A stretch of DNA of 38,314 nt from the NCBI GenBank assembly GCA_028824715.1, contig JAPPCV010000170.1, forward strand, positions 1 through 38,314. Direction: 5' to 3'. Below the pieces are notes generated by a model. The model did not search any database. It had not been told where the DNA came from and was given only the letters and a program-made list of their open reading frames with translations. The stretch is from Boseongicola sp. GTDB lineage: Bacteria; Pseudomonadota; Alphaproteobacteria; Rhodobacterales; Rhodobacteraceae. The position numbers and the translations under genes are program-made. Below, in pieces: positions 1 to 38,314 of the stretch (position 1 is its first letter; each line of letters starts with the position of its first letter).

Positions 1-2
1 GC

Positions 3-953
3 AAGGGCTGGCATCCCGAGATCATGAATGCGAAGGGTCCAAGCTCGAACGTGCTTGTCGTCGGCGCCGGACCCGCAGGGCTGGAAGCAACACGCGCCCT
101 GGCCGAACGCGGCTACGACGTGGCCCTGGCCGAAGCGACGACCGTGCTGGGCGGGCGCGTCGCCAGGGAACGGCAGCTGCCCGGGCTTTCGGCCTGGGGC
201 CGCGTCGCCGACTATCGCGAGTACCAGATCGGGCAGATGCCCAATGTCGAGGTCTATTTCGACAGCACGCTGGATGCCGACGACATCCTGGAATTCGAAT
301 TCGAGCACGTCTGCGTCGCGACGGGGTCCCGCTGGCGCCGGGACGGTGTCGCGCGCCAGCACGTCGTGCCCTTTCCAACCGATGACACCATGCCGATCTA
401 CACACCTGACGACCTGATGGACGGCAAACTGCCCGGCGGCCGGGTCGTGATCTATGACGATGACCACTATTACATGGGCGGCGTCCTGGCCGAACTCCTG
501 CGAAGCCAAGGCTGCGAGGTCACGATCGTCACGCCGTCAGCGGTGCTGTCGGACTGGACCCGGAACACGCTGGAACAGCACGAAATTCACCGCCGCCTCG
601 CGAAAATGGGCGTGGAAATCGTGCTGAACCGGGGCTTCGTCCAGGTAACCGGGTCGCATGTCATCTCCGATTGCACCTTCACTGGCCAGACACGGAACCT
701 TGCATGCGATGCAGTGGTCATGGTCTCGTCCAGGACGGAACAGAACGAGGTCTACATCTCGCTGAAAGCGCGCGAGGCGGAATGGCGCGATGCGGGCGTC
801 AAGTCCGTCAGGATCATAGGGGATGCGGAAGCGCCCGGACCGATTGCATGGGCGACTTACGCCGGTCACCGCTATGCCCGCGAGCTGGACGGCCAGGACA
901 TCGGCGACGCTCTGCCGTTCCGGCGCGAGATTGCACAGCTGGCCGAGGACTAG
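3..953 (+). CDS. Trimethylamine/dimethylglycine dehydrogenase-like flavoprotein, C-terminal part (cut by window edge)
   Basis: Only the C-terminal half of this oxidoreductase lies in the window. The frame is open to the first base, and the codons before the first ATG (position 24) read KGWHPE, the linker that precedes the nucleotide-binding domain in trimethylamine dehydrogenase, so 24 is not the start. Visible are a dinucleotide motif VLVVGAGPAGLEA, a second Rossmann segment near GGRVVIYDDDHYYMGG, and the C-terminal IIGDAEAPGPIAWATYAGHR that positions the cofactor. Family members (trimethylamine and dimethylamine dehydrogenases, DgcA-type dimethylglycine demethylases, histamine dehydrogenase) oxidatively demethylate or deaminate small amines with FMN and a 4Fe-4S cluster. 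The FMN barrel and cluster cysteines lie outside the window, so the substrate cannot be inferred. Its TAG stop directly abuts the ATG of the ArgE-type gene, so the two are cotranscribed. Confidence 0.88.
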   Translation, partial: KGWHPEIMNAKGPSSNVLVVGAGPAGLEATRALAERGYDVALAEATTVLGGRVARERQLPGLSAWGRVADYREYQIGQMPNVEVYFDSTLDADDILEFEFEHVCVATGSRWRRDGVARQHVVPFPTDDTMPIYTPDDLMDGKLPGGRVVIYDDDHYYMGGVLAELLRSQGCEVTIVTPSAVLSDWTRNTLEQHEIHRRLAKMGVEIVLNRGFVQVTGSHVISDCTFTGQTRNLACDAVVMVSSRTEQNEVYISLKAREAEWRDAGVKSVRIIGDAEAPGPIAWATYAGHRYARELDGQDIGDALPFRREIAQLAED

Positions 954-2099
954 ATGCGCGCGGACGAACTCGCCGAGACCCTGGCGATCCTGGATCGGCT
1001 GATCGGGTTCAACACTGTCAGCGCAAACTCGAACCTGGCACTGATCGACTTTGTCGAATCCCATTTGCGCGACCGAGGCTTTGTCCTGCACCGGATGCCC
1101 GATTCGACGGGGCGGAAGGCGGGGCTCTACGCGCGGATCGGACCCTCCGGCGACGGCCTCCTGTTGTCCGCCCATTCGGACGTCGTGCCGGCGGAGGATC
1201 AAGGCTGGTCGCGCGATCCCTTCCAACTGACCCGAGAGCGCGGCAGGCTCTATGGCCGCGGAACGACAGACATGAAAGGCTTCCTGGCCTCCATGCTGGC
1301 GCTGGCGGATCGCGCAAGCAAGGCGGACCTGAAGGAACCCCTCAAGCTGTCGATCTCCTATGACGAGGAAGTCGGCTGCCTGGGCATGGCCAACATGATA
1401 GGCGCTCTTCCCGACATTCTGGGGACGCCTCGCGCGGCGATTGTAGGCGAACCCACCGAAATGGCGGTGGCGATCGGCCACAAGGGCAAGATCGGGTTGA
1501 AGGCCGTGGCCCATGGCGAGGCTGGGCACTCATCCCTCGCTCCGAGGCTTGAGAACGCGCTCCATGTCGCTGCCGACTTCATGGGCCGGCTGCGCGGGCT
1601 TCAGAGCTGGTATGCCGAAAACGGTGCGCGTGATTCCGGGTATGACATTCCCCATGCCACCGTACACGTTGGGAAGCTGGCGGGCGGCACGGCGCTGAAC
1701 ATCATCCCCGACAGGGCGGAGATGCTGTTCGAGGTCCGGCATCTTGCCGATGACGACCCGGAAGTGATTCTCGGCAAGATCAACGCATTGGCTGGGGAGA
1801 AAGTCGATCTCGAAACGACCGTCGCCTATCCAGGCCTGCAAACGGCTCCAGCGGCATGGGTCACGAAGCTGGCCTGTTCCCTGGCCGCCACGAACACAAC
1901 GACCAAGGTCGCGTTTGGTACCGAAGCAGGGTTCTTCGACGGCTCGGGCATTCCGACCGTGGTTTGCGGCCCGGGCTCGATGGAAGGGCAGGGGCACAAG
2001 CCCGACGAGTTCGTGACCGTCGACCAGATGGTCGCCTGCCACGCGATGATGAATCGGATTCTCATGACACTCACGAAGAGTGGTGGCTCGATGGCCTGA
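954..2099 (+). CDS. ArgE-type M20 metallo-deacylase (acetylornithine deacetylase family)
   Basis: A 381-residue cytosolic M20 hydrolase of the ArgE/DapE group, which removes acyl groups from amino acids using two metal ions. All expected motifs are present: SAHSDVVP with the first His and Asp, GRGTTDMKG with the bridging Asp, SYDEEVGCLG with the general-base and metal Glu pair, VGEPTE, the dimerisation-domain GHSSLAP, and the C-terminal GQGHKPDEF with the last His. Length is normal for ArgE. The ATG follows the TAG of the flavoprotein gene with no gap, and an importer operon follows after 92 bases, so a role in trimming an imported or demethylated N-acyl amine or amino acid is more likely than arginine biosynthesis. 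That is inference from context; a true acetylornithine deacetylase cannot be excluded. Confidence 0.88.
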   Translation: MRADELAETLAILDRLIGFNTVSANSNLALIDFVESHLRDRGFVLHRMPDSTGRKAGLYARIGPSGDGLLLSAHSDVVPAEDQGWSRDPFQLTRERGRLYGRGTTDMKGFLASMLALADRASKADLKEPLKLSISYDEEVGCLGMANMIGALPDILGTPRAAIVGEPTEMAVAIGHKGKIGLKAVAHGEAGHSSLAPRLENALHVAADFMGRLRGLQSWYAENGARDSGYDIPHATVHVGKLAGGTALNIIPDRAEMLFEVRHLADDDPEVILGKINALAGEKVDLETTVAYPGLQTAPAAWVTKLACSLAATNTTTKVAFGTEAGFFDGSGIPTVVCGPGSMEGQGHKPDEFVTVDQMVACHAMMNRILMTLTKSGGSMA

Positions 2100-2191
2100 C
2101 CCTTTCGGGGGACTGCAAAGTTGAATTGGTCATTGCTAGGGTTTGCCTGAATCGGCAGACTTCGCGCGTTGTTGGGAAAAAGGGACGAGGA

Positions 2192-3274
2192 ATGCCGGGA
2201 TCGCGGAACGCAATCGATGTGTGCAATGCCGTGAAGCGCTACGGAAGCTTTACAGCGCTTCAATCCATCACGCTCTCGATTCGAGACAACGAGTTCTTTA
2301 CGCTGCTTGGCCCGTCGGGTTGCGGCAAGACCACATTGCTGAGGATGATCGCGGGGTTCGAAGAGGTGACGGAGGGCGAGATTTTCCTGTTCGGCGACGA
2401 GATTGAGAACCTTCCGCCGCATCAGAGGCCCGTGAACACCGTGTTCCAGAACTACGCGCTGTTCCCGCACATGACGATAGAGCAAAACGTCATGTTCGGA
2501 TTGGAAATGAGGGGCAGCTCGAAGGACGCCGCGCGCAGGAAGGCGGGCGAAATGCTGGAACTGGTGCAACTGGCTCAATTCTCGGCACGGAAGCCCTCGC
2601 AGCTTTCCGGCGGCCAGCAGCAGCGCGTCGCCCTCGCCCGCGCCCTGGCGCCCGAACCGAAAGTCCTGTTGCTGGACGAACCGCTTTCCGCGCTGGACCT
2701 GAAGCTGCGGCAGGCCATGAGGTCCGAATTGAAGTCGATCCAGCGCGAGACCGGGATCACCTTCACCTTCGTGACCCACGACCAGGAGGAAGCCCTGACC
2801 ATGTCGGACCGCATCGCGGTCATGTCGGCGGGACGCCTTCAGCAGCTGGGGGAGGCGCGGGACATCTACGAGCGACCCGTGAACCGATTTGTCGCCGACT
2901 TCATTGGCGAGACCAATCTTCTTGATGCCCGCGTTGAAGCGGCTGATGCCTCTGTCGCGACATGCCGCCTTGCCAACGGGCTGACGCTGGACTGCGACGC
3001 CATCGGAAACGCCCGGCCCGGGGCGGACGTCCACCTCTCCATCCGTCCCGAGCGCATGACGCTCGCCGCGGCAAACGGCGATCCTTGGCAGGGCACCGTC
3101 AGGGAGAACATCTTCGTCGGCACCGACGTGCAGACCGTTGTCCAGCTTCAGGGGGGGATCGAGTTGACCGTGCGCACCCAGAATTCCGCCGCCGGCGTCG
3201 CCACGATATTCGATCCCGGAACCGATGTCGCGGTCGACGTCGAAGCCGGCGCAGCCAGGATGCTGGAAGACTGA
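2192..3274 (+). CDS. potA: Spermidine/putrescine-type ABC importer ATPase (PotA family)
   Basis: A 360-residue ATPase of a PotABCD-type importer. It has Walker [10 protein letters not shown] near residue 40, Q-loop region [12 protein letters not shown], signature [15 protein letters not shown], Walker [13 protein letters not shown] and switch His in [10 protein letters not shown], followed by a C-terminal TOBE/OB region of about 110 residues typical of PotA and other regulated importers. The frame is open far upstream into the preceding gene, so the start was chosen at ATG 2192, which has AGGG seven bases upstream and begins [10 protein letters not shown], just ahead of the first conserved strand. 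The gene ends in TGATG, its stop overlapping the start of the first permease gene. The substrate may be a polyamine or another cationic or methylated amine. Confidence 0.92.
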
Positions 3275-4206
3275 TGGCTGGCGCTGCCGCAGTCGGCGGT
3301 TCGGTCCGCAGCGAAACGTACGCCAGCGCGCGCAACTGGCTTCTGCTGCCCTCCTGGGCGGTCCTCGGCATCTTCGTCCTGGCGCCCGTTGCGATGATGC
3401 TGGTCTATTCCTTCCTGACAAAGGAGTTCCGCGGCGGCGTCATCTGGGAGTTCACGCTCGCAGCCTACGACCAGTTCTTCTTCGATCGCGGGCTCTTCGG
3501 CGACGAACCGGCCAAGATCGAGTGGACCTACATCCTGATCTTCTGGCGCTCGATCTGGCAGGCTGGCCTTGCCACTGTGCTGGCCCTCCTGATCGGCTTC
3601 CCGACGGCATACTTCATTGCCACCCGGCCCGCCCATACGCGAACCGTCTGGGTGTTCCTGATCACGATCCCCTATTGGGTGAACCTGTTGATTCGCACGG
3701 TCTCGATGAAGTTCCTTCTTCGCGATCAGGGTCCGCTGAACGACTTTCTGCTCTGGACCGGGCTCATCGACGACCCGATCCGCATCATCAACACCAACGC
3801 CGCCGTCCAGATCGGCCTCTTCTACAGCTACCTGCCCTTCATGGTCCTGCCGATCTACGCCAGCGTCGAGCGATACAACTTCGCCCTGAGCGAAGCCGCC
3901 GCCGACCTTTACGCGGACAAGTGGACGACCTTGCGGCGGATCGTGATCCCCAGCGTGCGTCCGGGCATCGTTGCGGGCTGCATCCTGGTCTTCGTGCCGT
4001 CGCTTGGCGCGTTCCTGGCGCCCGACCTGCTGGGCGGGGCAAAGAACTTCATGATCGGCTCGCTGATCGAGGAACAGTTCAAGGGCAATGCAGGCAACTG
4101 GCCGTTCGGGGCCGCCGCCTCGATGATCCTCCTGACGCTGGTTCTCATCATCCTCGTTTTCCTCGCCCGCCAGCAGGCAAGGGCCGAACGGGAGGCGACT
4201 CCATGA
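3274..4206 (+). CDS. potB: Spermidine/putrescine-type ABC importer permease (PotB family)
   Basis: A 310-residue inner-membrane permease with about six transmembrane segments, the first at [20 protein letters not shown]. The cytoplasmic EAA loop that docks on the ATPase is visible as [19 protein letters not shown], with the usual EAA...G region followed by [12 protein letters not shown]. Translation was started at ATG 3274, whose A is the last base of the potA stop codon; the longer upstream open frame runs inside potA and was rejected. The next permease overlaps by ATGA. The arrangement ATPase, permease, permease, binding protein is the standard potABCD order, so this is one half of the transmembrane pore. 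Confidence 0.92.
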
Positions 4207-5009
4207 GTGCCCGCGGCGATGTCCGAACCTATTCCGGGTTCAGGGCGATGACGCTGGTCTGCCTTGTCGTGCTCTATTCCCCGTTGATCATCGTGACGGT
4301 CTACTCGTTCAACGCATCGCGCTCGATCACCGTGTGGGAAGGGCTCTCGCTGCAATGGTACGCGGACGTGTTCTGGGGGCCCGAGTCGGGCAAGTTCAAG
4401 CAGGCGGCCATCAATTCCTTCTCGATCGCCCTGATCGCCGCCACCATGTCAACGGCCATTGCCACGTCCGCGGCAACCGGAATCGTGCGCGGCGGCCGGT
4501 TTCGCCTGCGCACGGCATCGCTCGGGCTGATTTCGCTGCCGCTGATGGTGCCGGAGATCGTGACGGCGGTCGCCACGTTGATATTCTTCAACTTCATCGG
4601 GTTCACGCGCGGATACCTGACCATCCTGGTGGCCCACATAGCCTTCTGCATCCCCTTTGCCTATCTTCCGATCCAGGCGCGGATGCAGGGGATCGAGGAC
4701 ACCTTTGAACAGGCCGCTCAGGACCTTTACGCGACCAAGGCCCAGGCCTTCCGGCGGGTCCTGCTGCCCATGATGATGCCCGGCATCATCGCCGGTTTCC
4801 TTCTGGCCTTTATCGTAAGCCTCGACGACTTCATCATCACGAACTTCGTCAAGGGCGCAGGCGTCGAGACTCTGCCCACGGCGATTTTCGGGTCGGTGAA
4901 ACAAGGGATCAAGCCGAACATCATGGCGATCTCGACGATGCTGCTGGTCGTGTCCATTGCAATGGTCACCATCAGCTACGTCGTAAGCAAGAAAGACAGT
5001 TCAACATAA
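4203..5009 (+). CDS. potC: Spermidine/putrescine-type ABC importer permease (PotC family)
   Basis: A 268-residue inner-membrane permease forming the second half of the transport channel. The N-terminus has a long hydrophobic helix ([20 protein letters not shown]) and the ATPase-docking loop [19 protein letters not shown], followed by [17 protein letters not shown]. Its ATG overlaps the potB stop as ATGA. The much longer open frame that begins inside potA is a shadow of potA and potB in another phase. The protein ends ten bases before the ATG of the binding-protein gene, consistent with one transcript. Confidence 0.92.
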
Positions 5010-5019
5010 GGAGAAAGAC

Positions 5020-6057
5020 ATGCACATCTTTGCAAAGACAGCCGCAACGGCAGTTGCACTCACCCTCGGGGCCGCTTCGGCCAGCGCCGAGGGCAAGCTC
5101 GTCATCTACCACTGGTTCGAGTACATCCCGCAGGAGCTTCTGGACAAGTTCACGGCCGAGACGGGCATCGAGGTGACCATGGACACCTACGATTCCAACG
5201 AGGCGATGCTGGCCTCGCTGAAGGCGGGCGGCATGGGAACCTACGACGTGGCGGTCCCGGGCGACTACATGGTCGCGATCATGATCGGCGAGGGGATGCT
5301 GGACGAGGTCGGCGATGGTGAACTGAAGAACAAGGGCAACATTGCGCCGGAATGGGCCGATCCCAGCTTTGATCCGGGCTGGAAGCACTCGATCCCGTAC
5401 CAGTGGGGCTCGACCAGCTTCATGGTGGATACCGCGGTCTACAACGGTGACATCGACACCACTGACATACTGTTCGACCCGCCGGCGGCGCTTTCGGGCA
5501 AGATCAACATGCTCGACAGCCAGGGCGAGGTCCTGGCCATGGCGGCGCTGCACCTGGGCATCCCGCAATGCAGTTCCGACCGCGAGCAGTTGAAGGCGAT
5601 GAACGACATGCTGCAGAACGCCAAGACTCACTGGGCGTCGTTCAATTCGGACACCGCGAAGGAGGTCCTGGTCTCCGGCGACGCCGCCGTGGGCCAGATC
5701 TATGACGGCTTCGGCGCCAAGGCCCGGGCCGAACGGGGCAGCCTGAAATACGCCTTCCCGACCCAGGGCTACGTGGCCTGGATGGACAACGTCGTGCTCT
5801 TGAAGGACGCACCGAACCGGGACAGCGCGATCGCTTTCATGGACTTCCTCTTGATGCCCGAGAACATCGCGGCAGTGTCGAACTATGCCCGCTACGGCTC
5901 GGGGCTTTCGGGCGTGGGCGAGTACCTCGATCCCGAACTCGCGAGCCTGCCGGAATCCAACCCTCCGGCATCGGCAGGGCCAGCCGTGTTCATCGAGGTC
6001 TGCGACGAAGCCACCCAGGCCGTCTATGACCAGATCTGGACGAACGTGAAGAAGTGA
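5020..6057 (+). CDS. potD: Spermidine/putrescine-type periplasmic binding protein (PotD family)
   Basis: A 345-residue periplasmic solute-binding protein. Residues 1-23 form a Sec signal peptide ending in ASASA, and the mature protein begins with KLVIYHWFEYIPQELLDKF, the typical start of PotD/PotF proteins. A strong AAGGAG lies eight bases before the ATG. It delivers substrate to the PotBC channel; the ligand cannot be read from the sequence. The last 116 codons, the following 49 bases and the first 12 codons of a cupin gene are duplicated in diverged form at 23546-23978. This intact copy is the left arm of that repeat. A strong GC-rich hairpin follows the stop. Confidence 0.93.
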   Translation: MHIFAKTAATAVALTLGAASASAEGKLVIYHWFEYIPQELLDKFTAETGIEVTMDTYDSNEAMLASLKAGGMGTYDVAVPGDYMVAIMIGEGMLDEVGDGELKNKGNIAPEWADPSFDPGWKHSIPYQWGSTSFMVDTAVYNGDIDTTDILFDPPAALSGKINMLDSQGEVLAMAALHLGIPQCSSDREQLKAMNDMLQNAKTHWASFNSDTAKEVLVSGDAAVGQIYDGFGAKARAERGSLKYAFPTQGYVAWMDNVVLLKDAPNRDSAIAFMDFLLMPENIAAVSNYARYGSGLSGVGEYLDPELASLPESNPPASAGPAVFIEVCDEATQAVYDQIWTNVKK

Positions 6058-6064
6058 ACAATCC

Positions 6065-6089
6065 GGGGCCGCGTCTGCGGCGCGGCCCC
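6065..6089 (+). terminator. GC-rich hairpin after potD, candidate terminator
   Basis: An inverted repeat GGGGCCGCG / CGCGGCCCC with a seven-base loop starts eight bases after the potD stop. No T-run follows, so it may stabilise the mRNA 3' end rather than act as a classical intrinsic terminator. The related hairpin survives in shortened form (GCCGCG / CGCGGC, 23904-23922) in the right-hand repeat copy, which shows it predates the duplication. Confidence 0.55.
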
Positions 6090-6106
6090 GATCACGGGAC
6101 GCGCCG

Positions 6107-6142
6107 ATGCACCCGGTCAGGCCGGAGAGTCGCAACGTCGCA
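6107..6142 (+). pseudogene. Stub of a cupin gene (first 12 codons)
   Basis: The reading MHPVRPESRNVA matches MQPVKPEDRTVA at the start of the intact cupin gene at 23943, and sits at exactly the same distance from the potD stop. The similarity fades after codon 12, and no cupin motif follows. It is taken as the truncated end of the duplicated segment, not a gene. Confidence 0.7.
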
Positions 6143-6225
6143 CCGACCGTGACCAAGCCACGCCAGATTCCCGAGAAACCGAACGTGGTGCAGGTCCCGT
6201 CCCGGCAGCGGCGTCGTGCCCGGCA

Positions 6226-7152
6226 CTACCCGACGGCATCGAGCCGCCGTTCCTGTCGCGAGATCAGTCGATCGACCTCCTCTCTTGCCTCCGCGGCAAG
6301 GCCGCGGCCCGGGCGGCGGATCGTCGGCGTCGCTATCACGCCCCGCTTGGCGAGCACGTGCTTCCGCACCGCGAGCCCGACCCCGGGCTGCTGTTCGTAC
6401 CGAACCAGCGGCAGATAGGCGTCGAAGACGTCCTGGGCCCGGGCCAAGTCGCCCTGTGCCACAAGCGTCGTCACCGCCACCATCATCTCGGGATAGCCGA
6501 AGCCGGTCATCGCGCCGTCGGCACCGCGCGCCAGTTCCTCGGGCAGGAAGATGCCGCCATTGCCGCACAAGATGGAAATCCGGCGCTGCCCGCGACCCTC
6601 CGCTGCCCGGATTGCCGTGATTTTCGCCAGGCCCGGCCAGTCTTCGTGCTTGAGCATCACCAGTTCGGGTATTTCCGCAACGATCCGGCCGATGACCTCT
6701 GGCGCGAAATGGACGTTTGTGGCCAGCGGGAAGTCTTGCAACACGATCGGCACCCCGTCGCCCAGAACCCGCGCGACATCGCGATAGTATCCGACGATCT
6801 GGCTGTCCGTCTTGAGCGTTCCAGGCGGCGCGACCATGATTCCTGCGGCGCCCAGATCCATCGAGGCCCTTCCGAGCTCGCCGATGGCTGCCAATCCAGG
6901 CGCCGAGCACCCCACGATCACGGGCCTGTCCCCGGCACGGGCAATCGCGCGTGCCGCAACCTCATGGGACTCGGCCAGCGTGAGCTTGGGCGCCTCGCCC
7001 ATCATCCCCAGGATGGTGATCCCGTCCGCGCCCTTGTCGAAATAGAAGTCGATTGCGCGGTCGAGGCTCTCGAAGTCAATCGCACCGTCATCGGCGAAGG
7101 GCGTCGCCGAAATTACAAAGACGCCCTTGGCGTCGGATTCAAGCAGTGGCAT
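6226..7152 (-). CDS. DapA/N-acetylneuraminate-lyase family aldolase, variant active site
   Basis: A 308-residue class I aldolase-fold protein of the dihydrodipicolinate synthase superfamily. The N-terminal GVFVISATPF and the phosphate/carboxylate-loop region GMMGEAPKLTL match the family, and the Schiff-base lysine is present at about residue 168 in VMLKHEDWPG. The catalytic Tyr that normally follows PxxL (LYNVP in DapA) is replaced: PIVLQDFP has Gln there, so it is unlikely to be a genuine lysine-biosynthesis DapA. It is the last gene of the eight-gene minus-strand run, 23 bases after the upstream M24 gene, with GGAG about ten bases before the ATG. A retro-aldol or dehydratase step on a keto-acid intermediate of the pathway is a reasonable inference; the substrate is unknown. 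Confidence 0.85.
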   Translation of the reverse strand: MPLLESDAKGVFVISATPFADDGAIDFESLDRAIDFYFDKGADGITILGMMGEAPKLTLAESHEVAARAIARAGDRPVIVGCSAPGLAAIGELGRASMDLGAAGIMVAPPGTLKTDSQIVGYYRDVARVLGDGVPIVLQDFPLATNVHFAPEVIGRIVAEIPELVMLKHEDWPGLAKITAIRAAEGRGQRRISILCGNGGIFLPEELARGADGAMTGFGYPEMMVAVTTLVAQGDLARAQDVFDAYLPLVRYEQQPGVGLAVRKHVLAKRGVIATPTIRRPGRGLAAEAREEVDRLISRQERRLDAVG

Positions 7153-7175
7153 CGCGGTTCGTCTCCAGTTCGCTC

Positions 7176-8387
7176 TTAACGCAGGAACAATTCGGTGGGC
7201 AGGTTGCTGAACAGCTCTACCGGGCCGCCCTCGCGGATCGCGAATGTCTGGCCAATCCCCGCCATGACGCCAGTTCGCGTATCCGGAATCATTATGTGCA
7301 CGAAAAACACCATGCCAGGTTCCATGACCAACGGATTTCCGGTGTAGATCATCGGCGGCACGTCCATCCAGGTGGGCCTGAAGGTGCAGCCCAACGCGTA
7401 GCCGCAGGCAGCAAAGCGTTCAGTGGCGAATCCGGCCGCGTCCAGCACCTTGCGGTGAATGTCGTCCAGCGTGCCAAGCGACGCACCGGGACGGGCGGAG
7501 TCCCTGATCTGGTCAAGCGCATCTGCCGCCACGGCCATCATTCCGGATTGCCGCGGATCAGGTCTGCCTACGGCCAAGGTGGATTCGACGCAGACGTGAT
7601 AACGGCAAAAGGATGCGGCCAGTTCGATCAAGACCTGATCGCTTTCGTCGATCCGTCGCGGCCCGCTGATGCCGCGCCCGAAGAGCGCGCGCGGTCCCGT
7701 GTTGACCAGCGGCCCTCCCGATGGAACGTCGCCTCCTCGCAGCATCGCGGCGAGCGCCGCCGCGCTCAGCTCGCTTTCCGTGACGCCCGGACTGGCGGCC
7801 TCGACCGCTGCGAGAACCGCGGCGTCGGCCAGACGTCCGGCCTCGCGCATCAGGGCAAGCTCGGCCTCGGACTTGACCAGCCGTTGCCGCCGCACGATGT
7901 CAGACGCATCCTCCAGGCTGCAGAACCCGTCCAGCGCGACCTCGATCAACCTGCCATTGGCGGCCGTCAGTCCGTAGGTCGCAAGCTCGACGCCGACACG
8001 TGCGCCGCGCAAGCCAAGCTCTTGCAGGATCGCCCGCAAGTCCTCCGCCGGGTTGACCTTCTCGGCATTGAACCAGATGCGAATTTCGTCGTAGAGCGAC
8101 GCGGTTTCGGCTTGTCGCAGATCCGGGCGCCGGGTCAGCAGGACAGTGGGCCGCTCGTCGGCGGTGATCACGCCGGCCTGGAAGAACACGTAGCCGGACG
8201 AGTCGTAGCCTGTGAGGTAGTAGTGGCTCTCCTGCGCGAAGACGAGCAGCGCATCGAGTCCCCTGCAGTTCAGTTCCGCACGCGTGGCCGCCAGGCGGGC
8301 GGCATGCTCTTCCTGAGAAAAGCGCAGCGACACGGCACGGCCGCCTGCGGTGGTCGCCTCGATTTCCCGAAAGGCCACGCCGGTCAC
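7176..8387 (-). CDS. Creatinase/ectoine-hydrolase-like M24 protein, metal ligands lost (copy 1)
   Basis: A 403-residue pita-bread-fold protein with a creatinase N-terminal domain (GLDALLVFAQESHYYLTGYD) and an M24 C-terminal domain. Aminopeptidase P and prolidase bind two metals through Asp, Asp, His, Glu, Glu. Here the first two sites read LIELAASFCRYHVCVE, the His position is GYALGCTF, one Glu survives in MEPGMVFF, and the last is Gln (GQTFAI). This is the pattern of the metal-free C-N hydrolases creatinase and ectoine hydrolase DoeA, so hydrolysis of a cyclic or guanidino-type C-N bond is likelier than peptide cleavage. The His that creatinase uses as base is not obvious either. The start is GTG 8387, overlapping the upstream M20 stop as GTGA. 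It is a close paralog of the gene at 14632-15810. Confidence 0.85.
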   Translation of the reverse strand: MTGVAFREIEATTAGGRAVSLRFSQEEHAARLAATRAELNCRGLDALLVFAQESHYYLTGYDSSGYVFFQAGVITADERPTVLLTRRPDLRQAETASLYDEIRIWFNAEKVNPAEDLRAILQELGLRGARVGVELATYGLTAANGRLIEVALDGFCSLEDASDIVRRQRLVKSEAELALMREAGRLADAAVLAAVEAASPGVTESELSAAALAAMLRGGDVPSGGPLVNTGPRALFGRGISGPRRIDESDQVLIELAASFCRYHVCVESTLAVGRPDPRQSGMMAVAADALDQIRDSARPGASLGTLDDIHRKVLDAAGFATERFAACGYALGCTFRPTWMDVPPMIYTGNPLVMEPGMVFFVHIMIPDTRTGVMAGIGQTFAIREGGPVELFSNLPTELFLR

Positions 8388-9604
8388 TGCAACTCGCAGA
8401 TGTCACACATGGTGATCAGGTAGATGCGCACCATGTCGAGGTAGTCGGGGATGTCGACCCGTTCGTCCGGCATGGTGTTGTAGCGGCCGCCCGGTCCGCA
8501 GACGACGCCTTCCATGCCTCCATGTACAAAGAGGTGGCCGGCATCTGTCCCGTAGTATCCCGGTGGCGTGATCGCGCCCGTGGGCTGCGGTTCGCCCCGG
8601 ATCGCTTCGTAGGCGACGTTCAGCGCCGTCACGATCCGTGCGTCCCGTGCCACTTCGAATGCCGGCATGTGGGCGTTTCCGCTGGGAGATTCGATCCGGA
8701 TCTCCGCTTTCAGCCCCGGCCAGTCCCTTTCCAGCGTGTCCAGAACCGCGCGGAAGTCCCTCAGCGCGTTTTCCTGCGTCTGTCCGGGCCCGATCCGCCC
8801 TGATCCGGTCATCCGCACGAAATCCGCCACCTGCGGCGGCCGCCATTCCTCGAAGCCTTGGCCCAGTGCGCCGCGGATTGTTCCCACGTGCACCCGGTTG
8901 ATGCCGCGGTGCTCGTCGCTCGGCGCGTCGGAGAACGTCAATTCGGTCAGGCGCGGAACCAGGTCGCAGGCGGCGCGGATCGCGTCAACCGCCTCTTCCC
9001 GCTTGGACATGTGGCGGGTGATGCCGGTCAGCTCGATCGTGAACATGAACGCTTCAGCATGCATGGTCAGTGCCTGCAAGTCCGTGGGCTCGGAATTGAT
9101 GAAATAGTCCGCGCGCGTGCCCGCCTTCACGGCTGCGTAGGTCCCGACCCCGCCCTGCAACTCGCCAACGACGTAGGTGAGGATGACGTCGCCTTTCAGC
9201 CGCTTGCCGCCCTCCATCAGCGTGCGCACCGCACAGAGCGATGCGGCGTCGCCCGCCTTCATGTTCGACACGCCGATCCCGTAGATGAACCTGTCGTCGA
9301 CGAGCCCGCCCCACGGATCGACCGTCCAGCCCTCGCTTACGGGGTTGGTGTCGAGATGGCCGTTGAACAGGAGGCTCTTGCCGCCACCCGTGCCACGCCA
9401 GACGCCGATGGCATTGACACGGTCGTCCTCGACGGGCTGCAAATGGGCATCGAGCCCCATCTCGGACATGATCTCGACCATGCGCTCCGCCAGCGCGCGC
9501 TCGCCCTCCGTGCCGGAGTGGCTCTTGTACCGGACCATTTCGGAAAGCGTGCCGAGACAGGCCTGCTCGTCAATGGCGCGGGCAAGCGAAAGAGCGTCCG
9601 TCAT
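8384..9604 (-). CDS. M20 family hydrolase with altered metal-binding residues
   Basis: A 406-residue protein of the ArgE/DapE/M20 superfamily. The first His-Asp motif is intact (NGHLDTNP) and so is SEPTD, but the bridging Asp motif reads YGIGVSNMKAG with Asn, the Glu-Glu pair reads VGELQGGVGT with only one Glu, and the C-terminal His motif reads RYNTMPDE with Asn. By hand alignment three of the five usual metal ligands are therefore changed, which suggests one metal, altered metal chemistry or a non-hydrolytic role. ATG 9604 has GGAG eight bases upstream; the stop overlaps the following M24 gene. It lies between the importer ATPase and that M24 gene, so it probably acts on the imported compound. 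Confidence 0.83.
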   Translation of the reverse strand: MTDALSLARAIDEQACLGTLSEMVRYKSHSGTEGERALAERMVEIMSEMGLDAHLQPVEDDRVNAIGVWRGTGGGKSLLFNGHLDTNPVSEGWTVDPWGGLVDDRFIYGIGVSNMKAGDAASLCAVRTLMEGGKRLKGDVILTYVVGELQGGVGTYAAVKAGTRADYFINSEPTDLQALTMHAEAFMFTIELTGITRHMSKREEAVDAIRAACDLVPRLTELTFSDAPSDEHRGINRVHVGTIRGALGQGFEEWRPPQVADFVRMTGSGRIGPGQTQENALRDFRAVLDTLERDWPGLKAEIRIESPSGNAHMPAFEVARDARIVTALNVAYEAIRGEPQPTGAITPPGYYGTDAGHLFVHGGMEGVVCGPGGRYNTMPDERVDIPDYLDMVRIYLITMCDICELQ

Positions 9605-9619
9605 TGTTCGGTCTCCGTG

Positions 9620-11272
9620 TCAGGCGGCCTGGCTGGCGGGCGGCGGAACCGCCTTCAGCAAGGCACGCGTATAGGGGTTCCGGTCCGGCCCTTCGACGTC
9701 GTCTCGGTGGAACGCGTCCATCAGCTTGCCGTGCTGCATGACGCAGATCCGGTGTGCGAGCTGGCGGACGAGGTTCAGGTCATGGGTGATGAACAGGCAC
9801 GCAGTGCCGGTTTGCCGCTGCAGGCTCACCAGAAGTTCGGCGACGGAGGCCTGCACCGACACGTCCAGGGAGGCGGTGATCTCGTCGCAGATCACGAGTT
9901 CGGGCTCCGCGGCGAACGCCCGGGCGATCGCGACTCGCTGCTTTTCTCCGCCCGACAGCTGGTGCGGCAGCCGGTCGGCGAACTCTCGCGGCAGGCGCAC
10001 CTGTTCCAGGAGCTTCGCGATACGCTCCGCACGTTGTTCCCGCGGCACGATGTCGTAGAGCTTCAGGGGGCGCGAGAGGATTTCCCGCACGCGCTGCCGC
10101 GGATTGAGCGACGCATCGGGGTGCTGGAAGACGATCTGCACGGCGCGGCGGTAGGCGCGGTCGATCTCGGCCAGTCTTGCAAAGTCTCGGTCGCCGAAGC
10201 GAACGATGCCGTCGAAGTCCTGCAAGCCTGACAGGACCTTGCCCATGGTGGACTTGCCCGAGCCGGACTCTCCGACCAATCCGACAAGCTCCCCCTTTCG
10301 GACCTCGATGCTGACCTTCTGCGCGCCAAGGTGCGTGGGCTTGGGGGCCAGCAGCTGCCCGAGAAGCGACTGCCGGCCGTATTCGACGGTTACGCCTTTT
10401 GCAGACATCAGCGCGGGTGCCTCGGACGGCGGCTCCGAGACGCCCAGCCACTGCTTCGGATTGGGGACGGCGTCAAGCAGCGCCTTCGTGTAGTCGTTGC
10501 GGGGGGTCCGGAATACCTCGGCGCACGGACCGCTCTCGACGATCTCGCCGGAGTTGATGACCGAAACGACGTCGGCCACCCGGGACACGAGACCCAGATC
10601 ATGCGAGATGTAGAGCGCCGAAATCGACGTCTCGTCCTGCAATTGGTTGAACAGTTCCAGGATCTGCTGCGCCGTGATGATGTCGAGAGCCGTGGTCGGT
10701 TCATCGAAGACGATCAGTTCGGGGTTGCAGGCAAAGGCCGTGGCGATGACGACCCTTTGCTTCTCGCCGCCCGACGCCTCGTGCGGGTAGCGGCGCAGCA
10801 TGTCCCCGGGTTTCGCGATGCCGGTCCGGGCCAGCGCGGCCTCGCTTTCCTCCAGGGCTTCCTGCAACGTCAGGCCCCGATGGCGGATCAGGACTTCCGA
10901 GAGCTGCTCCCCCAGGCGCATCGCGGGGTTGAGCGAGGTGGAGGGGTCCTGAAAGACCATGCTGATCCGCCGCCCCCTGATTTCCAGGATTTGCGGATGC
11001 GTCCGGTTGCGAAGGTTTTCCCCCGACAGAAGCAGCCTCCCGTCGTTCTCGATCGCGTTTTCGGGAAGATATCGCAGGATCGCCCAGGCCAGCGAGGACT
11101 TTCCGGAACCCGACTCTCCAACGAGGCCGTGCGTTTGGCCGTGCGTCACGCGGAGGTCGATGTTCTTCAGGGCGTGGACCGGGACGGACGGCGTCGCGTA
11201 GCTGAGCGAATACCTGGAAACTTCCAGGACGGGCGTGTCCGCGCCGGCGCCCCGTGCGTTGCCGCCCGCCAC
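9620..11272 (-). CDS. Dpp/Opp-type ABC importer, fused double ATPase (DppDF-like)
   Basis: A roughly 550-residue fusion of the two ATPases that power a peptide/opine/nickel-type importer. The N-terminal half has Walker A GESGSGKSSLA, signature ASGGEKQRV and Walker B LIVFDEPTTALD; the C-terminal half has GESGSGKSTMG, LSGGEKQRV and LVICDEITASLD, where Ile replaces the usual Pro. Each half ends with the oligopeptide-transporter C-terminal extension (NDYTKALLDAVP and NPYTRALLKAVP). The frame is open into the upstream permease. GTG 11272 was preferred because it lies one base after the permease TGA and has GGAG about eight bases upstream. The alternative start at 11350 would overlap the permease by 77 bases. 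Confidence 0.9.
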   Translation of the reverse strand: MAGGNARGAGADTPVLEVSRYSLSYATPSVPVHALKNIDLRVTHGQTHGLVGESGSGKSSLAWAILRYLPENAIENDGRLLLSGENLRNRTHPQILEIRGRRISMVFQDPSTSLNPAMRLGEQLSEVLIRHRGLTLQEALEESEAALARTGIAKPGDMLRRYPHEASGGEKQRVVIATAFACNPELIVFDEPTTALDIITAQQILELFNQLQDETSISALYISHDLGLVSRVADVVSVINSGEIVESGPCAEVFRTPRNDYTKALLDAVPNPKQWLGVSEPPSEAPALMSAKGVTVEYGRQSLLGQLLAPKPTHLGAQKVSIEVRKGELVGLVGESGSGKSTMGKVLSGLQDFDGIVRFGDRDFARLAEIDRAYRRAVQIVFQHPDASLNPRQRVREILSRPLKLYDIVPREQRAERIAKLLEQVRLPREFADRLPHQLSGGEKQRVAIARAFAAEPELVICDEITASLDVSVQASVAELLVSLQRQTGTACLFITHDLNLVRQLAHRICVMQHGKLMDAFHRDDVEGPDRNPYTRALLKAVPPPASQAA

Positions 11273-11273
11273 C

Positions 11274-12092
11274 TCAGCGGCTCCGCCTTGGGTCGAGGCT
11301 GTCGCGCAGCGCATCACCGAAGAGGTTGAACCCCATGGCCGCCATGGCAATCGCGACGCCGGGCACGGCCACGGTCCAGGCGTTCCGGAACATGAACTGC
11401 CGCGCTTCGGCGACCATAAGGCCCCATTCCGTCGAGGGCGGCTGAGCGCCCAGCCCGAGAAAGCCCAGCGTGGCGCCGATCATGATCGCAAAGGCCACGC
11501 GGATGGTTGCCTCGACGATGATCGGCCCGACCGCATTGGGCAGGACCTCGCGCAGGACGATGTAGTGCGAGCGCTCGCCGCGCGCGACGGCGGCGAGCAC
11601 GTATTCCCTGGTCCGGATCGAAAGAACCGAACTGCGCGCGATCCGCGCCATTCCCGGGGTGAACGCGATGGCGACCGCCAGCATCGCCTGTCCCATGCCG
11701 CCGCCGAGAAAGGTGACGATGAGCAGCGTGAAGAGCAGTTCTGGCACGGCGAGCAACCCGTCCAGGATGCGCATGATGACGCTGTCGAGCCATCCGCCAG
11801 CGGTGCCCGCAATCACCCCGATCATGCTGCCCGCGCCCACGCCCAGCAGCGTGGCGCCAAGCCCGAAGTAGACAGTCGAAGGCGCGCCGTTCAACAGCCG
11901 GGACAGCAGATCGCGACCGAACTGGTCAGTGCCCAGCCAATGCGCTGCCGAAGGCCCCTGCAGGCGCGCGGCAGGGTGGAAGGCCTGTGGATCGTAGGGT
12001 GCCAGCAACGGCCCCAGGGTTGCCGCCCCCATGACGAGCAGCAGCAGGCCGAGCCCGGTCGTGCCGGTCGCCGTCCGGAACGCCTTAGGCAT
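11274..12092 (-). CDS. Dpp/Opp-type ABC importer permease (DppC family)
   Basis: A 272-residue inner-membrane permease. It has the DppC-type N-terminal region with one helix followed by the periplasmic HWLGTDQFGRDLLSRLLNG motif, then five more helices and the ATPase-docking loop REYVLAAVARGERSHYIVLR. The C-terminus DALRDSLDPRRSR matches the family ending. Its ATG overlaps the stop of the upstream permease by eight bases. Together with the DppB-like partner it forms the channel for the substrate of this cluster. Confidence 0.92.
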   Translation of the reverse strand: MPKAFRTATGTTGLGLLLLVMGAATLGPLLAPYDPQAFHPAARLQGPSAAHWLGTDQFGRDLLSRLLNGAPSTVYFGLGATLLGVGAGSMIGVIAGTAGGWLDSVIMRILDGLLAVPELLFTLLIVTFLGGGMGQAMLAVAIAFTPGMARIARSSVLSIRTREYVLAAVARGERSHYIVLREVLPNAVGPIIVEATIRVAFAIMIGATLGFLGLGAQPPSTEWGLMVAEARQFMFRNAWTVAVPGVAIAMAAMGFNLFGDALRDSLDPRRSR

Positions 12093-13035
12093 AGCGCACC
12101 CGCGGGTCGAGGATGGCGATCACGATGTCGGACAGGAGGTTTGACAGCGCATAAACCGTCGCGAGAACCAGGGTGATGGCCTGAATGACAGGAAGGTCCC
12201 GGTTCTCCAACGCGTAGATGAGGAGACGCCCGAGCCCGGGCCAGGCGAAGATCTCTTCAACCACGATGATTCCGCCCAGAAGATACCCGATGTCGAGCGA
12301 AATCACCGCCACGGCCGGGGCCAGCGAGTTTGGCAGCGCATGGCGGCGGATCACGCGGCGTTCGCGCAACCCCTTCAGCCGTGCCGCGCGGATGTAGTCG
12401 CTGGACAGGACCTCGGACATCTCCGACCGCACCTGGCGGGAGATGTGCGCTGTCAGTATCAGGCCGAGCGTGGCCGCCGGCAGGACCACGTGCGACGTGA
12501 AGCCTCCCAGGCTCTCGCCCGGGGAGACGAACCCGCCTGCCGGGAAGAGCCCCAGCGCCGGTCCCGCCAGGAAGATCAGAAGCAGCGTTGCGGTCACGAA
12601 TTCCGGCATTGACGCGCCGATGTAGGAGAAGACCCCGATGATGAGATCGGCCACGGTGCCGCGCTTGATGGCCGCCAGCACGCCCAGCGGGATTGCGATT
12701 ACCGTGACCGATACCAGTGCCGTCACGGCCAGCGAGGCGGAATTCCAGAACGCATCGCCAACCACGTCCGCCACCGGCAATGACAGGCGCAGCGACTGGC
12801 CCAGGTCGCCGCGCAAGATGCCGCCGATCCAGTCAAGATATTGAACGTACCATGGCCGGTCGAGGCCGAGCCTGCGCTCCATCGCAGCCACGGCCTCTTC
12901 CGTTCCGTACTCGCCCAGTATCATCACGGCCGCGTTTCCCGGCAGAATCATCGTGATCGCGAAGACCGCGAAAGTCACGACAAACAGGACCAGGATTACC
13001 GCCAGAAGACGCCGGACAAGGTAACCTAGTGTCAC
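12085..13035 (-). CDS. Dpp/Opp-type ABC importer permease (DppB family)
   Basis: A 316-residue inner-membrane permease starting LGYLVRRLLAVILVLFVVTF, the characteristic DppB N-terminus, with LGLDRPWYVQYLDWIGGIL in the first periplasmic loop and the docking loop SSDYIRAARLKGLRERRVIR. Translation starts at GTG 13035, four bases after the TGA of the binding-protein gene; no better ATG exists near the conserved N-terminus. It is one half of the importer channel. Confidence 0.92.
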   Translation of the reverse strand: MTLGYLVRRLLAVILVLFVVTFAVFAITMILPGNAAVMILGEYGTEEAVAAMERRLGLDRPWYVQYLDWIGGILRGDLGQSLRLSLPVADVVGDAFWNSASLAVTALVSVTVIAIPLGVLAAIKRGTVADLIIGVFSYIGASMPEFVTATLLLIFLAGPALGLFPAGGFVSPGESLGGFTSHVVLPAATLGLILTAHISRQVRSEMSEVLSSDYIRAARLKGLRERRVIRRHALPNSLAPAVAVISLDIGYLLGGIIVVEEIFAWPGLGRLLIYALENRDLPVIQAITLVLATVYALSNLLSDIVIAILDPRVRYA

Positions 13036-13039
13036 GCGG

Positions 13040-14575
13040 TCACTCGTCTAGCCAGACGCTTTCCAGGTAGAAGTACCGGTTGATCGGGTTCAACGTGTAG
13101 CCCTGCACATGCTCCCTGCTGGCCGTCAGGACGTCTTCGTAGAACGCGATGATGTACGGCAGTTCGGCGAGCATCAGTTCCTGGGCCTTCGTGTAGGCAT
13201 CTGCCCGCTCCGACTCGATCGTGGTCGAGCGACACGCCTGCACCAGGGCGTCGAACTCGTCGTTCATCCAGCCAGTGTCCTCGTAGGAAGCATTCGACGT
13301 GAGGAGCAGGTTGAAGGTCGCGTCTTCGGTCGGCTGCATGCCCCAATAGGCCATGTAGAAGCCACCCTTGCGCCAGACGTTGGCGAGGTATGTGTCGTGC
13401 GGCATGGTCTCGACATTGATGTCGAAGCCGGCCGGCAATGCCATCTGCTTGATCGCGATTGCCACCTGCGCCCGGATCGCCGGACGGTTCGAGGCCACGA
13501 GATCGAGCTTGAGGCCGTCGGGATGTCCCGCCTCGGCCAGAAGCGCCTTCGCCCTTTCCGGATCGTAGTTCTTCTCCGGCGTGTCGATGCGGAACTTGAA
13601 TTCCGGTGACAGGATGTTGTCATGCGCAGGCCGGCCGAGCCCCTCGAGCACGAGGTCGACAAGGAGCTGGCGGTCAATCGCGTAGGCCAGCGCCTCGCGC
13701 ACGCGGAGATCGTTGAAAGGCTCCTGGTCGAAGCGCATTACCACGTTCACGTAGCGACCCGAGGGCACCCGCAGCGCATTCACCCCGGGCGCGCTGGAAA
13801 TGCGTTCGTAGTCGGCTTGCTGGACCAGCAGCATCACGTCGATGTCGCCAGACAGGAAGTTCGTGGTTTCCGCAGCGAGATCCGGGAACAGGTGCATCTC
13901 GACGGCGTCGAGGTAGGGCTTGCCCTCGATGAAGTAGTCATCGTTTCGCACCAGCCGGGTAATCCGTGCGCTGTCATAGCTTTCCATCTTGAAGGGACCG
14001 GTGCCGTTCACGACGGTGTCGAGCATCGCATGATCGCCGGCCAGCGCCTCTTCCGACATGATTCGCGCGTTCGCGTGCGCGGTTGATGTCGGGAAGTCGG
14101 CAAACGGCGTCTTGAGGCTGAACTTCACGGTCAGGTCGTCGACCGCTTCGACGGTGTCGATCATGTTCAGCACCGATGCGGCCGAGGCCGGGATGTCCGG
14201 ATTCAGGATCGCCTCGTAGGTGGCGACCACATCGGAGGCCGTCGCCGGCGTTCCGTCGTGAAAGGTCACGCCCTCGCGAAGGTGGAAGGTGAACTCGGTT
14301 GCGTCGGCACTGCCCTCCCAGCTCTCGGCCAGGTCGGGCATTGGCTGGCTGTCAGGGCCGATCCGCGTCAGGCCGGAATAGGCCATGTCGATCACCGGGT
14401 ATTCCGCCGGCCCCGACAGTGACAGCACGTTCAGCGTCGCGATCCGGGTGGAATGGCTGATCTTGAGCGTGCCCCCCATTTTCGGATCGTCCTGGGCTGC
14501 GCCCAGGTTTGGCACCGCCAGCGCCAGCGCCATGACCAGAAGCGCGCTTCGACGTGGGACTTTGTGGAATGACAT
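13040..14575 (-). CDS. Dpp/Opp-type periplasmic solute-binding protein (SBP family 5)
   Basis: A 511-residue extracytoplasmic binding protein for the adjacent permeases. Residues 1-27 form a Sec signal peptide ending GAA, followed by GGTLKISHSTRIATLN, the usual mature start of family 5 proteins, and later TFHLREGVTFHDGTP, a hallmark segment. The open frame extends upstream into the M24 gene, but ATG 14575 has AAGGAG eight bases upstream and the signal peptide begins there. Family 5 proteins bind peptides, opines, glutathione, nickel chelates and other compounds, so the ligand is open. It sits 56 bases after the M24 gene in the same transcript. Confidence 0.93.
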   Translation of the reverse strand: MSFHKVPRRSALLVMALALAVPNLGAAQDDPKMGGTLKISHSTRIATLNVLSLSGPAEYPVIDMAYSGLTRIGPDSQPMPDLAESWEGSADATEFTFHLREGVTFHDGTPATASDVVATYEAILNPDIPASAASVLNMIDTVEAVDDLTVKFSLKTPFADFPTSTAHANARIMSEEALAGDHAMLDTVVNGTGPFKMESYDSARITRLVRNDDYFIEGKPYLDAVEMHLFPDLAAETTNFLSGDIDVMLLVQQADYERISSAPGVNALRVPSGRYVNVVMRFDQEPFNDLRVREALAYAIDRQLLVDLVLEGLGRPAHDNILSPEFKFRIDTPEKNYDPERAKALLAEAGHPDGLKLDLVASNRPAIRAQVAIAIKQMALPAGFDINVETMPHDTYLANVWRKGGFYMAYWGMQPTEDATFNLLLTSNASYEDTGWMNDEFDALVQACRSTTIESERADAYTKAQELMLAELPYIIAFYEDVLTASREHVQGYTLNPINRYFYLESVWLDE

Positions 14576-14631
14576 TTGCGTTCTCCTTGTTGTTGTCCGG
14601 CAATGGACCGGACGGTTCGATTGTCGTTGCG

Positions 14632-15810
14632 TCAGTGTACTACTGTCAGGTCGTCGGGCAGCCCGGTCAGCACTTCCGGAACCCCTTCGGTCACCAGGAG
14701 GGTATGGCCGACGCCCATCCCGTAGCCCGTGTCGCTGTCCCCGATCATTACGTGATAGAACAGCGTCATCCCGGGTTCGCAGACGGTTGCGTTGCCCGAA
14801 TAGATCATCGGCGGCACGTCCATGCTGGTTGGAGAGAACGTGCAACCGACCGAATAGCCTGTCGCCCCGTAACGGTGCTTCTTGTAGCCGCCGTCGTCGA
14901 GCCCTTGGGCATGAACGTCGAATATCTCGCCCAGGGTCGTTCCCGGGCGCGCGATTTCCGTCATCCGGTGCAGAGTCTCGCGGGCGACTTCGTACATCAT
15001 GCGATGCGCCGCCGGCACGTCGCCGAACAGGATGGTCCATTCCGTCTTGACGTTGTAACGTCGATAGGCGACCGGGTATTCAACGAGGATCTGGTCCTGC
15101 GCCTCGATCCGCCGAGGCTCTGACACGCCGCGTCCGTAAACGGCACGCGGCCCCGAATTGAACAGCGGCGGATTGGGCGGCATGTCCGCGCCGTCCTGCA
15201 GGATCGAGGTCAGGTAGGCCGCCTTGATTTCACTGTCCAGGATTCCCGGGCGAGAGGCCGCGATGACCGCCTCCAGTGACCGGTCGAGGATTTCCGCCGC
15301 CTTGCGGGTATAGGCGATTTCTGCCGGCGACTTGATCAGCCGGAGCCGGCGGATCAGGTGGTCGTCATCGGCCAGCGTGCACCAGCCATCCAAGGCATGC
15401 TGCACCCGCCAGAGATTCCAGCCGGTCAGGCCGTGGGTGTTCAGCTCAATTCCGATGCGCCCGCCCTTCAGGTGGAGCTCCTCCAGAATGGACTTCAGGT
15501 CCATTGCCGGATTGGCGTCGTCGGCATCCCACCAGAGTCGAATGTCCTCGATCGTGCTGGTTCGACGCGCCTGAACCAGGTCCGGGCGGCGGGTCAGCAG
15601 GATGATCGGGCGGTCATCCGCAGTTATGACGGCGCATTGAAAGAAGACGTAGCCTCCGGTGTCGTAGCCGGTCAGCCAGAAGTGGCTTTCCTGGGCGAAT
15701 ACAAGCATGGCGTCCAGGCCTCGACGCCCAAGTTCGGATCTCAGGCGCGCCTGCCTTGACAGGTGCTCCTCCCGCGGGAACGGAGTGGCTGCGCACGGTT
15801 CAGTCGACAT
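14632..15810 (-). CDS. Creatinase/ectoine-hydrolase-like M24 protein, metal ligands lost (copy 2)
   Basis: A 392-residue paralog of the protein at 7176-8387, sharing long stretches such as AQESHxxLTGYD, VFFQ, ILLTRRPDL and SMDVPPMIYSGN. As in that protein the M24 metal ligands are missing: the Asp pair region reads ILVEYPVAYRRYNVK, the His site GYSVGCTF, the last Glu site is His (GHTLLV), and only the Glu in CEPGMTLF remains. It is therefore a likely metal-independent C-N hydrolase. It is the first gene of the eight-gene minus-strand run. ATG 15810 was chosen: a GGGGGAG stretch lies about 12 bases upstream. The longer frame starts at TTG 15852, only twelve bases from the operator. That both paralogs flank one importer suggests successive or alternative hydrolysis of related substrates. 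Confidence 0.85.
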   Translation of the reverse strand: MSTEPCAATPFPREEHLSRQARLRSELGRRGLDAMLVFAQESHFWLTGYDTGGYVFFQCAVITADDRPIILLTRRPDLVQARRTSTIEDIRLWWDADDANPAMDLKSILEELHLKGGRIGIELNTHGLTGWNLWRVQHALDGWCTLADDDHLIRRLRLIKSPAEIAYTRKAAEILDRSLEAVIAASRPGILDSEIKAAYLTSILQDGADMPPNPPLFNSGPRAVYGRGVSEPRRIEAQDQILVEYPVAYRRYNVKTEWTILFGDVPAAHRMMYEVARETLHRMTEIARPGTTLGEIFDVHAQGLDDGGYKKHRYGATGYSVGCTFSPTSMDVPPMIYSGNATVCEPGMTLFYHVMIGDSDTGYGMGVGHTLLVTEGVPEVLTGLPDDLTVVH

Positions 15811-15852
15811 GTCTTGCGTCCGCTCCCCCTGTTCGCCGCCCGCGCCTTCCAA

Positions 15853-15884
15853 AAAAGCCTATGGGATGGTATACCATCCGTCAA
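15853..15884 (-). promoter_or_regulatory. Minus-strand promoter containing a GntR operator palindrome
   Basis: Positions 15864-15879 are a perfect 16-base palindrome, GGATGGTATACCATCC. On the minus strand a TTGACG hexamer (15884-15879) precedes it, and TAGGCT lies 17 bases further on, so the palindrome fills the spacer between plausible -35 and -10 boxes of the importer operon. It is in the divergent gap facing the GntR/FCD gene. A TGGTATACCA core is of the kind bound by FCD-type GntR regulators, so repression by the adjacent regulator is inferred. A second GGTATACC occurs at 21539-21546. Confidence 0.7.
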
Positions 15885-16019
15885 CCATGTGAATACCAGC
15901 GCGCATGAAGGATGCGGCAATTCTGTTCCGACCCCGCGCCATGTTCCGGCGGGTCACCGTGGTGCCGAGAAAGGAACTGTCTTGGAACGGATCCGTCCTG
16001 CCATAAAGGGGCTTGAGAT

Positions 16020-16733
16020 TTGAGCTCTCCACCAGATAAGTCCTTTCCGGATTGGACAGGCAGAAGGTCCAAAGAGTTGAACGTGCAAGACCAGAGGCTT
16101 GCGCCGAGGGCGTATCAGCAGATCCTTGACATGATATTGTCGGGCAAGACACGGCCCGGCGAGCAATTGAACGAACGTCAGCTGGCAGACATGCTCGGAA
16201 TGTCCCGCACCCCTGTGCGGGACGCCTTGTTGATGCTGGAGGCCGAGGGGCTGCTTGTCCGTCAGGGGCGGATGGGCGTCCAGATCAAGCAGATGCACAT
16301 CGACGAGTTTCTCGATGCGCTGGAGGTTCGCGCCCTGCTGGAGCCAGCGGTCTCACGCATGGCGGCGGGCAAGGTCGACCACGCGGCGCTCGATGAACTG
16401 GAGCGTTCGCTGCACGGCGCAATCGAAATGGCGGATGCAACCGGACGCGGCATGGACCGGTCCCAGACTCGCTGGATCGACGACACGCTGCACAACCTGA
16501 TCTCCGATTCTGCCGGCAACGCGCAACTGTCGGCCATCGTGCGCAACCTGCGCCGAAAGACCCAGATCTTCGACCTGAAGACCCTCCCGGAACGTGCGGT
16601 CGTGACCTGCCATGAACATCTGGACATCATCGCCGCACTTCGCCTTGGCGATGGCGAGAAGACTGCAGAGGCAATGGCACTGCACCTCGAACAGGTTCGG
16701 GCCAGCATCATAGCCCGGCTGAGCCGGCGATGA
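16020..16733 (+). CDS. GntR family transcriptional regulator, FCD subfamily
   Basis: A regulator of about 215-237 residues. The N-terminal winged helix includes ILSGKTRPGEQLNERQLADM and MSRTPVRDALLMLEAEGLL, the GntR signature; the C-terminal domain is all-helical FCD, with metal/effector-site candidates in HNLIS and HEHLDII. FCD regulators of catabolic operons usually bind an organic acid or pathway intermediate. The start is unclear: the frame opens at TTG 16020 (AAGGGG upstream), but TTG 16077 or GTG 16083 would give a more typical N-terminus just before LAPRAYQQILD. It is divergent from the importer operon across a palindromic operator and overlaps the next gene by ATGA, so it probably controls both directions and itself. 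Confidence 0.9.
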   Translation: MSSPPDKSFPDWTGRRSKELNVQDQRLAPRAYQQILDMILSGKTRPGEQLNERQLADMLGMSRTPVRDALLMLEAEGLLVRQGRMGVQIKQMHIDEFLDALEVRALLEPAVSRMAAGKVDHAALDELERSLHGAIEMADATGRGMDRSQTRWIDDTLHNLISDSAGNAQLSAIVRNLRRKTQIFDLKTLPERAVVTCHEHLDIIAALRLGDGEKTAEAMALHLEQVRASIIARLSRR

Positions 16734-18028
16734 ACGATCCTTCCCTGGCCCTCGAACGCACGGAAGTCAGGCCGGACATCGCCCTGGCCGAGCGGCTGTT
16801 CACCGAATTGCGCCATCAGACGTCGGACACGCGCGGGATAACCCGCATGTCCTATGGACCGGGCGAGGAGATCGCTCACGCCATTGTCCGCAGGGAAGCC
16901 GAGGCGCTGGGGCTCGGGACCGAGACCGACGCGGCCTGCAACCAGTACATGACCCTGCCGGGCCAGACAAATGCGCCGGGGATCGTCATCGGCTCGCATC
17001 TCGACTCCGTGCCAAAGGGCGGCAATTTCGACGGTGCCGCGGGCGTGCTGATGGGACTGTCGGTGATTTCAGGGCTGGTGGCCGCGGATCGGGTGCCGCC
17101 TTGGCCGATCACCGTGATGGCGATCCGTGCTGAAGAGAGCGCCTGGTTTTCGGCCTCCTACATCGGAAGCCGCGCGGCTTTCGGCCGGCTGACCGCGCAA
17201 GAGCTGGACACGGTGGTGCGGGCGGGCGACGGCGTGACCCTTCGGCAGGCAATCGCTACGGCGGGCGGGCATGTTGACGATGTCGCCTTGGGAGGCGGCC
17301 ACTTGGCTCCGGAAGACGTGGCGGTGTTCCTGGAGCCGCATATCGAACAGGGACCGGTTCTGGCGCTGAAGGACCTGCCGCTCGGGATCGCGACAAACAT
17401 CAGGGGCAGCCTGCGTTTCCGTCGTGCGGCCTGCCGTGGGGCCTATGCACATTCGGGAACGACGCCGCGCGATGTGCGCCGTGACGCGGTGCTTGCCGTT
17501 TCGCAACTGGTCACGGAGCTTGACCGGCTGTGGCGCCGGTTCCAGGCGCAAGCCAAGGACCTCACGGTCACTGTCGGCGAGATCGCGACGGACGCCGAAG
17601 AAGCCTCGTTCTCCAAGGTCGCGGGCCTTGTGCGTTTCTCCCTTGACGTTCGCAGCGATTCCGTCGCCTCGCTGGATGAATTCGCGATCGAGCTGAAGGC
17701 GATGGCAGCCGCCATCGAGAGTGACCGAAACGTCAGTTTCGATTTCGGCCCGCGCACGTCCACGACCCCGGCAAGAATGCACCCGGCGGTGATCGCCGGG
17801 CTGAGACAAGCCGCCGACGAGGCGCGGCAGCCTGTGCTGGACATGCCCTGCGGCGCGGGCCATGACGCCGCCACCTTTGCCGGTCTCAGTGTCCCCACCG
17901 GAATGCTGCTTCTTCGCAACGAGAACGGCAGCCATAACCCTCACGAGCACATGGACATCAGCGACTTCAGCGTCGGTGCGGAGGTGCTCATGCGATTCTG
18001 CCTGTCCCCGCCGGACATCCCGAAATGA
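16730..18028 (+). CDS. M20 amidohydrolase of the hydantoinase/carbamoylase type (HyuC/AmaB/allantoate amidohydrolase family)
   Basis: A 432-residue dinuclear metal hydrolase of the group that cleaves N-carbamoyl amino acids, allantoate or ureidopropionate. Motifs are complete: IGSHLDSVPKGGNFDGAAG with His and Asp, RAEESAWF with the Glu pair, EPHIEQGPVL with His, AHSGTTPRDVRRDA in the dimerisation domain, GAGHDAATF, and the final ENGSHNPHEHM His. Unlike the M20 protein at 8384 nothing catalytic is missing. It overlaps the GntR gene by ATGA and the dehydrogenase gene by four bases, so the three are translated together. Cleavage of a carbamoyl or amide intermediate of the imported compound is inferred; a general L-carbamoylase is equally possible. 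Confidence 0.88.
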   Translation: MNDPSLALERTEVRPDIALAERLFTELRHQTSDTRGITRMSYGPGEEIAHAIVRREAEALGLGTETDAACNQYMTLPGQTNAPGIVIGSHLDSVPKGGNFDGAAGVLMGLSVISGLVAADRVPPWPITVMAIRAEESAWFSASYIGSRAAFGRLTAQELDTVVRAGDGVTLRQAIATAGGHVDDVALGGGHLAPEDVAVFLEPHIEQGPVLALKDLPLGIATNIRGSLRFRRAACRGAYAHSGTTPRDVRRDAVLAVSQLVTELDRLWRRFQAQAKDLTVTVGEIATDAEEASFSKVAGLVRFSLDVRSDSVASLDEFAIELKAMAAAIESDRNVSFDFGPRTSTTPARMHPAVIAGLRQAADEARQPVLDMPCGAGHDAATFAGLSVPTGMLLLRNENGSHNPHEHMDISDFSVGAEVLMRFCLSPPDIPK

Positions 18029-18951
18029 CCGACTGCGTCATCGTGCAACCCATTGCCCGTTGCGGAGTGGAATTGCTGCAAGACTCCGGTCTGTCGGTCT
18101 TCGTGGCCCCTTCGCCGGAACTGGCGGTCCTCAAACCCCATCTGTTGACCGCCAGGGCGGTGATCACGCGCAACAGCGGGCTTTCCTCCGAAGCCATCAA
18201 GGCCGCTCCAAACCTGGCAATCATCGCAAGCCATGGCACGGGGACGGACCGCATCGACAAGGTTGCAGCCGAACGGCGCGGCATCAGGGTTGTCAGCACG
18301 CCCGGAACGAATGCGCAATCGGTTGCTGAACATGCGCTCGCGCTGATGTTTGCCTGTGCCCGACGAGTGCCTGCCGCCGATCATGCGGTGCGTGCCGGCG
18401 ACTGGTCATTCCGCGAATGCACCCGGCAGCGTGAGATGCACGGGTGCCGCCTCGGTCTCGTCGGCTACGGCCATGTGGCACGAAGGCTGGCGACACTTGC
18501 AAAGGGGTTGGGCATGACCGTGACCGTGCACTCGAAACATGCCAGCGACGCAGACCTCGCCGCCGACGGGGTTCTGCGCGCTTCGACTCTCGAGGACCTG
18601 CTTGCAACCGCGCAGGTCGTTTCGCTGCACGGGTTGCCCGGCCGCACGCGTGTCCTGGACGAGGCGCTGCTTTCGAAGCTGCGCGCGGACGCCATCCTGA
18701 TCAACACCGCCCGCGGTGTCCTGATCGACGAGGCAGCGCTGGCCGCGGCCCTGCGCGGGGGCCGCATCGCGGCGGCCGGGCTGGACGTCTTCTCCTGCGA
18801 GCCATTGCCTGGTGACAGCCCCATCCTGGATTGTCCCAACGTCGTTTTGACCCCTCACATCGGCGGCTCCGCCGTCGAGGCGCGCGAGCGGACGGCGCTC
18901 GAGGTGGCCCGCAGGGTCGTCGAGGCCATTGGGACGGGCTCTCCCGATTGA
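18025..18951 (+). CDS. D-isomer-specific 2-hydroxyacid dehydrogenase
   Basis: A 308-residue NAD(P)-dependent dehydrogenase of the SerA/GhrB superfamily, reducing a 2-keto acid or oxidising a D-2-hydroxy acid. It has the substrate-loop ASHGTGTDRID, dinucleotide motif LGLVGYGHVARRLA, and the catalytic triad Arg in NTARGVLIDEAAL, Glu in FSCEPLP and His in LTPHIGG. ATG 18025 overlaps the stop of the amidohydrolase gene. The length is that of a single-domain-pair enzyme without a regulatory ACT domain, arguing against a biosynthetic SerA. Its place between an amidohydrolase and 5-oxoprolinase genes suggests it handles a carbon skeleton released by the pathway. Confidence 0.88.
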   Translation: MTDCVIVQPIARCGVELLQDSGLSVFVAPSPELAVLKPHLLTARAVITRNSGLSSEAIKAAPNLAIIASHGTGTDRIDKVAAERRGIRVVSTPGTNAQSVAEHALALMFACARRVPAADHAVRAGDWSFRECTRQREMHGCRLGLVGYGHVARRLATLAKGLGMTVTVHSKHASDADLAADGVLRASTLEDLLATAQVVSLHGLPGRTRVLDEALLSKLRADAILINTARGVLIDEAALAAALRGGRIAAAGLDVFSCEPLPGDSPILDCPNVVLTPHIGGSAVEARERTALEVARRVVEAIGTGSPD

Positions 18952-18962
18952 GGAACCGCGGC

Positions 18963-19703
18963 ATGCAGGAAGATTGCGAGGTCAATGATCCAGTGATCCG
19001 TTACCTGGGCGACTCGGCCTTGTCCGTCGAGTTTGGCAACCGTATCGATGCCGAACTGGTGTCCCGTGTCCACGCGTTCGACGCTGCCTTGAATCAGCTT
19101 TGCCTCGCCGGCGTCGTAGAGACCGTCCCGACCTATCGGGCCACCACCGTCATTTTCGATCCTCTCACGGCTGACGTCCGCGAAATCGAAGCTGCCGTTC
19201 TGCGACTTGCATCCACCGAAAGTGACGCCGGCAGGCCGGTCGGGCAGCTCTGGGAGGTTCCCGTGACCTATGGCCAGGATTTCGGGATCGATCTCGATGA
19301 TGTGGCGGCGCATGCTGGCATGACGCCAAGCGACCTCGTAGAGGCACACGCCGATCCGGAGTACTTGGTCGCGATGGTCGGATTTCTTCCCGGATTCAGC
19401 TATCTTTCCGGGCTGGACCCGCGCCTTTCGACGCCGCGCCGATCCGAGCCGCGTGCTAGGATTCCTGCATCCTCAATTTCGATCGGCGGGCAGCAGACGG
19501 CCATCGGCAGCCTCGAAGGGCCCAGCGGATGGCACGTCATCGGCCGCACCCCGGCCCGCCCGTTCCACCCCGGCAGAATGCCCGAGTTTCTTTTCGAACC
19601 TGGAGATCGCATCAGGTTTCGGCCAGTTTCCGCGCGCGAATGGTCCGAACTCGACAGGGGCGCGACACGCGGAGCGCTGGTTGCGGAGAGAGTCGACGGA
19701 TGA
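18963..19703 (+). CDS. pxpB: 5-oxoprolinase subunit PxpB (KipI family)
   Basis: A 246-residue protein of the KipI/allophanate-hydrolase-C family, subunit B of the ATP-dependent 5-oxoprolinase PxpABC, which opens 5-oxoproline to glutamate. The N-terminal IRYLGDSALSVEFG and the central VAMVGFLPGFSYLSGLD with TPRRSEPRARIPASSISIGG are family hallmarks, as is GGQQTAIGSLEGPSGWHVIGRTP. Start ATG 18963 has GAGGA eight bases upstream; the longer frame back to 18831 lies inside the dehydrogenase gene. It overlaps pxpC by ATGA. PxpB and PxpC together are thought to phosphorylate 5-oxoproline. Confidence 0.92.
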   Translation: MQEDCEVNDPVIRYLGDSALSVEFGNRIDAELVSRVHAFDAALNQLCLAGVVETVPTYRATTVIFDPLTADVREIEAAVLRLASTESDAGRPVGQLWEVPVTYGQDFGIDLDDVAAHAGMTPSDLVEAHADPEYLVAMVGFLPGFSYLSGLDPRLSTPRRSEPRARIPASSISIGGQQTAIGSLEGPSGWHVIGRTPARPFHPGRMPEFLFEPGDRIRFRPVSAREWSELDRGATRGALVAERVDG

Positions 19704-20698
19704 CCGCGCTTGAAATTGTGCAATGTGGTCCGGGAGCGTCGGTTCAGGATGCAGGGCGCTACGGCTTTCGACGGTTCGGCGTGTCGACCGCGGGAGCGAT
19801 GGACCGGCGGGCATTGGCGCTGGCCAACACGCTTGCAGGCAACCAGCCGGATGCAGCGGCATTGGAACTGCCGCTTGCCGGCGCGGAGTTCCGCGTCGTC
19901 GGCGGGCCTGTCCTGCTGGCAGCCCACGGTCCCGGAACGACGCTGGCCGTCCCTGGCCGGCTCGTTTCGGAACGGTCATCGGTGCAGGTGGGCGACGGCG
20001 ACACGGTAATGATCGGCCCGCCGCGCGAAGGCGTGTACAGCTATGTTGCCGTCGCAGGGGGGATCCTGACAAGGCCCGTTCTCGGCAGCCGCTCCTGCCA
20101 TCGTCGCTCGGGGATCGGAGGGGATGTGCTGTCGCCGGGTGATCGGCTTCCTTGCATTGGCGGTTCCGACAATGCGCCTTTGCATTTCCCCGAGGGCATG
20201 ACGTACTGCGGCCGTGATGCAATCAGGATCGTTCCGGGCCCGCAGGCAGGCTTCTTCGAGGACGTGACATGGTCTCGGCTCCTGTCGTCGAGTTACCGGA
20301 TCAGTCCGCGGTCAGACCGGATGGGCCTGCGTCTTGAAGGCCCTGCTCTTCGGTCCTCAACGGGGCACGACATCGTGTCCGAGGGGGTGGTTCCTGGAAG
20401 CGTTCAGGTGCCCGGCGACGGAAACCCGATCGTCTTGGGCCGAGATTGCCAGACGACCGGGGGCTATCCGAAGATCGCAACGGTGATCTCGGCCGATCTG
20501 GACCGGCTGGCGCAGGTACAAGTAGGCCGAGACGTGCGCTTCCGCATTGTCTCGGAAGGAGACGCGATTGATGCTGCGCGCCGTTCGGCACATTGGCGCA
20601 GTTCGCTGAAGTCGTCGGCAGAACCTGTCAACGGCGCTTCGCCGGACCTGCTTTCGCAAAACCTGATCGGCGGGATTACCAGGGGCGACGACCTCTAG
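19700..20698 (+). CDS. pxpC: 5-oxoprolinase subunit PxpC (KipA family)
   Basis: A 332-residue partner of PxpB. The N-terminus TALEIVQCGPGASVQDAGR continues to YGFRRFGVSTAGAMDRRAL, the usual KipA opening, and further conserved blocks are VAVAGGILTRPVLGSRS, SDRMGLRLEG, SEGVVPGSVQVPGDGNPI and DCQTTGGYPKIATV. Start ATG 19700 overlaps the pxpB stop. Its TAG stop shares the tetranucleotide CTAG with the TAG stop of pxpA coming from the opposite strand, so the two genes meet tail to tail with no spacer. Confidence 0.92.
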   Translation: MTALEIVQCGPGASVQDAGRYGFRRFGVSTAGAMDRRALALANTLAGNQPDAAALELPLAGAEFRVVGGPVLLAAHGPGTTLAVPGRLVSERSSVQVGDGDTVMIGPPREGVYSYVAVAGGILTRPVLGSRSCHRRSGIGGDVLSPGDRLPCIGGSDNAPLHFPEGMTYCGRDAIRIVPGPQAGFFEDVTWSRLLSSSYRISPRSDRMGLRLEGPALRSSTGHDIVSEGVVPGSVQVPGDGNPIVLGRDCQTTGGYPKIATVISADLDRLAQVQVGRDVRFRIVSEGDAIDAARRSAHWRSSLKSSAEPVNGASPDLLSQNLIGGITRGDDL

Positions 20699-21459
20699 CG
20701 CGCTTTCGACGACGCGACGGTCCAGCCTTCCTTTTCGAGACCGTCACGCAGCGCTCTTGCCATGGCGACGGCCGCCTCGTTGTCCCCGTGCACGCACACT
20801 GAATCGATCTCGACCGGCAGGCGTTTGCCCGTCACCGATTCCAGCCGCCCCTCGGCCACCATTTCTTTCACGCGAGTCAGCGCGGTTTCAACATCGTGGA
20901 TGACGGCGCCGTTGACCTTGCGGCTTGTCAGGTTGAAGCTGTCGTCATAGGTCCTGTCGGCATAGACTTCGCGTATCGGACGCAAGCCTGCTCGATCGCA
21001 GGCGCGCTCTGTCGCCGTTCCCGGCATCACCATGAACGCAAGCCCTGGGTCGGCGGCCCGTATGCCGCGGGCAACGGCATCGGCAAGGCCGTCGTCGTCC
21101 GCACAGGCGTTTCCGAGTGCACCATGTGTCTTGACATGAGTTCCGGGATGCCCTGTCAGCGACGTCATCGCTTGAAAGGCGCCCACCTGATAGGCAACGA
21201 GCGTCTCGATCTCGTGCGCCGTGACTCCGGTTTGCGCACGCCGCCCGAATCCGATCAGGTCGCGGTAACCTGGGTGGGCCCCGACCGCGACCCGCCGTTT
21301 GCGAGCAAGGCCAATAGTGCGTCGAATCGTTTCGGGGTCGCCAGCATGAAACCCGCAAGCGATGTTGGCCGTTGTGACGATGTCCAGCATTGCCGCATCG
21401 TCACCCATCGTCCAAGGTCCGAACCCCTCTCCGAGATCGGAATTGAGATCGATCTGCAT
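20695..21459 (-). CDS. pxpA: 5-oxoprolinase subunit PxpA (LamB/YcsF family)
   Basis: A 254-residue metal-dependent hydrolase-fold subunit completing PxpABC. Signature blocks are DLNSDLGEGFGPWTMGDD, ANIACGFHAGDP, GAHPGYRDLIGFGRR, VKTHGALGNACADDDG and SVCVHGDN. In the YcsF proteins I recall, the sixth block position reads KPHGALYN, so Thr and Gly here are small deviations. It is transcribed opposite to pxpBC, ends in a shared CTAG with pxpC, and is divergent from the glutamine-amidotransferase-like gene across the second GGTATACC site. The start ATG 21459 is right at the conserved N-terminus with AAAGGA about 12 bases upstream. Confidence 0.93.
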   Translation of the reverse strand: MQIDLNSDLGEGFGPWTMGDDAAMLDIVTTANIACGFHAGDPETIRRTIGLARKRRVAVGAHPGYRDLIGFGRRAQTGVTAHEIETLVAYQVGAFQAMTSLTGHPGTHVKTHGALGNACADDDGLADAVARGIRAADPGLAFMVMPGTATERACDRAGLRPIREVYADRTYDDSFNLTSRKVNGAVIHDVETALTRVKEMVAEGRLESVTGKRLPVEIDSVCVHGDNEAAVAMARALRDGLEKEGWTVASSKAR

Positions 21460-21538
21460 TGATGTCCCAGTCCTTTCTTCTTGTTGTGGCGCGCCTCCGA
21501 CCAGTGTAGCCGAACTCGTTGCATGACGGCGCACCATT

Positions 21539-21546
21539 GGTATACC
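21539..21546 (+). promoter_or_regulatory. Second GGTATACC operator, overlapping a plausible -10 box
   Basis: The octamer GGTATACC repeats the core of the perfect palindrome upstream of the importer operon. It lies 27 bases before the ATG of the amidotransferase-like gene, inside the 113-base divergent gap with pxpA. On the plus strand TTGCAT (21519-21524), a 16-base spacer and TATACC (21541-21546) would place it over the -10 box. Flanks are less symmetric than at the first site. I found the octamer only at these two places by eye. Confidence 0.6.
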
Positions 21547-21572
21547 GGAAGTGCCGGGAAGAGGAGGTCTTC

Positions 21573-22292
21573 ATGTCGGGCGGTCATCTGCTCTATCTTG
21601 GCAACGGCCGGAAATTCGAATCCGTGGCAAAGTTGGATGACAGGTTTGAAGGCTGGGGGCTAACCGTCAGCCGCTGTTGGGCGTTCAATGGTGAGTTTCC
21701 GGACAGCCTGGACGGATTTGACGGGATCTTTGTGTCCGGCAGCCCCCACGGAGCCTATGAGGACATCCCGTTCATTCACCGGGAGCATGACCTGATCAAG
21801 GCTGCGGCGGAGCGGGAAATCCCGATGCTTGGCATCTGTTTCGGCAGCCAGATCCTGGCCTCTGCCCTTTGCGGGCGCGATCAAGTCTTCCGGCGTGAAT
21901 TCTGCGAGATAGGATACAAGGATCTTCCGGTAACGGAGGCTGCAAGGGACGACCCGGTTTCCGGCGCGTTGGGCAAGAGGGTGCACATGTTCGTCTGGCA
22001 CAACGACGAAGTGCGCGGCGACCACCCGGACATGACGGTCCTTGCAAGCTCCGACCTTTGTCCCAACCAGATCTGGCGCTGGCGAGATGCTCCTGTCTGG
22101 GGAATTCAGGGCCATCCCGAGATCACGCGGGAACAGGCCCCGATTTGGTTCGAAGAAAACCGGGACCGCATGGAAAAGGATGGTGCCAACGTGGATGTTC
22201 TCAAGGCTTCTGCAGATGAAGCCACGGAAGCCAAGACGATGCTGACACGGTTCGTCGATGTAGTGAAGGCGCGCACATGGCCCAGCCGCTGA
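21573..22292 (+). CDS. Class I glutamine amidotransferase-like hydrolase (GMP-synthase-like GATase1)
   Basis: A 239-residue stand-alone GATase1 domain. The nucleophile elbow GICFGSQILA carries the Cys and the distal motif GIQGHPEITREQ carries His and Glu, giving a full triad; GIFVSGSPHGAYED supplies the oxyanion region. Stand-alone members of this subgroup include plant gamma-glutamyl peptidases (GGP1 type) and amidotransferase partners. No synthetase domain is adjacent, so hydrolysis of a gamma-glutamyl amide fits the 5-oxoprolinase context (inference). It is not the PuuD type, whose motifs differ. ATG 21573 has GAGGAGG five bases upstream; a TTG at 21519 in frame was rejected. The end overlaps the next gene by 16 bases. 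Confidence 0.85.
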   Translation: MSGGHLLYLGNGRKFESVAKLDDRFEGWGLTVSRCWAFNGEFPDSLDGFDGIFVSGSPHGAYEDIPFIHREHDLIKAAAEREIPMLGICFGSQILASALCGRDQVFRREFCEIGYKDLPVTEAARDDPVSGALGKRVHMFVWHNDEVRGDHPDMTVLASSDLCPNQIWRWRDAPVWGIQGHPEITREQAPIWFEENRDRMEKDGANVDVLKASADEATEAKTMLTRFVDVVKARTWPSR

Positions 22293-23416
22293 TTTACGAG
22301 CCTTGGTTCGAGCTTTCCGAATATGAGGCGCGTCTGGCCCGTGTACAGGCGGAATTGAAGACGCACGGGCTTGACGGGCTGCTTGCCTTCCAGCCCGAGA
22401 CGGTGACTTGGTTGACTGGATTCTTTACGCGGGGATATGGCTCTCTTCAACTTGCTGTCATCCCGGTCGACGGCCAGCCGACATTGGTCTGCCGCGACGT
22501 CGAGGAGTACTACCTCGACGCAACCTCCGTGTTTCCGGGTCGGGCGATGTGGACGGACAGCGACACGCCCGTGGCCGTCGCCGCCAAGGCGATCCGGGCA
22601 AGCCTGGGCGCGACCGCCAAGGTCGGAGTTGAAACCGCCGCATGGCCCTTGTCGGTTGCACGTTACCAGCAACTGAACGACTGCCTTCCCGGTTATCGGT
22701 TCACGGACGCGAGCGGGCTCGTGGGCAAGATGCGTCTGAAGAAGTCGGCCGCAGAGATTGCCTTGCAAAGGCATGCGGGAAAGGCGGCCGAAGCGGGCAT
22801 GCAGGCCGCGATTGACAGCGCTGGCATCGGCGTCAGCGAGCGCGAAGTTGCGGCGGAGGTCTGTGCCGCCATGATTCGGGCGGGCAGCGACCTGCCGGGT
22901 CCGGGCGTGATGTCATCCGGGGAGCGGGCGTTTCACTTGCATGGCGGCTATTCCGATCGCGTTCTCCGGCGGGGCGATATTGTCCAGATCGAGACCACGC
23001 CAAACGTGCGCCACTATCACGCTCGTTTCATGCGCCCCATGCGCGTGGCAGAGGCCAGCGACAGGGACCACAAGATAGTCGAAAGCCTTGTCGCGATTCA
23101 GGACGCGGCGTTGGACGAAGTGCGCCCCGGCGTTCCGGCTGCCGTGCCGGACGCCATCTACCGGGACGGCGTGCTTTCCCAAGGGTTGCGCGAGACCTAT
23201 ACGAACAAGACGTTCTATTCGGTCGGCCTGCTTCTGCAACCCTCAGGAGGCGAGGCCCTGGAAGCAGCCCCGGGCTGTGACTGGCATTTCGAAACGGGCA
23301 TGACGTTTCACACCTACGTTCTTGCCTGCGGGTTCGGCATGTCGGAGACAATTGCCATAACCGACACCGGCTACGACCGCCTCACGCGTTTTGGGCGACA
23401 GCTCTTTACGGTCTAG
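22277..23416 (+). CDS. Ectoine-hydrolase (DoeA)-like M24 protein, metal ligands lost (copy 3)
   Basis: A 379-residue creatinase/M24 protein, more distant from the other two copies. The N-terminal domain has GLLAFQPETVTWLTGFFTRG and the C-terminal domain IQIET-type strand as IVQIETTPNVRHYHARFMR, where the two metal Asp residues are absent. The His site reads FYSVGLLL; Glu residues survive in FETGMTFHTY and MSETIAIT. A His is present in GERAFHLHGGYS, near where creatinase has its catalytic base, unlike copies 1 and 2. The pattern is closest to ectoine hydrolase DoeA, but no ectoine genes (doeB, doeC, doeD, ehu/uehABC) are recognisable nearby, so the symbol was not given. Translation is coupled to the amidotransferase-like gene by the overlap. 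Confidence 0.85.
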   Translation: MAQPLIYEPWFELSEYEARLARVQAELKTHGLDGLLAFQPETVTWLTGFFTRGYGSLQLAVIPVDGQPTLVCRDVEEYYLDATSVFPGRAMWTDSDTPVAVAAKAIRASLGATAKVGVETAAWPLSVARYQQLNDCLPGYRFTDASGLVGKMRLKKSAAEIALQRHAGKAAEAGMQAAIDSAGIGVSEREVAAEVCAAMIRAGSDLPGPGVMSSGERAFHLHGGYSDRVLRRGDIVQIETTPNVRHYHARFMRPMRVAEASDRDHKIVESLVAIQDAALDEVRPGVPAAVPDAIYRDGVLSQGLRETYTNKTFYSVGLLLQPSGGEALEAAPGCDWHFETGMTFHTYVLACGFGMSETIAITDTGYDRLTRFGRQLFTV

Positions 23417-23545
23417 TGTCTTGTCACGGAGCGGCGTTGCCGGCTTGGTTCATGCTTCGCAAGCGCCGGGCTTGGCGCAGGTGCCCGCCGTTCTGTCTCG
23501 CGCTTGGGGACGTGAACGTTCAGCTGACCTGTGCATGGCAATGAC

Positions 23546-23893
23546 TTCGGCACCATGGCCCGGGCCAAGCGCGGAATTCTGAAGCGCGCCTTCCCGACCT
23601 GGGGATATGCGGCCAGGACAGAAAACGTTGTCCCCATGAACGACGCTCCACATCGGGGCGGCTCGATCGCCTTCATGGAATTCCTGCTGATGCCTGAAAG
23701 CAACGTCGCAGTGTCGAACCATTGCCGCTATGGTTCGGGAGTTTCGGGTGTGGGCGAACTTGTCGACCCCGCGCTCGCACGCCTGCCGGAATCTGGCTGT
23801 CAGGCCACAGAAGGGCAGGCCAGGTTCATTGAGGTCAGTGACGAAGCCGCCCGGGCGGTCTATAGCCAGAATTGGACGAACGTGAAAAAGTGA
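23546..23893 (+). pseudogene. Truncated potD relic (C-terminal third only)
   Basis: About 115 codons matching the C-terminus of the intact PotD at 5020-6057 without gaps, from the DFG/GFG motif to the shared last residues WTNVKK. Conserved blocks include IAFMxFLLMPE, RYGSGxSGVGE and LPES. The N-terminal two thirds, including the signal peptide, are missing, and the short open frame upstream to 23531 has no recognisable coding signal. Substitutions such as Gly to Arg-type changes in otherwise conserved positions fit relaxed selection. It is the right-hand arm of the direct repeat around the catabolic block. Confidence 0.88.
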
Positions 23894-23978
23894 ACCAACC
23901 GGAGCCGCGTTCATTGCGCGGCCCAAATGACGGGAGGAGCCAATGCAACCTGTCAAGCCCGAGGATCGCACGGTGGCA
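23546..23978 (+). repeat. Right 433 bp direct repeat: potD relic plus cupin 5' end
   Basis: Counterpart of 5710-6142 with the same length and internal spacing: potD 3' end, stop, degenerate GC hairpin (23904-23922), then cupin ATG 49 bases after the stop. Here the cupin is intact and potD is the stub. See the left copy for the comparison. Confidence 0.85.
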
Positions 23979-24293
23979 AACGTCGCAAGCGGAACTTTCC
24001 AGCCCTTCCTGACCGACGACGGGGAACCAGACGGAGAGGTGTTGCAAGTCAATGGCGGCAAACCTGGTTTCGGGTTTCACGTCTACCGCATGGCCCCTGG
24101 CACGACAACCAAGGCGCATACCCACGTAGGAGCCGAAGAATTCTATGTCATCGACGGCGACCTGACCGATCATGACGGCTACGAATACAAGCCTGGTGAC
24201 ATCGTTTGCCTGGCCTCCGGCACTGCGCACAATTCCTCGACCCGCGATGGATGCACCCTTGTCGTGTATCTGCCTGGAGCGGAAGGCATCTGA
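23943..24293 (+). CDS. Small single-domain cupin protein
   Basis: A 116-residue cupin. Motif 1 is TKAHTHVGAEEFYVIDGDL with two His and a Glu in the metal-binding positions, and motif 2 is YKPGDIVCLASGTAHNSS with the last His, so metal binding is likely. Small cupins of this kind can be dioxygenases, isomerases or ligand sensors; no more specific family is evident. It has GGAGGAG upstream of the ATG and is followed three bases later by the nitrilase-family gene. Before the 17 kb block arrived it probably sat directly behind potABCD, because its first codons are found there as a stub. Confidence 0.85.
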   Translation: MQPVKPEDRTVANVASGTFQPFLTDDGEPDGEVLQVNGGKPGFGFHVYRMAPGTTTKAHTHVGAEEFYVIDGDLTDHDGYEYKPGDIVCLASGTAHNSSTRDGCTLVVYLPGAEGI

Positions 24294-24296
24294 ACC

Positions 24297-25052
24297 GTGA
24301 TTGTCGGTCTTTACCAAACCCCTCAACCAACGAGCATGCAGGAGGGGATCGCCACCATTGAAACCGCCTTGTCCGCCGGTGCACAATCCGGAGCTGACAT
24401 GCTTGTCCTTCCCGAGGCGTTTCTGCCCGGGTACACTGCGGTTGTCCGTGAAAGGCCGGAGGCGTGGGATCAGGTGCAAGCAGACATCGCAAGCCTCTGT
24501 CGCCGCCACAGGGTGGCCTTGACAATCGGCTTGCCGGAATACGTTGAAGGCCGGCTGTTCAACTCGGCCCATGCATTCGCCCACGACGGAACGCATCTGG
24601 CGAGCTACCGCAAGATCCAGCTGTTCGGTCCGGACGAACATGCGCTCTACACCTCTGGCGACGCGTACGTGACCTTCGAATTCAAGGGCAAGCGCTTTGG
24701 CCTGCTGATTTGCTATGACGCCGAGTTTCCCGAGCACGTCCGGCACCTGGCAAAGCTGGGTGCGGAAGTCATTCTCGTTCCGACCGCAAACATGATGCCA
24801 TTCGCAAATGTCAATCAGATCCTCATCCCCGCCCGCGCCGCAGAGAACGGCGTCACGATCGTCTATGCGAACTACTGCGGGACATCGACTGGATTGGAGT
24901 ATGTCGGTCGCTCGGCCATCCATGGTCCGGACGGTTATCCTCTTGGCGCGAAGGGCACAGGCGAAGGTCTCCTGATCGCGGAATTGCCGGATGGCTGGAG
25001 CGAGCACGGCATTCCCCTTTCGAGCCAAAGGGACGACCTCAAGCACCTCTAG
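24297..25052 (+). CDS. Nitrilase superfamily carbon-nitrogen hydrolase
   Basis: A 251-residue amidase of the nitrilase superfamily. The catalytic Glu is in LPEAFLPGY, the Lys in YRKIQLFGPDE and the Cys in LLICYDAEFPE, in the right order and spacing, so it should be active. The length excludes the large nitrilases and fits small amidases such as omega-amidase or aliphatic amide hydrolases. GTG 24297 is the start, three bases after the cupin stop, with GGAAGG upstream. In the context of polyamine-type import and an aminotransferase it may deaminate an amide intermediate; N-carbamoylputrescine amidase is possible, but the protein is shorter than that family. Confidence 0.88.
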   Translation: MIVGLYQTPQPTSMQEGIATIETALSAGAQSGADMLVLPEAFLPGYTAVVRERPEAWDQVQADIASLCRRHRVALTIGLPEYVEGRLFNSAHAFAHDGTHLASYRKIQLFGPDEHALYTSGDAYVTFEFKGKRFGLLICYDAEFPEHVRHLAKLGAEVILVPTANMMPFANVNQILIPARAAENGVTIVYANYCGTSTGLEYVGRSAIHGPDGYPLGAKGTGEGLLIAELPDGWSEHGIPLSSQRDDLKHL

Positions 25053-25098
25053 GCGACGCGCACTTTTGCCAAGCCGATCTTGGTGCCATAGTCATGCC

Positions 25099-25926
25099 AT
25101 GTCCGCGACGCTGACCGACAACGAGCTGGAAGAACTGGGAGCCTGCGTTGCTGCCATCGGCACGCCGAACTTCCCCTGCTTGATCAGCCATTTCTGTGTC
25201 TCGCTTTGCCACGCCGAGACGGTCTTTCTCAGCGCCTTCTTCGACGACCAAAGACCCGTGGGGCTCTACGGCAACCATACCGACGACAGCCAGAAGGCCT
25301 CGCTGGAACTCTACCTGGACGTGGCGTATGTACTTGACCCCTTCTACCTGCTGTTCCGGCGGAAGAGTGGCGATCAGGTCCTGTCGCTCGACGACGTGGC
25401 GCCGGACGACTTCAAGCAGTCCGAGTACTACGCCAAGTTCTTTCGCGAGATGGCCCTGACCGATGAGTGCGGGCTGATGCTTCACATCGAGGACGATGCC
25501 GCACTCTTCTTTTCCATGGGGACCCAGGCGGAGGGCGCCCGTGCGGATCCGACCAGGTTGAATTCGGTCAAGCCGCTGATCTCTGCCCTTGTCCGGCGGC
25601 ACTGGACGAGGTTGACGCCTGCGAACACCGACGGCTCGGGTCGCCTTTCTGCGCAAATTGACACAGCCTTCGAGGCCTTCGGCACCTCCGTTCTCAGCCC
25701 TCGCGAGGGCGAGGTTCTTCGCATGATCCTGCAGGGGCATTCGTCAATGTCCATTGCCGCGCATTTCAACAACTCGCCCGAGACGATCAAGGTTCACCGC
25801 AAGCGCATCTACACGAAGCTTTCCGTGACGTCCCAGGGCGAACTCCTGTCGATGTTTCTCGCCGCACTCGCGAAAATGCCTCCGGCCGCTGCGGGCGACC
25901 CGCTGCAATTCCTTGATGCCGGCTAA
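25099..25926 (+). CDS. LuxR-type helix-turn-helix transcriptional regulator
   Basis: A 275-residue regulator with a C-terminal LuxR DNA-binding domain (LSPREGEVLRMILQGHSSMS followed by IAAHFNNSPETIKVHRKRIY). The N-terminal 200 residues show no receiver Asp motif or autoinducer-binding Trp/Tyr pattern that I recognise, so the signal is unknown. The frame is open back to 24991 inside the nitrilase gene; ATG 25099 was chosen because it follows the nitrilase stop and begins the first predicted helix. It lies between the nitrilase and aminotransferase genes on the same strand and is the obvious candidate regulator of that group. Confidence 0.85.
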   Translation: MSATLTDNELEELGACVAAIGTPNFPCLISHFCVSLCHAETVFLSAFFDDQRPVGLYGNHTDDSQKASLELYLDVAYVLDPFYLLFRRKSGDQVLSLDDVAPDDFKQSEYYAKFFREMALTDECGLMLHIEDDAALFFSMGTQAEGARADPTRLNSVKPLISALVRRHWTRLTPANTDGSGRLSAQIDTAFEAFGTSVLSPREGEVLRMILQGHSSMSIAAHFNNSPETIKVHRKRIYTKLSVTSQGELLSMFLAALAKMPPAAAGDPLQFLDAG

Positions 25927-26009
25927 CGCGTAACCCCAAGTGGTGACTGCGTCTCGGGCACAGATGGTTGTACCGTCCTTGGCATGCACCGAGCATGAGG
26001 GGCCGTCGC

Positions 26010-27377
26010 ATGAACAAGCCAGACGCAAATTCAGCCTGGGCCAAGGACCGTGCCCATGTGCTCCACCCCTACACGGACTTCTCGTCCTTTCTCGAAGAAG
26101 GCAGCCAGGTCATATGCGATGCCTCAGGCATGCACGTCACCGACACGGACGGTCGCAGGCTCCTGGACGGCATTGCAGGTCTCTGGTGCGTCAACATTGG
26201 GCATGGACGCCGGGAAATGGCGGATGCCATTTCGGCTCAGGTCATTCAGATGCAATACTACAATCCCTTTGGCCACTCGACGAACGTGCCCGCCGCGGAG
26301 CTTGGTTACTGGCTGGCTCAGAACGCGCCGGGCGACTTGAACCACGTCTACTACACATGCGGGGGTTCCACCGCCGTCGATGCGGCGATCCGACTGGTGC
26401 ACTACTTCAATTCGATGCGCGGCCTGCATCGCAAGAAGAAGATCATAAGTCGGAATTGTGCCTACCACGGTGCGACTTGCGTCGCCGCCGAGCTTACAGG
26501 CATTCTTGCAACCAAGAACAGTTTTGATCGCGTTGGACAGGAATTCATTCACCACGTCTCGGCGGCCAACATGAATGCGAAGCCGGACGACATGACCGAA
26601 GCCGCCTATTGTGATCACCTGGTGCGGGAGTTCCAGGACAGGATCGACCAGCTTGGCCCGGAAAACGTCGCCGCCTTCATTGCCGAACCGATCATGGGCG
26701 CTGGCGGCGTCCTGATCGCGCCAGAGGGCTATCACCGGCGCATGCGCGGCGTGTGCAAGAGGCACGACATTCTATATATCGCCGACGAAGTCGTCACCGC
26801 ATTCGGGCGACTTGGGGAGTGGTTCGCCTCAAAGAGAGTCTTCGATTGCCAACCCGACATGCTGGTCTTGGCCAAGGGGATCACGTCAGGCTATATCCCC
26901 CTTGGGGCGACAATGATTTCGGACGAGATCTACGAAGTCATCAGCCGCCCGCAATGCGAAGGCGGCGTCTTCTCGATGGGTCTCACCTATTTCGGCCACC
27001 CGGTTGCCTGTGCCGCAGCCTTGAAGAACATCGAGATTATGGAACGAGAAAGCCTATTGCAGAATTCCGCGGCCGCAGGCGAGTTCTTTCAGAGTGATGC
27101 GCAACGGTTGCGCAATTTGCCTTGCGTTGGTGACGTGCGCGGGAAAGGACTGATGCTGGCCGTCGATCTGGTCGCTGACAAGGCAGGCAAGGCTCCGCTG
27201 CCCGTCAACGCGAGGGCCGGGGAGCGCGTCTTCAAGAGATGCGTCGACAATGGCGTCATCGTCAGGCCCATTGGAGATCGCATCGTCCTGTCGCCGCCGA
27301 TCATCATTTCGACCGGTCAGTGCTCGGAGATCGTAGACGCAATTGCGGACGCCATCCAATCCACCAGGCTTGTTTGA
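26010..27377 (+). CDS. Class III PLP-dependent omega-aminotransferase
   Basis: A 455-residue aminotransferase. The PLP lysine is in LVLAKGITSGYIPLGA, the pyridine-N Asp in YIADEVVTAFGRLGEW, and the phosphate-binding region in YYTCGGSTAVDAAIRLV. The overall length and the N-terminal HVLHPYTDFSSFLEEG match the omega-amino acid/putrescine:pyruvate aminotransferase group (SpuC, taurine and beta-alanine transaminases). GAGGGG lies seven bases before ATG 26010; in-frame ATG 25995 is less well placed. In front of a possible sulfinopropanoyl-CoA desulfinase gene, an amino-sulfinate or amino-sulfonate donor is a candidate substrate, as is a polyamine; the sequence does not decide. Confidence 0.9.
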   Translation: MNKPDANSAWAKDRAHVLHPYTDFSSFLEEGSQVICDASGMHVTDTDGRRLLDGIAGLWCVNIGHGRREMADAISAQVIQMQYYNPFGHSTNVPAAELGYWLAQNAPGDLNHVYYTCGGSTAVDAAIRLVHYFNSMRGLHRKKKIISRNCAYHGATCVAAELTGILATKNSFDRVGQEFIHHVSAANMNAKPDDMTEAAYCDHLVREFQDRIDQLGPENVAAFIAEPIMGAGGVLIAPEGYHRRMRGVCKRHDILYIADEVVTAFGRLGEWFASKRVFDCQPDMLVLAKGITSGYIPLGATMISDEIYEVISRPQCEGGVFSMGLTYFGHPVACAAALKNIEIMERESLLQNSAAAGEFFQSDAQRLRNLPCVGDVRGKGLMLAVDLVADKAGKAPLPVNARAGERVFKRCVDNGVIVRPIGDRIVLSPPIIISTGQCSEIVDAIADAIQSTRLV

Positions 27378-27802
27378 GCCATGCGTCTCACTCTCGGCAA
27401 TCCGTTTCCTTGTCCAGTGCGGCAATCGGCTGCCAATCGTCTCGGCGTGGCTGGCTGCTGGAGCCGAAGCGGCCAATCTTGAACGGTTCTTCATTCCGGT
27501 GCCAAACAGGAATCCCGTGCGATTCAACGGGACGACAGCGGAATCCGGTGGATTCTGCCTGTCATTTACATGGCAACATCCGGCGCCGGGTTGATTTCCA
27601 GTTGCCCGGAGTGAAGCCGGACCAGAACGTTCCCATAAGGCTGCCAGGCTGGCCGACGGCTGTCACGCCGGAAAACCCTTGTAAATCAGCAAGATATCCC
27701 CGGAACCCGCACTCGACGCCCAATGAAGGTCCAGTCAAACAAGAGTTGGCACGGACTGATCCGATCCGATCTGGATTGATTCGGGCAGGCGTTGGCGGAT
27801 AA
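27378..27802. other. 425-base gap between the aminotransferase and acyl-CoA-dehydrogenase-like genes
   Basis: No gene is recognisable on either strand. Short open frames exist but lack ribosome binding sites and family similarity. A tandem GATCCGATCCGATC stretch lies near 27757. The gap may hold the promoter of the following gene. Confidence 0.5.
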
Positions 27803-29068
27803 TTGCTTCATGGAGCACCAAGCATACCCAATCGGTTCCAAGAGACGGCCCGGGACCTTGCGTCAGTGTTCGCGGCACGCGCCGCGGAATGGGACAGGAC
27901 CCGTGCCTATTGCTGGTCGAACGTCCAGGAACTGGCTGACGCCGGTCTGATGGGCATGACCATTCCCGAGGAGTTCGGCGGCAAGGGTGCCTCGTATCAC
28001 GATGTGGTGCTCGTGATCGAGGAAATCGCAAAGGCCTGTACCTTGAGCGCGCGCATTGTAGTCGAGGCAAACATGGGCGGGGTCAGCGCCGTCATGGCCT
28101 ATGGGACCGAGGCGCAAAAGCAGTTGTCGGCTGCTCTTGTGCTGAAAGGTGACAAGCCGGCCATCTGCATCACCGAGCCCGAGGCCGGCAGTGCGGCGAC
28201 CGAGATGAAGACCACCGCCCGGCGAGTGGCAGGGGGATATCGACTAGATGGGACCAAGCACTGGATCACTGGAGGTGGTGTCTCCAAGCTGCATGTCGTC
28301 TTTGCCCGGGTTCTGAACGACGCAGGCGAGGACGAGGGCATCGGCGCCTTCATCCTCGTACGTGATCCGGACAGGGGCGTGGAGCCCGAGGGCTTCAGGA
28401 TACTCGGGCGCGAACATACGCTCGGCCTTTGTGGCATGCCCGAGGCGGAACTGCATTTCGAGGACGTGCTTGTCGAAGACGCGATGGTCCTGACGCCGCC
28501 TTCGGGCTTTCGCCGCGGGTTTGCTGACCTGATGGACGCTTACAACAGCCAGCGTGTGGGCGCGGGCACCGTTGCAATGGGCGTGGCGGCCGGGGCACTC
28601 GATCATGCCAAGCGACATCTCAAGGAGCGTCACCAGTTTGGCCGCCCGATTGCCGAGTTCCAAGGTCTGCAGTGGATGCTGGCGGACATGGACGCCAAGG
28701 TGCACGCCTCGCGCCTGATGCTGCGCGAGGCGGCATTGTCCCGTGGACCAAACGGGTCGCCCTTTCCGAACATGATGATGGCTGCGCGGGCCAAGGCCTT
28801 TGCTTCGGAGGCGGCAATCAAGGTGGTCAGCGACGCGCTGCAGATCTTTGGAGCCCGCGGTTACGGCGACAAGGAACCGATCGAACGCATGTATCGCGAC
28901 GTGCGCATGTTCACGATTGGCGGAGGCACGGCACAAGTCCTCAAGACGCAGGTCGCAGGCAGCCTTCTGGGGATCAGGACACCGCAGACACGCGACGGAT
29001 ACGCACGTCTTGCTGTGCAAGCGCAGAGCGGTGATGCAAGTGTCGCCATGCCAGACGATGCATCGTGA
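27803..29068 (+). CDS. Acyl-CoA dehydrogenase-fold protein, probable 3-sulfinopropanoyl-CoA desulfinase
   Basis: A 421-residue flavoprotein of the acyl-CoA dehydrogenase superfamily (ITEPEAGSAATEMKTTA, WITGGGVSKLHVVFARV, FGRPIAEFQGLQW). The usual catalytic Glu before the C-terminal TxxxQ motif is missing (MFTIGGGTAQVLKTQ), and the alternative Glu site of isovaleryl-CoA dehydrogenase reads AYNSQRVGAG, with Gln. That Gln and the surrounding segments match what I remember of AcdDPN7, the 3-sulfinopropanoyl-CoA desulfinase from Advenella, which has lost dehydrogenase activity and releases sulfite. Function is therefore called as probable desulfinase by family resemblance. A stop lies just upstream, so the only plausible start is TTG 27803, with GGCGG five bases before it. 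Confidence 0.82.
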   Translation: MLHGAPSIPNRFQETARDLASVFAARAAEWDRTRAYCWSNVQELADAGLMGMTIPEEFGGKGASYHDVVLVIEEIAKACTLSARIVVEANMGGVSAVMAYGTEAQKQLSAALVLKGDKPAICITEPEAGSAATEMKTTARRVAGGYRLDGTKHWITGGGVSKLHVVFARVLNDAGEDEGIGAFILVRDPDRGVEPEGFRILGREHTLGLCGMPEAELHFEDVLVEDAMVLTPPSGFRRGFADLMDAYNSQRVGAGTVAMGVAAGALDHAKRHLKERHQFGRPIAEFQGLQWMLADMDAKVHASRLMLREAALSRGPNGSPFPNMMMAARAKAFASEAAIKVVSDALQIFGARGYGDKEPIERMYRDVRMFTIGGGTAQVLKTQVAGSLLGIRTPQTRDGYARLAVQAQSGDASVAMPDDAS

Positions 29069-29348
29069 CAGGCGCGCTCCAAGGTCCTGGGGCGCTTGAC
29101 CTTTCCCACATCCTCGGGGGCCGCCCTGCACGTCGGCTTGGTCCGCCATCTCTCGCTGCGCAGCTCATTCGTCAGACCGCAAGTCCCACCATAATGGAGA
29201 GAAGCAAACCACGCCGCGAAAATTCGCGTGCGCTGCAAGATCGGCGAAACAGCCTGCGTTCGCCATCTTGGCAAGATCGGATTGCACCCAAGTGGCGTGG
29301 CGGAATTTCCGCGCGGTTTGCGACATTTCCCCAAGAATCGCTCGGGCC

Positions 29349-30212
29349 CTACCGCGTTTCCTGCTTCATCAAGCTGTAAATGTTGGAAACAAGGAGCGCG
29401 CCGACAACCACGGTCCCGCCGACGACCGCCCAAGGTCCGGGGTTTTCTCCGATTGCCAGCCAGACAAGGACCGGAGCAAGGACTGATTCCAGGAGGACAA
29501 GCAGGGCCACCTCGGACGAACTGATGTATCGGGGACCAAGCGCGAGAAGACAGGATGCTGCTCCGATGAAAGCGCCATGGCCCAAGAAAAGCGGCCATTG
29601 TGTCTCGAAGGCTTCACCCGGAGACACGAACATCCCGAGGAGAATTGCGGCGCCGATATAGGCGACGGGAATGGCCGGGATCATCGAAGTTGCCTTGACC
29701 TTTCGCACGGCTGTCAAGGCCGCGGCAAAGGCCGCGGAGATGTAGACTGCCCAGATGTCACCTTTCCACGAAGCGATCTGCGTCTCGCTGGATCCATAGG
29801 CTATGATTCCCAGCCCAAGGATCACGACCGCCATGGTGATCACCATGCGTGCCCTGATGAGCTCTCCGAGGAAGATGCGACTGAAGAGTGCGGCGAACAC
29901 GGGCATCGAGGCAAAGATGAAGACCACGTTGGCCACGCTTGCCTGGGTTACGGCAAGCACGAAGGCCGGAGCCGTCGTTCCCATCAGGACGGTATAGACC
30001 AACCCGGGCCAGCCGGTCTGCAATACGGCCCGAAAGCCCCGAACGCCCTGCACTGCCAAAAGGACCACAAGTACGACGGCTCCGGCGGTAGATCCCCTCC
30101 AGAAGGCGATGACCATCGGCTCTGCGTCGACAAGCCTGACGAACAGCGAGTCCGGCACAACAAGCAAGACGCCCAGTGTCGTGACAATCAGACCTTTCAG
30201 GTGTTCGTTCAT
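29349..30212 (-). CDS. EamA/DMT superfamily transporter
   Basis: A 287-residue inner-membrane protein with about ten transmembrane helices in two EamA repeats. Helices such as LIVTTLGVLLVVPDSLF, GLVYTVLMGTTAPAFVLAV and GAFIGAASCLLALG alternate with short loops, and SEVALLVLLESVLAPVLVW near the C-terminus is the conserved final-repeat segment of this family. Members export amino acids, nucleobases and metabolites. It is convergent with the preceding gene across about 280 bases with nothing recognisable. The ATG is poorly served by a ribosome binding site. Confidence 0.88.
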   Translation of the reverse strand: MNEHLKGLIVTTLGVLLVVPDSLFVRLVDAEPMVIAFWRGSTAGAVVLVVLLAVQGVRGFRAVLQTGWPGLVYTVLMGTTAPAFVLAVTQASVANVVFIFASMPVFAALFSRIFLGELIRARMVITMAVVILGLGIIAYGSSETQIASWKGDIWAVYISAAFAAALTAVRKVKATSMIPAIPVAYIGAAILLGMFVSPGEAFETQWPLFLGHGAFIGAASCLLALGPRYISSSEVALLVLLESVLAPVLVWLAIGENPGPWAVVGGTVVVGALLVSNIYSLMKQETR

Positions 30213-30530
30213 GTTGCCGAATGTTCGCAGCCGCCCGGCGTCGGGTCAGTTCATTGGATGAGTTCAGTGAATCTGTAGCAGAGGACCGCTGCGTTGCCAG
30301 CCGTGCCGGCGCCGGGCCTGTCTCGTCATGCTCAGGCTACACAGCCTTGGGAAGCGCAAGAATCCGCAACAGGTTTCGGGCGCCTTAACGGACGGCGGCG
30401 CTGCAGTTTGAGAATTGGCAGGCAATCCAAGTTGAATGTCGATTCAAAGTCTTCGAAATCGCGCAAGCGAGGGCCGGGTTGCGAGGCGCCCATCGTGCCA
30501 GGCAGCATCGGGCCCCCTGCCGTGGGCGGC
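30213..30530. other. 318-base gap upstream of the EamA gene, with one inverted repeat
   Basis: No gene is seen. TTGAAT-gtcg-ATTCAA at 30432-30447 is an inverted repeat about 220 bases upstream of the EamA start and just beyond the 3' end of the methyltransferase gene. It could be a regulator site or chance. Confidence 0.4.
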
Positions 30531-31412
30531 TCAACATGCAGTCCGGGCGCGACAGAGCCCAATGACCGGAGAATATTCGAGATCGGAATATTGCGAAAAA
30601 TATCGCTCCCCAACCTTGTGGGGTTCCAGATTGTCAATGTCATCGTAGCCCAGGCTCTTGAGAATGCCTGGCAGGTCCGGAGGAACAAAGCTGGACAACC
30701 AGGGTTCGCCGCGTCGCGCGACGAAAGCCGTCGCGCTCGCCAGCAAGGGCTGGGCTTCGTCGGGGACCCATGCAGCCTCTGCAAGATAGTCGAAGACCAC
30801 GGTCGTGCCGGGCGCCATCTCGCGCGCAATGGAGGCCAGAGTGTTCCTGACCGTGTCGCGATCGAGATAGTAGGTTACGCCGAACCACGAAACCATTGCG
30901 GGGCGCGAGAAGTCGAACCCTGCCTTCGCAAGCGCATCCTGCAGGCGTTCCACGTTCAGGTCGGTTTGCACGTAACGGACGGATTCGGGAGCTTCAATTC
31001 CGGCGGCGTGCATGCGACGAAACTTGCTGTCCTGCGTGGCCTTCAGGTCCAGCTCGTAGAGAGTGAGGCGCTCCATCAGGTCTGGCCGGCGAAACGCGAA
31101 GGTGTCGTAACCCGCCCCTATGATGACGTACTGGTCCACGCCATTCGCCATTTCCGCTTCAAGACAGTCCTCGCCGAAGCGCGCCCGCGTGTAGATGGCT
31201 GGCAGGATCGGACGCAACTTTCGGAGCAGCCCGTCCTTGACCAGCCACAAGAGAAACCGGCTTGAGAGAATCGTGCGCCAGAGGCGCCCGCACATGGCGT
31301 AGGCGTACCGGTCCTCGAATACGGGGGGCTTCGCGATCTTTGTGTGATCCGCCCGGGCCACTGCCACGAGTTCGGCTGTCTTGCTTGGGATCTTGTTCTC
31401 GCGCGCCTGCAT
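30531..31412 (-). CDS. Class I SAM-dependent methyltransferase (TIGR00027/leucine carboxyl methyltransferase-like)
   Basis: A 293-residue protein. The N-terminal SKTAELVAVARADHTK, followed by QYVIIGAGYDTFAFRR (SAM-binding motif I) and LYELDLKATQDSK (acidic loop holding the SAM ribose), is the pattern of the LCMT-related TIGR00027 family; VSWFGVTYYLDRDTV is the usual motif after the third strand. The family methylates carboxyl groups of small natural products or proteins, and the target here is unknown. ATG 31412 was preferred to the frame opening at 31478 because GAGGAAG lies directly upstream. There is no evident operon partner. Confidence 0.85.
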   Translation of the reverse strand: MQARENKIPSKTAELVAVARADHTKIAKPPVFEDRYAYAMCGRLWRTILSSRFLLWLVKDGLLRKLRPILPAIYTRARFGEDCLEAEMANGVDQYVIIGAGYDTFAFRRPDLMERLTLYELDLKATQDSKFRRMHAAGIEAPESVRYVQTDLNVERLQDALAKAGFDFSRPAMVSWFGVTYYLDRDTVRNTLASIAREMAPGTTVVFDYLAEAAWVPDEAQPLLASATAFVARRGEPWLSSFVPPDLPGILKSLGYDDIDNLEPHKVGERYFSQYSDLEYSPVIGLCRARTAC

Positions 31413-31843
31413 GTGCTTCCTCGTCAATTCATTGACAAACTTATGCCCCTGCGTCGCGCAGGACCAGTGCCGATTCAAGGACCAATTCGCGGAGTTGGCG
31501 AGGCAGCATGCCTGGTCGGGCGGTGCGATCCGATGCAGGGCGGTCCGGGGCGCGTCAATGCGGCGAAGCCGCCGACCTTAGGACATCTCCACGCCGGGTA
31601 CTTGCTGAATCAAGCTCCGCCCGTGCCGTGCCTGGCAGTTCATGTCCGACGGGCCATCTGATCTGCAGTCGATCGTCCATGCAGACACTTCCGCCCTCGG
31701 GAAGCTGTCGCTCGGTTGCGGCAAGACCCATGGCAGAGATCACGAACGGACGCGACCGGTCCCGTCGCTGCTGGCGCAGGCATGGACTAAATTCGCTGTG
31801 CCCGTTACTGCTGGGTCATTGCCACGCAAACATGGGGTGCACG
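31413..31843. other. 431-base divergent gap between methyltransferase and cyclic phosphodiesterase genes
   Basis: No gene is recognised. TCAAT-tc-ATTGA (near 31423) is a short inverted repeat in the methyltransferase leader. The open frame that continues upstream of the phosphodiesterase gene has no start with a ribosome binding site and no family similarity. Confidence 0.45.
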
Positions 31844-33802
31844 ATGTCTTTCTTTCTCGATCGCCGGGGATTCCTTGCAGCAACGGCCAGCTTTGCGGCG
31901 CTGCATCCGTTCTCCGCAAACGCCGCCGCCAATCAGGCTCACCTGCGCGTCATGGAGACCACTGACCTCCATATGCACATCTGGCCCTACGACTACTATG
32001 CCGACCGCGAGCGCGACACGATGGGCCTTGCACGCGCAGCCTCGATCGTGCGCGAGATCAGGTCCGAAGCCACGAATTCGGTCCTCTACGACAACGGCGA
32101 CTTCCTGCAGGGCAATCCGATGGGCGACTACATGGCCTACGAGCGGGGCATGAAGGACGGGGACATACACCCGATCATCACCGCGCTGAACACGCTGGAA
32201 TTCGACGCTTCGACGCTCGGAAATCACGAGTTCAACTACGGGCTCGACTTCCTTATGAAATCTCTTTTCGGTGCCAATTTTCCGGTGATTTCCGCAAATG
32301 TCTCAAAGGAGCTCGGTGCCGATCCCACCAGGGACGTCACCTTGGTTCCGCCCTATGTCGTGATGGACAAGGAGATCGTCGACGGCACCGGGCAGGCGCA
32401 CCAGATCAGGATCGGCTTGATCGGATTCGTGCCTCCGCAGATCATGTTGTGGGACCGTCGCCATCTGGAGGGCAACGTGCATGCCCGCGACATCGTCGAC
32501 GCCGCGAGGGCCTACGTCCCGGTGATGAAAGAGCAGGGTGCCGATGTCATCATCGCGCTGTCGCACTCCGGCATCGGCGCGGCAAGGCATACCGAATTCA
32601 TGGGCAACGCGTCTGTGCCGCTTGCCGCGGTCGAGGGCATTGATGCCGTGCTTTCAGGGCACCACCACAACGTGTTTCCTTCCGCGACCTACGAGGACAG
32701 GCACGCCGTCGATGTGGCCAAAGGCACGATCCACGGCAAGCCCGCCGTCATGGCCGGATTCTGGGGCTCCCATCTCGGGGTCATCGACCTGATGCTGGAA
32801 ACTTCGGGCGGTGAATGGCGCGTTGTCGGCCACAGCTCCGAGGCGCGCCCGATCTCGAAGCGCAACGAGGATCGCTCGACAACGGCGCTTGTCGAGAGCG
32901 ATCAGGCCGTTCTCGACAGCGTCGCCGACATGCATGACGCGACGCTTGCCTATGTTCGCCGTGCGGTCGGCAAGACTTCGGCCCCGCTCCACTCCTACTT
33001 TGCGCTCGTGGCCGATGACCCTTCGGTCCAGATCGTGTCAAGGGCGCAAACCTGGTACGTGACAGAGATGCTGAAGGGAACCGAGTTCGAGGGATTGCCC
33101 CTGCTGTCGGCTGCCGCACCTTTCAAGGCGGGCGGGCGCGGCGGTCCGGAGTACTACACCGACGTTCCGGTCGGTGACGTGGCCATAAAGAACGTGGCGG
33201 ACCTGTATCTCTATCCCAACACCGTGCGGGCTGTGAAGGTCACCGGCCAGCAGGTCAAGGACTGGCTGGAGCGGTCGGCGGGCATCTTCAATCAGGTGAC
33301 TCCGGGCAAGGCCGACCAGCCTCTTCTGAACCCGCAATTCCCGTCCTACAATTTCGACGTGATCGACGGCGTTCAGTACAAGATTGACCTGAGCCAGCCA
33401 TCGAGATTCGGTTCGCGCGGCGAACTGATTGCCCCCGACGCCCATCGAATCGTGGACCTGACCTACAATGGCGAGCCGCTGGACCTGGGGGCGGAGTTCG
33501 TGATTGCGACCAACAACTACCGCGCGAGCGGAGGCGGCTACTTCCCCGGCGCTGATGGCTCGACCATCGTTTTCGAGGCGCCTGACACGAACCGCGACGT
33601 CATCGTGCGCTACATTGTAGATCAGGGAACCATTGACCCGGCGGCTGATGCCAACTGGTCATTCAAGGAGTTGCCAGGGACTTCCGTCCTGTTCGACACC
33701 GGACCGAAGAGCGTCGATGTCATCATGGACGTCAAGGGTGTCACGATCGAGCCTGTCGGTGACGGCGAGGACGGCTTCGTTCGGTACCGCATCGACTTGT
33801 GA
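31844..33802 (+). CDS. Periplasmic 2',3'-cyclic-nucleotide phosphodiesterase/3'-nucleotidase (CpdB-like), Tat-exported
   Basis: A 652-residue secreted metallophosphoesterase. The N-terminus DRRGFLAATASFAAL is a twin-arginine signal, ending ANA. The metallophosphatase domain follows with METTDLHMHIWPYDYY, DNGDFLQGNP, LGNHEFNYGLD, ALSHSGIG and SGHHHNVFP, so both metal sites are intact. The C-terminal 5'-nucleotidase domain contains NNYRASGGGYFPG and the substrate region NFDVIDGVQYKIDLS, matching CpdB, which salvages phosphate and nucleosides from RNA breakdown products. ATG 31844 was chosen; ATG 31832 in frame would extend the signal by four residues. E. coli CpdB uses a Sec signal, so Tat export is worth noting. 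Confidence 0.9.
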   Translation: MSFFLDRRGFLAATASFAALHPFSANAAANQAHLRVMETTDLHMHIWPYDYYADRERDTMGLARAASIVREIRSEATNSVLYDNGDFLQGNPMGDYMAYERGMKDGDIHPIITALNTLEFDASTLGNHEFNYGLDFLMKSLFGANFPVISANVSKELGADPTRDVTLVPPYVVMDKEIVDGTGQAHQIRIGLIGFVPPQIMLWDRRHLEGNVHARDIVDAARAYVPVMKEQGADVIIALSHSGIGAARHTEFMGNASVPLAAVEGIDAVLSGHHHNVFPSATYEDRHAVDVAKGTIHGKPAVMAGFWGSHLGVIDLMLETSGGEWRVVGHSSEARPISKRNEDRSTTALVESDQAVLDSVADMHDATLAYVRRAVGKTSAPLHSYFALVADDPSVQIVSRAQTWYVTEMLKGTEFEGLPLLSAAAPFKAGGRGGPEYYTDVPVGDVAIKNVADLYLYPNTVRAVKVTGQQVKDWLERSAGIFNQVTPGKADQPLLNPQFPSYNFDVIDGVQYKIDLSQPSRFGSRGELIAPDAHRIVDLTYNGEPLDLGAEFVIATNNYRASGGGYFPGADGSTIVFEAPDTNRDVIVRYIVDQGTIDPAADANWSFKELPGTSVLFDTGPKSVDVIMDVKGVTIEPVGDGEDGFVRYRIDL

Positions 33803-34047
33803 TCGGTCCGTCGCGCGTCTGCTGAGTGCCGGGGTCAGACGAGGCGCCCGAATGGCGGGCGCTGACCCTGCACTTGTCCGGATCGGGGAGGCCGGGTACG
33901 GCTAAGTTCTTGACTTCATTTGGCGACGCTTCCATCCTGGTGCCATGAAATGTCGTTCCCAGATTGTCGACGAGTTCGAGCCTGGATCCATTCTCCTGAT
34001 CGCCTGTTTCGGGGCTTGGACTGCCACCCAAATTTGGAAGGGCGAGC

Positions 34048-34383
34048 ATGGTACGTGTTGACGATGCGCTGTTGCGGCAGATGACCGCAACCATCGTTGA
34101 GGTGGCCGATCCGGAACAGGTGATCCTATTCGGTTCTCGGTGCCGCGGAGATGCTGAGGCGGACTCGGACGTGGATCTGGTGGTGGTCGAGGCGGAACCG
34201 TTCGGGACGGGGCGGGACCGTGGTGCCGAGGAGGCACGCCTTTGGCGCGCGCTTGCGAAATTCCACGTACCCAAGGACATCCTGGTCTACAGCGCTGATG
34301 AGGCCAACCGCTGGCGGGGCTCGCTAAATCATGTGCTTGCGCGCGCACTGCGCGAAGGCAGGGTGCTCTATGAACGAACCTGA
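34048..34383 (+). CDS. MNT-domain nucleotidyltransferase, antitoxin-like partner of the HEPN gene
   Basis: A 111-residue minimal nucleotidyltransferase. The GSX10DXD signature is complete in FGSRCRGDAEADSDVDL, within a pol-beta-type fold. In characterised MntA/HepT pairs this enzyme adds AMP to the HEPN toxin and silences it. GGAAGG sits about seven bases before the ATG. The stop overlaps the start of the HEPN gene as TGATG. Confidence 0.87.
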   Translation: MVRVDDALLRQMTATIVEVADPEQVILFGSRCRGDAEADSDVDLVVVEAEPFGTGRDRGAEEARLWRALAKFHVPKDILVYSADEANRWRGSLNHVLARALREGRVLYERT

Positions 34384-34781
34384 TGATCGATTCTGGGCAA
34401 GCGCGGGCGCTCTCGGACGCGGCGGAGAGGGACATTTCGGCACTTCGCGGCATGGGCGATGCGGCCGTGTTCGCAGACGAGATCTTCGGTTTCCATGTCC
34501 AGCAAGCTGCGGAGAAGCTGCTCAAGGCATGGCTTGCCTTGCGGGGCCAAACCTACCCGCTGTCGCACGATCTGGCGGCCCTGCTGGACATGTTGAGCGT
34601 CGGTGGGGTCGATGTCGCCGACTTTGACGAGTTGGTGGACTACACCCCGTACGCCGTCCGACTACGCTACGCGACGGCAGATCCTGGAGTCCGCCCGCCC
34701 GATCGACCCAAGGCCATAAGGCAGGTTGAGACGCTGCTCGCGGCTGTCAGGTGCCAGTTGGCGGCAACGGAGGCTGGTTGA
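34383..34781 (+). CDS. HEPN-domain protein, toxin-like partner of the MNT gene
   Basis: A 132-residue all-helical HEPN protein with VQQAAEKLLKAWLALRGQTY and SHDLAALLDML, the core of the PF05168-type HEPN. The RX4HXY motif that confers RNase activity and is AMPylated in HepT is not visible; the nearest candidates are RGQTYPLSH and YAVRLRY. It may therefore be a non-nuclease HEPN or use a different site. Start ATG 34383 shares its A with the MNT stop. An alternative frame beginning MNEPDDRFW at 34370 lacks HEPN features and was rejected. Confidence 0.85.
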   Translation: MIDSGQARALSDAAERDISALRGMGDAAVFADEIFGFHVQQAAEKLLKAWLALRGQTYPLSHDLAALLDMLSVGGVDVADFDELVDYTPYAVRLRYATADPGVRPPDRPKAIRQVETLLAAVRCQLAATEAG

Positions 34782-35290
34782 CGATCATGGACGTGAGCCT
34801 GAGTGCTCCGGCAGACGGAGTGCCGCTGAAACGTGCCACAATCTGCATCGGCACAATCTTTGGCTGCCGGCATGTCATCCAATTTGGTTGAAGCGTTGCC
34901 AGTTCGCCGGGCTTCAGGATCGTTCCGGCGCGGTTCCTTGGGCAGTCGCAATCAGTCGGCGACGTGGCAATGCGTGTTCGGACGACTTGACGGAGACGGA
35001 TTCGCCTCGCTTTCCCCGTGCCGAATTGAACATGGCGTGGTGAGCCGTGCAGGACTGCGCGGGGTAAGGGAAATCAACGGCTTGCGCTGGCGAACCGGAA
35101 AAACCCACCCCTTGATTTGATTGGGCTTTTCGAGCCTTTGGCGAGCCGTTTCAGGGACCCCAGAAACCGAAAGTCCGCTGACTGGGCTGGCACCCGCGTC
35201 AACGGCCAAATCGAAAAGTTTGCTCTGACTGGATGCCAGATCGCGCCCGGGATCGCAATCGCGCCTCTCCCGACACGAGCTTTTGGAAGT
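34782..35290. other. 509-base gap between the HEPN gene and the HTH gene
   Basis: No gene, tRNA or repeat is recognised on either strand. The short open frames here have no ribosome binding site or family signature. Confidence 0.45.
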
Positions 35291-35884
35291 TCAGGCCGCG
35301 CCAGCACTATTCTGTGGGTCGGTTGCCGGATCGTCCGCGTAGAGGAAGTGCTTGGCATCTTCACGGATTTCCAGCGTCGTGCCGTCAATCACGCCAACGG
35401 CAAGACCAGCGTTGACCCTGCGCGCAGGCTTGCCGGCACTCAACCATCTAGCGGCCTTCTCGACCGAGAAACGCCCCTTGCGGGTTCCTGTGCCCTTACC
35501 TTGCGCGGCTTCGATGATGACGACGGCAACCTCTTCCATGCGGAAAAGGCCGCCCTGGCTGGGCAAGGGCATTTTGCGCTTCTGGAGCGACTGGCGCGTC
35601 ACATCGAGCCGTTTTGCCACATCAGCAAGGCTGACCAGGTCCGGGCGCACTTCGCGCAGTACAGACCCGGCAGGAAGCTGTTTCTGGATCGCGCGTGCTG
35701 CATCGAGAATGGCGTCTTCGGCGTGATCGCTGGCAGCTTCCAGCGCGATCCCGATCATGCCAGGCACACCGGTTCCGGCAATGGCGTCCTCGAATCCGGC
35801 CTCGAAGACAGCATCCATCAGTTCGAATGCATCGTGATCGCCTTCGGGAAGGGCGAAGACCAGTTCGAATTCGATTTCTGCCAT
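35291..35884 (-). CDS. Helix-turn-helix protein, candidate antitoxin of a HicA-like unit
   Basis: A 197-residue protein of unrecognised family. Residues 1-85 (AEIEFELVFALPEGDHDAF onward) form an alpha/beta domain, then SLADVAKRLDVTRQSLQKRK at about 100-120 is a clear helix-turn-helix. The C-terminal part (KGRFSVEKAARWLSAGK) is basic. It follows the HicA-like gene, whose stop lies one base before this ATG; AGGA is eight bases upstream. In hicAB loci the second gene encodes the antitoxin, but this protein shows no HicB RNase-H-like signature. The role as antitoxin and autorepressor is inferred from gene order, the DNA-binding motif and the palindrome upstream of the pair. Confidence 0.75.
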   Translation of the reverse strand: MAEIEFELVFALPEGDHDAFELMDAVFEAGFEDAIAGTGVPGMIGIALEAASDHAEDAILDAARAIQKQLPAGSVLREVRPDLVSLADVAKRLDVTRQSLQKRKMPLPSQGGLFRMEEVAVVIIEAAQGKGTGTRKGRFSVEKAARWLSAGKPARRVNAGLAVGVIDGTTLEIREDAKHFLYADDPATDPQNSAGAA

Positions 35885-35885
35885 G

Positions 35886-36164
35886 TCAATCATCCTCTTG
35901 AGCGCCATCATCGGCATTGCCGAGCTTCGTGCAGCCAAGCGCCCGGTTCCTCAATTGCCGGGCAAACCGTCCCGGATTCTGTGGCGTCGACCAGACACCC
36001 ATCTGACAAAACTCACCGCACCGGCAGTCTGGATCGTTGTTAGGACAGCGGATCAGGCCCCAAGCATGCCCGCGCCCGGATCGCAAGGTGACAGTCCAAC
36101 CCAAGGACTCGAGCTCACGCAAGACCGCTTCGATCTCCTTGAACTTGTGCGGCTTACGGGACAT
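35886..36164 (-). CDS. HicA-like small protein, candidate mRNA interferase toxin
   Basis: A 92-residue protein with the layout of HicA: helix (KEIEAVLRELESLGWTVTL), then a His-containing strand SGRGHAWGLIRCP in place of the HicA GSHH motif, and a final GVWSTPQNPGRFARQLRNRA segment. An insert, CPNNDPDCRCGEFC, carries four Cys that could bind zinc and is not typical of HicA. ATG 36164 has GGAGG eight bases upstream. RNase activity is inferred from fold resemblance only; other double-stranded-RNA-binding-fold proteins could look alike. Confidence 0.72.
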   Translation of the reverse strand: MSRKPHKFKEIEAVLRELESLGWTVTLRSGRGHAWGLIRCPNNDPDCRCGEFCQMGVWSTPQNPGRFARQLRNRALGCTKLGNADDGAQEDD

Positions 36165-36182
36165 TACATAGGCCTCCGGAGT

Positions 36183-36205
36183 TAAGTTGTCAACCGACAA
36201 CCTTA
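36183..36205 (-). promoter_or_regulatory. Inverted repeat upstream of the HicA-like gene, candidate operator
   Basis: GTTGTC-aacc-GACAAC (36186-36201), extendable to TAAG and CTTA on the flanks with one base missing, begins about 20 bases before the start codon. A second small repeat, ATGCTT-c-AAGCAT, lies at 36227-36239. Toxin-antitoxin promoters commonly carry such sites for autorepression by the antitoxin. Confidence 0.6.
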
Positions 36206-36431
36206 TGGGGCGGCGACTGATCCAGATGCTTCAAGCATATTGACAGAGCAACAACGCCGGCCCGGTGTGCCAATGCCTAATGCGGCTCAACCTGAAGCTC
36301 GCCAAGTTCCATTCCAGGCTCATCTGACTTAAGCCAAATTGCCACCATCTCTGCCGTTTGCGTCAATGCGTCGGGGTTCCGCATAGCGCATTCCCAAACG
36401 GTGGCAACTCGCCACCCCTTCCTGGTCAATT
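36206..36431. other. Gap between the HicA-like unit and a transposase remnant
   Basis: Apart from the small ATGCTT-c-AAGCAT repeat nothing is recognised. A TTGACA hexamer at 36240 has no clear partner box. Confidence 0.4.
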
Positions 36432-36965
36432 CTCGTGGTCGGCCGGATGCGGAGCAGGCTCGGCACGCTGCGCAACCGCGCCGCGGACCTGCTCAGGGGC
36501 GCGCCTTCCGACGCGGCCGCCAGGTCGGCCAAAAGGGTCGCGGCCGAGATCGGGACGCTCGACGCCGCGCGCGAGGCGCTCAAGCTGCAGCGCAGGGAGG
36601 TGCCCACGCATGTCAGGGTCGCGGAACTCGGCGAGGACGAGATGCTCGACGCGCTGCCCTCCGGCGAGAGGCTGCTCCTCGACGTGATCCGCATGATCGC
36701 CTACCGGGCCGAGACCAGGATGATGCTCGCCGTCGCGGCGGCCCAAGGCGGCAAACGCCGACCGCGCCGTCCCCTCGCGGAACTGTTCCGGTCGGAGGCC
36801 GACATCGTTCCGGACCAGGAGAGCGGCGTCCTGCGGGTGCGCATCCTCGGGACCGCCAGCAACGCCGGCGACGCCGCCATCGCCGGGCTGCTCGACGAGC
36901 TCAACCGGACAGGCACGGTCTTCCCCGGAACCGGACTGCGCTTGGTCTACGAGCTTCCCGCAGTC
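36432..36965 (+). pseudogene. C-terminal remnant of a transposase-like protein
   Basis: The frame reads through SGERLLLDVIRMIAYRAETR, RRPLAELFRSEADIVPDQ and LLDELNRTGTVFPGTGLRL, ending LVYELP. These segments match the C-terminal region I associate with a family of proteins annotated as putative transposases (ELNATETxFPGTxLRLVYEL). The N-terminal catalytic part is absent, no start with a ribosome binding site is seen, and after LVYELP the frame drifts into unrelated sequence. It is read as an insertion-element relic. Confidence 0.6.
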
Positions 36966-38213
36966 GTACGGACCACCGGGCAAGAGGAGGTTCCTGCTCG
37001 ACCGCGACCGCGAGCTGCGCGCAATGGCCCCACAATTCAAATTCGATTTCGCAAGGCGATCCGGTGGCGCGGGAGGATGGAGACACCGACTGTTGGCTCG
37101 ATGCGTCCGGGCCCGGCTGTCAGTGGAGTATCCGCGAGTGGAAAGACGCTAGGCCGACATGGTCAACGCGCTTCACTGGATGCGTCAGGGCCGATCCCGA
37201 GTGGAACTCCCATGGTTTTGCGCTCGTTGGATACGCCGCGGGGAATGAGGAGCTGAGATTCCTTGGCGCCGGCGGCTGGTCAGGCGAGGTCCCGATTTGG
37301 TGACCCCGCGGCCAACCGAAGCGGGCGACTGTTGCAATGGGCGGAACAGGGGAGTGCCGGGCGCCCCTTTTCGGGTGGCTGGTCTCGCATTGCAATCCCC
37401 CGCATCCCTTCGGCAAGGCAGGTATCCGGTCAGTGCGCCCCGGCACGACGGGTTCCAGGCGCTCGCCTCCTGGTGCAGCTGCGCATTGACTGGAAGTCCT
37501 GAACTTCATGGCCGGATCTCGGATTCCACTGCGCCTGGAATGGCGGAGGCGGCCCGAAGCCCGAATTTCTTCCTTCAGCACCCGTAAATGCGCCAGATCG
37601 GCGTGTCCCGGCAAAATTGCGACCTTCGCGGCACATCTTGCGCCGATCCCAATGTGGCATCCCTCACGCGACAAGGCGACAGATCGAGCTCGGGCCGCTT
37701 CGCCGAGCGTCAAGTCTGCGCAGGCTCCTTGGCGTCGCTCGCCGCCTGTCATGGTCCGGCGCCGGAGGGCCAGCCGGATCCGGTCGCCGCAACATTGGGC
37801 GCGCCAGTTCCCGGGTGCGACCGCAAGGCCCGGCCCGTGGCGGTCCGCTTGCGTGCGCGTCGTTGCATTCTCGGCGTTCCGTGAACCGCTGACGAAGGGG
37901 CACGTCCGCGGACTGGCAGATGCCATGGCGGTTTCCGCGTCGCCTCACGCAACACGTAGCTTTTGACGGATCCCTTGCCTCGGCGGGAATGTTGCCCAAA
38001 CCGGCTGTCCTGGATGAGCAAAGAACGAGGAATCCGGGCTTGTCAGCGCGGCAATCCGTTGGGCTCCGTTCCGGCCCGGCAACGGTCGCAAGGCTGCCGG
38101 CCGCGGCTCCTTCAGCCTTTCGGTTCCCTGTCGCGAGGAGCCCCCGGCGCGAGAAAGCGTGAACCAGGCCGGGACTGACCGTGCATGGAGCGTGAACGGG
38201 CGCCGCTAGGCGC
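36966..38213. other. About 1.2 kb without a recognisable gene
   Basis: Several long open frames exist on both strands because of the high GC content (for instance 37120-37926 minus and 37508-37966 plus), but none has a convincing start, domain or composition, and they overlap each other. No tRNA, rRNA or repeat is seen. The stretch may be decayed genes next to the transposase relic. Confidence 0.5.
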
Positions 38214-38314
38214 CTACGCGAGGCTCGGCAGCCAAAGGACGATCCACGGAAATGCCACAAGCAGCGCGATCGTGACGGCGTCCGTGGCGAAGAACGGAAT
38301 GACGCCCCTGAACA
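38214..38314 (-). CDS. TRAP transporter large permease (DctM family), last 32 codons
   Basis: Entering from the right edge, the minus strand reads FRGVIPFFATDAVTIALLVA then FPWIVLWLPSLA and stops at TAG (38216-38214). This is the characteristic end of DctM, the 12-helix subunit of tripartite periplasmic transporters, where family members read FRGVxPFxxADxxRxxLLxxFPxxxLWLP. The start and the rest of the operon lie beyond the window, so the substrate is unknown. It is too short to appear as a free-standing open frame but the family ending is distinctive. Confidence 0.8.
   Translation of the reverse strand, partial: FRGVIPFFATDAVTIALLVAFPWIVLWLPSLA

Follow-up and report, generated by a model that had tools for sequence, protein, structure and literature searches.

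The window, 38,314 nucleotides in all, contains a block (6226-23416) of importer, hydrolase, PxpABC and GntR/FCD genes, with two operators within it:

6226..7152, minus strand: dapA, Schiff-base lyase of the DapA family (PF00701; Pfam 4.8e-31)
7176..8387, minus strand: M24a, M24 protein resembling creatinase and ectoine hydrolase, canonical metal ligands absent (Pfam)
8384..9604, minus strand: M20a, M20 protein of the ArgE/DapE type whose metal site is altered (Pfam)
9620..about 11314, minus strand: fused DppD/DppF ATPase of the importer (two ABC_tran stretches)
11274..12092, minus strand: importer permease C (BPD_transp_1, OppC_N)
12085..13035, minus strand: importer permease B (BPD_transp_1)
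13040..14575, minus strand: family-5 substrate-binding protein (SBP_bac_5, 1e-89)
14632..15810, minus strand: M24b, second creatinase/ectoine-hydrolase-like M24 protein (Pfam; 50% identity to M24a)
15866..15877, strand not applicable: operator ATGGTATACCAT, between M24b and gntR (conservation)
16077..16733, plus strand: gntR, GntR/FCD regulator (Pfam GntR 3.2e-19, FCD 1.1e-18)
16730..18028, plus strand: M20b, amidohydrolase of the hydantoinase/carbamoylase family (TIGR01879, 244.8 bits, cut-off 204)
18025..18951, plus strand: hadh, D-isomer-specific 2-hydroxyacid dehydrogenase (Pfam 2e-49)
about 18963..19703, plus strand: pxpB (TIGR00370, 160.8, cut-off 145.6; 39% to E. coli PxpB)
19700..20698, plus strand: pxpC (TIGR00724, 266, cut-off 230; 39% to E. 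coli PxpC)
20695..21459, minus strand: pxpA (NF003814, 338.6, cut-off 226; 42% to E. coli PxpA)
21537..21548, strand not applicable: operator TTGGTATACCGG, between pxpA and gat1 (conservation)
21573..22292, plus strand: gat1, stand-alone class-I GATase hydrolase (PF00117, 64 bits)
22277..23416, plus strand: M24c, third M24 protein (Pfam)

All genes named in an earlier note on this DNA, and its two matching operators, are thus located. The block is transcribed in three directions, with dapA to M24b running leftward, gntR to pxpC rightward, and pxpA leftward and divergent from the rightward gat1-M24c pair. The fused ATPase may start at ATG 11314 or GTG 11272 and gntR at TTG 16077 or 16020.

Both operators match a common palindrome, TGGTATACC. 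In 25 of 28 genomes collected by a close M24b (at least 70% identity) gntR adjoins M24b, and 24 of these 25 loci keep, upstream of gntR, a site with one mismatch or none; the three loci without gntR have no such site outside the mapped genes. A site also lies upstream of gat1 at 15 of the 23 loci that have this gene (L030 and L176 representing G003 and G047). The operators are established by their conservation, and the GntR/FCD protein would, judging from its family, bind the two palindromes and keep all three blocks of transcription repressed as long as no inducer is present. A genome-wide site search of the source genome gave no convincing further regulon target: its two other exact sites, one at another GntR gene and one within an ORF that by eye resembles MORN repeats, are uninformative, and a wider regulon was dropped as a clue to the substrate.

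Collection through M24b under-samples loci that lack it; among the 28 genomes same-genome duplicates (L051/L028, L052/L029, L175/L068, L176/L032, L030/L029) are counted once, and G007, where the contig breaks off within the importer, is left out. M20b falls within the fetched stretch in 25 of the 28, pxpB or pxpC in 21 and gat1 plus M24c in 20, and the conserved linkage spans several alphaproteobacterial orders. In an even sample of 295 genomes of the family M24b occurs in six and M24c in eight, all six being among the eight (hypergeometric 3e-11). As both gene set and operators are conserved, the block goes beyond chance. The earlier note would have yielded to relatives in which its two halves are never linked; the neighbourhood search found them linked in distant genomes, with the operators shared. 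Sources of the relatives include sea water and soil. RidA-like ORFs, seen by eye only, lie near clusters L059, L060 and L032, and an SDR-like ORF, likewise by eye, at L059 and L060.

Conservation is not uniform along the block. Beside the cluster pxpB and pxpC are absent at L065 (where a pxpA-like gene is present), L066, L067, G047 and G650, the last two having pxpC on another contig, and hadh is absent at L063 and L065-L067; the pxp-hadh part is therefore dispensable at that place. M24b and M20a are lost in G626. In G650, M20b, hadh and pxp are located on another contig, and the sister island of this one genome has the arrangement dapA-pxpA / TRAP-pxpBC-gntR-hadh-M20b-gntR-M24. The nearest solved relative of its TRAP receptor is 2pfz (2.4e-36), with 2pfy third (1.7e-33) and 6wgm between them; 2pfz and 2pfy are, we assume, pyroglutamate receptors. 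Elsewhere gat1-M24c is found with a Pot-type ABC importer, and in three of the four plasmid loci read, the neighbourhood of the M24c relative contains, in the usual place of gat1, a gene with the annotation C26 gamma-glutamyl hydrolase (domain confirmed in one). The earlier description of the pathway as self-contained is not supported by this comparison, since modules occur separately with other importers and single genes drop out (G626, G650); the block is a composite, assembled from modules.

The three M24 proteins lack the canonical metal ligands. In an alignment to prolidase 1pv9, the columns that we take to be the five canonical M24 ligand positions read E C Y H G in M24a, E K Y H G in M24b and E R Y Y S in M24c; none keeps the D-D-H-E-E set of the M24 metallopeptidases (Xaa-Pro). 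The E and Y replacements at two of these columns are common to all three proteins and EutD, a comparison resting on four EutD rows (L184 and L188 left out). The best NCBIfam matches of all three are ectoine-hydrolase models, at 124.9 bits for M24a and 113.2 and 109.4 for the other two against TIGR02993 (cut-off 613). The nearest solved structure to M24b is DoeA (6twk, 1.9e-27), and creatinase is among the solved relatives of M24c, which forms a separate clade (98/100) shared with the Pot-linked loci in a tree from which pot_Avitis_M24 was removed for its long branch.

M20a does not have the full M20 ligand set (H, bridging D, E-E, D/E, H). Its motifs SNMKAG, GELQGG and NTMPDE, invariant in 11 sequences, place Asn at the bridging Asp, GEL at the E-E pair and Thr at the final His; the first H-x-D and SEP are retained (alignment with 7uoi and 5k8m), and the dinuclear site is lost only in part. 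The 5-nitroanthranilate aminohydrolase 5k8m is alike in fold and in its metal site, where Asn likewise replaces the bridging Asp, the GE motif is altered and the C-terminal metal His is missing, although it is remote across the full chain (E 1.4e-15). In M20b the ligand motifs are intact; its nearest solved structure is the N-carbamoyl-L-amino acid hydrolase 3n5f, and against ErtE (N-carbamyl-L-glutamate amidohydrolase, NF058540) it scores 268.4 bits, below the cut-off of 520. Of the metal-free C-N hydrolases previously proposed, the three M24 proteins fit this description at all five positions, M20a fits in part and M20b does not.

All three subunits of the 5-oxoprolinase PxpABC are encoded. 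PxpA and PxpB pass their models, and PxpC reaches 220.8 bits with the equivalog NF045499, under its cut-off of 500. The source genome has three PxpA loci, and E. coli-like PxpB and PxpC adjoin only the pxpA of the block. Conversion of 5-oxoproline to glutamate, as predicted from family function, is the most secure step of the pathway. In gat1 the CFG and GHPE motifs (conserved Cys, His-Pro-Glu) are invariant in 18 rows; its nearest solved structure is 9xfs (6.8e-14), and gamma-glutamyl peptidase 1 (GGP1, 9k7i, 4.5e-12) is fifth of 22, below GMP-synthase glutaminases. The dapA product scores 93.7 bits as a 4-hydroxy-tetrahydrodipicolinate synthase (TIGR00674, cut-off 206); its nearest solved relatives are 3dz1 (4.5e-101) and then L-2-keto-3-deoxyarabonate dehydratase (4.8e-26), and it is predicted to be an aldolase or dehydratase/deaminase acting on a 2-oxo acid.

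The Dpp/Opp importer is complete, with a family-5 binding protein, two permeases and two ATPase domains. AgaA (6hlx, 7.9e-51; runner-up 1.6e-44) tops the 49 solved-structure matches to the binding protein, yet is remote. Its ligand is presumably agropinic acid, a pyroglutamate-like lactam.

It is very likely that this conserved, jointly controlled gene set imports a small nitrogen compound and degrades it to glutamate. Going by the sequence, we favour, at a probability of roughly 0.55, an inducible island for the catabolism of a pyroglutamyl- or gamma-glutamyl-type compound, with the conversion of 5-oxoproline to glutamate as its last step. The pyroglutamate end is strengthened by the E. coli-like PxpBC at only one of the three PxpA loci, the sister-island TRAP receptor near 2pfz and the binding protein near AgaA, and the gamma-glutamyl option by GGP1 among the solved relatives of gat1 and the C26 gene near M24c relatives. 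The 5-oxoproline or gamma-glutamyl end put forward in the earlier note thus gains from the pxpBC genes beside this pxpA only, the G650 receptor and C26 at the gat1 position. M20b appears better suited to N-carbamoyl than to gamma-glutamyl substrates. Cyclic glutamine (ADPC) was ranked low as a substrate because PMC5924519 calls it synthetic.

In the proposed route the importer would take up a small compound, probably resembling an opine or a dipeptide, with a pyroglutamyl (lactam) or gamma-glutamyl group. M24a/M24b and M20a may make the first C-N cuts, in the manner of the ring opener EutD, and M20b (carbamoylase-type) and gat1 (glutaminase-like) may remove an amide or gamma-glutamyl group. 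From its separate linkage, M24c-gat1 would act on a later intermediate that a Pot-type transporter imports directly elsewhere. The D-2-hydroxyacid dehydrogenase and DapA-type lyase could process a 2-hydroxy/2-oxo acid piece, and PxpABC would open 5-oxoproline to glutamate. Literature searches found no paper describing this gene set; we propose, with somewhat less than even confidence, an undescribed route of marine and plant-/soil-associated alphaproteobacteria from a natural pyroglutamyl/gamma-glutamyl lactam, through successive C-N hydrolyses by M24/M20 proteins whose usual metal sites are lost, to 5-oxoprolinase and glutamate.

The separate occurrence of modules with Pot-type or TRAP importers, and the placement of the G650 pxp module on a different contig, would also suit a scavenging island in which the Dpp, gat1-M24c-dapA and pxp-hadh-M20b modules degrade different, chemically related amides and share only the regulator. 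The operators common to both halves, the same set in distant genera and the presence of M24c wherever M24b occurs in the family sample (six genomes) speak against this, and we consider it rather improbable, if still deserving some weight. An N-carbamoyl, hydantoin or guanidino substrate, degraded by creatinase/carbamoylase chemistry with PxpABC serving only a by-product or analogous lactam, is unlikely. In its favour are the M20b score above the hydantoinase/carbamoylase cut-off, the creatinase among the relatives of M24c, the PxpC score below the equivalog cut-off and the allophanate hydrolase and AtzE genes that adjoin the Terrarubrum cluster. Pfam annotation of the block's genes, however, reveals no hydantoinase, ureohydrolase or urease, a script run on 95 further ORFs at 22 loci (some sharing one genome, with many of the ORFs unlikely to be genes) found no family recurring in at least three, and the sister island is linked to its TRAP receptor. 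An ectoine-type pathway with divergent EutD proteins, to which the top NCBIfam matches and the shared E and Y replacements might point, is very improbable and was rejected: the M24 scores of 109-125 bits are far from 613, contig C142 of the same genome carries a stronger EutD candidate (576 bits, itself under 613), and gene calling in the block yielded no eutE, eutB or eutC.

The block is an orphan catabolic regulon. Its gene set recurs, its operator is mapped and strains of its relatives, among them Rhizobium wenxiniae DSM 100734 and Cohaesibacter marisflavi CGMCC 1.9157, are deposited, and a direct ligand screen can therefore reveal the substrate. A lactam or gamma-glutamyl substrate would mean a pool of such nitrogen common to sea and soil, and would give functions to creatinase-like M24 proteins presently named peptidases.

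Among known systems, the pxpTABC operon of Corynebacterium glutamicum likewise combines 5-oxoprolinase genes, a GntR-type regulator (PxpR) and an importer, but the importer is the secondary transporter PxpT, the operator is a different one of 17 bp, and the available text of PMC13274462 names no M24, M20, GATase, DapA or 2-HADH genes in the operon. The EutD/DoeA ectoine hydrolase pathway resembles the block in combining an importer with a ring-opening M24 protein that lacks the canonical metal ligands, after which a second hydrolase acts; the block differs in having pxpABC, M20 enzymes and a GntR/FCD regulator and in lacking eutE, eutB and eutC. The Pot-linked M24 loci of symbiotic plasmids (R. 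binae p5, P. zundukense, S. meliloti pHRC017, P. phenoliruptrix), for whose function no description was found in the literature, share an M24c relative, mostly alongside GntR, 2-hydroxyacid dehydrogenase and C26 hydrolase genes, whereas they have a Pot-type in place of the Dpp importer and, in some or all loci, an aminotransferase, SSADH and Asp/Glu racemase. With the uptake of agropinic acid and opines through AgaA the block shares a Dpp-type importer inside a catabolic island, which some relatives carry on a plasmid; the genes of the block include neither an opine oxidase nor a sugar enzyme.

Pfam and NCBIfam scans recover in the block every gene that the earlier note had named there, including three creatinase/ectoine-hydrolase-like M24 proteins (M24a, M24b and M24c), an altered M20 (M20a), a hydantoinase/carbamoylase-family M20 (M20b), a class-I GATase (gat1) and a D-2-hydroxyacid dehydrogenase (hadh). 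Its layout is as follows.

Leftward: dapA-M24a-M20a-abcDF-abcC-abcB-sbp-M24b
Rightward: gntR-M20b-hadh-pxpB-pxpC
Leftward, divergent from gat1-M24c: pxpA
Rightward: gat1-M24c
15866: operator ATGGTATACCAT, in one of the block's two divergent gaps
21537: operator TTGGTATACCGG, in the other divergent gap

The closest named matches of the window's M24b are two Silicimonas sp. MAGs (96%), which places the window's genome among the Rhodobacteraceae. On the left (window 24-6057) part of an OYE-type oxidoreductase, an M20 and a PotABCD importer, and on the right (window 24297-29068) a nitrilase, a LuxR and a class III aminotransferase, recur in those same-genus contigs that reach that far; in the window an acyl-CoA dehydrogenase comes after the right-flank genes. 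The flanking genes on both sides are possibly neighbouring nitrogen-catabolic genes.

Window proteins were mapped on fetched loci, and 28 genomes carry M24b at ≥ 70% identity: the window genome, five of the same genus (G001-G005), G021, G047, Allosediminivita pacifica (G645), G650, Terrarubrum, Rhizobium sp. SSA_523, R. wenxiniae (two strains), Neorhizobium huautlense, Alsobacter, Arboricoccus, Bosea, Cohaesibacter, Acidisphaera, Shinella, Gemmobacter and six further MAGs or strains. The gntR gene adjoins M24b in 25 of the 28 and M20b is present in 25. The fetched stretch with M24b also holds pxpB or pxpC in 21 genomes (Allosediminivita is a 22nd, with these genes directly past the end of its stretch) and gat1 with M24c in 20; the M24c piece of G003 and G047 lies on a separate contig. 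The lower counts are minimum values, because several loci (L053, L056, L058, L062, L067 and L069 among them) end at contig ends, and none is a frequency over all genomes, since the 28 were collected via M24b. The gene set is rare among the sampled genomes. Of 385 class genomes only the window's own has M24b at E ≤ 1e-120; of 295 family genomes 6 have it at E ≤ 1e-150, and all six are among the eight of these 295 that carry M24c at E ≤ 1e-110. The Shinella UYSO24 M24c, M20b and M24b match in two pieces, frameshift-like, and so does the Allosediminivita M20a (L067 5743-11145 and L068 10228-11447 cover these); such split matches, as with frameshifts, may be sequencing error or decay.

In 24 of 25 gntR loci the 400 bases upstream of gntR hold a TGGTATACCA site with no more than one mismatch (20 exact), and the site of the remaining locus (L068) carries two mismatches. 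Shuffled upstream stretches matched the real site scores in 0-3 of 200 shuffles. No site of this type occurs outside mapped genes in the three loci with no gntR match (G021, L055, L066). Upstream of gat1 the site is found in 15 of 23 loci, the other eight having two or more mismatches. Elsewhere in the window's genome (5.24 Mb in 181 contigs), exact matches fall only at a different GntR gene and within an unrelated ORF; one-mismatch matches number 35 for the real pattern vs 98 for a reversed control, and so carry no meaning. The shared operators indicate common control of both halves of the block, and the family of the GntR protein points to repression.

The gene set separates in orderly fashion into modules. 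In G626 the importer has no adjacent M24b and M20a is absent genome-wide at E ≤ 1e-50; the remaining genes are still linked. G650 holds the importer, M24a, M20a, M24b, gntR, gat1 and M24c in one place, and in another SDR-dapA-class IV aminotransferase-pxpA adjoining DctP-DctM-pxpB-pxpC-gntR-hadh-M20b-gntR-M24, with a one-mismatch site separating pxpA from the gene of the TRAP receptor.

L190 (G650:C41:40000-59900), 1213-14312: sister island with TRAP, pxpABC, two GntR genes, 2-hydroxyacid dehydrogenase, carbamoylase, DapA-type lyase, class IV aminotransferase and M24

In G031 and G367 (contig only 6.5 kb), gat1, M24c and dapA accompany a Pot-type ABC importer with no adjacent Dpp importer, and G031 has a one-mismatch site upstream of gntR; Roseomonas p546-2 has gat1 and M24c with an RraA-type aldolase and a Pot-type ABC importer, again with no Dpp importer beside them. 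The block's importer type also occurs with M20a, a second M20 and GntR on Agrobacterium vitis (L024 10861-20469) and Roseomonas (L022 14991-23340) plasmids, in stretches that hold no M24a, M24b or pxp genes; the A. vitis locus has a 33% M24c-like gene. These are perhaps related islands for a different substrate.

The five canonical M24 metal-ligand columns, located via a prolidase alignment, we take to be D, D, H, E, E. They read E, C or V, Y, H, G in M24a (10/10 rows), E, K, Y, H, G in M24b (14/14) and E, R, Y, Y, S in M24c (11/11, and in Pot-linked relatives); proteins of the ectoine hydrolase EutD share the E and Y (four rows). M24b (100/100) and M24c with its Pot-linked relatives (98/100) form separate clades, both apart from EutD; M24a is not resolved as a single clade in this tree, though an earlier, flawed one held it together. 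A far better EutD candidate lies on contig C142 of the same genome (576 bits, still below the cut-off of 613). In M20a the first H-x-D and a single Glu are conserved, with Asn, Leu and Thr replacing the bridging Asp, the second Glu and the final His of dinuclear M20 enzymes, the same kind of metal-site change as in 5-nitroanthranilate aminohydrolase. M20b, with intact M20 motifs, is a regular hydantoinase/carbamoylase family member. gat1 retains the class-I GATase motifs, Cys and His-Pro-Glu. Its solved relatives comprise glutamine amidotransferases and GMP synthases, with gamma-glutamyl peptidase GGP1 fifth of 22.

The window PxpABC are 39-42% identical to those of E. coli, and of three PxpA loci in the genome only the window's has adjacent E. 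coli-like PxpB and PxpC: the C110 locus has no pxpB/pxpC match within the 16 kb fetched, and the subunits adjacent at C69 are more distant (25-35%). The latter locus (L166, 3736-7951) is a second pxpA-pxpB-pxpC-like set with a 465-aa ORF between pxpA and pxpB. The closest solved relatives of the G650 TRAP receptor are 2pfz (2.4e-36), 6wgm (1.1e-34) and 2pfy (1.7e-33), the next scoring 5e-22; 2pfz and 2pfy, named putative exported proteins in the structure table, are presumably Bordetella pertussis receptors for pyroglutamate. AgaA, whose ligand we take to be agropinic acid, the lactam of a glutamate-based opine, is the nearest solved relative of the window's binding protein (7.9e-51; next 1.6e-44). 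Thus two importers of different superfamilies may point to one kind of moiety, and their relatives are suggestive of a pyroglutamate-like one.

Distant M24c relatives (46-50%) occur in five plasmid records, of which four were read (Rhizobium binae, Phyllobacterium zundukense, S. meliloti pHRC017 and Paraburkholderia phenoliruptrix). Pot-type ABC genes stand beside the M24c relative on all four, with an Asp/Glu racemase (4/4), a D-2-hydroxyacid dehydrogenase (3/4) and a gene annotated as C26-type gamma-glutamyl hydrolase (3/4) nearby. The recurring legume-symbiont locus comprises GntR, Pot-type ABC, M24, D-2-hydroxyacid dehydrogenase, C26-type hydrolase, class III aminotransferase, SSADH and Asp/Glu racemase, not all in each.

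L178 4137-16731: legume-symbiont plasmid locus
L179 4137-16897: legume-symbiont plasmid locus
L180 4136-12255: legume-symbiont plasmid locus
L181 5756-11718: legume-symbiont plasmid locus

M24 proteins related more remotely (41-47%) are widespread, for the most part in single-cell genomes of Pelagibacteraceae (L070-L129); the importer island was not found around them within the fetched stretches, and the one such row aligned (L072) also misses the canonical metal ligands. No gamma-glutamyl ligase was found among the block's genes, nor is one annotated in the four plasmid stretches, though their gene table is incomplete and S. meliloti has an unexplained biotin-carboxylase-like gene some 4 kb off. 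If the group cut is a gamma-glutamyl one, it would therefore be expected to arrive with the imported compound.

Gene content, linkage, the shared operators, the ligand losses and the exchange of modules are shown directly by the sequences. Importer function, the reaction of PxpABC, amide hydrolysis of the carbamoylase type, oxidation of 2-hydroxyacids and Schiff-base lyase action are known for these families; the order of steps and the identity of the substrate we infer. In the favoured reading a pyroglutamyl or gamma-glutamyl compound would be taken up, and M24a, M24b and M20a would make C-N cuts in it. M20b and gat1-M24c would carry out deacylation, hadh would oxidize a side piece, dapA would act in cleavage, and PxpABC would release glutamate.

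A literature search, with most subscription papers outside its reach, found no paper naming this gene set. The closest described regulon found is pxpTABC/PxpR of C. glutamicum, whose importer and operator differ from those of the block (PMC13274462). A GntR-controlled importer-hydrolase island is a familiar kind of system; the combination of genes in the block is, as far as could be seen, new.
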